Assembly: GCA_964023205.1 (NCBI GenBank)
Contig: OZ026837.1
Span: forward strand, 11,943,479-12,007,478
From: Lutraria lutraria
Taxonomy: Eukaryota > Mollusca > Bivalvia > Venerida > Mactridae
Length of the DNA: 64,000 nt
Direction: 5' to 3'
A program made the translations under genes and the position numbers. A model generated the notes under the pieces. That model was not told where the DNA came from and did no database searches. It saw only the letters and a program-made list of their open reading frames with translations. Shown one piece after another: positions 1-64,000 of this stretch (positions are counted from its first letter, which is position 1; each line of letters starts with the position of its first letter).

Positions 1-424
1 AATTGATTTACTTTATTGTTAAAAATGTTCTTCTTAATTACCTTTTATCCGACCTTTGGATATGTTGCCCTTAGTAAATGGAAAGGTGTGCGATATCCGA
101 TCAACGATTATTAATTGATTTCGTAAGCGAGGTAGAGGAATGTAACACTTTCATTGTAAGAGTTAATACAGGTAGCTTTTTGTAACCAGTTCCGTTTTTT
201 CTAGCAATGTCAATCTTATCTACATGATGTCTTGAATACACGACAGATTAGCCACACAGTACGTTATTTTTAGTATGTTTATTACTATTTCATACGCATC
301 CTATATGTAACCTACTTCATGATTCATGAGTTTCATTGCTAATTTACATATAACACCTTCTGTTGTCGCATTCAGCAGTTTTCTGCGGTCATCTGCAACA
401 TAATGTACGACAGGGCTATATTTT
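1..424. other. Non-coding stretch at window start
   Basis: AT-rich sequence with no exon, RNA gene or repeat boundary that I can recognise. It ends where the first copy of the 1.15-kb dispersed repeat begins. Confidence 0.5.
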
Positions 425-1563
425 AAATCAAAGTACTGAAAGTACTGTCGGACTTGATTTTTACCATACGAGAAAAGTGTACCCACATCGTTCGTGCCCA
501 TATACATATTTTTAACATTTACACGTACGGACCGATTTTTCATTCATATGGTAATGCAGGTCATATGCATGTAGGTAAATGACATACGCTAGTGCTTTAC
601 TAGTCCCTTTGCCGAGTAAAATTTAACATGAAAAAAAGATTTTGGAAAGTTTAATGTTTAGCACATTAATTGAAGACAATTTAATTGCACTAAAAACTCT
701 TTGTTATAAACAAACTTCAGTAAAAGTAAATACCAACATTATTTCTTCTGGTTTTAACACAACAGAACATCGTCGCATTGAACACAATCAGGGTCATTCA
801 AATTGAAAAGGTCCTGACACAGTAGAGTAAGACCTATATGACATAGAGTTAACCCGATGTCGCATGAAATTCAGCCGTGATTATGTAATTCTAAATAATC
901 TTGCGTAAAAGGAATTCTTAAACTGTAATTTCTAAAAGCACGTATCCAGTAATTTACGTTCGTATTTAGCGACTCGAATTATTATTCGTAAGCCGCAGTT
1001 TAAACATTCAACCTTCGATGTTTACCTGACATGAACTCATTCAATAAATCGAACAAAGTAAGACTAGTTTTTTGTGTGAATATCACGGAAATACGATTAG
1101 ATGAGAATTCGCTTAGTAAATTCAAGAAATGTTAAAAAGGCACAAAACACATACATCGATGGCAGATTGTTGCAAATGCATGAATACGTCCGTAGAGATG
1201 TTTCTGAACTATCGAAAGAAAACCGAAAGTAGAACTACTTTTACGGCAAGATATTTCATTGGACAGTGGATACGCGGTTTAAATTCTACGCATTTGAATA
1301 TCTCATGTATCTACTGACAAGCACTTATTTAGATACATGACTCTTTCCATGTAGTTATAATAAAATGATTTCAAACACATTTAGTCCCAACACACTTAAT
1401 TTGGGAAAGATTCCAGTTACTTCTATATAATCACACCATTTAGTTGCGTACTATTTCCTTTATGCGGCATTCTTTTAACCAAGCTGTTATGGAGTCCAGC
1501 GACGAAAGTTTGTTCACTGATTACAATGGACTTGATTTTGATGAAAATCAAGTCCAAAAATGA
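425..1563 (+). repeat. 1.15-kb dispersed repeat, copy A
   Basis: This stretch recurs in the same orientation at 56784-57982 with scattered substitutions and small indels, so it is a dispersed repeat or non-autonomous transposon. The left end carries GGACTTGATTTTT at 450-462. The right end is a perfect 12-bp-stem hairpin of the same word, GGACTTGATTTT-gatg-AAAATCAAGTCC, at 1528-1555. Just outside the left end lies TCAAAGTACTGAAAGTACT (428-446). No protein is evident; short open frames inside are not conserved between the copies. Confidence 0.75.
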
Positions 1564-4500
1564 CAGAATGTTCATTCTGAGTTTGAATTATAGTAGACTC
1601 TCTCTATGTCAAACTCATTTACAAATACAAAAATTCGGTAACGTCGAACTATCTATTGTGTTCTAGTTTTTGTTCTAGTGTACATTAAGGTTTGTAGTTT
1701 TAGTTGTTTATCTTAAAGTTGGATCTTACGGGCAACAAGTGAATACATTCCTACCTATTATGACATAACGCTAGTTTAAATAAAGGCTCCCTGAGAATTG
1801 TCATTGTGTGACCAACCGTTACGATGAGCTTAAATAATCAAGACAACAAGATGAAATGTCTGCTGATTGAAGTAATGGTTGGTAGGTAGGGTAAAAAATA
1901 CGCCTCATATATATTACCACGACTGCAGTCAATATACGAATAGTAGGAGTATCGTGGGAATAACTAGAATCGCAGTTGAATAATGTTAATTAGATAAAAA
2001 AATGCATTCGTAAAGCGTGGTTGACAATGCAACAAACGCTTTTCGTCAAATATCAAACCTGGGCGTGGTTTCAATTATTGAACCGTAAACATAAGCGATT
2101 TTGATTGGCTATCAAAATTAAATGGGGTGCCTCAAATTCGTTGATTTCATGAGACGATAATGAACCGACACTTTGTTGTTAAAAACACAGTAGTGTCACA
2201 AACTTGTGATATTATATGCAGACAGACCAACCAACCAACCACTAAAGCATTAAACATTAATAACATTTAACAGCAAGGAAATACGCTCATTTTATTTCTA
2301 AAAATATCTTACCTGCTTACTTGAAACCTATGTTAAGATGAATATATAATACACTGGCATATAGTTACATTAGTAGATAGTAGCTCATCACGAATGAAAT
2401 CAATAGTATTGGTGTGGCATACATTACTGCAAAGGACACATTTTGAAAATACTATTCAGGTTGCTTACCTATAGTACTGCAATACTTTTTAACTCTTTTA
2501 GCTTTGTACGGACAACAAACCTGGTAGTTGCCATATTAGATAAATGAATCTTCCCAAAGGAGATAATCATCTCCCTTTGAACTGTAGGTATCAAGTAATA
2601 CTCTGCTATATACGTTCACTGTAACTGCAAGGACATTGATGTTGGAGACACGATAAATCGTCCGATATTCAATAAACTTATAAAATGCGAGGCATATTAA
2701 ATTGTTAACAGTGAAGAATAAGACTACTGTTTTATATATTATGTGAAAAAAATATTGAAAAATCGTTAAGAAACAGATTAAGCACGTAAGGAATTGTTAT
2801 TTTTATTTATTTAAATTGTTGTTTATAGGACTGGGGACATGAAATATTTAACAAAATCAGGTATAAAACATTCCCGATGACCCATAAATCTGACCACAAA
2901 CTAAACTTTGTCCGGTTTAATGTCTAGGTTCTGTATTACCAGTACCTATGTTATGTCTTGAAATTATTTTAGGATCAATGTTAGTTAAAGATATACTAAA
3001 AGACAATTCGGGTTAAAAATATGTCAATAAGTCAAAATGTTGTCGTAAAAATATATTGGTTAAGTTTAAACATGGGTCATCTGGAGTCTGCAAACTAGGA
3101 CACAGGAAAACGTTGTTAACACAGTGCGGACAACATTTTTTATGACAGTTTGATAAAGTATTAATGGAACTTGCTCAGTATGTCTGTCTTGATGATATCC
3201 TGGTCAATGATAGGCTCTCTTAATTAAATTTTGATGATAAAAGAAGTTGCAATATTAAGGAGAAAGGTGCAGTATTAAATTTTACTCAGGTGAGCAAGTA
3301 AATGGACATCATGACTATCTTGTTTTAGCTTCCCAATATGACGTTAGTCACGCCAAAACCTGATATATAACTATATACTTCGAATTATTCATGCGTTGGT
3401 GTAAGTTAGAGGGAACATGAGCAATCAACTTGATATTTTCTGGAATTCTGGCACATGACAACTAGAATCGTCCAATAATTTAAATGTATCGTATGGGTAT
3501 TGAATAGCTCTAAAACCAAGAAAATGCTGTATGATAGAAGAATGATTGGTGTTGTCCGACAAGTTTGGTTTTATTGTTCATACTTAAGAAGAGAAGCAAG
3601 TATATTATGAAAAAGGACATGGGTAAACATATGAAGAAAAGTTTACCAAAAGTACATTCGTAATTTTTTCACACAGTACAGTTCAATATCTCTACTTAAT
3701 GGAATGAACAATAACTAAGGAAAAAAGAGAGTCACAAGACCTCCTTTTGGTGCCTAAAGTATGGTGGGATGCATGGGCCATATGTGATTCACATATATTC
3801 ATTTCATATGTATATTTTTTCAACATGTTATTAATTCGAAATCATAATAACAGATATATACCGAGTCAAACGCTTTCCAAAGATCATTATACGTAATTAG
3901 TCGAATGTTAGCACTTTTCTTTCTTAAAAGTTCATTTTGCATATTTTTAGTAATCCTAAGAATCCATTCCTCATGTTAATTTATTTAGATTTTGACCAGT
4001 GTTCATATCTAAATAACAAAAGGAAGTGGAGTAAGATGTAGAGTATTATCCTTCCAACGACTCTGAATTTTTTTTGTTAGCGAGGATGAAGGAGAATATG
4101 AGAGTTAACACTACTCTCTCGTACTTCATAGAATCCTACAACTTATTACAATAGATTATCATTATTATCAAAACAACACTTTAAGTCGGTATCCGAATAC
4201 TAGGGTAATCTAGGAGTAACTAGAATATCAAGTACGAATACTCACCAACCCTGGTATAGTATACTAGATAAAACATTTCATTCAGAATGCGTTGTTGGCA
4301 CTGCAACAAACGCATTTCGTCTTACACTGTATACAGAAAGTGTATACATACGAAAATATGAAAAACTAGACAGTGTCGTGTTTTCGAATTCATAACAATT
4401 ACCACTATGCGTGAACAAGAATACGTGAATTACAGCCCTATATGTGACCATATTTACTCTACCTTGTACAAAGGATTTTGAAATACTTTGCATGCTTATG

Positions 4501-5214
4501 TGTGTGTTTTATTAAAGCAAAATGTAAACGTATTTGTATTGCTATAACGGCAAGACACACACATTCATTAAAATGCCAAAATGTGCAATATCATAAAATC
4601 TCTTAATTTCTGATTATCCCAAACCAATTTCCACAGTATTAGATTTTGGAGAATCATATGTAAGTCAGACTAGTGGTTCAGCTACATTTATTCATGTGTT
4701 TCTCTTGAATCTTTATATTTACTTCATCAATATTGGATCTAATTAGGTGTCTGATATTGCATTAATGTTTTAGTCATCAAATGTTACTTAATAAAAAAGA
4801 TTAATTAGACCAGGAAAATTGTAACTAAGTACATCAAATGGTCACAGACGACACTGTCTCCAAGCAATCGTCACGGAGAAATGTGTTCGAACTCGCTAAC
4901 ACGAGATCAGTAAACTAAAATTAATGTTCTACATTTTGAGCTAAAACAATGGGCTACAGACAACGGTAGGAAGATCAAGAGTGCATCAACTAAAAGGCAT
5001 TCTGTGCAAAAAGTATGATACTCGGCAAAAACCACATTGCATTACAAAACAACTACGCATACATCAGGTCAGTAAAGAGATATTCATACATAATAATACT
5101 AATACTATTACTAATTTGAGTCTCATGTAATTGGTATCAGATTAAAATGAATAACCATATATAGGTGTTGAATAAAAAATAATTCCTCAATGTTGAAATA
5201 TCATGCACATGTAC
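1564..5214. other. Non-coding, repeat-rich intergenic DNA
   Basis: No gene seen. It contains two diverged copies of one repeat (about 1914-2040 and 4180-4325, sharing a TGCAACAAACGC-TTTTCGTC-like core) and the repeat at 2048-2195 described separately. The rest is unrecognised AT-rich sequence. Confidence 0.5.
2048..2195 (+). repeat. Dispersed repeat, inverted partner at 36575-36722
   Basis: About 150 bp beginning with ATCAAACCTGGGCGTGGTTT and running through a CATGAGACGATAATG motif to an ACACAGTAG motif. It is present as a diverged reverse-complement copy at 36575-36722, with only substitutions and a few small indels between them, so it is a transposable-element fragment of unknown class. 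Confidence 0.7.
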
Positions 5215-5452
5215 CTGAAATACTATGAGATAGCCCATGAAATCTATATATTCGCCACTCTTGAATCCTCTTAGTGAATCGATCATCTAATACTTCATCA
5301 ATATCTATTTCTCTGGCTTTGTCTATTAATAAAGGAAGATCGTCCACAGCATCTTTACCACAACACGTATTGAGTGCATATAGAATCTGCAAACGTAAAA
5401 TTAAGTTCGAAAATAGATCCACGATTTGATGAACACGTTCAACAATTACATG
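5215..5452 (-). CDS. Candidate 3' exon of DZIP3-like HEPN gene
   Basis: An open minus-strand frame follows an AG at 5453-5454 and ends at a consensus donor (TTCAG|GTACAT, 5215/5214). It joins in phase 0 to the upstream exon at 6402-6467. The encoded segment is helical and rich in Leu/Ile, but I do not recognise a domain in it, and the acceptor lacks a good pyrimidine tract. The acceptor region lies in a tandemly duplicated segment (5445-5760 and 5792-6145), so the exon boundary is uncertain. Confidence 0.35.
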
Positions 5453-6145
5453 CTTTAAATCATGGATTTTATTGGTTTCAAACATTATGTATTTCACAAT
5501 AGTGTCATAACGACCATGTCAACCAATTAGGCTCACAGAGAATGTATTTCGTATTTACAAAGCTAAACTTGAAACACTTTTCTAGTCCCTTTGTTACTGT
5601 GGATACTGATACATAATTTAGAATTCGTGTAAATTGCAGAAGGAGTAAAACATGTATGAAAACAAAAGTGCGAACAGCTTTCTGGTAGCAAATTCAATCA
5701 AATATGAAACTTAATCATACATGTCAGAAAGAATGTAGTAAAATGTTAATGAAAAAAATAATAATTTCAAAAAATGTTCTAACAGGTTCTTACAATTATA
5801 TGTTTTAAAGCATGGATTTTATTGGTTTCAAACATACATTATATATTTCACAAAAGCGTCATAACGCCAATTTTAACCATTTAGGGTCACAGAGAAGATT
5901 GTTTGTACTTGTAAAGCTAAATTGGAAACACTTCTAGTCCCTGTGTTGCAATGGATACTGATACGTATTTTTGAATTAAGAGTATTCAATTTCGTGTAAA
6001 TTTATTTTAAGCTAAGAGCTGCAGAAGGTGCCATAACAAGAATGAAATGGAAAGTGCGTGCAACGGTCTGGCAGCCAATTCAATCAAATTTGAAAATTAA
6101 TCATACATGTCAGAAAGATTGCTGTAAAGTGTTTATTAAAATAGT
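5445..6145. repeat. Two-copy tandem duplication, about 340-bp unit
   Basis: 5445-5760 and 5792-6145 align along their whole length. Shared words include CATGGATTTTATTGGTTTCA, GGATACTGATAC and CATACATGTCAGAAAG. The copies differ by many substitutions and a few indels, so the duplication is old. Copy 1 overlaps the acceptor of the candidate exon at 5215-5452, which may have duplicated that splice site. Confidence 0.8.
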
Positions 6146-6401
6146 AAATTAATCGATTAGGGGTTTCTGAAGTAATACAAGACACATAGCGAGAATAGTT
6201 ACTCGATACATACATATAATTTACATACAGTCATGAGTTTAACATTGAATAAAAATATGTAAGCAATGAGTGCAGTAAAATTATATAGAACCTACTCACG
6301 TTCGCTAATTAATGAATCTCTGTAGACCCATAAATTCATGCAATAAAACAAATATTTAGAAATTATAACTTATTGGCACTGTTATTAAATCTTATATTTA
6401 C

Positions 6402-6467
6402 ATTAGTCAATTCGGTCCATTTATCGTGGAAGTTTTTTTCACCAAAGGTATACCCACCGTAAATGCC
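6402..6467 (-). CDS. Short internal exon of DZIP3-like HEPN gene
   Basis: A 66-nt phase-0 exon between TTGTTTTCAG and a GTAAAT donor on the minus strand. It encodes a segment containing YGGYTF, FHDKW and TELTN. This resembles the end of the HEPN domain of DZIP3-like proteins, in which a conserved Trp precedes a short helix (pattern F-x-x-x-W-T-x-L/I-T/S). It joins in frame to the exon at 7589-7956. The phase match at both junctions supports it. Confidence 0.55.
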
Positions 6468-6711
6468 CTGAAAACAAGACGTGAACATCATAAAAGAATT
6501 ATACAAACATATTTGAAACTTAGTTACATGACATGCATGGAGTTTTAACAGTGGCCATTCCATAAACATGCGCGTGCCTGCCTATACGCAAGTACATATA
6601 CGTATACATGTTCATGAATACACTTCAATTTAGCCTGGGTACGCGCCTGATAAATTTGCGTTATTTTTCATATCTCGAATATCACCATACTAGGTTAACT
6701 GCATTTTTACT

Positions 6712-7220
6712 TTAAGGTGGATCGCGGGTTTCCTCCAGAAAAATGGTCATTTTTTAGACGTCAGTGTACAATAAAGAAATAAAGAACTGAGTTTTTAAAA
6801 AAATTCATCGGGCCGTTTTTTCACTGTTGACGCGTCTGAGAGAAAAATGTCTCATTTTTTAGCATTGTAGATTGTCACCCATACAGAGTTCGCTCGACGT
6901 CTTTTAATATTTAATGACAGCAAAATGTAACATTACTGACTTTTTCGGATTTGTAAATGATCCAGCATTGCAGTTATGTGAATTGCATAACTTAATATAC
7001 AAAATTATCGGAGCAGTACAGGATATAACGCGAAAATCAACAAAAAACATATGACTCCGCTAGATGGCGCTTTTGAGCGGTTTCCATGGAAATATCATTT
7101 GAATATATCATGTCTGCGTTAGCCAATACATTAAAGGTTGTTCATGCAAAATTTATTTATTGTACGTTGACGTCTAAGAAAATGACCATTTTTCTTGAGG
7201 AAACCCGCGATCCACCTTAA
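6712..7220. mobile_element. MITE with about 60-bp TIRs and TTAA flanks
   Basis: The left end (from GGTGGATCGCGGGTTTCCTC at 6716) and the reverse complement of the right end (ending 7216) match over about 60 bp, including the AAAAATGGTCATTTT block. Both ends abut TTAA (6712-6715 and 7217-7220), the target preferred by piggyBac and Kolobok families. The inside is non-coding. It sits in the intron between the 7589-7956 and 6402-6467 exons. Confidence 0.8.
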
Positions 7221-7588
7221 GTGAACATATAGACAAATAAGTTCAAAGGAAACATTTTGTTCTTGCCCATAGAAGCAACAATGCACTAACAAAACACTGA
7301 AGTCAACAGATGTAAAATACTGTTGCGGAAAATGTCCTTTGTTGTTCACTTAATGAAGACAGACAAGTAAATGATAACATAATACAATACGTTAAATAAA
7401 TATTAAAGGGCTGGACATTACTTTAAAGTCAAACTATACAGTTGGCTTTCACAGTGTTGTAATTTGGTTTTACTATTCGAATGAATGAATAACATTAATA
7501 AAGATAGCCTTCTGTGCTGAAGTCGTACCAAACAGGATTTATAATGATTATAAAAGCCTACTGCGTGAAAGTAATAAATTAATCATAC
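7221..7588. other. Intron sequence, nothing recognised
   Basis: AT-rich sequence between the TTAA-flanked MITE and the DZIP3-like exon. No gene or repeat recognised. Confidence 0.4.
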
Positions 7589-7956
7589 CGAAAACATGCT
7601 TTCGGCGTCTATGCATTCTTCCAATTCAGTAATCATTGCCTCAACCGATCTGCCTCTGGGCAATGGATGCGCCAAAACCGGATCTACTGGATCACTACAC
7701 ACTTCTCTTAACAATAGTAAAAGGAGTTTCATATCGAAGTCGGTCGAAGTTGGTTTTTTATTGATTGGTGGCAGTATATGAAGATGCGACTTTAGTATTA
7801 CACCACGTTCCACCAAACTGGTATATTTTTCATTTGCTCTTCTGTTAGTGTCCAAATATTGCCCAAAGTCCTTGTCAACTCGTCTATCGAAAACTTTCCT
7901 CAGTACTTTAGTACCTATTTCTACAAGAAGATATTTGTATCTGAATCTGTTTGTCT
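7589..7956 (-). CDS. DZIP3-like HEPN domain exon
   Basis: The exon lies between an acceptor (TTTGTTACAG|AGACAAAC) and a donor (TTTTCG|GTATGA) on the minus strand. The encoded residues follow the pattern of the HEPN-like domain of DZIP3/hRUL138-type proteins, a family much expanded in molluscs: E-T-N-x-x-R at the start, a VLRKVFDRR helix, a LPP turn, and TDFDMKLLLLLLREVC followed by an LPRGRSVEA segment. Typical members are putative E3 ubiquitin ligases or HEPN-containing immune-like proteins; the function here is not shown. The frame is open and continues in phase 0 into 6402-6467. Upstream exons would lie to the right, but the Polinton begins 82 bp upstream of the acceptor, so it probably sits in an intron or has cut the gene off from its promoter. 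Confidence 0.65.
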
Positions 7957-8037
7957 CTGTAACAAAATAATAAAACAAATGTTATCATCAATTTAGGGTA
8001 CGTGTCTGAATGGTACACTTATCTCTGTTCTATAAGG

Positions 8038-8043
8038 TATAAG
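8038..8043. repeat. Polinton target-site duplication, left
   Basis: TATAAG directly abuts the outermost AG of the left TIR and is matched by TATAAG at 25435-25440. A 6-bp duplication is the hallmark of Polinton integration by a retroviral-type integrase. Confidence 0.95.
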
Positions 8044-8347
8044 AGTAGTAACCGGCGATACCCTGGTACCAATGCCTTCTGGTACCAATGCCTTCTGGTA
8101 CCCATACCTCCTGGTACCATATAGAATATAGAGTAAATAGATTAAGGTCGGTACCAGAAGTTTTACAAAATTGTGACAAATGGGGACAAATTGTGACAAA
8201 TTAGGACAAATTGTGACAAATTGGAAATCAAAAAATAATTTTAGGAATGTTCTGTGTGTGTATAGACTTAGACAATGAGAGAATTTTCTTTCGAAAAGAC
8301 ATGGTGGCCCTGAAAAGGGCCGTTGGTGGTCCTGAAAAGGACCGTTG
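8044..8347 (+). repeat. Polinton left terminal inverted repeat
   Basis: 304 bp, matching the reverse complement of 25131-25434 with no difference seen by eye. Outer part: four tandem copies of a GGTACC-containing unit of about 17 bp (8062-8118). Middle: five tandem 10-bp units of GTGACAAAT/GGGACAAAT type (8170-8221). Inner part: a GAAAGAA element and two histone-type stem-loops, which read as RNA signals on the minus strand. The TIR therefore doubles as the 3' end of the gene at 8375-9064. Confidence 0.97.
8283..8343 (-). terminator. Tandem histone-type 3' stem-loops plus U7-like element (left TIR)
   Basis: Read on the minus strand, 31 nt after the stop codon of the 8375-9064 gene, comes GGTCCT-TTTC-AGGACC (8343-8328), then ACCAAC, then GGCCCT-TTTC-AGGGCC followed by ACCA (8321-8302). 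A GAAAGAAAA purine run follows 12-13 nt later (about 8292-8283). Six-bp stem, UUUC loop, flanking AAC and ACCA, and a purine-rich downstream element are the defining parts of the replication-dependent histone mRNA 3' end (SLBP and U7 snRNP sites). The function is inferred; two stem-loops in a row are unusual. Confidence 0.85.
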
Positions 8348-8374
8348 GTTTCTTCATAGCTGTTAGTCGGATCT

Positions 8375-9064
8375 TCATTTCTTTATTTCTTTACCATACT
8401 TGCCCCGAGGTTGTTTCTCAAGATCATGTTTTCGTTTCTTCGTTTCTGTCATCTCCGGTTTCTTTTTGTCATGCTCCGGTTTCTTTTTCTCATGCTCATG
8501 TTTTCGTTTCTTTGAATCATACATAAACTGTACAGGTACAATCATTTCTTGTGGCTTAAACCGTACTTCTTGATTTTTCATGAGTCTGACCATCTCTTGC
8601 ATGACTTGATTCATCTGTACCATTTCTTCCCTGATACCTTGTAGAACAGACAATCCCGCTGTAGGCTTTGCATCACCCGTTGTATTAGACTGTGTTTTCG
8701 CCATAGGGGGTTGTGTATTCGTCATAGTGGGTTGTACATCTACCATAGGCTGTGTATTCGTCATAGTGGGTTGTACATCTACCATAGGCTGTGTATTCGT
8801 CATAGTGGGTTGTACATCTACCATGGGTTGTATCGGCTGTACATCTACCATGGGGGGTTGTACATCTACCATGGACTGTTGACTGTATTGGCTGTACAGT
8901 GGTTGACTGTATTGGCTGTACTGTGGCTGCCTATACTGTAGTTGACCGTACTTTGGCTGGTTGTACTTCGGCTGGTTGTAATGCATACCCGCATTCGGGT
9001 CTATCAACTCAGATGATTCTAGTGCTTCTCTCAATACATCGTATGGCATGTTGAAGGACTCCAT
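8375..9064 (-). CDS. Polinton left-end accessory protein, Tyr/Gln and MVDVQP repeats
   Basis: 229-residue protein of unknown function. I chose the ATG at 9064 because a TATA box (TATAAAT, 9107-9101) lies 43 bp upstream, matching the spacing at other promoters of this element; the longer open frame to 9253 would include the TATA box. Order of features: a short N-terminal helical part; a Tyr/Gln/Ser-rich tract (YSQYSQ, residues about 30-65); tandem 13-residue units of MVDVQPTMTNTQP type (about 65-120), seen in DNA as 39-bp repeats at 8710-8840; a predicted coiled coil (about 140-170); and a very basic Lys/His/Glu tail that may be a nuclear-localisation or nucleic-acid-binding region. It ends 31 nt before the histone-type stem-loops of the TIR. 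It could be a virion or regulatory protein; nothing decides. Confidence 0.75.
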   Translation of the reverse strand: MESFNMPYDVLREALESSELIDPNAGMHYNQPKYNQPKYGQLQYRQPQYSQYSQPLYSQYSQQSMVDVQPPMVDVQPIQPMVDVQPTMTNTQPMVDVQPTMTNTQPMVDVQPTMTNTQPPMAKTQSNTTGDAKPTAGLSVLQGIREEMVQMNQVMQEMVRLMKNQEVRFKPQEMIVPVQFMYDSKKRKHEHEKKKPEHDKKKPEMTETKKRKHDLEKQPRGKYGKEIKK

Positions 9065-9100
9065 GCTAGATAATGAAAAAATAGTGTCTGCGCCGGGGGT

Positions 9101-9107
9101 ATTTATA
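9101..9107 (-). promoter_or_regulatory. TATA box for the 8375-9064 gene
   Basis: TATAAAT on the minus strand, 43 bp before the chosen ATG. A TCAAGGTCA nuclear-receptor-like half-site is at about 9139-9147, a little further upstream. Confidence 0.7.
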
Positions 9108-9173
9108 CTTTTTGCCTGCACGCGCCAGTGTTCTATTAGGTCAAGGTCAATTGTGAGAAGTTTTTTTTTGTCT

Positions 9174-9262
9174 TTGTGTGACACTTCAAGTTTTTTTTTG
9201 TTTTTTTTTAATAAGTGTAACACTTCAAGTTTTTTTTTGTAGCAGTGTGGCACTTCAAGGTT
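9174..9262. repeat. Short tandem repeat with poly(T) tracts
   Basis: Three to four copies of a unit of about 25-30 bp: GTGTGACACTTCAAG followed by a T-tract. It lies upstream of the promoter of the left-end gene. Poly(dA:dT) tracts can exclude nucleosomes; a regulatory role is only a guess. Confidence 0.7.
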
Positions 9263-9334
9263 GTGTCAAATTCAAGGTTATATTGTATCAGTGTTATATT
9301 GTATCACTGTTATACTTTGTAGAAAAATACATCA

Positions 9335-9690
9335 TAAAATCACAGCAATTTGCATACATTTGTGGGAATACTTTGTACACATCATACAATCACAGCACTT
9401 TGTAGAAAATACATCATACTATCACAGCACTTATATTTGTAGGAAATGCTTTGTACACGTTATACTATCACAGCAATTTACAGACTGTACACTTAATATA
9501 TACTATCACAGCAATTTGAATACTGTACACTTAATATATACTATCACAGCACTTTGTGGGAAATACTTTGTACATCACAGCACTTTGCATACATTTGTGG
9601 GAAATACTTTGTACACATCATACAATCACAGCAATTTGCAGACTGTATACCTAATATAATATAATTACAGCACTTTGTAGGAAAAAATGT
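9335..9690. repeat. Array of ATCACAGCA(A/C)TTTG motifs, non-coding
   Basis: About nine irregularly spaced (30-50 bp) copies of a CACAGCACTTTG/CACAGCAATTTG core, interleaved with TTTGTACACATCATACAAT and CTGTACACTTAATATATACT segments. No credible protein is encoded. A repeated short core in a gene-poor part of a compact element looks like a cis-acting region (enhancer, origin or packaging signal); which of these is unknown. Confidence 0.75.
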
Positions 9691-9759
9691 TATAATGTTT
9701 ATAGAAAACTCTATAAAACGTACACTTACCCCACACCATCTACGCACCAGCATATTAAG

Positions 9760-9788
9760 TTTATAAATGACGTCATGATTTGACGTCA
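9760..9788 (-). promoter_or_regulatory. Two CRE sites adjoining a TATA box
   Basis: Two perfect TGACGTCA palindromes (9768-9775 and 9781-9788) lie immediately beside TTTATAAA (9759-9766). Read on the minus strand the order is CRE, CRE, TATA, as in CREB/ATF-driven viral promoters. No start codon follows within 60 bp; a minus-strand transcript would run into the 9335-9690 repeat array. The matching right-end gene has three related sites. Confidence 0.6.
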
Positions 9789-9852
9789 TCAAATATGAAT
9801 GTAAATATAGTAGTAAATAGTAAAGTATGATAATATTGACAATATGAGAGTG

Positions 9853-9911
9853 ATTCTTTCTGAATTGTATGGGGGCCCTGAAAAGGGCCGTTGGTGGTCC
9901 TGAAAAGGACC
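9853..9911 (-). terminator. Tandem histone-type 3' stem-loops plus U7-like element (internal)
   Basis: Read on the minus strand, 19 nt after the stop of the 9931-10254 gene: GGTCCT-TTTC-AGGACC (9911-9896), ACCAAC, GGCCCT-TTTC-AGGGCC (9889-9874). A CAGAAAGAATC purine element follows 11 nt later (about 9863-9853). The stem-loop pair is the same as in the TIRs, but the surrounding sequence differs, so the signal is conserved as a unit rather than as part of a longer duplication. Confidence 0.85.
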
Positions 9912-9930
9912 GTTGGTGCTTGTATGGGGA

Positions 9931-10254
9931 TTAATGGCGTTGACCGCATCTCCCCATACAAGCGGGACACCACTTGCCCCATTTCTGGACATCCTTGGGG
10001 TCCGGTGTAGGTTGGTAGAGGTTCGAAGGAACCTCTATTAACTCATCTTCCCAGTTCTCTGGGGTTGATTCTTGAGGGGTATCCCCCCAGTCCTCTTCCC
10101 CAGAGCTGACCACGACCTCCTCTGCAAACTGCTTTCCCTCTCTCAGGGTCTTGACCTCCAACCGCAGCTCTTCTAACTGCATCTCCAGCTGTTCTATATA
10201 CCGCCCTAAGGCAGCATATTTTCTTTTGATAATATTGACTGTACGCTGTGACAT
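9931..10254 (-). CDS. Small coiled-coil protein with Cys-rich C-terminus
   Basis: 107 residues, no family recognised. Residues 5-45 form a likely coiled coil (leucine/glutamate heptads around YIEQLEMQLEELRLEVKTL). Residues 47-80 are strongly acidic. The end is CPACMGRCGQRH, a C-x2-C-x3-C-x3-H group that could hold one zinc ion. The order coiled coil, linker, C-terminal cysteine cluster is shared with the right-end gene 24682-25119. It diverges from 10455-10682 across a 200-bp CCAAT-box promoter and ends just before a tandem histone-type stem-loop. I infer an S-phase-coupled accessory or regulatory protein. Confidence 0.75.
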   Translation of the reverse strand: MSQRTVNIIKRKYAALGRYIEQLEMQLEELRLEVKTLREGKQFAEEVVVSSGEEDWGDTPQESTPENWEDELIEVPSNLYQPTPDPKDVQKWGKWCPACMGRCGQRH

Positions 10255-10317
10255 CTTGATACAGAATGAAATTAGATCAAGGTAAGGTCACTCACTGACT
10301 ATGATACAAGGACTCTG

Positions 10318-10394
10318 ATTGGTCCATTTTAACAGTATTTCATTGGTCCATTTTAACGGTATTTCATTGGTCTATTTTACTGGCATTTCATTGG
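10318..10394. promoter_or_regulatory. Divergent promoter with four CCAAT boxes at 24-bp spacing
   Basis: ATTGG (CCAAT on the minus strand) occurs at 10318-10322, 10342-10346, 10366-10370 and 10390-10394, exactly 24 bp apart, within a diverged 24-bp tandem unit (ATTGGTCCATTTTAACGGTA type). It lies midway between the starts of 9931-10254 (minus) and 10455-10682 (plus). Repeated CCAAT boxes (NF-Y sites) are typical of divergent histone gene promoters and cell-cycle genes. No clear TATA box is visible on either side. Confidence 0.7.
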
Positions 10395-10454
10395 TCTGTT
10401 CTAGGTCAGTGTTTTTTTCGTGTTCCATAGCTCATTTATGTTTCATGATTCAAC

Positions 10455-10682
10455 ATGGGCAACTGCTTGAAAAGTTCTTCTGATGAACCTGATGAGTTAC
10501 AAGAAGATGTTTGGGTGGTCAAGATGGGTAATTTGTACCCAGACTTGTCTGAATTTCAAGATACTTGTGTTGTCAAGATGGATATCAAGATGGGTAATTT
10601 ATACCCTGACCTTGCCATGTATTATGATGAGGATTTGAGAGCCAACTATTGGCGATACCTATTTCTTGCAGAAATGCAATGA
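10455..10682 (+). CDS. Myristoylation-signal protein with two YPDL late-domain motifs
   Basis: 75 residues. The start MGNCLKS has Gly2 for N-myristoylation and Cys4 for palmitoylation. It equals, as I recall it, the first seven residues of the membrane-anchored ubiquitin ligase RNF11. A duplicated segment VKMGNLYPDL/IKMGNLYPDL (about residues 23-33 and 45-54) gives two YPDL motifs; YPxL is the ALIX-binding late domain, and YPDL is the form used by the p9 Gag domain of equine infectious anaemia virus. The remainder is acidic with an aromatic C-terminal helix. A lipid anchor with ESCRT-recruiting motifs is the make-up of a matrix/budding protein; this role in a Polinton is my inference. It ends 10 nt before a histone-type stem-loop. 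Confidence 0.8.
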   Translation: MGNCLKSSSDEPDELQEDVWVVKMGNLYPDLSEFQDTCVVKMDIKMGNLYPDLAMYYDEDLRANYWRYLFLAEMQ

Positions 10683-10692
10683 ATTACCCAAC

Positions 10693-10753
10693 GGCCCTTA
10701 TTAGGGCCACCATATGTGTTAGATTCGTTTTGTTTCTCAAGCAAAGACAAAAG
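10693..10753 (+). terminator. Histone-type 3' stem-loop after the YPDL gene
   Basis: CCAAC, then GGCCCT-TATT-AGGGCC (10693-10708), then ACCA, 10 nt after the stop codon. The stem is identical to the other copies. The loop is UAUU rather than UUUC but keeps uridines at positions 1 and 3. A purine-rich CAAGCAAAGACAAAAG (10738-10753) could be the downstream element, at about 30 nt further than usual. Only one stem-loop is present here. Confidence 0.7.
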
Positions 10754-10773
10754 CATATTACATTGTCTATCAT

Positions 10774-10779
10774 TTTATT
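10774..10779 (-). terminator. Poly(A) signal for the zinc-knuckle gene
   Basis: AATAAA on the minus strand, 129 nt past the stop of 10908-11258. The convergent YPDL gene ends in a histone-type stem-loop instead, so two neighbouring genes use two kinds of 3' end. Confidence 0.65.
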
Positions 10780-10907
10780 TTTGAAAACATTCTGAGTAAC
10801 AAAGTACAACAAAGTACAACACAATACAACTCACTTAGTCTCCAATTTAAGTCTATACACAATTGTCCAACACATTGTCCAACAAATTGTCCAACACATT
10901 GTCCGGA

Positions 10908-11258
10908 TTACACAAAGTCACTCACAGTTTTTGTTGGATTCTTTTTGTATTTACGTTTTTTCTTACTCTGTTCTGCGTCCTGTAGATCGACCTGTTCACC
11001 TTGTTTCTTAGGACAGTCTGCGATGAAATGTCCTTGTTCATGACAATAAAAACATTCATTGTTGAAGGGTTCCGTACAGCTGGTAGAATAATGTCCTTTC
11101 TTTCCACAACGATAACACTTGATATGATCCCATGTTACATTTTTCTGTCCACAGAGCTGATCCGCTAAGTTGTTAAGCTCTTTAATTTTTTTCTTTAATG
11201 AATACATCAAAGTTTGATCTCGGTTCTCTTCAACTTGGTTCATTTTAGGATCGCTCAT
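10908..11258 (-). CDS. Two-CCHC zinc-knuckle protein, nucleocapsid-like
   Basis: 116 residues. After a helical N-terminus (to about residue 40) come two zinc knuckles of the retroviral C-x2-C-x4-H-x4-C type: CYRCGKKGHYSTSC and CFYCHEQGHFIADC (about residues 48-61 and 69-82). A lysine-rich tail (SKKKRKYKKNP) follows, a likely nuclear-localisation or nucleic-acid-binding signal. CCHC knuckles bind single-stranded RNA or DNA; in retroelements they form the nucleocapsid. The start is set by a TATA box 41 bp upstream (11299-11293). It is divergent from PolB and convergent with the YPDL gene, and has its own AATAAA. CCHC proteins are not part of the Polinton core set, so this is probably captured from a retroelement or a CNBP-type host gene. 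Confidence 0.85.
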   Translation of the reverse strand: MSDPKMNQVEENRDQTLMYSLKKKIKELNNLADQLCGQKNVTWDHIKCYRCGKKGHYSTSCTEPFNNECFYCHEQGHFIADCPKKQGEQVDLQDAEQSKKKRKYKKNPTKTVSDFV

Positions 11259-11372
11259 GTTGAAATGATAAAAAACGGACGGAGCGTACGTCTTTTATAG
11301 AGTGTCACGCGTTATGACCTTGAACTTGATACAAGTATAAAAAAACGGCGGAGAAGTTTTAAGATCATAATC
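11259..11372. promoter_or_regulatory. Divergent promoter, zinc-knuckle gene and PolB
   Basis: TATAAAA on the minus strand (11299-11293) lies 41 bp before the zinc-knuckle ATG, and TATAAAAA on the plus strand (11336-11343) lies 37 bp before the PolB ATG. Between them is TGACCTTGAACTTGA (about 11314-11328), containing a TCAAGGTCA nuclear-receptor-type site on the minus strand. Confidence 0.75.
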
Positions 11373-14300
11373 ATGTCAGATACCGACAGTACTAGTGGTG
11401 AGGATGAACCTCCAACTAAACGAAGCAAGTTTGAGCCTGTGCGCGACTATTATGACATACAGTCACGCATGGAAAGAAAGTCAAGGAAATTTAAGACTCA
11501 ATCTAGAGTATATGATGTGACATTTCAGCCGTATAATCAATCGTTTGAATTTACAAACAGGTTGTTTAATGATATGATGGATCAGCTCTACAAGAGATGT
11601 GAAGTGAGATCGAATGATCGAGTTCGAGTATCTATTCTACATCCTGATTTGGACTTTGGAATACATGTTCCGTTTAATAGGGCATCTCTTATTAGTGGAG
11701 ATACGGTGTTGGATGAAATTGAACGTGTGGCACAAAGTAACCGTCAATTTAAAATTCATGATGGGGCGGCACAGATGGAAATTACGCATATTGCTATGCC
11801 ACAGGGATCCGGAAAGAAAACGTTTAAAGCACCAAACTTATTCAGTATGCGAAAGTCAAAGACAAGTGTTGTGTGTATTGACAATAGTAAGGACTCTATG
11901 TGTTTAGCTAGATCGATTGTAGTGGGACAGTGCAAAGTGGATGAAAATCAAACCCCGCAATGGAAAAAACGATGGAATCTAATACGCCAGTCTAAGAAAA
12001 AGCTTCAAAAATACGAAGCTGAAGCATTATTAAAGCAAGTGGGTATTTCATCGGATCAGTCGTGTGGTATAGAAGAATACCAAAAACTACAGGACTATCT
12101 CTATCCCAGCTATGTGATTAAAATTCATCCACAACATTATGGAAGTGAATTGTTATTCAAACCACCTGCTCTGACTGAAAAAAGTCGTGTGATTCATATC
12201 TTTCACCATGATAATCATTATGACTGTATCGTATCCATTACCGGATTTCTCGGACGGGGTTATTATTGTGAATGGTGTGATATCGGTTATGATCACCGTG
12301 AAGGACACCAGTGTAGCCATATTTGTCAGTGTTATGCTCACACCCTGTGCCCAGCAGGGCAATCTATAAGATGTCCGGATTGTCGTCGCCTATTCCAGAG
12401 TCAGGCATGTTTTGACAATCATAAAACAAAAACGGGAAAACAACGTAAAACCATTTGTGAATCCGTATGGAATTGTAAGAAATGTGGGCATAAGGTGATT
12501 GGAACGAAACGGAGTCACGCTTGCCCAGGGACAAAGAAATGCAGGTGTTGTAAAGCCATAGTAGGCCCAGATCACGACTGTTACATTCCAACATATGAAC
12601 CACCCGATAGAAAACAACCACCAGTACCATTCATCTTTTTTGATTTTGAATGTCGTTTTGATTCTGGAGAACATATCCCTAATTTTTGTGTGGCTCAACG
12701 TGCTTGTGGTGACTGTATGTGTAAGTCAGTGAAAGCTCCATGTGAGTATTGTGAAGAGGTGAATGAAGCCAGACAAATGACATTCCGTGGTGAAAATACG
12801 TTACAACAATTCTGTACTTGGCTATTCCTCCCTACCCATCGAGGATCGACAGTGATAGCCCACAATGCTCAAGGCTATGACGCTCAGTTTATTCTTAGAT
12901 ATGTGGTCACTCAGGGGACGGCGAAACCCCAGTTGATTATGAATGGTAGTAAAATCATTCAATTGAGAGTGCATGGAATACGCATGATTGACTCCCTCAG
13001 TTTCCTGAGTATGCCTCTCTCCTATTTTCCCAATACATTTGGACTGACCGAGTTAGCCAAAGGATGGTTTCCATTCTATGCAAACACCTTGGCGTATCAA
13101 AATTATGTGGGACCTTATTTGCCGCTACACTTTTACAAACCGGATAGTATGAACCCAGAGCGACGTGAAGAGTTTTTAACCTGGTACAATGAAAGAAAAG
13201 GAGACGTATTTGATTTTCAAAAGGAAATGGAGAAATACTGTCAATCGGATGTGGACATTTTAAGACGCGGGTGTGGAGAATTTCGTCAACAATTATTGGA
13301 AAGTGATCAAATAGATCCATTTACTGAAGCTACAACGTTAGCTCAAGTGTGTAACAAAGCCTGGCGCAAAAATTCCATGCCACCTCATAGTTTAGCCGTG
13401 ATTTCGGATGCCGGGTATCCCAATAAAACCCGGTATTCCATGAAAGGCATACGTTGGCTACAAATGATGGCTGTCACCGAAGAGATACATATTCGGCATG
13501 CCTTGAATAACAAAGGCGAAGTCAAAATTGGACCTTATTACGTGGATGGCTATTGTCAAGAGACCAACACCGTGTATGAATTCATGGGATGTTGGTACCA
13601 TGGGTGCCCCACCTGTTTTCCTAACCGAAGTACCATCAATCCGTATACTTTGAGAACCATGCAACAGGCCTATCACGATACGTATAAGCGACTGGAGTCT
13701 TTGAAAGAACAGGGGTATCCTGTTGTGGTCATGTGGGAATGTGAATTTGATCAGCGTTGTCAAAAGGATCCTGCCTATAAGACAAGAGTGGAACGATTCT
13801 ATCATGGTCAAGGCCCGATTCAACCCAGGGAAGCTTTGTTCGGAGGTCGTACGAATGCCATCCGACTGTATCATGAAGTAGACAACGACCAAGAAATCAA
13901 ATATGTGGATATTTGTTCTCTCTATCCGTATGTGAACAAGTACAGGGCTTATCCGATAGGCCATCCAGTGATCATGAGTCAAGAACAAATTGATCAACAG
14001 CATATTGAGAAATACAAAGGACTGATTAAATGCCGTGTTCTACCCCCGCAAGATTTATGGATGCCTGTCTTACCCATACACTGTAATAGTAAAATGGTGT
14101 TTACGCTATGCCGTACCTGTGCTGAGAAGGAGATGGATTATTGTACACATTCCCCGTATGAACGGTTCTTGTATGGCACATGGACTCATGTTGAATTGGC
14201 TAAAGCTATTGCTTTAGGCTATCAAGTATCAAAAGTGTATCATGTATGGCACTGGGATGAATGGAGTACGGACGTCTATCGGCAATACATTGACAAATAC

Positions 14301-15164
14301 TTGAAAATGAAACAAGAGGCTAGTGGATATCCTCCAGGGGTGGATACGGAAGAGGCTCAAGATAAATTTAAACAGGATTATTTTGAAGCAGAAGGAATTC
14401 GTTTGCAACAGGTGGAGAAAAATCCAGGAAAACGAGCTTTTGCCAAAACCATGCTGAATTGTCTCTGGGGTAAAAATGCTCAAACTAACCTCTTGCCTAA
14501 AACAGAGTATGTTCATCGATTGGACCAGTTCTACGGAATACTGAACGATCCTAAAAAGTCTGTGAAATATGCAGAGTGTTTTGATCATGATGAATTCATG
14601 TTAATGAATTATACTGATGAATCGGACAAAGCAGACCCTCATTCATCAGCCAATCCTGTGGTGGCTTCATTTGTGACGGCTTATGCTCGATTAGAACTGT
14701 ACAAAGTGCTTGAACCTCTAGGAAAGAGAGTACTGTATTTTGACACAGACAGTTGTATGTACATTCATGACCCTGATGGCTATAATGTTCCTATTATCTC
14801 CAGTCGATTGGGAAAATGGACAGATGAGGTACCAAAGGGTCGTATTGTGAGATATGTCGCTTTAGGTCCAAAGAACTATGGCTATGAATACATTGAAAAC
14901 GGTGAACTCCATCAAAAATGCAAAGTGAAAGGCATTACGTTAGACTACAATGCCACTCAACAAGTGAATTTCAATACGATGGTGGATTGTGTGAAAGACA
15001 GACATAATTATTCGACCGTAGTTGAATATGCTTCTCGGATTAAACGTCATAAGGACAGAACCGTGACCAGTGAGAAACAAGTCAAAACATTTCGTTCGGT
15101 ATATACCAAACGTATTGTGGTCGAGAATCATATGACTGTGCCTTATGGTTATCTACATGACTGA
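11373..15164 (+). CDS. polB: Protein-primed family B DNA polymerase
   Basis: 1263 residues, the Polinton replicative polymerase expected to copy the element from protein-primed ends. Exonuclease motifs: Exo I FFDFE (about residue 424), Exo II HNAQGYDAQF (about 497), Exo III YCQSDVDI (about 622). Polymerase motifs: A DICSLYP (about 846), B KTMLNCLWGK (about 1024), C DTDS (about 1124). All catalytic acidic residues are present. The N-terminal third carries an OTU-like cysteine-protease-fold remnant (DSMCLARS about 174; HHDNHYDCI about 280) followed by a cysteine/histidine-rich zinc-binding stretch (about 297-408). The start is fixed by a TATA box 37 bp upstream. The frame is intact. Confidence 0.97.
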   Translation: MSDTDSTSGEDEPPTKRSKFEPVRDYYDIQSRMERKSRKFKTQSRVYDVTFQPYNQSFEFTNRLFNDMMDQLYKRCEVRSNDRVRVSILHPDLDFGIHVPFNRASLISGDTVLDEIERVAQSNRQFKIHDGAAQMEITHIAMPQGSGKKTFKAPNLFSMRKSKTSVVCIDNSKDSMCLARSIVVGQCKVDENQTPQWKKRWNLIRQSKKKLQKYEAEALLKQVGISSDQSCGIEEYQKLQDYLYPSYVIKIHPQHYGSELLFKPPALTEKSRVIHIFHHDNHYDCIVSITGFLGRGYYCEWCDIGYDHREGHQCSHICQCYAHTLCPAGQSIRCPDCRRLFQSQACFDNHKTKTGKQRKTICESVWNCKKCGHKVIGTKRSHACPGTKKCRCCKAIVGPDHDCYIPTYEPPDRKQPPVPFIFFDFECRFDSGEHIPNFCVAQRACGDCMCKSVKAPCEYCEEVNEARQMTFRGENTLQQFCTWLFLPTHRGSTVIAHNAQGYDAQFILRYVVTQGTAKPQLIMNGSKIIQLRVHGIRMIDSLSFLSMPLSYFPNTFGLTELAKGWFPFYANTLAYQNYVGPYLPLHFYKPDSMNPERREEFLTWYNERKGDVFDFQKEMEKYCQSDVDILRRGCGEFRQQLLESDQIDPFTEATTLAQVCNKAWRKNSMPPHSLAVISDAGYPNKTRYSMKGIRWLQMMAVTEEIHIRHALNNKGEVKIGPYYVDGYCQETNTVYEFMGCWYHGCPTCFPNRSTINPYTLRTMQQAYHDTYKRLESLKEQGYPVVVMWECEFDQRCQKDPAYKTRVERFYHGQGPIQPREALFGGRTNAIRLYHEVDNDQEIKYVDICSLYPYVNKYRAYPIGHPVIMSQEQIDQQHIEKYKGLIKCRVLPPQDLWMPVLPIHCNSKMVFTLCRTCAEKEMDYCTHSPYERFLYGTWTHVELAKAIALGYQVSKVYHVWHWDEWSTDVYRQYIDKYLKMKQEASGYPPGVDTEEAQDKFKQDYFEAEGIRLQQVEKNPGKRAFAKTMLNCLWGKNAQTNLLPKTEYVHRLDQFYGILNDPKKSVKYAECFDHDEFMLMNYTDESDKADPHSSANPVVASFVTAYARLELYKVLEPLGKRVLYFDTDSCMYIHDPDGYNVPIISSRLGKWTDEVPKGRIVRYVALGPKNYGYEYIENGELHQKCKVKGITLDYNATQQVNFNTMVDCVKDRHNYSTVVEYASRIKRHKDRTVTSEKQVKTFRSVYTKRIVVENHMTVPYGYLHD

Positions 15165-15229
15165 CCTTGACCTTTTAGGATACCTTTTGGCCTAGAACAA
15201 GTCATCTAAAAGTCATTATTCATAAAGAC

Positions 15230-15856
15230 ATGGATTGGATACCCTTACTACCGATAGAGCTGAGACTTAAAATTTATCGTTATGTCATATGGGCTAACGC
15301 TAAAACATGGAAGATGGAGTTAGTGCACACATGGGCTACTCATAATGCTATACATAGCTTACAACATACAAATCATCGACGGATAGAGAGACTGTTGAAG
15401 GATGTAGGTGATCGCCAGGACTTGTCATTCAACCAAAAATTACCGATTCTACGAAAACTGAATGTGGTACAACAAAGCTTAGATCGTATGTTATCTACGA
15501 CATGGGATTTTTTAATCCACGATGCTAATTTGAGCGACGTATCTGCCTTAGCTAACAATTTTCGTTCTACCCCCAATGTGATATGGTTCAGTATGGCTGA
15601 AGAGGACAATGGGAGATCTCACCCCGGATGGCGTCCGTATTCACAGTTTAAAATACGTGGTATCATGGTATTTAAGAGACAGGTACCGTTCACTCATGTT
15701 ATTCATATTCTACAGTATCGTGCCGTGTTCTATAAATTAAGGCATCGCTTAAGAGAAGTCAAAGACGAGATTGAAGCCGTTCATGCGAATCGACCTAGAA
15801 TAGTGATTTGTTCAGGAAATATTCAATTATGGTTAAACCATCTAGACGATTTATAA
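15230..15856 (+). CDS. F-box-like protein
   Basis: 208 residues. The N-terminus reads IPLLPIELRLKIYRYVIW, which fits the F-box core (LP-x-EL-x-x-KI-x-x-Y) that binds Skp1 in SCF ubiquitin ligases. The rest is helical and basic, with no recognised repeats or substrate-binding domain. If real, it would recruit host ubiquitination, perhaps against a restriction or cell-cycle factor; this is inferred from one motif only. A TGACCTTGACC (15166-15176) lies just after the PolB stop, but I see no good TATA box. Its end overlaps the start of the next gene. Confidence 0.7.
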   Translation: MDWIPLLPIELRLKIYRYVIWANAKTWKMELVHTWATHNAIHSLQHTNHRRIERLLKDVGDRQDLSFNQKLPILRKLNVVQQSLDRMLSTTWDFLIHDANLSDVSALANNFRSTPNVIWFSMAEEDNGRSHPGWRPYSQFKIRGIMVFKRQVPFTHVIHILQYRAVFYKLRHRLREVKDEIEAVHANRPRIVICSGNIQLWLNHLDDL

Positions 15857-16116
15857 GTTTATATTACATTTTGGACTTTGAGCTGTATACGGATACGTTA
15901 TACAGTATTGTACAAGATGACCTTGTCAAGGTCAAGGACATTCGCGCGTGGATTCTGAACCCTCACACGTTTGAACTATTTAGACAGATGATTCGTGATG
16001 CTATGATCAGTGCACACTTAGACTTGAAAGCTATCCATCGAGACGATTGGAATACTTATGTATGTAACGATAGAGTGATTCACACGATTCAAGAATGGAA
16101 CAGTTTGATATTATGA
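15829..16116 (+). CDS. Small protein, paralogue of the next gene
   Basis: 95 residues from the second ATG (an upstream in-frame ATG at 15808 would lengthen the overlap). No known family. The C-terminal half has the pattern P-x-x-FE...M...DL...DW...V-x-ND-x-V, which is also seen in the 16095-16457 product, so the two are probably tandem duplicates. It overlaps the upstream gene by about 28 nt and the downstream gene by 22 nt in a different frame, typical of compact viral coding. Confidence 0.6.
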   Translation: MVKPSRRFISLYYILDFELYTDTLYSIVQDDLVKVKDIRAWILNPHTFELFRQMIRDAMISAHLDLKAIHRDDWNTYVCNDRVIHTIQEWNSLIL

Positions 16117-16457
16117 ACCATACCCTGTTGAGAAAAGCATTGGTATTTGCTTATCGTATGAAGATACCTGAAGGTCATCATTCTCTGGAATGGATTCGAC
16201 AACAGTTGAGTACACCAGACATGTTTGAAGAAATGAAACATGGACTTCATGTGATGAATTCATTTTATAAACAATCAGTACCCATGGACTTGAGTGAAAC
16301 GGATTGGTTCAAACAGGTGGTGAACAATGACTCTGTGTTAACATTTCTGAGTCAATTTGGACATTCAGAATGTGTGTTTGAATTTTCTGACAAACTGTTG
16401 TTACCATTACATGACATGTGTTGTTCTTGTTGTGATTATTCTTGTACTCATACATAA
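16095..16457 (+). CDS. Small helical protein with Cys-rich tail
   Basis: 120 residues, function unknown. The middle shares P-x-x-FE...M...DL...DW...V-x-ND-x-V with the 15829-16116 product. The tail DMCCSCCDYSCTHT has five cysteines within about ten residues and could bind metal or be palmitoylated. It is followed by an AATAAATAAA poly(A) signal 13-22 nt after the stop, marking the end of the first rightward gene cluster. Confidence 0.65.
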   Translation: MEQFDIMNHTLLRKALVFAYRMKIPEGHHSLEWIRQQLSTPDMFEEMKHGLHVMNSFYKQSVPMDLSETDWFKQVVNNDSVLTFLSQFGHSECVFEFSDKLLLPLHDMCCSCCDYSCTHT

Positions 16458-16469
16458 ACTTGTTACACA

Positions 16470-16479
16470 AATAAATAAA
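16470..16479 (+). terminator. Double AATAAA poly(A) signal
   Basis: AATAAATAAA, 13 nt after the 16095-16457 stop. Its ATAAATAAAA core also lies 40-50 bp before the ATPase start, where other genes of this element have TATA boxes, so it may serve both purposes. Confidence 0.6.
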
Positions 16480-16519
16480 ATGTTTTTCTTCCAATAGTGT
16501 TAGTTGTGATTTTCACGTC

Positions 16520-17167
16520 ATGGAGTCCAGTTTACTTTTTAAGCATCCTTGCAATATGTTTATCTCAGGCCCTAGTGGCTCTGGTAAAACACAATTTGTA
16601 AAAAAGGTGTTGGAATACATATCAGATTTGTTTCAAGTAGTACCAGAGCGTATTGTATGGTGTTACAAAGAATGGCAAGTAGCCTATGCACAATTACAAG
16701 AACAAGAACCTAGTATTCGGTTCATACAGGGGATACCTGACGAGGATGAAGAGATAGTAGAGGATACATCCATTCCTCATTTAATTATATTTGATGACAT
16801 GCTTGGTGATAAAGATGAAGAGAAAATCAAATTATGGTTTACACGAAAAGGTCACCATCGTAATGCTAGTGTGATCTACATTACACAAAACATGTTTCAA
16901 CAATCGAAAGCCAGTCGTACCCTGAGTTTAAATGCACATTACATGATCTTATTTCAAAACACAAGAGATAAAGGACAAATCAAAGTGTTGGCGAATCAAA
17001 TTCAATTGCCACACTTGTTACCCGCTTATCAAGATGCTATCTCTACACCTCATGGGTATTTAATGATTGACTTTCACCCTCAAACACCAGACAGTTATCG
17101 GTTAAGAACAGATATTTTTCATCACTGGATCACTGGAGAAAAACGTGGGCCAGTTGTGTATATATAA
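16520..17167 (+). CDS. FtsK/HerA-type genome-packaging ATPase
   Basis: 215 residues, the usual size for Polinton A32-like packaging ATPases. Walker A GPSGSGKT is at residues 17-24; Walker B LIIFDDML at about 88-95, with the acidic pair; a following VIYITQN strand ends in the polar sensor residue typical of the family. It is expected to pump element DNA into capsids. The frame is intact. The last codons overlap the TATA box of the next gene. Confidence 0.93.
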   Translation: MESSLLFKHPCNMFISGPSGSGKTQFVKKVLEYISDLFQVVPERIVWCYKEWQVAYAQLQEQEPSIRFIQGIPDEDEEIVEDTSIPHLIIFDDMLGDKDEEKIKLWFTRKGHHRNASVIYITQNMFQQSKASRTLSLNAHYMILFQNTRDKGQIKVLANQIQLPHLLPAYQDAISTPHGYLMIDFHPQTPDSYRLRTDIFHHWITGEKRGPVVYI

Positions 17168-17168
17168 A
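17161..17168 (+). promoter_or_regulatory. TATA box overlapping the ATPase stop codon
   Basis: TATATAAA, 41 bp before the ATG at 17202; the ATPase stop codon is inside it. Confidence 0.65.
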
Positions 17169-17201
17169 CATCGTTTACTCATATAAGATCATTCAGTCAT
17201 C

Positions 17202-18350
17202 ATGTCAGCCACAGCCATAGCTCAATCGTTAGAACATTTGGGTCAGGAACGAGACCCTACTGTACGGGAGCAAATGCTACGGTCTGGATTAAAAGAAATG
17301 CTCAAGTGGTTCACCTTAGCAGCAAAGGTGATTTTAAAAAAGAAAATTGTGCTACCTAAACAAACACAAAACTTTATGCAAAAACATCAGCATGAATTAG
17401 AGCAGTTGGGAGATGATCAAGTGGACATGGATACTAAACGTCAACTCATATTGAAACCAGGAGGTGGTGGATTTCTTGGTGGAGTCATGATACGAAGTTT
17501 ACTCCGATGGAATGGTCAAAAGACGATTCGTAAATTCGGTCAGCAAGCAAGAAAATCTCCAGCTAAAAAAGCCAGAAAAGCGTCTGCTAGAAAACCTAGA
17601 AAATCTCCAGCTAAAAGAGCAAGAAAACCTAGAAAAGCTCCAGCTAAAAAAGCTAGAAAATCGCCTGCCAAGATCAATGAACGTTTTATTACTCTCCGTC
17701 GTCGAAAGCAAACCACTTCAACACCCTCTATGGCTGTAACTCCAATCAGTAAGTTACAATGGTCTCCTATCAGTCCTGTGAGTAGTTTGAGCTTTAGCTC
17801 ATCTAGAAATTCATCTAAAAGCTCATCTCAAAATTCTTCTAGAAGTGGATCAAACAGTTTTAGCACACCTAAAAGTTTAAGAAGTTCATCTAGAAGTTTA
17901 TCTAGAAGTGGACCAAGCAGTTCATCTAGAAGTGAACCAAGCAGTTCTTCAAGAAATTTATCTAGAAGTTATTCAAGCAGTGGGCCAAGCAGTTTATCTA
18001 GAAGTTCGCCAAGTAGTTTGAGTTATTCAAGAAGTTATTCAAGCAGTGGGCCAAGCAGTTTATCTAGAAGTTATTCTAGAAGTTCACCAAGTAGTTCTTC
18101 AAGCAGTGGGCCAAGTAGTTTGAGTTCTTCAAGAAATTCATCTAGGAGTTCATCCAGCAGATCATCTAGTAGATCATCTCCCAGTTCAAGAAGTTCACCA
18201 GACACTCCATTGTGCCGTTTTTCACCCCTATCCTTGTCTACCTTATCAAGACAGGCTGTCTTGAAACCCCTTTTGAGACATCGTATTCACCTGATGAGAC
18301 AGGGCCCTATGAATCCAGCTTCAAGACAAGCCTTTGATGCTTTAGTATAA
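17202..18350 (+). CDS. Histone-H1-like and Ser/Arg-rich core protein
   Basis: 382 residues in three parts. Residues 1-100 form a helical domain alignable with the 18389-18760 product (R-x-x-M-x-x-x-x-KEM...V-LK...L...Q...L-x-x-L-x-D...KR) and end in a glycine-rich KPGGGGFLGG. Residues about 105-165 are Lys/Arg/Ala/Pro-rich with repeated KSPAK-like units, as in histone H1 tails and adenovirus-type core proteins. Residues about 180-345 are a long Ser-rich, Arg-dotted tract (SRSSPSS-type units) resembling SR proteins or protamines. It probably condenses element DNA in the particle. SPAK and SR repeats are common kinase targets, so packing may be switched by phosphorylation. The glycine stretch is a candidate adenain cleavage site. 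The TATA box is at 17161-17168. Confidence 0.8.
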   Translation: MSATAIAQSLEHLGQERDPTVREQMLRSGLKEMLKWFTLAAKVILKKKIVLPKQTQNFMQKHQHELEQLGDDQVDMDTKRQLILKPGGGGFLGGVMIRSLLRWNGQKTIRKFGQQARKSPAKKARKASARKPRKSPAKRARKPRKAPAKKARKSPAKINERFITLRRRKQTTSTPSMAVTPISKLQWSPISPVSSLSFSSSRNSSKSSSQNSSRSGSNSFSTPKSLRSSSRSLSRSGPSSSSRSEPSSSSRNLSRSYSSSGPSSLSRSSPSSLSYSRSYSSSGPSSLSRSYSRSSPSSSSSSGPSSLSSSRNSSRSSSSRSSSRSSPSSRSSPDTPLCRFSPLSLSTLSRQAVLKPLLRHRIHLMRQGPMNPASRQAFDALV

Positions 18351-18352
18351 AA
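18346..18352 (+). promoter_or_regulatory. TATA box overlapping the upstream stop codon
   Basis: TATAAAA, 43 bp before the ATG at 18389. The stop codon of the SR-rich gene (18348-18350) lies inside it. Confidence 0.65.
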
Positions 18353-18388
18353 GCTGTGAAGAAGTAAAAACAGGTATTATTTGACATA

Positions 18389-18760
18389 ATGGCACCAAAG
18401 CGACCACTCCTGCATAAATACGGACATCTGGTTTTGGGTTTAACTCAAGCCCCAGATGGGTTAAGAAGAAAGATGATACATGGAGCATCTAAAGAAATGA
18501 TTCAATGTGTGGCAGAATGCTGTCAGAATGTTTTAAAAGGCAATGTTGCCTTATCCCCCTCTCAAAAGCAAAGGTTGAAGTCCAAGCGTCAACATCTCCG
18601 CACTTTAGCAGATAAAAGAGTATCCATTCAAAAAAAGAAACGTGTGTTGAATCAAAAAGGAGGATTATTTCCATTACTGGCTCTTGCTCCAATCATTGCT
18701 AAAGCTGTTGCTGCAGGAGCACTCAGTGGAGGTGTTGCCACACTGGTGAAAAAGCTATGA
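18389..18760 (+). CDS. Small basic virion protein with hydrophobic C-terminus
   Basis: 123 residues. The N-terminal two thirds are basic and helical and align with the start of the 17202-18350 product, so the genes are paralogues. A KGG motif (about residue 91) introduces a hydrophobic, alanine/glycine-rich C-terminal segment (LLALAPIIAKAVAAGAL, about 95-112) that could be membrane-active, comparable in layout to small adenovirus-type cement or lytic proteins. KGG could be an adenain site. Function inferred from layout only. The stop overlaps a downstream ATG as ATGA (18757-18760). Confidence 0.75.
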   Translation: MAPKRPLLHKYGHLVLGLTQAPDGLRRKMIHGASKEMIQCVAECCQNVLKGNVALSPSQKQRLKSKRQHLRTLADKRVSIQKKKRVLNQKGGLFPLLALAPIIAKAVAAGALSGGVATLVKKL

Positions 18761-19503
18761 AGAAAATGGCTATCGTCCCATTCAAAATGCTAGAAGAGAT
18801 GAATCGATGGAAAACAGAACAACGACCACGTTTACCTCCTCCCCCGCAAGTCAGTCAAACATCCGATTTACAGAAACAAATGGGAGACGTATTACAAAAT
18901 GAATCGTTGTCTGAATCAGAAAAAGCACAACACTATGGGCAAGTCTTGCAAAGGTTTCAACTGTCTCATCAAAAAGCACGTGAACCGGCTACTCTGGCTG
19001 CACCAGTTGCACCGGCTGCACCGGTTGTTCCAGCTGCTCAAGGTGCACAAGGGGCACAAGCGGCTCCTGCTACATTGACGGATCGGATTCTTGAAAGTGT
19101 TCCTACTACCATGCGTCGAAAAACTCAGCTTTTATTACACTTTCTACAAAATCATCCCCACATGTCATGGAATGATCATGGGATGTTGGAATATCATGGA
19201 AAACCAATACAAGGATCCAACATTATTGATTTGGTCAATGATGTCATACGTCATAGAAAAGGGTCGGAGCCTAGAGGATGGGAACAGTTTTCTAGTGGAC
19301 TAAGAGATGTCAATGTACCACAAGAAGTGATAGGAAATAAACGGAGATGGTCATGGATGCAAAAAGCAGACGATTCGGAGGAAGATGATGAATTTGATAG
19401 TTTTGTTGAGTCTCGTTCACCTATAAGTAAACGGATGAAAGCAGAACCTATAAGTAAACCTGTCAAACAGATGAAAGCAGAACCTAAGTGGGAAGCCTAC
19501 TAG
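18757..19503 (+). CDS. Conserved Polinton-type protein of unknown function
   Basis: 248 residues from the ATG in ATGA (18757); the in-frame ATG at 18766 (MAIVPFKMLEEM) is equally likely. Parts: a short N-terminal helix; a proline-rich patch (LPPPPQ, about 25-31); an AP/AQ-rich linker (about 78-105); and a folded domain (about 107-200) with WNDHGMLEYHG, GSNIIDLVNDV, GWEQF and NVPQEVIGNKRRW. The tail is acidic then basic. I believe similar proteins occur next to integrase in other animal Polintons but cannot name the family; a minor virion protein is plausible. The last 16 nt overlap the integrase frame. Confidence 0.7.
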   Translation: MKKMAIVPFKMLEEMNRWKTEQRPRLPPPPQVSQTSDLQKQMGDVLQNESLSESEKAQHYGQVLQRFQLSHQKAREPATLAAPVAPAAPVVPAAQGAQGAQAAPATLTDRILESVPTTMRRKTQLLLHFLQNHPHMSWNDHGMLEYHGKPIQGSNIIDLVNDVIRHRKGSEPRGWEQFSSGLRDVNVPQEVIGNKRRWSWMQKADDSEEDDEFDSFVESRSPISKRMKAEPISKPVKQMKAEPKWEAY

Positions 19504-20582
19504 ACAACATGAACAAAAAGGTAGACAGTCTGTTACATCAGATTTATTATGATCCCCATCATCCGGCTGGTTTTGGTGGGGTAGAACGTCTTACTACAGC
19601 AGCTCGAACTCAACTGAAATCCATCACGCCAAGTCAAGTGCGATCCTGGTTGAAGGGACAAAAGACCTATACCCTGCACAAACCTATCCGTAGGGCATTC
19701 TCGAGACGGAAAACGATTGTGGGTGGTATTGATCATCAATGGCAAGCTGATTTGGCAGACATGCAATCCTTGGCTCAGTACAACACCCCTTATCGATATT
19801 TGTTGTGTGTCATTGACGTGTTTTCAAAATATGCTTGGGTCGTTCCCCTCAAGGATAAAACGGGGCTCACATTGGTGGAAGCGTTTCGCTCTATTCTTAA
19901 AACGAGACAACCTAAAGCGTTGCAAACCGATAAAGGAACAGAATTCAAGAATCAAAGGTTTCAACAGTTTTTAGACAAAGTAGGGATTCATTATTTTACG
20001 ACTGAAAACCCAGAAACGAAGGCTAGTATAGTGGAACGTTTTCAACGGACCTTAAAATCACGCATGTGGAAATACTTTACGCATCATAAAACACGAAGGT
20101 ATATTCAGGTATTGTCTGATCTCGTGCATGCCTATAATCATCGTGTTCATCGTAGTATACAAATGGCACCCGTATCCGTGAATGAGAATAACGAATCTCA
20201 AGTGGCCTTGACCTTGTATGGAAAATCAAGAAAAAAAGCGTCGACGACCCTTCATGTGGGAGATATTGTTCGTATCAATAAAACAAAACGTACATTTGAT
20301 AAAGGTTATCTACCCAACTGGACCACTGAACTGTTTAAAGTGATCCAAGTCAAAAAGACCTCTCCTGCTACTGTGAAATTGACTGATTTAGACGGAGAAC
20401 CCATATTAGGTTCGTTTTATTTCTCTGAAGTACAGGTTATAAAAGATGATGCTATCTATGAAATTGAATCAGTGCTCGCACATCGCCAGAGTAAGGTAGA
20501 CGGAAGACGAGAAATTAAAGTGCATTGGAAAGGCTATCCTTCGAAATTTGACAGTTGGATTCCCGAATCCCATCTCGTTTGA
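19488..20582 (+). CDS. int: Retroviral-type integrase with C-terminal chromodomain
   Basis: 364 residues (from 19488; an in-frame ATG at 19509 is an alternative). rve-family catalytic core with D in WQADLADM (about residue 87), D in LQTDKGTEF (about 147) and E in SIVERF (about 183), giving D,D-35-E. An SH3-like DNA-binding region follows (VGDIVRI, about 258). The C-terminus (about 323-364) is a chromodomain: YEIESVL...IKVHWKGY...DSWIPESHL, with the aromatic cage residues. It inserts the element and makes the 6-bp duplication. The chromodomain may target methylated-histone chromatin, as in chromoviruses. The frame is intact. Confidence 0.96.
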   Translation: MGSLLDNMNKKVDSLLHQIYYDPHHPAGFGGVERLTTAARTQLKSITPSQVRSWLKGQKTYTLHKPIRRAFSRRKTIVGGIDHQWQADLADMQSLAQYNTPYRYLLCVIDVFSKYAWVVPLKDKTGLTLVEAFRSILKTRQPKALQTDKGTEFKNQRFQQFLDKVGIHYFTTENPETKASIVERFQRTLKSRMWKYFTHHKTRRYIQVLSDLVHAYNHRVHRSIQMAPVSVNENNESQVALTLYGKSRKKASTTLHVGDIVRINKTKRTFDKGYLPNWTTELFKVIQVKKTSPATVKLTDLDGEPILGSFYFSEVQVIKDDAIYEIESVLAHRQSKVDGRREIKVHWKGYPSKFDSWIPESHLV

Positions 20583-20601
20583 ACTGGTTAATAAATACAT
20601 C

Positions 20602-20847
20602 ATGTCTCAAACCGATACGGCCAGTGTGGTAGTGACTGCCTCAGAGCAAACCAAATTGTGTGAACCCAAAAATAAGGTCACTTTTTTGTCACAAATTGTA
20701 GTGGTATTTATTATTATTACCGTATCGCTATTTAATTTGTGTTTTCAACGACCCGATCGGGAATTGTGGCTTCTGCTTTTAAGTAGTTCTCTAGGTTATA
20801 TTCTACCGAATCCCTCCTTGAAATTCAATAAACCTAAATCAACATGA
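20602..20847 (+). CDS. Small two-helix membrane protein
   Basis: 81 residues from the ATG after the integrase stop (an earlier in-frame ATG at 20548 lies inside the integrase gene and is less likely). Two hydrophobic segments (about 30-48, QIVVVFIIITVSLFNLCF; about 54-70, LWLLLLSSSLGYIL) are joined by a charged loop QRPDRE, forming a membrane hairpin. The C-terminal PNPSLKFNKPK is conserved in spirit with small proteins I associate with Polinton capsid clusters. Role unknown. The stop overlaps the next ATG as ATGA. Confidence 0.75.
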   Translation: MSQTDTASVVVTASEQTKLCEPKNKVTFLSQIVVVFIIITVSLFNLCFQRPDRELWLLLLSSSLGYILPNPSLKFNKPKST

Positions 20848-21686
20848 GTTCGTTTTACATCACACTCATGAGTGATAGCTCTATGGATTTATTCCAAGAC
20901 AATACGCAATGTTGTTTTCGTACCAAACTGGCAAAACCCATCCATCTCAATAAACAAGATTGGGAAATTGCCTTAGTGGAAATGATTGTTCCTAGTCAGG
21001 TCATTAATGTCACTGAAGAAGAGCGACATTTCTACATTGTCACACATGATCCTGTCCTGGGTAAGGCCTTAGAAAACTTTGAGACCTATTGTACTCTCCC
21101 CAATAAAGAAGAAAAAGGTGTACGACTTTGTATTCCTATAGGAACTTATGTCACACCCCAACATTTGATCGAGACGATTGACTTTACCGTGAAAGATCAA
21201 TTAGGTAAAATATTTAGACAGAAAGGCCTTCGATTTACCATGGGTTTTTCAGGACAAAGTAAACGCGCAAAACTGGACAGTTCGGATCAACTAGGCATTC
21301 AGTTTCATCCTCACATGTTTATTAAACTGGGTGGAGCCCCTGATAGTTCTTCGACCATCTTTTTTAAAGACACTCCGGAACCGTTTCCTCATGGCGTAGA
21401 TATTAACATGGGTCATAATCATTTGTTTGTTTATTCTGACCTCGCGTCTTATACCTATTTGGGAAACATAGAAGCCCCCATCTTACGTGTAGCTCCATTT
21501 GATCCGAGAACGAAAGCAGGAACTAACCCCCATATTCATTTCGAGTTCTTGAATTTACACTATGTACCACTGGCTAAAGCCGACTTTGACACCATCACTA
21601 TCCATATAAGGGGTGACACTGGCCAGTCTATTCAGTTTATTCATGGGAAGTCTATGGTGAAACTACACCTACGTCAAAGACAATGA
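20844..21686 (+). CDS. Minor capsid (penton-like) protein
   Basis: 280 residues, usual for the single-jelly-roll penton of Polintons. The N-terminus FYITLMSDSSMDLFQDN and WEIALVEMIVPSQ, and the C-terminal DTITIHIRGDTGQSIQF...GKSMVKLHLR, match the pattern I know for Polinton minor capsid proteins. It forms the capsid vertices. The frame is intact. It starts in an ATGA overlap with the membrane-protein stop and ends in an ATGA overlap with the pX-like gene, which suggests coupled translation or leaky scanning on one long mRNA. Confidence 0.85.
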   Translation: MSSFYITLMSDSSMDLFQDNTQCCFRTKLAKPIHLNKQDWEIALVEMIVPSQVINVTEEERHFYIVTHDPVLGKALENFETYCTLPNKEEKGVRLCIPIGTYVTPQHLIETIDFTVKDQLGKIFRQKGLRFTMGFSGQSKRAKLDSSDQLGIQFHPHMFIKLGGAPDSSSTIFFKDTPEPFPHGVDINMGHNHLFVYSDLASYTYLGNIEAPILRVAPFDPRTKAGTNPHIHFEFLNLHYVPLAKADFDTITIHIRGDTGQSIQFIHGKSMVKLHLRQRQ

Positions 21687-22048
21687 TACCTACTTACCAA
21701 GGTCAACCTCGACAATATGGACACGGACTTGGATCCATGTTTAAGAAAGCCATGAAAAGAATTATGCCTTTACTGAATCCATTTGTGAAATCTGGAGTTC
21801 ACACCTTGAAAAAAGAAGGACTCCAGCAAGGAAAAGCCGCTATGAAAGATATCTTGACAGGATCAAACGTTAAACAAGTAATACGAAAACGTGGAGCCTC
21901 TGTATTAAAAGATGTGGGTGAATCCTTGTTACGTGCCGTGGCCAGCCCTAAAAGACGTATAAAGAGCAAACCAGTCAAGAAAAGACCTCATTCGAAACTT
22001 CATCATCGCCGAGTTAAGCAGGCCAGACCTCTTGATATTTTCGATTAA
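21683..22048 (+). CDS. pX-like basic virion protein
   Basis: 121 residues, pI clearly high. The N-terminus GQPRQYGHGLGSMF and following helix (KKAMKRIMPLLNPF) resemble the amphipathic start of Polinton PX / adenovirus pVI-pX-type proteins. The middle is glycine/lysine-punctuated; the tail (about 88-112) is strongly Lys/Arg/His-rich and should bind DNA or act as a nuclear signal. GLGSMF (about 14-19) is a possible adenain cleavage site. It lies between penton and major capsid genes, the standard position; the gap to the capsid ATG is 2 nt. Confidence 0.75.
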   Translation: MIPTYQGQPRQYGHGLGSMFKKAMKRIMPLLNPFVKSGVHTLKKEGLQQGKAAMKDILTGSNVKQVIRKRGASVLKDVGESLLRAVASPKRRIKSKPVKKRPHSKLHHRRVKQARPLDIFD

Positions 22049-22050
22049 TC

Positions 22051-23348
22051 ATGATGCAACACGGTTCCTGTGAATGTAGTAAGACAGAGTTGGATGTGTC
22101 TGTTGTGCCACCTACCATGACAGCCATGCAAGAAGGTCAATGGACTGAGCATTATCCCATTTCTGCTCTGGACAATAATGCTCCGATTGAATTTGTGATT
22201 CCTGCACAGACAGAAAAATGGACAGATCTGAATCAATCTTACCTGTACCTAAAACTCAAAATTATACAGGCAGATGGTACAGACCTAGCGGCCGACAGTG
22301 AAATTGCTACCGTCAACAATTTCTTTCACAGCATGTTCTCAAGCATTGATGTGTACCTGAATAATAAACTGATCACCAGCAATGCGGACACGTATGGCTA
22401 TCGGGCATACATAGAAAATTTACTCTCCTTCACCTCAAGCTGTAAAGACACTCAGCTTCAGGCGCTAGAGTTATGGGCTGAAGACACCGCTGGTCATATG
22501 CTCGAAAAAGTACATGACGGGGATAACAAGGGCTATGGTAAGAGACGTGCTCGTGTCCATCAAAGTCGTGTGGTGGAACTATGTGGACGGCTTCATTTGG
22601 ATCTGATGATGCAAGATAAATATTTACCCAATGGTATGGAAATACGCTTAAGACTAAACAAAGCGTCACCTCAATTCTGTCTCATGAGTACTTCACCGGC
22701 TAAAATCAAGTTTCTAGAAGCAGGATTCAATGTAAGAACAGTAGATTTACTGCCAGTGGTAGCCAATCAACTCAATCAACAGATTGCTCAACATAACATG
22801 AAAATCCCCATCCGACGAACTGAAGTAAAAACATTTACGATTCCTAACGGTCAACGATCCAAGATTGAAGATCATTTATTTCAAGGTCAATTGCCAAAAC
22901 GGCTTATCATCGGTATGGTAAGAAATGGAGACATGAATGGAGACATGGCTACCAACCCCTTTGAGTTCCGTCATTTTACACTGAATCATCTAGAAGTCAG
23001 CATTGACGGAAAAAGTATTCATAACAAAGCGTTTCAACCCAATTTTGAAACGGGAGAAGTTCTAAGATCCTACATGTCACTCTATCAAGCGACAGGGCTC
23101 TTGGTCTCAATCGTTCATTTGGATTGAGCATGAATGATTATCGGAACGGATACACACTCTGGGGGTTGGACTTGACAGCAGATCAAGGTTGCGAGGAAGG
23201 TCAACTCCATCCTATAAAAACGGGCAATCTGAGATTGGAATTTCACTTTGGAACAGCACTTGCACAAGCCATCAACGTGATTGTATTTGCGGAATACGAC
23301 AATCAAATTGAAATCAATCAATTCAGAGAAGTGCTTCTAGATTATTAA
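22051..23348 (+). pseudogene. Major capsid protein, frame broken near 23.10 kb
   Basis: Double-jelly-roll major capsid protein of Polintons. The first frame runs 22051-23127 (358 codons) and shows QGQWTEHYP-like start motifs, LYLKLKI, FFHSMFSSIDVYLN and YGYRAYIENLLSF. The C-terminal part (NDYRNGYTLWGLDL through INQFREVLLDY) continues in another frame to the stop at 23348. The shift falls at about 23098-23106, in a short T/G run; nothing else is disrupted. Either this copy is inactivated, or one base is missing in the assembly. No slippery heptamer with a pseudoknot is evident, so programmed shifting is unlikely. Confidence 0.85.
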
Positions 23349-23362
23349 TCTAGATTATTAAG

Positions 23363-23826
23363 ATGGAAGACATGGATATTGAACACCTGGAAAAAGGACA
23401 AGATTACGAAATGAAGTTATTGGCGTATCCTTGTTGTACAAGTTCAAAGACGGACTTTTTACAAGAGTGCTTGAATCATCACGTCACAGAAGCACTCCAA
23501 TCTTTAATTTATAATCAAGTGCATAAAGACTGTTATGGTTGTCGAGTGAATCATCCTAGTCAAGTACAACATGTACTCTGCTTATACACGAATACGGAAG
23601 AGTGGACAGAACTTTACATTCAAAAAGCGATTCACGTTTGGACGTGTTCAAGGTCATGGAAAAGTGGTATCCTGAATTAGTGACCTTGACCGATAGTGAA
23701 AAAGGAGACGCGTGTCGATTATGGATTCAATTTAAAGAAGAACTCACTCAGAATCAGTTCATTGATCAGTGGATCAGTGTTTGGGCTGAACGTGTCAACA
23801 GAAATTGGCATTATGGAGACGAATGA
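23363..23826 (+). pseudogene. Cys/His-rich small protein, frame changes near 23.64 kb
   Basis: The frame 23363-23680 encodes a protein with CC (about 24), CYGCRVNHPSQVQH (about 56-69) and then a short tail ending prematurely. A second frame to 23826 continues with an amphipathic helical part (VMEKWYPELVTL...). I recall CYGC-x-V-x-HPSQ-x-x-H as a signature of small proteins in animal Polintons, so the two are probably one gene with a frameshift at about 23630-23645. The C/H cluster suggests a zinc-binding protein; function unknown. The end overlaps the protease start by 13 nt. Confidence 0.6.
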
Positions 23827-24403
23827 ACTACAATACCTATTAGATCATTCACCGTTATTAAAACCACTACACGCTCGTGTTTGTGCCAAAGATCAATTAC
23901 CTTCAGAGAAACCGCATGACGTGAAAGCCTATATTGTGAATACCCATAACGGAAATCAACCTGGAGAACACTGGGTGGCTCTTTATTTAAAAGACAATAA
24001 AGCAGTGTACTTTGATTCCTACGGATTACCACCTTTCGAAGAGATTCTATCCTTTGTGAAAAAACATGCCAACAAAACTTATCTGTGGAATGCCATGAGA
24101 ATACAAGGCGATATGTTACCGGTGTGTGGTGTGTATTGTCTATTCGCTTTGGATTTTATCTCACGTGAATGTGACTTGAACCAGATACTGTTAACCCGAT
24201 TCAAACCGGACATGTATGGAAAAAATGACACTTATGTGACGCATTGGTTTCAACAATATTATGGTACTTATTACATGCATGCTCAATATGTGAATAAATG
24301 TGGACAAAAGTGTTGTGCTCAACGTAACTCTAGACCAGAAGGTCACAGACGTTTGTATCATAGTATCATACATAGAAATACAACTCTTTATGGTGATCAT
24401 TAA
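23814..24403 (+). CDS. Adenain-like (Ulp1-fold) capsid maturation protease
   Basis: 196 residues. Catalytic triad and oxyanion residues of the C48/C5 clan are visible: His in GEHWVAL (about 53), Asp in YFDSYG (about 68), Gln in RIQGDM (about 98) and Cys in LPVCGVYC (about 105). It is expected to cleave capsid, pX-like and core proteins during maturation, and to be activated on DNA or by a peptide cofactor. I chose the ATG at 23814 because a longer in-frame upstream start would overlap the whole of the previous gene. The C-terminal 40 residues are Cys/Arg/His-rich. A poly(A) signal follows at 24465. Confidence 0.93.
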
Positions 24404-24464
24404 ATGTAAACAATGTTTCATAAAATGTTTCATGTAGTTTCTTGTTACTGTTTCTTGTTACAAA

Positions 24465-24470
24465 AATAAA
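24465..24470 (+). terminator. Poly(A) signal of the capsid-protease cluster
   Basis: AATAAA, 62 nt after the protease stop. It is the first clear signal downstream of 16479, so many of the genes from 16520 to 24403 may share this 3' end. Confidence 0.7.
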
Positions 24471-24551
24471 AGTTTAGAAAAACTGAAACTAGGTGTCTGT
24501 TGTCTTTTTTCTAAGTTCATAAAAAATCAAGCTCCGCACATGCATCGGCGC

Positions 24552-24606
24552 GTGACGCCATCCAACCCTAGGGTGACGTCATCCAAGCAATATGACGTCA
24601 TCCAAC
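24552..24606 (+). promoter_or_regulatory. Three CRE-type repeats before the right-end gene
   Basis: TGACGCCATCCAAC, TGACGTCATCCAAG and TGACGTCATCCAAC follow each other at about 20-bp spacing. The last two contain the perfect CREB/ATF site TGACGTCA. They lie 75-130 bp before the chosen start of 24682-25119 and mirror the CRE pair at 9768-9788 near the other end of the element. TAAAATA at about 24628 is the nearest TATA-like word. Confidence 0.7.
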
Positions 24607-24681
24607 CACGAGAGTGGGTGGCGTAGTAAAATACTCCGTCTTACAATGCCTCATTTCATTCTGAGAACTCAAACACTCAAG

Positions 24682-25119
24682 ATGGAGGCTTTATTCAATG
24701 AACTCAAAACAGCAAAACAACTGACTGAAAAACAGAGTAGGGTATGGCGTTCAATCAGTCGCTTAGCGGCTAGCATTGTTAGAAAAAGGGAACGTGATCT
24801 TCAAACCATTGGTGAGACTTTGAATACCATTGAATCCAATCGATTTCATCATAGAGAAGAATTATCTCAAATGCGAGAGCAATTTCGAGATCAAATCAGA
24901 GAAAGACAGCGAGATGCTCGGGAACGAACGGCGAATAGACAACGGGAACAACAACAAGAAGAAGAGCATTGGCGCTCTACCGCTCAAGTTGAGTACACGG
25001 AACAACCACCAGAACAGGAATGGTCCTGTGGGGATCTAACATGCAGGCTCTGCTATCCCCCACCAGACTGCAAATGTGAACTATGTACCCAACCAGATCA
25101 GTCAGCAAACACGGTTTAA
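24682..25119 (+). CDS. Right-end coiled-coil protein with C-terminal Cys cluster
   Basis: 145 residues from the ATG at 24682 (in-frame ATGs at 24592 and 24646 are possible, but the first lies in the CRE repeats). Residues about 10-100 are an Arg/Glu/Gln-rich coiled coil (RERQRDARERTANRQREQQQ). The end holds C-x4-C-x2-C-x5-C-x-C-x2-C (CGDLTCRLC...CKCELC), a likely zinc site. The same order of coiled coil then cysteine cluster is seen in 9931-10254 at the opposite end. Function unknown. The stop is 15 nt before the tandem histone-type stem-loops in the right TIR. Confidence 0.75.
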   Translation: MEALFNELKTAKQLTEKQSRVWRSISRLAASIVRKRERDLQTIGETLNTIESNRFHHREELSQMREQFRDQIRERQRDARERTANRQREQQQEEEHWRSTAQVEYTEQPPEQEWSCGDLTCRLCYPPPDCKCELCTQPDQSANTV

Positions 25120-25130
25120 AAAAAAACTAT

Positions 25131-25434
25131 CAACGGTCCTTTTCAGGACCACCAACGGCCCTTTTCAGGGCCACCATGTCTTTTCGAAAGAAAATTCTCT
25201 CATTGTCTAAGTCTATACACACACAGAACATTCCTAAAATTATTTTTTGATTTCCAATTTGTCACAATTTGTCCTAATTTGTCACAATTTGTCCCCATTT
25301 GTCACAATTTTGTAAAACTTCTGGTACCGACCTTAATCTATTTACTCTATATTCTATATGGTACCAGGAGGTATGGGTACCAGAAGGCATTGGTACCAGA
25401 AGGCATTGGTACCAGGGTATCGCCGGTTACTACT
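25131..25434 (-). repeat. Polinton right terminal inverted repeat
   Basis: Reverse complement of 8044-8347, 304 bp, ending GGTTACTACT before the TATAAG duplication. It carries the same stem-loop pair, GAAAGAA element, five 10-bp GTGACAAAT-type units and GGTACC units. Confidence 0.97.
25135..25194 (+). terminator. Tandem histone-type 3' stem-loops plus U7-like element (right TIR)
   Basis: GGTCCT-TTTC-AGGACC (25135-25150), ACCAAC, GGCCCT-TTTC-AGGGCC (25157-25172), ACCA, and CGAAAGAAAA (25185-25194) after 12 nt. It begins 15 nt after the stop of 24682-25119. CAAC before and ACCA after the second stem fit the metazoan histone mRNA consensus at nearly every position. Confidence 0.87.
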
Positions 25435-25440
25435 TATAAG
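25435..25440. repeat. Polinton target-site duplication, right
   Basis: TATAAG, identical to 8038-8043. Confidence 0.95.
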
Positions 25441-27364
25441 GATCCTAACTTCAAAAATCCAAAGGTGGTCAAATTCATTTTTTTCTTTGATAACTTTTTA
25501 AAATATATTATTTAACAATGTTATAAAAATGACCATGCAATTTTGGAAAATGATGGTTTATTTGGCAGAAAAGTCTCTATCTGTCTATACGACTAAACCC
25601 TGTGTATCATACATCAATCAATGATCATACTTTCATTATCTATAATGAATTTGCACAGGAAATTGCATTTGTTGTTGTTTTTTACATAATTGTATATAAA
25701 TATACTAAAAAGGTATCAAATATTAGACCCAAATCCAGATAAAATTGAAAATTGATGTCGCCAGCCATTATCTGGCCACTACATTTTTCATAGTAAAAAT
25801 ATATCAGTAGATTATCATTATTGTAAATATATGAACATCTAAAAGTATTTTTAAAACATATATTAGGAAGATGAGTTACTCTCACAAAGAGTTATCGCGT
25901 TCTGAATCATCAAGGGGTAACGAAATTCCTATGTCGCCATGATAATTTTCACTTTTTATCGTTAATATTGAAGGTATTGGAAAAGACAATCGATCGAAAT
26001 TATTGCATGAATTTGGACATCTGCTGAAGTGTTCTTCATCAGAAAGATGATATTCTTCTTTGATGTAGATATTTAAATTGTATTGATGATTTTTATCATG
26101 TCGCCAAATACGACTTCATCAACGAGTCCAAACCTAAAAGGATCCAAACAAATTGAATATATTTAAATAGGGTATTAATTTTACCGTTTGTTTGTGTGAT
26201 GTTAACCAAACATCTAAATCAAAAGATACTTATTTGATATTCAAATACTGAAAAAAAATTAAGACCAAAGTTGAAAAAACGAAGTCAGAAAAAATGATTT
26301 ATCATCAACGAGTCTCTCTGAACAAGTTATGGCACAACGCGCGCCTTTTTTATTTCAGAGAGTCTATAGACTAGACATTGCAGGTTTCAATTACATAAAT
26401 TGAAAAACGTTTCTGTTTGAAATTGCGTCACCAGGCCAATTTACTTGTACAAGTAACACATCATTTTATCATCAACGAGTCCTCATCAACGAGACAAATG
26501 CGTACATATTGCTGTGATTCTTGCAATTTCTCTGTAAGATTTGATCCCATTTACACCTTTTAACTTATTTCAGCTCAACCGGATGTAAACGAACATTACG
26601 TGCTGTCTAAAAGATGAAATAGAAGGGTCATAAAAAGTAATAATGTCAGGAGGGTATTTTCATGAGTACAACAGTAGCATGAGGCTATAATATATACATA
26701 TGTCTACAAAAACATGTACATGTATGCATAATGTTTGCCGTTAAATTTGACCCTTTGTAAAATCATAATGTAAATATGAGATATTCCGTGTTTTCCGTAT
26801 GACTCATAAATGAGAATAAATGTCCCGTTGATAAGGCAAAATGTAAGTGCTTCTAATTTCAAGTATAAATAAGTGAATTTCTTTATACGCGAATCTATTT
26901 TAGTACGTATTCAAAGTATGTACATGTATATTTATACTTTCTTCATGATTTCATAGCTCTAAACGGACAGAAATACAACTGATATCTTAAGTTTTATTAT
27001 TTCGTTCGTTACTTTTTTGTTTCTTCAAAATTAAAGAACTTACCACTTACCAGACTATACATTGAACCTTTATAAAATTGTTTTATATGTCTTGATATTA
27101 AAATATGTAAGACAGTAATACCAAACTATAGCAGAAAATATTGTTTTTGTCCGATGGAGAACGAGTTAGTCCCTTTACATGTAGATAAGATTAGAGCAGG
27201 TGCATTAAAAGAAAGAAGAAAGCCAGAATAAATGACAAAATATTCGGTACAGGAAGTGGTTGCATACGTAAAGAGAATGAGAATAGTAAAATGAATGTAA
27301 GTTTGAAGTATCTGTCTGTATCTGACTTCATAGTAGGTAGATAAGAGGAAACATGTTATATCGG
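25441..27364. other. Non-coding DNA with CATCAACGAG motifs
   Basis: No gene seen. The word CATCAACGAGTC or a close form occurs at about 26114, 26302, 26467 and 26482, and in reverse (GTCCCGTTGAT) at about 26822. Similar words recur at 28.26-28.65 kb. The rest is unrecognised AT-rich sequence. Confidence 0.5.
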
Positions 27365-27620
27365 GCAGGTTCTGGCAATTGATAATGTAGATGACAAAGT
27401 CCAAGTGAATTTTATGGAAGAAGCAAAACGTGTTAAGTTAGTTGCAAGATCAAAGTGGTCTACGTAACTGGACAAAGTATGGATTCCAAAACATGAAGTT
27501 CTTCGTAATATTGATTTTCCAGTAGCAACAGGGAAAGGAAAAAGAATATTTCAAGTAACAAATGTAGTAGCTAGTTTCATGGATTGTGCACATATTGACT
27601 GTAATGTAAATTTTGATTAA
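27365..27620 (+). pseudogene. Decayed C-terminal coding fragment, TE-like
   Basis: A plus-strand frame reads IGQVLAIDNVDDKVQVNFMEEA...VWIPKHEVLRNIDFPV with an internal stop near 27465, ending at a TAA near 27620. The pattern (G-x-V-L-x-ID...V-x-V-x-FM...W-P-x-x-x-x-L) resembles the C-terminal end of uncharacterised transposon-borne proteins in invertebrates. No upstream domain is preserved. Low certainty. Confidence 0.3.
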
Positions 27621-30600
27621 GAGAGCACTGACTTATAGCGTATGTAAAGTTGTTGATTACTTATTCTTCGTATTCCATCGTTCATGTTCAACTATGACTA
27701 CTGTTCATGTATATTTAAGAAACTATCACATAAAATTGGCTCGTATACTTGTATTACACAGTGCTTGACTCACACATAGCTAGATATAATATACTACTAG
27801 TATAACATAACAACTGACAAATATATGTTATGCGATTGAAATGAGTGTTAAAGCGTTATGTTAGCATTATACACGTAGGTACTCGTATCATCACAAGCCA
27901 TTTTAACCGACTTAGTAGTTTGTGCCAATGTGTTTCCAATTGCTTGAAGTAACTATGCGTATTGACATAACAGGCAAATATTTGAACACTGCACTGCAAT
28001 ATATTGATATTGTTTCATTGCAGCTTATATTAAATATTGCAAGCATGACTTTCCTATCGTTTTGTATTCTACGGCCTTCAGTATTCTTCTACGGCGCAAA
28101 GTCAAACATTGAAAGTGTAATATATCATTACTGCATTTACTGCCATTTAGAAAAGCAACTATGTTTTTAATAATACTAATTAATACGACTACGTGCCTTT
28201 GTATGAAACAAGAGTTATAATATAATTCTGGTGACTGTATGTAATAATGTATATACATTGGTATCATCAACGGGACAATTTCACCAAGTTAAGAAAAACT
28301 AATTCCGCAGACATACTTATAGCTCAGTGTTCGTAATAGGCAAGCTGAATAAACATGATGTATTTACAAGTTTTATTCCTAGCTATAACTGGTGGTTTTA
28401 TACGTTTGAAAGTTCATTTAATTTATCCTTTGGTGAAAGTATCTGACAAGTCTAGAAAAAATATTGTCTTTTCCCTTTACTAAGCATTAAGTTTTGTATT
28501 CGTCAGTAAAGCAAATACATTTGTATAAATATCAATCTGGTTGTTAAATCTAGTCAACATTGCTCTTAAACTGTATTCTTTTATTTACTTCGTTTCTAGT
28601 CATTGTATTTAAAAGCTTCATCAACGGGACAACTTTACCATCATCAACGGGACGGAATGTCTTACAAATGTCATGTTTACACTTTGTTGTGTATCCGTTT
28701 CGTTATTTTTGTAAACTATTGGTATGGCATTACAGGTATCTTTAAACAGGATAGTTGTTATATAGCATACTTTTATTTTGTGTTATATTAATAGTTCAAA
28801 AGCACTTACTAATAAAATCACAAGTTGTGAAATATTACGTATTTTATCTTTAATTATTTTCGATGTTACAGTACTTAAATACCTTATTAATTCCTCAACC
28901 CCAGAAACTAAGTAACGATAAGGCGACATTGTGTATGGTTGTCGCCAATAGGTTATTTCAATATAATGCTCCAATCAGAGATGGTGGTGTTTTTGAGCAT
29001 TTCTATTTCTAAGGTACGGTGTCTCCATACAATCCACAAAAAAATACTTTCCTGTAAAGTTATGTTGAAATCCATTTAGAATTAGACACTACTAACCTGG
29101 TACAAACTGAGGGTAAACACGGTGATGTAATACAGAAGAGTCAAAAAATCACTTTTCAGAAATGCTAATGGGATAGGGCCATTAGCCCATTGTATAAACA
29201 AGAAACAAATTTCTTATTTTTTCAATGCGTCAGAGACTTATTATTTACGAGCGTTTTTTACAAAAAATCACGAAAAATCATCCTCTGAAATATTTTTAAT
29301 TGACATAACTTATATCTAAAATAGTCCCCCATGTCTAACAAGCATAATAAAAGCAAGAAACACATACCTCACCAGGCTTGCTGTTGCATAATACAGATAG
29401 GGTCAGAAAATGTTCACATTTCTATGATTATTTAGCCAATAAATACCCATAATAACTTTTTTCACCATAAATATGTTCTCAGAGATACAAAAATAATGTT
29501 TAAATAAAAAAATAAAAATAAAAAAGTTGTCCCTACTGAGGTTTGAACCCACGACCTTCAGTTTCAATGCTGTTGACAGTAATTTAGCCTATATAAATAC
29601 TCTTCAATGTGAAGGTTATGGGTTAGGATTCCAATACTTTCAAATAAAGATGCTAAAGTTTAACAAGTCCATTGCTCGAACGTCTGTTTGTTACTCATTT
29701 AATTTTAGAAATTAAATTGTGCAAATATTTCACTAGAATTTCAATGTAATGTAATTATTTCGCATTTGATAATATTTGGTTGATATGCATTAGGTAACTA
29801 ATGGTACCAGAAATCTCAACCAATTCTCGGCCACAATATTACAAACCTAAATGTATATATTGTTTTGACTAATATTCATGAAGTTATGACCCAGTACAAT
29901 GAAGACGTTTTGGTAGAAATCCACTGGTTATGCTCCCAATTCTGTTGAAGTTGATTGGAAACTCATACCTCCATTTCCTGTTCACGGTAAAAACACATCT
30001 GACTCTTAAAACTTCGTTATCATATGTAATAACAGAGTAAGTATCTCCTGCATTAAAGTTAACTCTTTAGCAGTGTGGTTGAGTGTGCCAGAGGTCCTGG
30101 GTTGAAATAATTCTTAAAACGCCCCGAATTCAGTCAAACGGGCTGTTTATAATTCTGTTTTAATAATAATTCATTTTTTGTTGAAGTTGTTTTTAATAAA
30201 GACGTATTATGCAAACACATCTCGCAAATAAGAATTTCATTTCGCGAGGTTGAGTCATTTCCGTACCTTATCCAGTAGGCGGAACTACGGTCAACTGTAT
30301 AAGTTGTCCTCGCTCTGCTAGTGTCTTTTAGCGATCCCCATGCGTATAGTAGCGATGCGCAATATTTTTGTTTTTGTGCGGATGAATACTGAATTTTTCA
30401 ACTAAACAGTTTTGGAGTTTGAAATGCCAAAACAATGTTATAATTCAAAATGAACATAATCTTGCAAAATATCCAACGTGCATCATAACTGCAATCAACC
30501 AGTGGTACTATTTTCAACGCGAATGTATGGATAAGATGCGTCACGTTTTTGTTAATGCAAAACTGGGTTTATCACGCTTCGCTTTTCGCTAATTTGCATT

Positions 30601-31929
30601 TAATACAATACAAACATTGACTATTTAACATTTCTACTAAACGAATTTACCGTATTAGCAGCGCATAAACCAATGCAAAGGCAGATGGATGAGATCTGAT
30701 AATGTCTTACAAAGATTCTGCTTTTAAATATATATTCTTTAAATTTTGCCATTATCGTGGAACAAACAAATCATCACAACTATAAATGTCGCCAAATTTT
30801 AAGGGGACAACATGTAATTGTTACCATTAAACTTACCATGTTTCTTCACACCAAGATCGGGTCAAAGATGAATTGAGAATGGCGCTGAAACGATGCTCAA
30901 GCCACTAGTAAAACAAAATAATTGTCATTCCACAAGGCTAAAGAGGAAGATTACCAGCTCAACTTTTATTTCTCTCTGAGGTCGATTCAGATACACTACA
31001 TTGCATCTGGCGCTCGTTACACAAGGGCCTCGCTGATATATTTCAGACATATCACATTAACTAAATAAAGACTTACTACTGGCTGATTCGCCAAAGGGAT
31101 TCCAAGTTTTTTTCCAATCTAGTGAATGGCTATATGTTTGAATAAGACATGACACTACATATTTCGTATTTGACAACAGCACAGTAGACTTTTAGGTTTT
31201 ATATAGCCCCTAGACTTGTTCGTCCAAGTACGAAATATTCTTAAGATATCATATATTTTCTGAACAAAAATCCGGCCAGAGTAACAACACGGTGTCAAAA
31301 CATGGCATGGGTATATCACGACTCCAAGGGCCGTTTGAGGTTAAACTTATGCCTTAAATTTTACGACTCAGTCATTTAAGCTTAATATTTTTTCTAGTTT
31401 TTTTCTTTTATATAGTATATGGTTATATACTGAAAAACAAAAAGAAACTTCCAATTGAACTGATTACAGGTTAGTGTAAACAAACAAAAACATGATGTTG
31501 TTATACGTGCATTAAAAATGATTCTTTTACTGAGTTCATGGAAATGAAATCAAAACATGAGAAGTATTAGAGACAAGTGAAAATGAAAATGAAATAATAA
31601 ACAACATAAAATCATAGAAGCAAATGATGTTTCATTTTCAATAAGCGTTTACAAGAAATAAAAATGTGAACACATAAATGCATTAAGTACACCGATCGTA
31701 ATAACTTATAAATAAAAATATACATTTAGGCCACTTACAGGATATCAAAATCATCCTAGTGATGTATAAAATTAAGGCAACTTTTATGTCTTAGCGTTGA
31801 ATGTAAATTGACAAAACCTACTGTATTCAGGATACATAAACCTTGTAGAGGTGCTTGGTTTTGATGTCTTTAACCCCATCCTCCTTATTCTCCGTTCCTG
31901 CTATTTCTTTTGTTCTAGAATTATAAAGA
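27621..31929. other. Non-coding, repeat remnants
   Basis: No gene seen. It contains further CATCAACGGGAC motifs (about 28266, 28621, 28645), and a tRNA-B-box-like GGTTCAAACC on the minus strand at about 29536-29550 followed by T-rich sequence, possibly a SINE end. A TCTTTAGCAGTGTGGTTGAG...CTGGGTTGAAAT stretch at about 30064-30108 could be another degraded tRNA-derived SINE. Neither is a functional tRNA. Confidence 0.4.
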
Positions 31930-33550
31930 ACAGACCAGATTTTTATTTTCAAAGACGTGTACAAAGTACATAGTCATATACATAGTAACAAACATATTCA
32001 CATACATGGATGACATGGTAAACAGACAATAGAAAGAAATAAAGAAATACATGTACATAGAAAGAGGACAAACATATAAATATTTAATTAGACAGGATGG
32101 TTGCTCTTAGCTTTATTGCATTTTTAATATACAGAGAGATTTTACGTAATTTCACATCATTTTCCCTTTGTAGAAGTTGAATAAATTTATACACGGGGGG
32201 CCTAGTGGTATAGTAATTAGGAATACACTTTCTTCGTATTTCGATAAAACCGGGGCAATACAAATAGAACGAAAGGTATCTTCTAAGGCATGTGTGTTGC
32301 AACATAAACAATATCGTAAGTTCCTGTCTATTCTTTCTCTACCATAACGACCGGTTGTAACACGAAGTGGTAATAGGGAAAGTCTAAGTTTAGTAAAATG
32401 TTGTCTAGGTATACGTGGTAATGTATCGAAGTAGTTTTCATAACCTAATATTAATTTAAAATTACAATATGTATCCAGAGCAGGACTTTGGTTTATTCCA
32501 CCTGACCACTCTTGAATGAACATATCAATAGCACTTTCTTTAAAATATCTAGGGAAAAACTTTAAGTTAACTGAGGAATAATTTTCAAACACATTGATCA
32601 GCGAATCCGTGATTACTTAACAATTTCTTAACATTATACACCCAGTTTAATTTGCCTTTGTAACAATCAAATACACCTTGTTCTTAAACTTTTCTGAGAA
32701 TGGTGTTTTCAGTATTTAACAATTTACACCAGTATTTTATTATTCTAGCATATCTAGAAATATATAAAGGGTGTCTACCAAGTTCACCATATATTCCGTT
32801 AGAGTACGTATTAATTTTCATTCTTAGTAATTTGTTTTTGCAGAATTTAAGGTGAATTCTTTCAATTGTTTTCGATTTACTATTTCCCCATACCTCACTA
32901 GGATATCCTATAATGGAACCTACGAAAGAGTCGAACAAGCCACATAGTAGTTAAGGCTTCATTGGAAGATTTTTACAATTTGATAAGAGAACATTTAATG
33001 CTTTAACTGCTGTACGGAAAGATACTCTTGGTTTAACGAAAACTTTCCTGTGTAATCAAATACAGTTCCTAAATAGTTAAAATCATTTACAACTTCAATT
33101 ATATTGTTGTTGTAAGTCCAATATTCATTCTCTAAGAAACCACTTCATTTTCTAAGGACTACGATTTTCGTTTTGTCCAGATTTAATCGCAATATGACTT
33201 TAAGTCATTCAAAATGTATTGTAATTCTAACGGGGTTTTGGCAAAAATAGCCATTTAATCGGCAATAAGGAATAGCATTAAAATAATACCATCAATTTCT
33301 GTACCTGAATTGATCTCAGTTTTTTTAAATAATTCCAAATCTTCAACGAAGAGAGAAAATAGGATTGGCGAAATTACCTCCCCTTGCTTAAGACCGATAG
33401 TGTACTCAAAAAGGTCTGATTGGTTATTACATGATTTAACACATGATTTTACTTTACTATGCATATCACGTATAATTCGCAATAGTTTGCTGTTTATACC
33501 GGTCTTAAATAACTTAAAGTATAATGCATTTCGAAGTAGGCGTCTGGCTT
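31930..33550 (-). mobile_element. Dead non-LTR retrotransposon (LINE) remnant
   Basis: Minus-strand frames in 5'-to-3' order give a reverse-transcriptase part (about 33540-33255; YTIGLKQGEVISPILFSLFVEDL), a middle part (32938-32684; GELGRHPLYISRYARIIKYW) and a C-terminal part (32592-32152; KLRLSLLPLRVTTGRYG...CLCCNTHALED), separated by frameshifts and stops. The region after the motif-B block, where the Y/F-ADD catalytic box should be, is degraded. It is 5'-truncated near 33550. It differs in sequence from the LINE at 39.7-42.2 kb. Confidence 0.75.
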
Positions 33551-34164
33551 TACTTGAATGACTTAGATATCATAACAGTGAATCGTTTCTGTATATAAAG
33601 GCCAAGCGCAATTACACACAAAAAATCCAAATTAGCATCACATAGTTGGTACCCTTCAATATAATCTGTTTACTATTACCAATGATTTTGACCTTGAATT
33701 ATCATCACCATTTTTCTTTTCACTATCACTTATTTGTTCCAGCAGTAATCTATAATTTGTTTACTCCATATGTTTCAAACTTCATATTTTCCTGTATGTA
33801 TAGTTAACAACAAAAAAAAATATCCTTGACATTGTTTAACAACCATTGACATTGTTTTATTTTGATGCATTGAAACAACAATTTTGTTTCTTAATGTTCC
33901 ATTCATAATAGCAGTTGTTAAGATAAAAAAATGATGAGACATGTATGATGCGTTTAATTTACTTAATCAATTGATCGCTTTTACATAAACAACTGACCAC
34001 TTCTTCATTTTTAAGAACTGATACATACTAATTTCCTTTTCTCCTATTATATTGTATGTGTAGTACAATTAAGTCTAATATTAATTATCGTTACTGTTTT
34101 CTATTTGAAAATGTATTAAATGTATGTATCATTTGTAGTAACTCAATAAAAAACAGGAAAGCTC
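33551..34164. other. Non-coding AT-rich stretch
   Basis: No gene or repeat boundary recognised before the 34.17-kb array. Confidence 0.4.
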
Positions 34165-35400
34165 AATAACAAACAAGAGGGCCAATATGGCCCTATATCC
34201 ATGATATCGCTAACATGTAAATCATTGCTCACTCATTAAACATTGTTTTGAACCTGTGACCTAGTTTTTGACCCCAGATGAATCAAGTTTGAACCTATCC
34301 TACATATGAATAAGACATACATTCTGACAAGGTTTGGTGAAGATTCGATCAAAAACTATGCAAACTACAGCATAGACAAGGTTTTCTTAAGACTTGACCT
34401 CGTGACTTAGTTTTTTACCCCAGATGACCAATGTATGAATTTGTCTTACATATTATTAAGAAAAACATTCTGACAAGGTTTGGTGAAGATACAATTAAAA
34501 TTTGACATCTACTGTGTTAATAAGGTTTTCCTAAAATTTAACCTCGTGACCTAGTTTTTTACCCTAGGTGACCCATATTTGAACTTGTTCTTTAAATTAT
34601 TAAGACAAACAATCGGGCAAGATTTGGCGAAGACCCAATTAAAACCATGACATCTATAGCTTTAACACTGTTTTAACCTTAGATTTGACCTGGTGCCCTA
34701 ATTTTCGGTGAAGATCCAATCAAAACTGTGAAATCTACAATGTTAACAAAGTTTTCCTAAGATTTGACCTGGTGACCAAGTTATTGGCCCCAGATGAACC
34801 ATATTTGTACTTGACCGTTACATCATAAAACAAACAATTTGACAAAGTTTGGTGAAGATCCAATTATAACTATAAAATCTACAGTGTTAACACGATTGGA
34901 CCTAGCGACCTAGTTTTTGACCCCAGATCACCCATATTCAAACTCGTCCAAAATATTATAAAGACAAACATTCTGACAAGGTTTCATGATGATCCAATCA
35001 AAACAGTGACTTCTAGAGTGCTCACGGTGATTTCCAGCAATTTGCCCTAGTGACCTAGTTTTTGACCGGCAATGACCCATTATCAAACTTGACCTACATA
35101 TCATTGAAATAAACATTTTGACAAAATTTCATGAAGATCCAATCATAACAGGAATTTTTCTAAAGTGTTCACAAAGTTTTCCCTTATTTGGCCCTAGTGA
35201 CCTAGTTTTTGACCCCAAATGGCCCAAATAGCATACTCGTCCAAGATTTTGTCGATGTTGACAGTCTGGCCAAGTTTTGCGAAAATTGAGCTAAAAATGT
35301 GACCCTTAGTGTGTTCACAAGGTAAAGTTTGACGACGCATGACGCCGGACGAAGACTGATCACAAAAACTCACCCTGACACTTTGTGACAGGTGAGCTAA
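34165..35400 (+). repeat. Degenerate tandem array, about 145-bp unit
   Basis: About eight units, each with a GACAAGGTTTGGTGAAGATCC-like core (about 34327, 34473, 34617, 34697, 34842, 34977, 35122, 35268), then ATCTACAGTGTTAACAAGGT, and GACCTAGTTTTTGACCCCAG. The array starts at an AACAAGAGGGCCaatatGGCCCT hairpin (about 34165) and ends with a CTCACCCTGACACTTTGTGACAGGTGAG hairpin followed by CTAA (about 35367-35400). I associate this family with bivalve genomes; it looks like a non-autonomous mobile unit with hairpin ends. A reverse-oriented array lies at 55650-56165. Confidence 0.75.
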
Positions 35401-35455
35401 AAAATTTGGACATACAAGAAACCCTGTAAATAGTCTGTGAAAAGATTTCAGGACT

Positions 35456-36044
35456 TTAAGGGGCATGCCCAGGAACTGCTGTGTCTTGGGTTTCATACAC
35501 CAAAAATGCGTTTATCACATGTAAAACCAATTATTACCGAAAAGTCAAAGAAGAATGTGCTTTCCAAAATGACTTTATACAACCCGCGCGTCGGTATTTG
35601 TATGTCGATTTAAATAAGAGGCTTACAACCTTTTATTGACGACAACGATATTTCTTATTCGTCTGAGAATTACTGAACGTGCGCGCTGCCTTTCAAAGCT
35701 GCAAAACAAGGACATTTACCTATAGATAATTGATCGATAGATAAACTTTATGTCACATAAATGACGTAACATGTGCAATACTTACCATTTCACAGTTTGC
35801 TGACGTTTTTTTTACGATGTTTTCGGTTTTGACAGATCCCGAAAGGGTCGAGTCACGAAAATGACGAATCTTTTCTGAAGCCGAAATCGGCAGGTTTGGT
35901 AAATCTTGAAATGTGTATATTGAGTAAACTAGCGGGATAATTCATAGCTATTTTACATGGCTTTCGTTAATTGATTTAGGCATTGAAACAATAACAATTT
36001 GATTGCTATTCGAGTCACTTCAGTTCCAGGGCATGCCCCTTTAA
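35456..36044. mobile_element. TTAA-flanked MITE with about 20-bp TIRs
   Basis: Left TTAAGGGGCATGCCCAGGAA (from 35456) and right reverse complement TTAAAGGGGCATGCCCTGGAA (to 36044) are inverted repeats starting at TTAA; GAACTG is shared further in. The 550-bp inside is non-coding. It begins about 55 bp after the end of the 145-bp array. Confidence 0.7.
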
Positions 36045-36875
36045 GCTAAGTACAGTAACCGGCTGTTTTATTAATGCTACAGACATTGGTATCTGGCTTG
36101 GATGTCAGGTCAAATCAAGTTTCACCAATTTATGGATTTAAAAACTAAACCATAATTATATACTAAAATAAACCCACTGTATAAAGTGCATTGCAAGTAA
36201 TTTGAAACAAATATTACATTTAATTGGTCTTCTATAAACCAATATCGCATGTAATTTACAAATGTTTGAACAACGATAACTACTCTGTATATAGGAATAT
36301 ATTACAACAAATAGCCTTAAAATGACTATAAATGTATAAAGCAGGGAACCGTGCCTCAGATTTTTTTATAACGTCCGTCGTTCGTTAGATATTTGACTTT
36401 AAAGAAATTGCGTACCCAGAACCCCGCTGTTTATTACGTAATACTCCATAGATAAAAAATGAAAACAAGTATCAAAATTCTGAGGCACATTTCCGCTACA
36501 AAATACGGAAACCGCTTTGAAATCCGTCATCAAATAAGACGGCAATGTTTATTCGAAAATAACACCTACTGTGTTTTTTTAAGCTGAGCAATTAACAATT
36601 AAAGTGTCAGACCATTATCGTCTCATGAAATTAACGATTTTGACGCACCCCATTCAATTTTGATAACCAATCACAATCGCTTATGTTTACGGTTCAATAA
36701 TTGAAACCACGCCCAGGTTTGATGTCTAGTAAGAGACTTTATAACAAATTTTTGTCATTAATGAATTAATAGTATCATATCGTACCAATGGCCTTTTCCC
36801 ATAACTAGGTTACTTCCCTTAGTAAATCGACGGTGATGTCCCCTGATAAGGAATAATTCTACTTCCGGGGACTAC
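36045..36875. other. Non-coding, includes the inverted partner of 2048-2195
   Basis: No gene seen. The repeat at 36575-36722 is listed separately; the rest is unrecognised. Confidence 0.4.
36575..36722 (-). repeat. Dispersed repeat, inverted copy of 2048-2195
   Basis: Reverse-complement partner of 2048-2195. The two copies share the CTGGGCGTGGTTTCAATTAT-like core, the CATGAGACGATAATG core and the ACACAGTAG end. No coding potential is visible. Confidence 0.7.
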
Positions 36876-36882
36876 GCACTAC

Positions 36883-37414
36883 ATAAACTGGTTCCCGTTC
36901 CATGTTGCAGTGCACCAAAGCATCGCATATTTATATGAATTTTATAAGAATATAAAATCAGGTTGTAACACTCAAAAAGTTGCAATTGTGTACGGTGATT
37001 AATGTTATTTGACAGTTCAACGAATAATAATAAAAATTATAAAAATCTACAAGTGAAAAAAAAATTCTCCCACACCGACCGTGATCGAGAACTCGATTTT
37101 AAAAATATTTCTTAAATATATTTTTTTAAGGGTCGGTATTCTATTTCAAAATACATTTAAGTACACTGTGTGTATTTAAATGCTACTTAAATAAGTGTCT
37201 CAACGACCAAGATCAGAAAATAACTATCCAGTTCCCTAATCTTTATTTATTATTTAAATTACGCGCAAAATGGGCATCGATAATGCAAAGTCTCGCGAGA
37301 TCCCCCGGGCAGAATTCTGCCCGGATTCCGATCGAAATTGACCAATCAGTGTCCTGGAAATTTTAGGTCGTACCTGTTGGCTTTGTACACATAAGTCAAC
37401 GGGAACCAGTTTAT
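36883..37414. mobile_element. 532-bp MITE with 7-bp target duplication
   Basis: The ends ATAAACTGGTTCCCGTT (from 36883) and AACGGGAACCAGTTTAT (to 37414) are perfect 17-bp inverted repeats. GCACTAC flanks both sides (36876-36882 and 37415-37421). The inside is non-coding. A related end (CTAGTTCCCGTTCCATGTTAC) occurs at about 59006-59026. The 7-bp duplication does not point to a single common superfamily; a P-like or hAT-like origin is possible. Confidence 0.85.
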
Positions 37415-38302
37415 GCACTACATTGATGATAATGGCAGACTATTGAGAAATTCTTAGTACATTAAAGAAATGCGTTTTACTTACTTGCAAAACTGATACG
37501 CTAAAAGGTTATTTACGGGTCGTTGGCCAACAATGATGATGATAATTAACGTGAATTAATTACACACTTGGAAGGGTCATTTAAGCTCGATATTAGCAAT
37601 GTGTATGAAGAAATATGAAGAAAACTTGAAATATCCAAGTATATATATGCTAGTGGCGAGAGTTGAAACTGCTTACGTTTACGAACTGTTGATGGCGAAA
37701 TGTTGAAACGTAAATGTTATAGTATGTAATGATGTCTCAGTGGCACAGTCTCACTGGTACCTGAACTCCGAACATAATTATATACAATTATTTTGCTGAC
37801 AAATTGTATAAAAAACGTCAAGTCCAGTCATATATGAAAAGGGTCATATTCAGCGCCTGTCTCCAGTGCATATACATTAATAATTATATTATTTTCCGGT
37901 TCACCGCTTAAATTACAAGAAATAAATAAATAAAAATCGTCTGTGATTTGTTTTTGAAGCTATCAATAGGCTACAGTTTTCACTGTGCGAGAGAACGACA
38001 ACGTGAAACTCTGATCATGTACAGCTATTTTTGTTGTTTCATTATTTGAAATATATGAAGGTGTGAAAAAAAGAGAAATTAATTGTGCAGGAACGGGCCC
38101 TTACTTATTGAATACCATTGACACGTTAATGAGGAATGTGTTGATTATCCAATTTGCTACTGTGTTAAAAAAATACTTATTTTTGGCATCTCGTTTAGTC
38201 TCATCATTCATAAAAAATAAAATAAAAAAGCCTTATAAGCCAAAAATAGCTATAAAAGCTGTAACATATCTATCATCTTCATCTTTTAGAATATATATCT
38301 AC

Positions 38303-38356
38303 AAGGACTTTTAAACATACATACATTGTATATATATATATATATATATAAGTCCT
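38303..38356. repeat. AAGGACTT palindrome around a (TA)n run
   Basis: ACAAGGACTTTTAAACATAC on the left and ATATATAAGTCCTTGAT on the right are imperfect inverted repeats surrounding about 12 TA units. The same outer word occurs at 42658-43182 and 52892-52922. Confidence 0.6.
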
Positions 38357-38572
38357 TGATATCTATCAATTCCATAGCTATCGGTAAATCCACGTTCGTA
38401 TAATATTGTGAAACTACTTGTATTAAATCTAGGACCGTTATACCTGGCATCATTATATATATACACACATATAATTATTTATTACAACAGCCTGGCTACC
38501 CTTATTATGTAAAAATTATTTACGGTTCCAAAACGACTATGTCTTCAAAATACAAAATATTTATTAATTTAC

Positions 38573-38574
<2 letters not shown>

Positions 38575-38613
<39 letters not shown>
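38575..38613. repeat. (GATA)n microsatellite
   Basis: About nine to ten tandem GATA units. Confidence 0.95.
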
Positions 38614-38614
<1 letters not shown>

Positions 38615-39717
38615 ATCTTTATTTTTGATTTATGCCGATGGCATATCATCATAATGCATATATTTACATACATGCTATTATACGTGGACAGTAAATGAGT
38701 AACATTAACAAACAATCCCTGATTCTCGCACACACACTCACACACACCTACACACATGCATACACCATCTACCTTAAAACATCAAATAGCATACAAGAGT
38801 AAATAAATACATAAACGGAGAAAGAACATACATAATGCTTAGCAAATAGACAAATAATATTAGAAAGACATTTTGTATCGACAAGTATCATGGAAAGGAT
38901 GTATAAAAACTAATAAATATTAATTTACAGTTAAGTTCTGCTGTCCGATAATTCTACCGAATCAAACCACTCTTTCATAGAATCAAATATTTCCCATTCG
39001 AAATTACTACATATACATGCCCCTATTATGTAATATGGCCTGTTTCTGCAGAATAAACACGTAATATCTTGTTGTTTTATGGTCCCATAAACCAATTAAC
39101 AATAAAAGTATCAACTGAAACACTGATTGCTAATGATTAACTTTGACTTCTCACCGGGGTGCCTCAATTAGCGCTACACGTGGGAAACATACCATAAAGA
39201 TCGTCTGCGATAAGATTAGTGGATGTTACTGTGATATATATATATTCTTTATTTAAGTCTCATTCACATATATACAAATACAATCACATTATATCATATC
39301 ACAGAGTCATTATTATGTGACCATTCTAACAGAGAATTATAAGAGACTGGTAAAATCATTCACAAGAAAAGTACAAACTAAAACTACATATATTTATATA
39401 TATATTATTATTGTTACTATACATGTATTCATATTATATTATAATAAAATAAAAATCTAGCTTTAAACCGACAATAGAGTTAAAAAGTAATACTACACTT
39501 GCTCATAAATAATAAAAGAATGCTAGTCTTAACCTAGTGATTAAGAATATGTCTTGAATACAATGAACATAAAAAGGAACAATATAATAAATTATTAAAC
39601 TATAAAGAGGTATAGCTGGAAACTAAATGATAAAAAGGTTACACATGACAGACGTGTAACGGGAAATAACAACAATTGGAATAATAACAATAATAATAAA
39701 AAACAAAATTATCTACA

Positions 39718-42165
39718 CTAACATAGATAAGAACTTCTACGATTTAAAATATTACAGCAGGTTTTGGCACTTAAACGAATCAAATCCGGGTGAGTAAATA
39801 ACACAACTAGTTTATCGTTGTCTGTAGTGATGGGCAAATCGGCTGAAATTGCCATCCGATTAATCGGCATAATCGGATGAAACAACCGATGCGATTAATC
39901 GTACATAATCGGATAATCGGTCAAGATAACAGTTATTCCTTTAACTTCTTTTTTAAGTTTTCCTCTTTACTATAAACTCCACAGGAGTCAAATAATCAAA
40001 TATTTACAACAGTAAGTATGTTATTTCTTTATTAAATAATAACAGTTATATTGCAAAAAATATATGTACGTGACAAACAATATTACATAATTATTATCTA
40101 AACACAGCAATATATTTCATCTATAGATACAACTTTTAAATGTCATGTAATTAGGCATTCTTTCTTCCAACTGTATGGTTTGGTTTTTGATTCATTCTGG
40201 TTCTTGATCATTTGTACAGCAGGATATGCTCCATGGACATGTGTAGAGTCAACACAACCTCAGAATTCTAGATGTATTTGCTAGAAAAGAAAAACAATAT
40301 TCCATTAAGTGTGTTTCCAAAAAAGCTATTGACAAATAAAAATTAAACAAATTAAGTGCAAGAGAAGAATTAACTTAATTTAAGCGTCTTGACAGTAAAA
40401 ACAACACAATATAATTCAGATTTGATATGAAAAATTAAGTTTGATAGTAACTGCATTTCATGTATAACGGTATTCGGATATTACAAATTTAATTAATGTT
40501 GGTTGGTTTAGCATAACTAGGGATGCTAAATAGCATAGCATCCCTGGGATATCTAAATACTGAAACATTCTACGATCATTTTCATAAATAATTGCAAACC
40601 TCACTATCGTACCTTTGTTTAACTATGTAAGTCTTTTGTCTGTTCCCCACGAATACAGGGACTGTATGTAACAAAGAGTCGTTGTATGAACCCAGACACT
40701 CTTTGTAGCGCCTTTGCACGGAGATTATTGTAAATGATTCAAAGCTCTTCGTCTGCATCTGACTTTGCAGCCATGCTGAATGCAGGTACCCCGTAACCAG
40801 ACGAAAATCTTAGCATAAATCCAGTAAGCAGGGTACAAAACGAGTTAGAGTAGTTTCCCTTGTTAAGAATTGGAGAAATTAACCCAAATATCAGTAAAAA
40901 GAGAAAAGTATACTAAAACACGAAAAGACCGATTATTAATCGACTGGCCGAAGTGACGTCGGCGATGTCGCTCTGAAATTTTACACCGACGATTGTTCGA
41001 TCGTCGGCGATTGTCGGCCCATCACTAGTTGTCTGACAAATTATAAAATATATAACAAACCTCTGTAGCTTGTTGTACAAGATTAAAACGTAAATCTTCA
41101 TATAAACTGCAGTTAAGTATTACATGGCATTCATCATCAATAAAAACATTACATAAAGGACAAGTTCTTTCATCCACAGGTAACCTTTCATATCTACCAG
41201 TTTCAAGCCTAATTGGTGCAACGCCACATCTGAATTTACAAAAAGCCGATCTATGACTAAATGGCAAGATCATTTTACAATATTTTTCAACAGTAATATG
41301 TTGTTTAAACAGGGCATAGGTGCGTAGTTTATTTCCACCCCTACCACTACGACTTGAAACTTGTTGTACCGAATTAGGTCATTCTGTTTTAAAAATATTG
41401 AACATACGTTCCTCCACAGAGCGTTTAAAACTATGTTTCGGTATGACTATATTGATGTCACTATGTTGATACAAATCAAGCTCAAACAATTTTCTTTTAA
41501 CATTATGATGCCAGTTTTTACAAGAATTATTTGCTAGAGAAATTGCCCAAAGTGCTATACGTTTAGTGAAACGAGATGCATGTAATGAATTTAATATTGT
41601 CCAATATGTAGAGATACAGCTCCACTTCCGAACTATAGGCGGCGTCCATGCCATTTCGCCAGTAACGGCCGAAGTCGGAGTGTACTTGCCAACCCCTAAG
41701 AAGTAACGCATAGCCTTATTTTGAACAGCATCAATACATGAAAAGGCTTTTTGTCCCCAAATGGCCGTACCATACGCTATAACTGGCAAGACAACTGAAT
41801 CATACAATTTGGTAAAAACATTATACGGGACTCCACCCAACAATTTACATTTGGCAATAACCAACCCAAGAGCACTCTGCGCAACAACTCTAGCAGTAAA
41901 ATCAAAGTTTAAATTTTCATTAAGAACAATACCAAGATACGTGTACTTGTCAACAACATTTAACAAATTATTTCCACATCTAAAAATGACATCTGTTTTC
42001 ACGCAAGAATTAGGACGAAAATGAACAATATTACTCTTTTTGCAATTGATTGACATATCATTCATATTACACCAGTCATTCAAAGCATCAAGCAAACGTT
42101 GCAAATCATTACTAGTTTCCGCCAACAATACTATGTCATCTGCATATAACAGTATACAAATTTAA
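39718..42165 (-). mobile_element. 5'-truncated LINE, split by a hAT-like insertion
   Basis: The minus strand carries the C-terminal half of a reverse-transcriptase ORF. It begins at the LLYADDIVLLAE catalytic box (about 42152-42117) and runs through KYTYLGIVLNENLNF and YGTAIWGQKAF to GRYERLPVDERTCPLC, DECHVILNC and a normal end with NILNRRSSYL before TAG at 39718. It is 5'-truncated just before the YADD box. One in-frame TGA stands at about 41376-41378, where a Trp codon is expected. The ORF is then interrupted at 41027/39825 by a 1203-bp element and resumes in frame on the far side. Clade not assigned; a CR1/L2/Jockey-like group is likely from the C-terminal CPLC...H...C. Confidence 0.85.
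39825..41027. mobile_element. hAT-like non-autonomous element, 1203 bp
   Basis: The ends TAGTGATGGGC (39825) and GCCCATCACTA (41027) are inverted. GTTGTCTG is duplicated on both sides (39817-39824 and 41028-41035). An 8-bp duplication and T/CAGTGATGGG-type ends fit hAT. Subterminal regions hold repeated ATCGG/CCGAT words (39835-39925) and TCGGCGAT words (40955-41015). The inside shows no intact transposase. It is inserted into the LINE ORF, so it is younger than that LINE. Confidence 0.9.
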
Positions 42166-42657
42166 ATATACATTGGTATGACAATGTATATACTGACCCA
42201 TAATTATCGATAAAATTAATATACAATATCTTTTATATCACGCAATATGTCATAAATCGATGAATTACACATCTAACCAAGCTTGTATTCGTTATTAAGA
42301 ATTGTGACAAAAAAAACTGATTTATTTAATTGTTCTTTACTGAAGAAATAATAAGTATGAAACTACGCGGAATACTTACATTATGAATTTAAACAATTAG
42401 TAGAAATTTTCATATTTATTTACCAATTAGGATGTGTACTGACTGTCATGTGTTTGGTATATACAGAAACCCAAATTAGTAAAATCATGATACAATAAAA
42501 TATAAATTTCAACATACTTGGACAAAACTATCATAAAGATCCTAAAGTCTAGACATTACTGAATATTAATTTACTGGACAAAGAAAATGATGAGCAATAG
42601 TTATTTTAAAGTGTTTAAAAGTAAATTTATAGTTGAAAGATGGTTTGTCCAGAGACC
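42166..42657. other. Non-coding AT-rich stretch
   Basis: No gene or repeat recognised between the LINE truncation point and the next MITE. Confidence 0.4.
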
Positions 42658-43182
42658 AAGGACTTAATATATACATACATGGATTCGCAACTGCTAAAAT
42701 AGCTCAAACGATATTGTTCGGCGATCCCACAATGCATTGCTATATACTCGGCAATGTCCGACAGCTGTAATTGGGTGTTTACGAATTTGATTAATATATA
42801 TATATATTAATATACTTAAAAAAAAACTCTGGTAATTGGGCATGGGAAATTGGTAAAGGATGCAACAAATTCCTTAAAGATATTAAGATACATTTATAAT
42901 CCACAAAGTCTAAGTATAAGCATTGAAAAAGGCATCAGTCGAACATTTTAAATTCCAAGATAGCTGACATCCATTATAATCCTTTCGTCTCCGAGATTAA
43001 ACATTCGGAATACCACGGATATTTTCGCTGTTATTATTCGGATTATCACGGATATTTTCGTATTTTCGCTTTTGTATACAATAGCTTGTATTCCCGTTGA
43101 TTCACGTCTTATTATCGCGGGATTTTATTACTTTAAACTGTTAATACGGAAGTTGCGAATCCATGTATATATATGAGTCCTT
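42658..43182. mobile_element. MITE with AAGGACT...GGATTCGCAACT inverted ends
   Basis: Left AAGGACTTAATATATACATA...ATGGATTCGCAACT (42658-42692) and right AGTTGCGAATCCATGTATAT...GAGTCCTT (43151-43182) are inverted repeats of about 32 bp. The inside is non-coding. AAGGACTT-type palindromes at 38303-38356 and 52892-52922 look like minimal relatives. Confidence 0.75.
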
Positions 43183-43981
43183 GCAGAGACGTATAATCAT
43201 TTTACGTCTCTGTTTTGTCTAACTAATTGTTCAACACATTTGGTATAAGATATGTACATGCGCAGCTTCTTTATCTTTTAGTAATACATATATCATTTAA
43301 TTGTTAAACTTAATCATGCCTTCATTGTATTATTTGTGTTTGCTTATAAATATTCGTGTAGATCTGCAGTCAACTTAAATTATTATGACATAATCTAATG
43401 TCGGGGTATATGTACGTCAATGATTAACTTGCTACTTTTTACACTTCCGAGAGACACAATGATAATTATGTTGAATGTTACGAATTTTAAAACATTCATT
43501 TAATTACTGCACTTTGAAAGTCTGCATATAATATGTCACATAATGTTTTGTTTGCCAAGATATCGCTAATTGTCTGTGTATAGACCAATTTTCAGTTCAA
43601 TTCGTTTTTCAATTAATAATAACAATTTTCGTGAGTCTTTTTTATCAAATCCGCGCATGTAAAACATTAATCATATTAGTGGTTTACAACCTAATGTTTG
43701 AAAAAACTGAATTATTGACTCAATAGTATCAGGTTGACGAAACAGTATGGACTTTTCCTATATGTGTTCTGCTTGACGAACTAAGATATAGTCCTCGGAA
43801 GTAGATAATATTTTGAACGCATGCGCACTGCCAGCAAGAACGACAATCTTCCAAGGGAGGCTACCTAGTTATGCGAAAGGGCCATACAATACACATTACG
43901 TTAGAGATGTTTAACGCTGATAAGGATAAGATTAAATTGTGTTTGATGTTGTTTATAATCATTTTTAGAAGAAATAGGGGA
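43183..43981. other. Non-coding stretch
   Basis: No gene seen up to the left end of the ISL2EU-type element. Confidence 0.4.
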
Positions 43982-44153
43982 TATCGGTCAGTTACGTCCC
44001 TTGATTAAGCAGGTGCTTAGCAGGGAATGCGGTCAATTCGTAACCTAACCGATTCGTTACCTTGTTTTTTTGGTCGAATTTTCTTTGTTTACTTCCGCAT
44101 TGTGAAAACCGATAATAGCGATAACACTGTTGAATAATTCGACGAACTACAAA

Positions 44154-44254
44154 ATGGCTTCAAACTTCAGCTCATTATCCCTTGGGCAACTTAGAACAGA
44201 GCTACGGAAGCGTAATGCAAAATTATCAGGGCGAAAGAAAGAGCTAATAGAGAG
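44154..44254 (+). CDS. SAP-domain first exon of the YqaJ gene
   Basis: It starts at ATGGCTTC and ends at a donor (AG|GTATTT). It encodes most of a SAP DNA-binding motif (LSLGQLRTELRKRNAKLSGR, then KKELIER). The acceptor CACTATTTCAG at 44820 joins it in frame to the 44821 exon, where LEAYE completes the SAP helix. An in-frame ATG at 44130 is an alternative start. Confidence 0.75.
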
Positions 44255-44820
44255 GTATTTATCAATTTATTTTGTTATGAAGTTGATGACCTGTGACCCG
44301 GATCAGTTGTCACTACATTGTGTTTACACACGTGATATGCTTGACTTCCCTTGTCAGCTACTTTTGAAAAGTATAAGACGTTGTCAGTTAAAGATCTGGT
44401 TAGTTTTCAATTCGACAGTTAAATGTTTAGTTTATAAATGCAAGATTGGTATGTTTTGTGTGCGATCGGGCGTTCGTCGTTAAATTAATGTATTCTAATC
44501 TTCGTTATAACGGTGGTCTTTGTTCATAATATGAACTATTATATATACTATATATGTACGAAGCTAAAAATAATCGCAGTCATTGGCGTGTAAATGATTA
44601 AACTTTAACAATTTAATATCAAAGTACTGAAAGTACTAGTGTGAATTTTCAAAACATTGCACACTGGAGTAATGTATGTATACTGTACTAGCTGAACATG
44701 TCAGTAATTAATATTCTATACATCAACAACGTGTAAGCCGTATGTGGATTATGTCTATATTATTTTAATTTACAGTTTTGTGTCATTTGCTTACATCAGT
44801 TAATTTATTCACTATTTCAG

Positions 44821-46249
44821 ATTGGAGGCATATGAGAGGAACCAGAATTTCTGCCAGAATGAGGATATGATATCAGAATTTGCAATGGAGCTGCCAAAAG
44901 CAGGCGGGTACAAAGATGTGCATTCAGAAGTGAAGATCTCACCCATAACATATGAACATGCCTGTGAATTTTTAAGGCCCTTAAATGTTGATTTTGATCA
45001 AACTGTACTTGATCTTTATGAAGACAAATTTCTTGTTTATCTCAGAGTGTGCTCAACAGAAGAATTAGATTTTATCAAAAGCTCATGTCGTGCTGAAATG
45101 AAGAAAAACATAAACTATATGGTGGACGTTTCTTTGAAAAAAGATGGTTATGTGCATGAAGCGCAGTGTGAGTGTGGGGCTGGGGAAGGACCACGGGGTC
45201 ACTGTAAACATATACGAACTGTTATTTATGCTTGTTGTCGTTTTGTAAAGTGCAAAGATGTTAAAGTCGAGCTAACATGTACTGAAAAACTACAAACATT
45301 TCACAAAGTGAAACGACATAAGGGCTCACCACTAAAAGCAAAAAATCTGAACATTGCTGGAGCGGATGAGGTGTCCAACTTCCAAGATCTTGATCCAAGA
45401 CCGCCTCAGTACAGGAACAGTGATTCCTACAAAGACTACTTTTATAATTTGTGTATGAACTTCAAAGGCATTTCAGATACGCCTATATTTCAGACTTTCC
45501 AACCAGCAAATATCAGAGCATACACTCATGATCATGATTACTTAAAAGATAATGCAGAAGACATTTTTTTAAAATCATCAAAACTGTCCGAACTTTCAAA
45601 TGAAGACCATATAAATCTGGAAGAGGTTACACGTGGACAGAATAGTAATGACCGTTGGCACGAAGAAAGACAAAAGAGATTACAGTCCTCAAACTTTTAC
45701 AGGATTTGCAATGCTTCAGAAAAAACTGACTTAAATAAATTGGCAAATTCAATAGTGTCAGGAAGTAACATCAGATCTAATGAGGCAATGAAACATGGAC
45801 TAAAATATGAAAGGAAAGCTATTCATCTGTATGAAACCGACTTCAATGTAAAGGTCAAGAAAGGTGGAATTTTTGTTTCAAAAACTTTACCTTTCCTTGG
45901 TGCATCTCCTGACGGGGTTGTAAGTGATCATGTCATATGTGAAGTGAAATGCCCATTTTCAGTCAAGGACAAGGACATTTCACCACTTACTGTTCCATAC
46001 TTGAAACTTGAAGGTGAAAACCTCCGACTGAGTGTGAAACATCCATACTACTATCAGATACAGGGACAATTATTCTGTTCTAGTTGAAATTATTGTGACT
46101 TTATTGTGTACACATTGGCTGATATTAAGTATATCAGAATACAAAAAGATCAGGAATTCATAGCTCAAATGCTTGAAAAATTAAGAAGTTTTTATGAGAG
46201 ATATTTTAAATCTGCAGTACTCAAAAGGTTCATGTATAAGGAATACTGA
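44821..46249 (+). pseudogene. SWIM zinc-finger and YqaJ nuclease exon with internal stop
   Basis: Second exon. A SWIM-type C-x-C-xn-C-x-H finger (CECGAGEGPRGHCKH) is at about residue 117 of the exon. A YqaJ/lambda-exonuclease-like core follows: HGLKYERKAI, GASPDGVV, CEVKCPF and YYYQIQGQLF, with the acidic residues and the EVK lysine preserved. A TGA at 46085-46087 interrupts the last core strand. The same frame then continues with plausible family sequence (CDFIVYT) to a stop at 46249, so this is a nonsense mutation, probably from a CGA codon. A single-gene alternative ending at 46087 would lack the C-terminal helix. Confidence 0.8.
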
Positions 46250-47274
46250 ATTCAACTATGTAATGAATAGCATATATGTAGCTATAAATGTAAAATGGTC
46301 ATGGAAATGTATTTTCACACCTAGTTGGAGGTTTTCACCTTCAAGGTTCAAACATTCAAGTATGAAACAGTAAGAAAACTACTATATTATATAGTACTCA
46401 CATGCATTCAATTTATCAAATTTCATTGTGATGTTGAAGTTTTGTATAATAACTTGTATATATTTGTAAAATGCACTTTTGTTTCCTAGCATGTATATAA
46501 CACATTATTGTTTAAATTACAAAATTGAAATGCATGTTGATTGTTATCCATATTGTAAATGCATTTTATGTCGATTTTAAACCATACCAAAAATTAATTA
46601 TTCTGAAGGACTTGTAAATATATGCACACTTGCAGTTTTTGTTTGTAATTAAATTTGCATTATTGAGAATTCTTGTTTGTATGTTTTTCCCAGCTAATGA
46701 GTGTACCAGAATATTCGTTATTGAACTTAAATCAAGATGGATAATCATATGTGTAGTTGTCAACAATAAAAAAGGATGGTCAGACAGATTAATGAAAATT
46801 TATTTCAATTCATTATTATATTATAACCCTGCATGAAGTCACTGGTTTGCTTTGCCTTTAAGATGACAGTCTTAATCATTTTCCAAATGTATGATCATCA
46901 CAGTCACTTAAAATATATAAGGATGCAGTTGAATTAAAATTCAGTTTGGCAAAAAAAATATATATTTGTGGCTCAGGTGTAAACATTTTTTTTCTTGAAT
47001 GTTGACTTTAAATGATTATCAACGAAAAAGTAGGGAAGCTCTGATCCCCTGAACCACAAATATTTTTTTATTTGCCCTATAGCAAGTATACAGATGGATA
47101 ATCCTTGCTCTAGTGGAGAACTTTCTATAAAAAGGGCACCTTTTATAAAATAAATACAAACAAAGCAATTGTTTTATGTACACTGTATTTCACCATTGCA
47201 TGAATTTGAAATGTGTAATAACAGTAAAATATATTTCTGGACATGGGGTGTATGGCACTTGGGAAATGACATGC
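46250..47274. other. 3' region of the YqaJ gene and spacer
   Basis: AT-rich with no exon recognised. It lies inside the ISL2EU-type element, between its convergent genes. Confidence 0.4.
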
Positions 47275-47470
47275 ATTAATGAATAATAGCCACCATACTG
47301 TATCGAACTCATACCAAAACTTAAGTCACATACTCTTATGTATACTATGTCACATATAATGTGCTAATAATCCATGAATAATAGCCACCATACTATATCA
47401 AACGCATACCAAAACTTAAGTCACATACTCTTATGTATACTATGTCACATATAATGTACTAATAATTCAT
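47275..47470. repeat. Two-copy 98-bp tandem repeat
   Basis: GAATAATAGCCACCATACT and the following 80 bp occur twice, 47281 and 47374 onward, with few differences, between the convergent ends of the two transposon genes. Confidence 0.85.
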
Positions 47471-47495
47471 TTCCAGTGACATATGATATTCCATT

Positions 47496-48751
47496 TCATG
47501 CTGATGAAGAAACAATTTTGTTCCTGAAATTACACAACATAAAACAAGCAAACACAATCTGAGTCGAGAACTTTGTTTCTGTGGCTGTCATCGGCTCGGT
47601 TAAAATTTTAAATGTCTTAGCAAGACCAATTATACGTTCTGTATGAACACGCTTGCTTGATATCTTTCTGTCCCGCAAAACAGTTTCATTCGACATCCGA
47701 TTCTTTTTCTTGAAGAAGGTCGGAATATTTATGTGGACATCACGTGGAGCAAAAATGTCTTGTACATTAAAGCCTTTATCTGCCATTATGCTGTCATTTC
47801 TTTCACATATTTTGACCAGACTACTCCTTTCGCCTATTTGCCGGTCATTCGTCGATCCCCCATATGCATCTGACACATACGACACAAGACCACCAGGTGT
47901 GGCACCTACCTAGACTTTAACAGTGTTCCTGTTCTTATATGTGGAGAACGTTGCCTGTTGAGCAGTAGGATTTTTTGTTTTTTTTTAATAGGACATTCCG
48001 TTCCGTCGATGATAACTCTAGTATTCGGGTAACTTCTTCGGAACCCTTCTGATGCAAAGTGTTTCACCAAATCTCTACTCGGCCAAATATTGAGTTCTTT
48101 CCATTGTTTGTCCATAAAGATAATCCATGTAATGAAAATGTTAGCTATCACACTCTCCGAAATTCCAAACATTCTTGAAAGTTCAAAGTTTGTTGTGTGC
48201 CGTCTGAGTTTCATAAGCACAAGGAAGAATTGATCTGGAACGCTGATGTTTTCCACCGCATGATAGACATAGTTCAAGCAGGAAGCTGCAGGCCCAAGAG
48301 AATTAAGCACAAAGTAAAATTTCATGTAATTTTCAAGTCCAGTGTAGAAATGAATACCTGGGGAATCTTTCTCAAAATTACATACACTAAATGCAGGTGC
48401 CCTTGTAGTGTGTACCTGTGCATCCATAGTTTTTTTTTGTACTGGTAGTGGTGTCACTTTCATTCCTCAATTCAATTTCATTTGTCTCCACGTGAATAAC
48501 TTCCTCACAGGCTCCAACATGCAGGTCATCACTAAGAATGTCATATCTAACTATCTTTGTCGCCACATATTCGGGCTCTGCTGGGGATATGGTAAGGTTT
48601 GTAATGTCGTCAAACAGTTTCCTCTTACGTGAAGTCCTTTCATTGTATCTTTCCTTTCGCTCGTTTGACCTTTGGATGGTTTCAGGACAGGTCCAAGCAA
48701 ATACACTAGGTATCGAAGCCTTCTTCAACGACCGTTTTTCCCTCTCTGTGC
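47496..48751 (-). pseudogene. DDE transposase exon with two frameshifts and a stop
   Basis: Main exon of the THAP-type transposase, entered at a TATTTCCAG acceptor (48752). In 5'-to-3' order: a charged linker, a shift in a 9-A run at about 48429-48437, a helix-turn-helix-like part (FELSRMFGISESVIANIF), the first catalytic Asp (RVIIDGTE), a shift in a second 9-A run at about 47977-47985, an in-frame TAG at about 47911, then SYVSDAYGGSTNDRQI with the second Asp and HTERIIGLAK with the catalytic Glu. DDE_Tnp_4 (Harbinger-like) fold. All three catalytic acids survive, but the frame is broken. Confidence 0.85.
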
Positions 48752-49808
48752 CTGGAAATAGCAAACAAAATAAATAAGTATCAATTGTTCTTAGAACTAC
48801 TTACATGTATTATTCAACAAAATGCTTATAACTGTCGCAGACTCTTAATCTATGCATTTAACCTGGATATTGAACATAAGACCCCATGCTTGTAAGTCAT
48901 AATTAATCAGATGCTCCACCAGAACAGAATTTTGTAGTTAAGTGACACAGATAAAATCATAACTGGACCCAGATAAAAGCCAGAAACCCAGTACCACCAT
49001 ATACGCTGCTGATTACGCACAGTAATTAATACCAACAGAGACATAGATAACAGGGATTGGCAACTTAAGATATTATGCATGCCATCATTTTGTAAATTCT
49101 GTAGCAAGTAAAACTCAAAAAAAAATACATATATAAATTATACATTTTCCGAAAGGTTAAACAGTAGACTTCGGCTGGAAATAATATTTTGTTATATTTT
49201 CTAAGTGATTTTTTTGCTAAATCCACTAACATGTAGTTGGTCTAAAAAAAATTGGTACCAATAGATATTTTTAGAAATATGGCATTAGTAGGTAGTATAA
49301 ACATGGGTGTAATAAAACTATCAGTCAATTTGATATTTTAAAAACTGGGCAGCTGCAGTTTAAATAATAAACTTTCAGAAAATGTAAACTTTATGCATGT
49401 GCTATCAGTAGATAATAAGTTTTACTTGTTACAAAATCAGCAATTTTTGGGAAAAGTAACTGTCATGCGTGCTATTACAATTTACATATATCTATAGGTA
49501 GTAACTGAAGTTGCTTATGGCTTTACTTTGTGATTTCCTGTCAGAGTTTTTACATTTAAAGTTTTCTAAAAAATAAAATAAAGATGCATATGCATGAATA
49601 ACGAGTACATCAAGTGCTACATGTATACACACAATGTGTAGTCTGTAGACTCTGTACTGTAGTGTACTCGTGAATGCACTAACGGTCGTTAATTCCACCG
49701 TGTTTAATAATACAAATGTACATGAAATGTCAACACTCTCGTTAATGAAACGAGTGTCCATGTTAGACTTTCTCGTTAGCTTTACTAAAAAAAAAATATT
49801 TAACGTAC
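48752..49808 (-). other. Intron of the transposase gene
   Basis: Donor GTACGT at 49808-49803 and acceptor TTGCTATTTCCAG ending 48752 on the minus strand. AT-rich, no other feature seen. Confidence 0.6.
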
Positions 49809-50013
49809 CAGCATAAGTCAAGTTGTTATAATCTTCGTTGGTGAAATGTTTTTCACAAATGTAGCAATATTTGCTTGGAGGCGACCATTTTTCACACAGT
49901 GATTTTCCTCGCCGAATAGCGTGAATCCATGAATCACGACGCTGTTTGTTTTTCGGAATAATGTGTCTCCCTTTATTTGAGCATAGCGGGACAACACAAC
50001 ACGTTTCAGGCAT
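49809..50013 (-). CDS. THAP zinc-finger first exon of the transposase
   Basis: About 68 residues starting MPETCCVVPLCSNKG, with the conserved Trp in RRDSWIHAI and the C-x2-H end CYICEKHF. These are the C2CH ligands and core of a THAP DNA-binding domain, which would recognise the transposon ends. The exon ends at TATGCTG|GTACGT and joins in phase to the 48751 exon (TEREKRS). Confidence 0.85.
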
Positions 50014-50145
50014 AGTTAGTCAAGTTTAATCTTACAGTTGTCAAACGGATCGATACTTTTTACAAAATGGCGGAAGTGTAAACAATAGGACCAACTTGAC
50101 CGCAGCGCCACCTATTTAATCGATTGGGGAGATAACTGACCGATA

Positions 50146-51924
50146 GCGGTCATTGGGTTAAAGAAAATGTATGTTGTAAGATCTAATTAAACAACTTATA
50201 TCCTAGCAATTTTTCTCAATAGTAACATAAGAATTAATACAGATAGGAAGATCTAAAATTACCTATCTCATTTAATCGCTTTAACTTTATTAGTTATCTA
50301 TTTTTCAGACCTTTCGATAGTAAATGTATAAAAGAACTTTTAATATTATCAGTCACCTTAAGCGGATCTGACAAGAACTTAAAGGGTTTCAATTAATACT
50401 TTAAGTTAGAAATAAACATTGTTTCATCGGCTGATTTCAAATTTTATAACAAGAAATTATATTTGATTGGTTAAAATTAACTATGCGACTTAAGGGTCAC
50501 GTGAATTATAAAGAAATTGATTGGTTAGTTATTGTTGTAGAAGTTGTTTTCGTAAAGTCCTTTCCTCTAAAGGGTCATAGATTGTATAACTCAGGTAAGA
50601 AATAGATTAAATATACTTAAGAAAATAAATTGAGGAAAAGGACATCTTTTTGTTTTAGGTAAGGTAGACATTTTCGTAATTTTTTGTTTGAACTCAATTT
50701 CTTATGATTGTATATGTGTGTTGCTAGAATTCAAATTGTATGTGTATGTTGTTAAAAATCAAATTGTTTTTCTACTGTTGTATTATTTGGATAAGTTTTA
50801 ATCTAAGTAAATTTATTGTAAGTACGTACTTGCAGCAATCTTTTCGTACAACTAGTCGTTTCGTTTAATTGTGATTAGTTGGGTTAATTTAAAGTAAAAT
50901 AAACATGGAGGTTTCTGTCCGTAGAATATTTTTCCGGAATCTTTTTATTGTTATCATTCGGTGAGAATTTCAGTTTTAATCATTTTTACATGTTAGAACG
51001 TAAGATAGTGGTAAATGTGATTGAATACAGAATGTACATTGTAAAATCATCATCAATTGTTTAACTAAATCAAAGTGAAAATGACTTATTGAAACTTATT
51101 TATTGTTGAAAAAAAATTAGATACTTTAATTTAACTTGTTTGTATGATTATTATATGTAATTAAACTTATATTGGAATTTCACTTTCGATCTGTTTATGT
51201 TTATCATTTATATAGATAGATTGTACGACTCTGGTATGAAATATATTAAATATACTTAAGAAAAGAAATTGAGGAAAATGACATCTTTTTGTTTTAGAAA
51301 TTCCCCTAGAACCACCGACAACTCAAAGCAGAACATATTTATTGCAATAAAACACCATTTTTGAGCGTTCGGTTAGAATTTTTTGTTGCTTGGTATTAAC
51401 GTGTGATATTTAATCTTTGTAAATATTGTAAAATATCATTTTATGTTATTTTAGCGATTTTAACCAAGCCAGATACGTTAAGTCAGCTACCATAGTCAGA
51501 TCAGGCATGAAACTTAAAGGCAGAAACTATTCTATCAAAAAAAAACATTCCCACCCACTTCACATAATTTCCGTTTTGTAGCAATTCAGACAATGTGTAT
51601 GTCATCAAAATTATTTGTCCTGTTTTATTTATGATATCAATAAAAAGTATGAGAACTATGTGAGAATTGAGATGAAAGTTGAAGGAACAACGATAGTAAG
51701 TATTCACAGTGCAAGATTCAAGCACAAACTACTAATAACACTTGTAGGAACATCTATAATAAATAATATAATATAATATAACAAACACTTAAACACTTAA
51801 CATGTATACCATCACACAATGAGACCATTCATATCAACAATAAAATCTATACATAGGAAAAATATCTAGTAAAAGCAACCCAGAAACCAACATGTATCAC
51901 AGCATAAACACACAATCTCACAAG
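50146..51924. other. Non-coding AT-rich DNA with a 65-bp direct repeat
   Basis: No gene seen. About 65 bp (AATATACTTAAGAAAA...GAAATTGAGGAAAA...GACATCTTTTTGTTTTAG) occurs at about 50597-50660 and 51233-51297. The region from 50300 to 51300 is very AT-rich. Confidence 0.5.
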
Positions 51925-52505
51925 TTGTCAATGAACATCAACACGTAAACCAACAAGTTGTCAATGAACATCAACACGTAAACCAACGTGTTGTCAATGA
52001 ACATCAACACGTAGACCAACAATTTGTCAATGAACATCAACACGTAAACCAACAAATTGTCAATGAACATCAACACGTAAACCAACAAGTTGTCGATGAA
52101 CATCAACACGTAAACCAACAAGTTGTCAATGAACATCAACACGTAAACCAACAAGTTGTCAATGAACATCAACACGTAAACCAACAAGTTGTCAATGAAC
52201 ATCAACACGTTAACCAACAGGTTCTCAATAAACATCAACACGTAAACCAACAAGTTGTCAATGAAAATCAACACGTAAACCAACAAGTTGTCAATGAACA
52301 TCAACACGTAAACCAACAAGTTGTCAATGAACATCAACACGTAAACCAACAAGTTGTCAATGAACATCAACACGTTAACCAACAGGTTGTCAATGAACAT
52401 CAACACGTAAACCAACAAGTTGTCAATGAACATCAACACGTAAACCAACAAGTTGTCAATGAACATCAACACGTAACCAACAAGTTCTCAATGAACATCA
52501 ACATA
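51925..52505. repeat. 33-bp minisatellite, about 17 copies
   Basis: Unit CAACAAGTTGTCAATGAACA-TCAACACGTAAAC, head to tail, with few point changes. Because 33 is a multiple of three, the minus strand stays open for 184 codons (11-residue unit with LMFIDNLLVYV). One unit near 52471 is a base short. No promoter, splice site or domain supports translation. Confidence 0.9.
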
Positions 52506-55465
52506 TAAACCATATTGTGTATCGAATATTAAATCAGGTAAATATAAATGTAAAATAACCATCATTTAAATTTTAACTTTATATTTTTCTTTATTTAATG
52601 TCTGTTTAAGAAATTATGATCTCTCCTCACTTAGTTTTAATATACAGGCCTGTTTATGTACTTAAGATAAAGTTATCAGCCCGTGTATGTAACAGTTATA
52701 CATGGCAGGCACTCCCTGCAGCCAGAAGACCATCCTGCAGGCGCTGCATTGTGTCTTGATGCCATTCTGTCTGTCTGTTAAAAATGTTATCACTTTTTTT
52801 ACGATCAGGTACATTTGTATATTAATATTATCGTCTTTATTTTTCATTTGTCAATTTGCATGTTTTGTAACAATACTTCTGATATCTTGTATCAAGGACT
52901 TATGTATGTATATAAGTCCTTGCTTGTATCTATCATACGCACAAAGAAACATTTAAATCTTTTTAGACATGTTAGATTGTTTGAAAATATCGTCAACAAA
53001 CACTGAATTTGAGTTACGAATAGAACACTTGAAGATACCACTAGGGAGAACAATACGGACAATATCTTTTCATTACGCTACTATCATTTTTATGTTTTAT
53101 TTTTCAATTAGATTATTGCCAGTCAAAATCTTAGGAAGGGCATGTTTGATTTATGCATTTGTATCATCCAGCACGTCTCAAAACGATGTGGCCTAGAGTT
53201 AATTTTCTGAAATAGGATATTTGAATTCAGCTATTTAGTCGAACATTCGTGGTTAAAAGATTAAATCAGAAAAGATTGCCTATTACTATGCCATATTTTA
53301 TATAGACATCATATTACATCATCTTTACAAGTGCAATGTTTAAAGTCATACTTTAAATGTCTTTCAAATACGCTTACGAATTAAATAAGACAAATATGAA
53401 AAGCAATTAAACATAAGCATAGATCACTTTGTAGAGTGTGCATTGTTACGCTACAAGTATTAAATATGATGGTCACATAGTTTATGTATTTTTAGCAATT
53501 GATGCTTACCTAACAAAAATAGATTGCGTAATTCCTGACTGACTACCATAAATAAACCAACGCGGTTTTTCCAAAAAAAAACTCACGACTTTTTTCTTGT
53601 GAAAATGACACCGATACCACACTTTACATTATATTAAAGACGATAGCTACATTTTGCTACAGTTTTCACATATAACTGTTACATAGAATTTATTTAAACT
53701 TTGCATACTCATATCATATGATAACCGAAACATTTTAAGCGAATTGTTTGTCTAATTTAGGTTATTTCAGATCTCAAATACCATATTTTTACTTTTGGTT
53801 TATATTTTTCATTTTATTCTTAAAACTGATATTATTAAATTTAACATTTTTATCACCTTTTCCAGTTCAGAAACTGAACATTCTTCAAAATTAGGCCATT
53901 TTTCAAGAAAATTGTCACTGATTATGCAAAGAGTAAATAAATTATATATAAAAGTTTTCATTATGCCTATAACGTCTATGTTTTCATTGTTTTATTACAC
54001 CTTATTCATTTCTAAGTTTATATAGGCCTGTAGACTACATTCGGTAACCGATTAAGCATTTTATTGTCAAATCGAAACAGATCCGTCGATATGAACTATT
54101 TGAAATTACCATCTTGACATTGAGCTATATATATTGTTATAAATACTGCCAGAAATTAAAACTTAATTCGTGCGTATTTACACCAAAAGTAAATACAAAC
54201 AAGCCGAACAATTGTATAATAAAACGGAATGTCCTTATGTTGAGATCATAGACACTGCTAACTTTTTATATGTTCTATTTAAGAAAAACACAAAGTTTTC
54301 TAAGTTTATTTCATTAAATACCGGAAGATCTTTGACCAATGCGGCAAATATTTGCAGTGTGACAGATTGACATTCACATATACATTTTATTTTTCATGGT
54401 TCTGTTTAAGAAAAAAACATAAGACGTCACGAAAAAAATAGGAATACGTTGACACTATGTATATAGTTTTTTTCAGAAAATTCTTTGGAATAGTGTTACT
54501 TGTGACCGTTCACTTACGATACTTAATTCCTATGAAATTTGCAAAAAAATGATAATCCTTCATACATATTAGAGCAATTATAATGATGAACTTGCTTTAT
54601 CAAAAATATACAGTTCTTTAAATCTCATCTTGGTTTTAAAGTTTCGTCCCAAAAATGGCAAACTTTGAAATTACAACCCTTTACATTCAAAGAATATAAA
54701 AGTGCATTACCTTTTTAATGAACAGATTTTGTTCAAGACATCTCATACAGTAAGCTGTTTGACATGGCTTCTTTTAACTTCGTGTCCGTTTGAGCCTTCA
54801 GAATGGATTTTTTTAAAAATCGAATAACTGATTAGAACACGAAAAGATACCAACTAACTTCATACTATAAATAGACAAAAATGGTTTTCCTATGTGACTT
54901 GAAGTTATGCATGCATTAGGTAAATTACAACGATTCGCCCCACTCACGATTCGCCACACTGAGTGACGAATCGCTCCATATTAGCTGGAAAGCTTTAAAT
55001 ATTGCAATATTTTTTCATAAAACGCTTACGTTATGTTTATGGCATATTACTGAATACATTTTGAATTTGAAAAGATAATAATTTTTGTTTATTGAGAAAT
55101 GATATATATATGTATAATAATATCATTTTAACGCTTTGATAGTCGGTATTCAATTTGACAAAATCTGTGATATTTGATATACACATACATTGGTCCCAGA
55201 TATCATTGATTTCATAATTGGTCTGTCCAATTAAGGGGGCTATTTTATAGCTGTTGATGGAAATAATTGCCGTTTTATCACACGTTATTATTCAGAATGG
55301 ACAGTAAAGGATTTTCGAAGACTTAGAACTTAAGAATTAAAGACCTATAATCACGTGGTTTGATCGCGTTATAACGGCGGCACCCAGGAGTTCGAAGGTA
55401 AATCGTATTTTTCGTCTTTTTCGTCTTTTTTATCGAAAGTTTAAATGTTTTGATTTTTTATGTAG
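52506..55465. other. Non-coding AT-rich DNA
   Basis: No gene seen. It includes a CAAGGACTTATGTATGTATATAAGTCCTTG palindrome at 52892-52922. The short open frames here show no recognisable domain. Confidence 0.45.
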
Positions 55466-55634
55466 CCTATGTCCCAGCCAACAATTTTCCGAACCCATCG
55501 GTACCAAAAATATCACATTGTTATTGCCATAGTATGTCTAAAGACCATGCAGAGAAATTTGAAGTGAACAGTCGCAGTAAAAAGCGTGGTACTAAGGGGG
55601 AACAAGTTCAGATTTCTTTAGACAAACTTTGTCA
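55466..55634 (+). CDS. Candidate orphan exon, unrecognised
   Basis: A stretch of higher complexity between TTTTTATGTAG and a GTAACG donor, with an open frame ending in SRSKKRGTKGEQVQISLDKL. No domain recognised and no partner exon seen, so it may be chance. Confidence 0.2.
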
Positions 55635-55649
55635 GTAACGATGCTAATT

Positions 55650-56165
55650 ACAGTTTTGATTGGACCGTCATGAAACTTTTGTTGGAATGTTTATTTTAAT
55701 GATATCTTGGACAATTTCGAAAATGGGTCATCTGCATTCAAAAACTAGGTCACCAGGGCAAATTGCTAGAAAACCTTGTGAACACACTAGAAGTCATTGT
55801 TTCGCTTTGATCTTCATGAAACCTTGTCAGAATGTTTGTCTTTATAATATCTTGAACAATATCGAACATGAGTCATCTTGGGTAAAAAAAACTAGGTCTC
55901 TAGGTCAAAACTTGGAAAAAAAACCTTGTTAACACTCTAGATTTCACAGTTATAATTGGATCTTCATTAAACATTGTCAAATTGTTTGTTTTAATGATAT
56001 ATAGGTCAAATACGAATATGGGTCATCTGTGGTCAATAACTAGGTCAACCGGTAAAATCTTAGTAAAACATTGTTATGCTGTAGATGTCATGGTTTTGAT
56101 TGGATCTTCACCAAACCTTGTTAGGATGTTTGTCGATCTTAATGATATGTAGGGCAAGTTCGAAC
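55650..56165 (-). repeat. Degenerate 145-bp array, reverse orientation
   Basis: Four units with GATTGGATCTTCATGAAACCTTG-type cores at about 55655, 55800, 55953 and 56098; reverse complement of the family at 34165-35400. Confidence 0.75.
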
Positions 56166-56783
56166 TAGAGCTGGGACGGGTAGAAAATTTGTACCCGGGT
56201 ACCCGTGACCATATTACCCGCGAGTACCCCTATTCATCTCAAAAGAGTTTATTATTATATTTCTCAAACTCGTAATATGTAGATTAATGTGAATATGGCC
56301 ACAATAAGTTTGTCTGACTCTTTAAAATATTTTGGAAATATTGGCACCAATGATTTCATTTCCACACAGTTTGAGTATCTATATATTATAACAGATGTAT
56401 ACAGATATCTTTAGATATAGTTGTTTCACGAAGTTCTATTGGTGTTTGTGCGCTGACAAAATATCGCACATGCCTACAGGTATATAGCGTGTTCACTTTC
56501 GTCCCTTTTTGAGCTACACACGTTATTACGATTTATAAGAACAAGGTATATTTGACGTCATAGAAATCAGTTTGAATATAACACACCAATACATTTAACA
56601 GAGAAGACTTTGTATAAATGAATACAAACTATTTTCTATCAACACATTTCGTGCACTCAGATAAAAAAACGTGCTTCACGAATTCCTCTTATTCGTTAAA
56701 ACAAACATCTTTTATCATTGTATTTATCGCACATTCTTTCTTTTGTAATGTACATAATACATAATCCAATCATCCACACATGT
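56166..56783. other. Possible hAT-like end, otherwise non-coding
   Basis: It opens with TAGAGCTGGGACGGGTA and a TACCCGGGTACCCG palindrome (56167-56230), which resemble subterminal ends of hAT-type MITEs. I do not find the matching inverted end. No gene seen. Confidence 0.35.
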
Positions 56784-57982
56784 AAATCAAAGTACTGAAA
56801 GTACTGTCGGACTTGATTTTACCATACGAGACAAAAGAGAGAAATGTGTACCCACATCGTTCGAGCCCATACAAATATTTTAACATTTAAGATTACGAAC
56901 CGATTTTTCATTCATATTGTAATGCAGGTCATATGCATATAGGTAAATGACATAAGCTAGGGCTTTACTATAGTCCCTTTGCTAAAATTTTAAAATGAAA
57001 AAGCCTGATATTGGAAAGTTTAATGATTAGCACAATAATTGAGGACAATTTAATTGCATTAAAAACTCTTTATTGTACAAAACTAGTAAACAACACTTCA
57101 GTAACAGTAAATACAAACATTGATTCTTCTGGTTTTAACACAACAGAACATCGTCGCATTGAACACATTCAGGGTCACTCAAATCAAAAAGGTGCTGACA
57201 CAGTAGAGTAAGACCTATATGACCTATAGTTAACCCGATGTTGCATGAAATTCAGACGTGATTATGTAATTCTAAATAATCTTGCGTAAAAGGAACTCTT
57301 AAACAGTAAATTCTAAAAGCACGTATCCAGTAATTTACGTTCGTATTTAGCGACTCGAATTATTATTTTTAAGCCGCAGTTTTAACATTCAACCTTCGAT
57401 AAATCAAACTCCCCACATCGGTTACGCTTTGCTACTAGCCACTGCGGGGAGTGAGTCTATAAATAGCGATTCCGTCATCAAAATAACACTAGTTGGTGTG
57501 AATACCACGGAATACGATTAAATGAGAATTCGCTTTGCAATATTAAGAAATGTTAGAAAGGCACAAAACACACACATCGATGGTAGATTGTTTCAAATGC
57601 ATGAATACGTCCGTGGAGATTTTTCTGAACTATCGAACGAAGACCGAAAGTAGAACTACTTTTACGGCAAGATATTTTATTGGACAATGAATACGCGGTT
57701 TTAATTCTACGCATTTGAAAATCTCATGTATCTACCGACAAGCACTTATTTCGATACTTGACTCTCTCCATGTAGTTACAATAGAATGATTTGAAATGTA
57801 TTTAGATCTGACACACTTGATTGGGGAAAGATTCCAGATACTTCTATTTAAACATACCATTTAGTTACGCACTATTTCCTTTATGTGGCATTCTTTTAAC
57901 CAAGCTGTTATGGAGTCCAGCGCCAAATATAAGTCTATGATTACAAAGGACTTGATTTTGATAAAAATCAAGTCCAAAAATG
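56784..57982 (+). repeat. 1.15-kb dispersed repeat, copy B
   Basis: Same orientation as 425-1563. It has GGACTTGATTTT at 56809-56820 near the left end, and the hairpin GGACTTGATTTT-gata-AAAATCAAGTCC (allowing one extra A) at 57948-57975 at the right end. A stretch around 57405-57470 is not matched in copy A. Confidence 0.75.
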
Positions 57983-60430
57983 AACCATATAAACGATGTC
58001 CAAATGAAGGGAAGCAAATCGAATAATTGACTGTCGCCCTTTACAGATGACATCCGTTATGGGGAACTCGCTTAAGACGATCTTTCGCTACAAGCGGAAA
58101 ACATGAAGAAAGCATTTTTTCAGCGTCTTTATACATGTGCATTCATTTGGTATGATATGGTATTTCAACTTCAAATATTTATTGCAATAAAACGTACATG
58201 TTTTACAATAGCATATACATACAAACTATTTTGATACGAAATGGGACCGTAAACAGCGTAACTGACCATCTTCAAGCCATCGTATGAGAAGCGTACTTGA
58301 CATTATCTTTAGCGTCACTCTAGTGTATCAAGCTAATGCCTAGCGAATGATGAGCATATGCGTAACGTTTACGCTATACGCTCGCATACGCTGAAATTTT
58401 TTAGCATGTTCAAAAAATAAATTTGATGTAAATGCTCTTGTGCACTGTTATGCTCCTTAATATTCTGCTTGCACTGAACATTGCTCTGTAAATGAATTGA
58501 ATAGTTTTTACAATGATATGACTATGACCATGATATGTATTGACGCAGCTAGAAGATTTCAGTGCACAATGATATAATAAGGGAGATAACAAAAACAGCC
58601 AAGTTGGTACTTTCACGACTACATGTGTAGTTACCAAACATAGACCGTTAGTTATTTGGCAAGCTCGGGAATACGATGTTTTGCAGATATTGTTGCTGGA
58701 ATATTGAAAAGTAAAATTAGAACAAGGAGAGGGATACAAAACAGTACAATGAAAACATTATTCACAGTTAGTAATCCATTTGGGCTTTTTAGTCGCTTTA
58801 ATGAAGTAAAAAATACGATCTGCGATCCGCCTTCCAACTTTATGCAACTAAAATATCTGCTTTTAAATTTATAAATAGGCTGATGAATTTTGGAAACCGA
58901 ACAACTGTTCAGCTTTCCAAATCCGTCACTTGATCGGAGCGCATGAATCTTGATGCGGACCTAAATACTACGTTTATGTACATCCGTCATTTGTTAATCT
59001 AAAACTAGTTCCCGTTCCATGTTACAGTGCAAGTCCATGGAAGTTTCCATAAGTACTTTCAGTACTTTGAAAATGTGTATTTGTCATTGACGCTGCTGTT
59101 TTATTATTTTTTTCCATTTGATATTTGAAGGCCATGTTGTAATTATGTATACAAAATATATGTATATGTTACCTACGACAACGTAAAACTATTTATCATT
59201 ATTATTATTAACCCAATGTACAGTCTCTAATAGTCAACTTCAGTATCCAACATCGGTCACTGGTGGCCATATAAGAGCCGCTTGACTGTAAATCATTACA
59301 GTGTGTCAACTTACCAACTCCGATGTGCTATACTTCATCCAAACGGCCACACCTGGACAAAATCCAATGCACTTGTCTAGATGTTTGCATTGCATCATGG
59401 AGCTTCAAAGTTTATTAACATTATAACATATATAAAGCCAACATATTTGTTTTGATCAGAAATGATCACTGAACAAATATACATAAAATGGGATAGTATA
59501 ATTGGTTCAAGATGATAGAGATATGGATGTTGTATGTATGAATGTTTATGTCTTGTCTTGACAATTAAATATGGTTAAAGCAAACTTTATTGACAATTAT
59601 TATAAGAAGATTGACCACAACAATGAAACAGGACAATACGAAGTAATAAAGAAACATCATTAATGATATTCGCAGTATATACTAGTAGTAGTAAATACAT
59701 GTAGGACAAGTATCATCATTGATTCGTATAAAACAATCGCAATTAATTTGATATATTCATGAAAGAATTCAAATATTAAATCTAATTAATGTAGAATAAA
59801 AGTCTTGTGTTATGTTTTCTTTCTGATTACACGAACGTCGTCCTTCATTCTTATTAAAGGCCGTGACTCATTCTAGCATTGGCGTTCTCATCTGTTACAA
59901 TTGTCTTATATGACTGTATATAGTTATGATCTGTTACTTCAATTCAAATTGTTTTATTATGTCAAAATCACTACTGCGACAGATACCGTATTTAGTATCT
60001 TACATTTCTGAAATATCTGTAAGGACATACATGATACCAAATAGTGGAAAAAGTCAATGAAATACTAGTTGTTCATACATGTATTCGTACATGCAGAATT
60101 TTACTGTAAAATAAGGGAGATACCAAAAACAGTTTTGTGGGTACTTCTGTCTTTTACGACTAGTTACCAAACATTGACCGATATCTATTTGGCAAGTATG
60201 CAGATATTGTTACTGGAGCATTAAAAACTTTGCATACAATTAGGATTAAAATAAAACAATACTATACAACCAATATTTGAAATAAGTATTCTGTTTGGTA
60301 GATAGATAGATTATTTTATTTCCTCCAGATAAGGAGAGCATCATAACATATTTACAATAACATCAACAGAGAAAAAATAATATACTATACATACATATAT
60401 AACAGTTATACAACATAGATAAGATCTAGT
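57983..60430. other. Non-coding DNA with repeat fragments
   Basis: No gene seen. Fragments: CTAGTTCCCGTTCCATGTTAC at about 59006 (end of the MITE family at 36883) and AGTACTTTCAGTACTTTGA at 59052-59070. Two related blocks of about 80 bp (58575-58700 and 60110-60215; GGGAGATA...AAAACAG...GACTA...TAGTTACCAAACAT) are another diverged duplication. Confidence 0.45.
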
Positions 60431-62830
60431 AAATCAAGCGAACACGGGGCGGGTCAATTTTTACCATGGGGCGATAATTTTAACAAACTTGGTAGAAGTC
60501 CGCTAGACAATGCTTATACACAAAATATCTAAGCTTAGCCTTGGAACTACATGTATGCACCTGGGTCTTGTGCTCTGCATATCACCTCATGGAATTTAAC
60601 AGTTATCCCATGGCAAAATTTAAAAAAAATAGTAATTTAGTTAAATTATCATTACAGAAGTAAATTTCTGTAATAGATAAGTTATTTAGGTGCGAATCGG
60701 CTTAGACCAGGTCTAGCATTTATGAAGTATCTTAATTATTGTTTTATACTCATTCAAAATTTACTAAGATTGGAAAAATACTTATCATAAGATGAGTGAT
60801 ATTTAAGAATGTATATGTTAACAAATATTCTAGCAAAGAAAATTCTTAATTTGAAACAAATGCTTTAAGATGTCATTACTATGAAATTCCAGCTGGGGGT
60901 TCTGTAAAAATAAAACCGAAATTATATCTATCAGATGCGAACCCACACATGAATTTAACTTCATACAATTGTTCCTAATTTTGTATTTCTAGACAATGAG
61001 TTATTTACTATAGGCACAATTCAGTACTCTCACCACATTTTTAAACAAGAGGGCCATGATGGCCCTTTATCGCTTTCCAGAAAAAAGACCCGAGAGAAAA
61101 TAATCATGAGCCTATGTAAAAACAAGTCACATGGGGACGAGGCCAATTTTTACCCCAGGTCCAAAATATCTAAGCTTTGGACCTTGGGGTTTCTGACAAG
61201 ACGTTTTTTTGTAATTTCTATGTTTAAGCACATAATAAGATAGAGTAAACCTGGCCGGGGCCAATTTGACCCACGGTCCATAATTTGAACACCCATGGCA
61301 GAGGACCACTAGAAAATGCTACTTACAAAATAGCTAAGCTCTAGGCCATGTGGTTTTGGACAAAATATTTTTTTTAATTTTCCTAGTTAAGCCTATATAA
61401 AATAGATTAAACCCCGGGTTGAGCTAACTTTGACCCATCGGGTATAATTTGAACAAACTTGATACATGACCACTAGACAATGCTACATACAAAATATCTA
61501 AGGTCTATATGCCTTGAGGTTTTGGACAAGAAGATTAAAAAAATTCACATATATAAGCCTATGTAAATCAAGAGACCCGCGTGGGCAGGGCCAATTTCTA
61601 CCCCAGGGCCATAATTTGAACAAACATGGTCCACTAGAAAATATTACACCTGAAATATCTAAGCTCCAAGCCTTGAGGTTTCAGAAAGAAGATTATTTAA
61701 ATTTTCCTATATAAAATAGAGTAAACCCTGGGGTCATAATTTGAACAAACTTGGTAGAAGTCCACAGGACAATAATACACTCAAAATAACTAAACTCTAG
61801 GCCTTGTGGTTTTTGACATGAAGATTTAAGTCTATATAAGTCTACATAAATCAAGCGAACACGGGGCGGGTCAATTTTTACCATGGGGCGATAATTTTAA
61901 CAAACTTGGTAGAAGTCCGCTAGACAATGCTTATACACAAAATATCTAAGCTTAGCCTTGGAACTACATGTATGCACCTGGGTCTTGTGCTCTGCATATC
62001 ACCTCATGGAATTTAACAGTTATCCCATGGCAAAATTTAAAAAAAATAGTAATTTAGTTAAATTACCATTACAGAAGTAAATTTCTGTAATAGATAAGTT
62101 ATTTAGGTGCGAATCGGCTTAGACCAGGTCTAGCATTTATGAAGTATCTTAATTATTGTTTTATACTCATTCAAAATTTACTAAGATTGGAAAAATACTT
62201 ATCATAAGATGAGTGATATTTAAGAATGTATATGTTAACAAATATTCTAGCAAAGAAAATTCTTAATTTGAAACAAATGCTTTAAGATGTCATTACTATG
62301 GAATTTCAGCTAGGGGTTTTATTTCTGTAAAAATAAAACCGAAATGATATCTATCACATTCGAACTCACACATGACTTTAACTTCATACAATTGTTCCTA
62401 ATTTTGTATTTCTAGACAATGAGTTATTTACTATAGGCACAATTCAGTACTCACCACATTTTTAAACAAGAGGGCCATGATGGCCCTTTATCGCTTTCCA
62501 GAAAAATCAAGAGACCCGCGTGGGCAGGGCCGATTTCTACCCCAGGGCCATAATTTGAACAAACATGGTAGAGGTCCACTAGAAAATATTACATCTGAAA
62601 TATCTAAGCTCCAAGCCTTGAGGTTTCAGAAAGAAGATTTTTTAAATTTTCCCATATAAAATAGAGTAAACCCTGGGGTCATAATTTGAACAAACTTGGT
62701 AGAAGTCCACAGGACAATACTACACTCAAAATAACTAAGCTCTAGGCCTTGTGGTTTTGGACATGAAGATTTAAGTCTATATAAGTCTACATAAATCAAG
62801 CGAACACGGGGCGGGCCAATTTTAACAATT
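60431..62830. repeat. Complex tandem array with AGGGCCATGATGGCCCT hairpin
   Basis: The block starting AAATCAAGCGAACACGGGGC is found at 60431, 61848 and (partly) 62793. The 650 bp from 60431 to 61083 are repeated almost unchanged at 61848-62505, including the ACAAGAGGGCCATGATGGCC end. The 290 bp starting AAGAGACCCGCGTGGGCAGG at 61568 recur at 62507. Within this are shorter degenerate units (CATAATTTGAACAAACTTGG...AAAATATCTAAGCTC...CCTTG-GGTTT). Near-identity of the big copies points to recent local duplication. Confidence 0.85.
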
Positions 62831-64000
62831 TTCAAATATGTCAATGCATAACGGAAATACAGCCTGGACAAGGTCTATGATACTCTTTTTCATGCTTGAC
62901 CTCCAATTGTGACCTTGACCTTGAAGCTACAGACCTGGGTCTTGAACACTGCACACTATCTTATGGTATTTATCAATTGTACAAAGTTATTTTCACATTA
63001 TATGTCTAATCATTAGGGACAAGGAAAATGCAGATGGACTAACTAACTGTTTCTTTTTAGCAGCAAAAGCACATTTAGGCATACTAAGAGTTAGAGCTGG
63101 GTATCGCACCTTAAAAGCATATTGTGATATATCACAATAGTGCATGCTGTATCAGGATATGTATCGCAGTAAATATTGCAAGTTGTCATTAAATAAAGAA
63201 TAATGAATAAGCATTCACATAAAGCCTTGGGTAATAATGCAGTTTATTGGTGATAGTGCTGTCTGGAACCACACTTTGAAAGAATTTGTTCTTATTTAGC
63301 AGTGTCTAAACAATTAATACACGTATTATAATGTATATGTGCAAAGTTGATAATACAAGTTTGACCAGTTTTTAGACATGAATTATATTTGGACTTATTT
63401 AAAGTCCAGTTATTTCAGCTAAATCCAATATATTGGTATGATGAAAAAATATTGTGTTATTGATATTGTCTAGCTGATATCGCAATAATGATAAACTGAT
63501 AAAAGCTACCAACTCTATTCAGCGTTTTGATATTTGCAAATGACCAAAAGAATTTTAATTATTTATCAATTGTAAATTAACCTATTTACATTATGATTTT
63601 GAGATTTTCCTGACATTCAGCACAAAAACAGTATTCTATTTATATGTATACACATTTAAATAAGACAGCAAAAGGTTTATTGCTAACTTTTTTAGCAACA
63701 TTCAGGTGCATTTAGACATAGTGGTATTCCCCGGAATATTCATACACATTTACAAATTATCTAAGAATACTCACTCAGAATAGAACATTAACATAATGAA
63801 ATTTCTCAATATCCAATACAAAAAGCTGTATTCATGCATGTAGATAAACTTTTGAATAGCAAAAGTTTATTTGTTGGTTACTTTTTAATAGCAAAACATA
63901 ATGGTGTACTTAGGCATAGATGAAATATGATGAATAACTTATAGATATACATGTATAATAACTACATCTTCACCTATATTTATACGTATAAACAGTTGTA
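62831..64000. other. Non-coding right flank
   Basis: No gene seen. TTAGAGCTGGGTATCGCACC at about 63090 resembles a transposon end. Three loosely related blocks (about 63055, 63690, 63885; AGCAA-A...TTTAGGCATA-like) may be a degenerate repeat. Confidence 0.4.

Follow-up and report, generated by a model that had tools for sequence, protein, structure and literature searches.

The window analysed here is a 64,000-nucleotide stretch of the Lutraria lutraria genome, in which a Polinton is integrated at 8044-25434 with the 6-bp target site duplication TATAAG on both outer flanks. Its terminal inverted repeats (TIRs) are 304 nt long and 100 % identical in inverted orientation between 8044-8347 and 25131-25434, and the copy is therefore young. 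The long TIRs, the 6-bp target duplication, the DNA polymerase B (PolB), the rve integrase with chromodomain and the A32-type ATPase are, together with the presumed capsid, shared with Polinton/Maverick elements and adintoviruses. The element contains the following features:

8044..8347, no strand: left TIR, 100 % complementary to 25131-25434; its inner end contains the g1 stem-loops
8375..9064, minus strand: small gene g1, encoding a Q/Y/P-rich protein of 229 aa that belongs to no Pfam family; stem-loop pair at its end
9931..10254, minus strand: small gene g2, 107 aa; stem-loop pair at its end
10255..10454, no strand: divergent promoter region in the g2/g3 interval; its four CCAAT boxes are spaced by 24 nt
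10455..10682, plus strand: small gene g3, 75 aa, N-terminus MGNCLKS; one stem-loop at its end
11373..15164, plus strand: DNA polymerase B (PF03175, E 1.4e-38)
16095..16457, plus strand: gene with AATAAA 12 nt past its stop, in contrast to the stem-loop genes
16520..17167, plus strand: A32-type packaging ATPase (PF04665, E 1.1e-8)
19488..20582, plus strand: rve integrase with chromodomain (PF00665 and PF00385); AATAAA 7 nt past its stop
22051..23127, plus strand: presumed major capsid protein, open frame of 358 aa
24682..25119, plus strand: last gene, gLast, 145 aa counted from the listed ATG; stem-loop pair at its end
25131..25434, no strand: right TIR; its inner end contains the gLast stem-loops

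The frame at 22051..23127 we take to be the capsid gene from its likeness to adintovirus/Polinton capsids, a name supported by homologues; the frames of most close relatives are longer. A candidate protease at 23696-24403 was named by eye and has no Pfam match. Two relatives of g2 were found (P0243 and P0244), one of the PolB relatives is recorded as Rhodactis coral adintovirus, and TGACGTCA motifs stand upstream in the gLast entry (24682..25119).

Histone-type 3' ends are a textbook mark of replication-dependent histone genes. Seven stem-loops of this type are present in the Polinton, all of them sense-oriented behind the four small genes of its end regions, as tandem pairs at g1, g2 and gLast and as a single loop at g3:

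8328-8343, minus strand: upstream loop of g1, GGTCCT-TTTC-AGGACC, 31 nt past the stop; host-histone model 31.8 bits
8306-8321, minus strand: second loop of g1, GGCCCT-TTTC-AGGGCC, 53 nt past the stop; RF00032 35.8 bits
8286..8292, minus strand: purine element GAAAGAA of g1, 13 nt past the loop; possible histone downstream element
9896-9911, minus strand: upstream loop of g2, GGTCCT-TTTC-AGGACC, 19 nt past the stop; host-histone model 31.8 bits
9874-9889, minus strand: second loop of g2, GGCCCT-TTTC-AGGGCC, 41 nt past the stop; RF00032 31.7 bits
10693-10708, plus strand: loop of g3, GGCCCT-TATT-AGGGCC, 10 nt past the stop; RF00032 31.0 and host-histone model 31.0 bits
25135-25150, plus strand: upstream loop of gLast, GGTCCT-TTTC-AGGACC, 15 nt past the stop; host-histone model 32.1 bits
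25157-25172, plus strand: second loop of gLast, GGCCCT-TTTC-AGGGCC, 37 nt past the stop; RF00032 35.8 bits

The first-pass annotation of this DNA had recorded GGCCCT-NNNN-AGGGCC after the stops of the four genes. The motif is present at all four, but the loops number seven and not four. The distances it gave (31, 19, 10 and 15 nt) are correct, but at g1, g2 and gLast they reach the GGTCCT-TTTC-AGGACC loop, which it had not listed. The GAAAGAA element that it placed 11-13 nt past the loop at three genes is found at g1, g2 and gLast, in each case 13 nt past the second loop, and none lies downstream of the g3 loop (10693). The flanks had been described as CAAC before and ACCA after the stem; CAAC precedes all seven loops, and ACCA stands after every loop except that at 9874-9889, which has CCCA instead and lacks the 3' adenine. 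The stem-loop pattern was absent from all 100 dinucleotide shuffles of the window.

Each of the seven has a 6-bp stem, and the first and third bases of its 4-nt loop are U, as the rule for histone-type loops requires. As at metazoan histone 3' ends, they lie tens of nucleotides past a stop with an A-rich 5' flank and ACC on the 3' side, and at three of the four genes the spacing of the purine element falls within the range of about 10-14 nt past the loop that is usual for the purine-rich downstream element of histone genes. The canonical 5' flank of the histone stem-loop is CCAAA, whereas that of the Polinton is CCAAC; the host core histone genes likewise have AAC. According to the accessible part of one study, SLBP needs at minimum the loop with a pair of adenines on its 5' side and a single adenine on its 3' side (PMC10388802); by this description the 5' AA (before the C) is present at 7/7 loops and the 3' A at 6/7, the exception being 9874. 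The four gene-end sites are not four independent cases, since the loop at 8306 recurs at 25157 in the other, identical copy of the TIR, and 9854-9917 shares 89 % identity with 8286-8349. Only the loop at 10693 is clearly separate.

The likeness to the histone signal was assessed with two models. RF00032 gave 35.8 bits at 8280-8326 (minus strand) and at 25152-25198 (plus strand), over its gathering score of 34, but 31.7 bits at 9849-9894 (minus strand) and 31.0 at 10688-10733 (plus strand), under it; the host histone genes themselves score 30.5-34.5 bits, four of the five likewise under 34. The second model, derived from the loops of the five host histone genes, gave one match per gene end at all four genes (the upstream loop where there are two) and one more in L029, a distant Polinton discussed below, all at 31.0-32.1 bits with E about 1e-8, and no further match at E up to 1 in the 100,535 bases scanned, window included. 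The loop of the host H1 gene, GGTCCTTTTCAGGACC, is the same 16-mer as the upstream loop of the Polinton, and the host core histone loops differ from the second loop by one loop base. Each of the five host histone genes has one loop, unlike three of the four Polinton genes, which have two.

The host also encodes an SLBP: its RNA-binding domain (PF15247) matched twice, with 0.5 kb between the matches, at 34.5 and 60.9 bits against a cut-off of 27. No host U7 snRNA was found with RF00066 among the 65 of 192,230 candidates that were scored, and control genomes also gave no match. The pattern CTTTN{0,7}AATTTGTCTAG matched 43 times, compared to 42 in the control, and none of the 16 matches inspected had a convincing U7 hairpin.

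Neither AATAAA nor ATTAAA occurs within 160 nt past the stops of g1, g2, g3 and gLast, whereas AATAAA follows four other genes within this distance. DNA polymerase B (11373..15164) has neither a stem-loop nor a poly(A) signal within 160 nt downstream.

The strict flanked pattern matched 2070 times in the whole genome, compared to 0 for the reversed control. Among the 100 matches listed there were 17 element-shaped sets with the spacing of the Polinton, 15 with six pattern sites and two with five, and among the capsid matches listed at least 9 of the 17 sets had one inside; the number of similar copies in the genome is estimated at about 350. In other fetched copies, 63 gene ends with a perfect loop were examined; 39 have two such loops and 24 have one. 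In 58 of them the stop of a frame of at least 65 aa lies no more than 100 nt before the loop, and in the window a loop closely follows the stop at 4/4 genes. AATAAA occurred in the 150 nt after none of the 95 distinct loops in these copies. In 16 left ends picked by TIR site only, at least one intact loop was retained at g2 in 16/16 and at g3 in 15/16, and the purine element of g1 shows few changes among other copies. A genome-wide RF00032 search, which scored 75 of 131,090 candidates, served only to find copies; it missed the real histone cluster and gave a below-cut-off signal in one of 14 control genomes.

At stem pair 3 a C-G to U-A swap was seen in 5 of 15 distinct rows and a one-sided change never. 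Covariation was confined to this one of the six stem pairs, and the count of pairs with two-sided changes (1) was not above that in shuffles. The loop cores at g1 (pi 0.005) and g3 (0.000) varied least, other stretches giving 0.015-0.447, but these low values are biased because the search patterns required an intact loop. At g2 the core of the loop (pi 0.046) was no less variable than the stretches on either side (0.014 and 0.013). As the family has expanded recently, likeness among copies is in any case weak evidence of selection.

The trait extends to L029, whose capsid is 29 % identical. Here the loop lies 28 nt past the stop of a different gene, encoding a C2H2 protein, with a purine run 12 nt on and AATAAA 70 nt beyond the loop. 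In four other capsid-bearing contigs (L026, L027, L028 and L030) no loop match was found in the stretches read, nor was there any in 45.8 kb of flanks around four divergent Polinton relics of the same genome. To speak of Polintons in general is too broad. The strict pattern matched in none of the four genomes of L026, L027, L029 and L030; the L029 loop cannot match it because AAAC precedes its stem.

Among viral sequences, the strict pattern had no match in IMG/VR. The loose pattern matched in 25 stretches, which were judged to be chance, none having both CAAC before and ACC after. The best of the 25 by the host-histone model, L024 with 39.1 bits, lies 100 nt past the nearest listed upstream open stretch (70 codons, stop-to-stop) and was also judged to be chance. 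No Polinton was found in IMG/VR by PolB alone or by capsid and PolB alignments, and PolB had three weak matches in the phage collection.

On this evidence, the four small accessory genes towards the ends of the Polinton probably have their mRNA 3' ends formed by the pathway that serves the replication-dependent histone messages of the host. The elements, their positions and orientation, their retention across copies, their likeness to the host histone signal and the host SLBP are seen directly at the level of sequence; from them we infer SLBP binding, cleavage, absence of a tail, S-phase timing and use of U7, and hold with good confidence that the 3' ends are functional, depend on SLBP and are not polyadenylated. 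The first-pass annotation had proposed that these Polinton genes have metazoan histone-type 3' ends, and this is supported by both models, near-identical host loops, sense orientation close to stops, the compensatory change, L029 and the host SLBP. While the transcript is being made, host SLBP would bind one of the stem-loops or both of them. Cleavage just past the loop would follow, probably by U7 snRNP directed by the purine element, and the resulting mRNA would end at the stem-loop and lack a poly(A) tail. The other genes, integrase included, appear to take ordinary AATAAA polyadenylation. Most of the accessory protein would be produced in S phase, when SLBP is abundant and host replication would also favour the element. 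Unlike at histone genes, the loops follow Polinton accessory genes and are often tandem, and we counted against our reading the frequent second loop, the missing 3' adenine at 9874, and the UAUU loop of g3 without GAAAGAA, together with the negative U7 search, the AATAAA of L029, the relics and contigs lacking a match, the limited covariation, the recent expansion of the family and the 39.1 bits reached by a chance site.

The loops could instead bind SLBP for translation or stability while cleavage and polyadenylation occur further on, giving an mRNA with both loop and tail. Polyadenylated histone transcripts that retain the loop are known, and the AATAAA of L029 would suit such an arrangement, but the absence of poly(A) signals past the four stops and after the 95 loops of other copies makes it unlikely. 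That the inverted repeats act as DNA, by forming cruciforms or by binding proteins that replicate, integrate or package the element at its ends, would agree with the location of 4/7 loops at the inner TIR ends. We consider this highly improbable, since the other three (9874, 9896 and 10693) are internal, on both strands, in sense orientation and right after stops, and the asymmetric TTTC loop with its CAAC/ACCA flanks fits an RNA signal and is needless for a palindromic DNA site. Pieces of histone 3' UTR might also have been captured once and multiplied as passive passengers by the recent amplification, as the estimated copy number, the identical TIRs, an H1-like loop suggesting host origin and a g2 loop core no less varied than its neighbours would allow. 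Against this stand the presence of loops on both strands and at four different genes, the compensatory swap that was kept, the low variation of the g1 and g3 loop cores (with the bias noted) and the position of the L029 loop on another gene, and we give this account very little credence.

It seems likely that some animal Polintons produce two kinds of mRNA, polyadenylated ones and stem-loop accessory messages processed by SLBP and probably U7 snRNP, tied to S phase, in at least two distant lineages; going by the literature searches, no virus or DNA transposon would have been described with such ends before. As the trait occurs on different genes in these lineages, it either is old or arose more than once. 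If so, a parasite would be using RNA processing to couple a chosen set of its genes to the cell cycle, and poly(A)-selected RNA-seq could miss its stem-loop-ended transcripts. Depletion of SLBP or U7 would then be a direct test of how Polintons time their activity.

None of the descriptions of Polinton/Maverick elements or adintoviruses listed by the literature searches has histone-type 3' ends. The accessible parts of earlier reports (PMC7786107, PMC6827988) contain in-silico claims for a SARS-CoV-2 match to RF00032 (14.7 bits, inside the nsp3 coding region) and for a viroid hairpin with the same loop as histone mRNAs (the loop alone, in a plant host); as described there, and unlike the Polinton loops, neither of them follows a stop codon as the 3' end of an mRNA. 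Closer to hand is a host tandem array, C12, which contained five of the 44 matches listed from the genome-wide RF00032 search. It was first read as a histone cluster, a reading rejected because it is an array of a different, non-histone gene of 109 aa. No sequence relation to the Polinton genes was seen and its stem is imperfect, but like them it has a loop behind the stop (GGCCCT-TTTC-AGAGCC, 39 nt past it), followed by a purine run.

The element at 8044-25434 is identified as a Polinton by its terminal inverted repeats (TIRs), TATAAG flanks, PolB, integrase, ATPase and capsid relatives. The window corresponds to G000:C6:11943479-12007478 in the 728.5-Mb host genome. The features of the element relevant here are as follows:

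8044-25434, ends of the Polinton: TIRs of 304 nt, 100% identity
TATAAG: target duplication flanking the Polinton outside both TIRs
PolB: PF03175
rve integrase with chromodomain, and A32-type ATPase: domain matches
8375-9064 (-), small gene g1: loops 31 and 53 nt past the stop
9931-10254 (-), small gene g2: loops 19 and 41 nt past the stop
10455-10682 (+), small gene g3: loop 10 nt past the stop
24682-25119 (+), small gene gLast: loops 15 and 37 nt past the stop

The named capsid relatives are bivalve records (Mercenaria, oysters), with many further relatives on unnamed contigs, and one record among the PolB relatives bears the name coral adintovirus. The host is probably a bivalve. The capsid frame at 22051-23127 has 358 aa, compared with 437-codon frames in most copies among the matches listed, and given this short frame the window copy may be defective.

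Seven hairpins of the histone type, with a 6-bp stem and a 4-nt loop, lie 3' of the stops of the four small genes. The first-pass annotation had placed four such loops after these genes, 31, 19, 10 and 15 nt past the stops; the four genes and the distances were correct, the latter referring to each gene's first loop, while the number of loops had to be raised to seven. The Rfam histone 3' stem-loop model RF00032, proposed there as a check, matched at all four gene ends with 35.8, 35.8, 31.7 and 31.0 bits, the next-best family in the same scan having an E value of 1.4. The predicted folds were exactly these hairpins and a weak downstream helix, with z-scores of -4.3 (gLast), -3.7 (g2) and -1.8 (g3). 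The observation is real, and better than originally stated. The loops at 8306 and 25157 count as a single sequence, since both sit inside the TIR, and 9854-9917 shares 89% identity with 8286-8349, so that the window alone holds about two independent cases.

The host histone genes provided a yardstick. A PF00125 search of the genome revealed a tandem histone cluster on the window's own chromosome, and the one repeat unit fetched contains H3, H4, H2B, H2A and H1, each with a single loop 28-31 nt past the stop. The core histone loops are GGCCCT-TTTT-AGGGCC, and the H1 loop, GGTCCT-TTTC-AGGACC, is a 16-mer identical to the Polinton upstream loop; the sequences 3' of the host loops vary among themselves. 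Under RF00032 the host loops scored 30.5-34.5 bits and only H4 exceeded the gathering score of 34, which therefore cannot serve as a guide for this animal; the loops of the Polinton score comparably and rate as good as real ones. A covariance model built from the five host loops gave one match per gene end (the upstream loop of pairs) and one in L029, a distant Polinton, at 31.0-32.1 bits, and no other match in 100,535 bases at E values up to 1. On 25 chance loci from IMG/VR, preselected for a loop-like pattern, the same model reached 39.1 bits once and otherwise at most 27.4 bits. Because a chance locus can score this high, the bit score alone cannot settle function, which was judged instead by the position and context of the loops.

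The strict pattern CAAMGGYYCTTWTNAGRRCCACC had 1030 + 1040 matches in the genome compared with 0 for the reversed control; in IMG/VR it had 0 matches. Judged from their spacing and order, the 100 of the 2070 matches that were listed made up 17 sets, each spanning 16-17 kb, with six sites in 15 sets and five in 2, and at least 9 of the 17 sets enclosed a capsid match. At this per-set rate the 2070 matches correspond to an estimated 350 or so copies, i.e. a recent large expansion of the family. Sequence fetched from other copies showed 63 distinct gene ends with at least one perfect loop (two in 39, one in 24). A frame of at least 65 aa with its stop within 100 nt before the loop was present at 58 of the 63; this set was gathered via the loops themselves and says nothing on the rate of loop loss. 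The five ends without such a frame (L031/L042, L034, L049, L055/L068 and L067) fit decayed or cut copies, as expected. In a less biased set of 16 left ends picked by TIR site (the window and 15 fetched copies), an intact loop was kept at g2 in 16/16 and at g3 in 15/16; the exceptions were in L063, at the second g2 loop, and in L067, at the g3 loop. Loop number and spacing differ between copies: L049 and L050 have two loops at a distance of 41 nt with ACAAACGGTTTAAAAAA in between, and L045 and L051 a single detected loop at the same place.

In the second g2 loop of L064, L067 and L068, U-A replaces C-G, both sides being changed. In an alignment of 16 loops, 15 of them distinct, pair 3 was changed two-sidedly in 5 rows and one-sidedly in 0, and four stem pairs were invariant, the sole unpaired cell coming from a host array gene (L039). 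The percentage paired and the covariation score were higher than in each of the 500 shuffles, unlike the count of two-sidedly changed pairs. As the copies are young and related, the covariation and copy counts are not independent events.

The Polinton appears to have 3' ends of two types. AATAAA and ATTAAA are both missing from the 160 nt past the stop in all four stem-loop genes, and such signals follow other genes:

16095-16457: AATAAA 12 nt past the stop
Integrase gene: AATAAA 7 nt past the stop
23696-24403: AATAAA 61 nt past the stop
10908-11258, CCHC gene: AATAAA 128 nt past the stop
ATPase gene: ATTAAA 120 nt past the stop

Nine further genes have neither AATAAA nor ATTAAA; these and the ATPase gene may share downstream ends. 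Between the divergent g2 and g3 (10255-10454) there are four CCAAT boxes with 24-nt spacing; such boxes are frequent in histone promoters. CRE-like TGACGTCA motifs occur 5' of gLast (24560-24610) and of the zinc-finger gene of L029 (930-1010).

From the sequence, the most likely function of the loops is that of a true histone-type 3' end. The RNA-binding domain of the host SLBP was found as two adjoining genome matches; U7 snRNA was not found in the host genome in searches that were weak. S-phase coupling and U7 use would follow from the known histone pathway, of which PMC7786107 and PMC6827988 give summaries.

Searching the GTDB genome contigs with a capsid profile yielded five contigs with a capsid relative. 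L029 (CALIZB010000033.1) is recorded under a Bacteroidia MAG, presumably through eukaryotic contamination, and carries PolB, an integrase with chromodomain and a capsid that shares 29% identity with the query. Its single RF00032 match (35.8 bits, fold z -3.5) has its loop 28 nt past the stop of a frame encoding a C2H2 zinc finger, with the run AAAAAAGAGA 12 nt past the loop and AATAAA 70 nt on from it. The other four contigs (L026, L027, L028 and L030) had no RF00032 match; they are 3.6-11.8 kb long and may not include the relevant element ends. When the genome was searched with the L029 capsid, 94 of the best 98 of 414 candidates resembled the window's family and four differed. The sequence flanking them (5.4 kb on the upstream side of all four, 8 kb on the downstream side of three) had no match to RF00032 or the host model. 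Stops interrupt three of the four capsid matches and the neighbouring frames look broken, so these loci indicate no more than that the trait is not a general one.

The literature searches turned up no description of histone-type ends for either Polintons or adintoviruses. Of two Polinton-related preprints, PMC11071296 describes histone-like viral proteins, with stem-loop and polyadenylation absent from the text, and stem-loop, polyadenylation and histone are all absent from that of PMC11071308. The nearest viral cases are a 14.7-bit RF00032 match inside the nsp3 coding sequence of SARS-CoV-2 (PMC7786107) and a viroid hairpin loop identical to the histone loop (PMC6827988).

A host tandem array (L039-L041, parts of G000:C12:22875500-22919000) has units of ~1.5 kb with a non-histone gene of 109 aa (MPSRIQSLDKRF...), which matched no Pfam family above cut-off. 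An imperfect loop, GGCCCT-TTTC-AGAGCC, lies 39 nt past its stop and is followed by a purine run. Repeated AATTTGTC/ATTTGTCC or ATTGTCC words occur near the ends of both Polintons (window 25245-25310 and 10860-10910; L029 40-260); the window words (AATTTGTC) look like a U7-type Sm site, perhaps by chance. The g3 protein begins with MGNCLKS, which resembles an N-myristoylation/palmitoylation signal, and is thus possibly a membrane-attached accessory protein.
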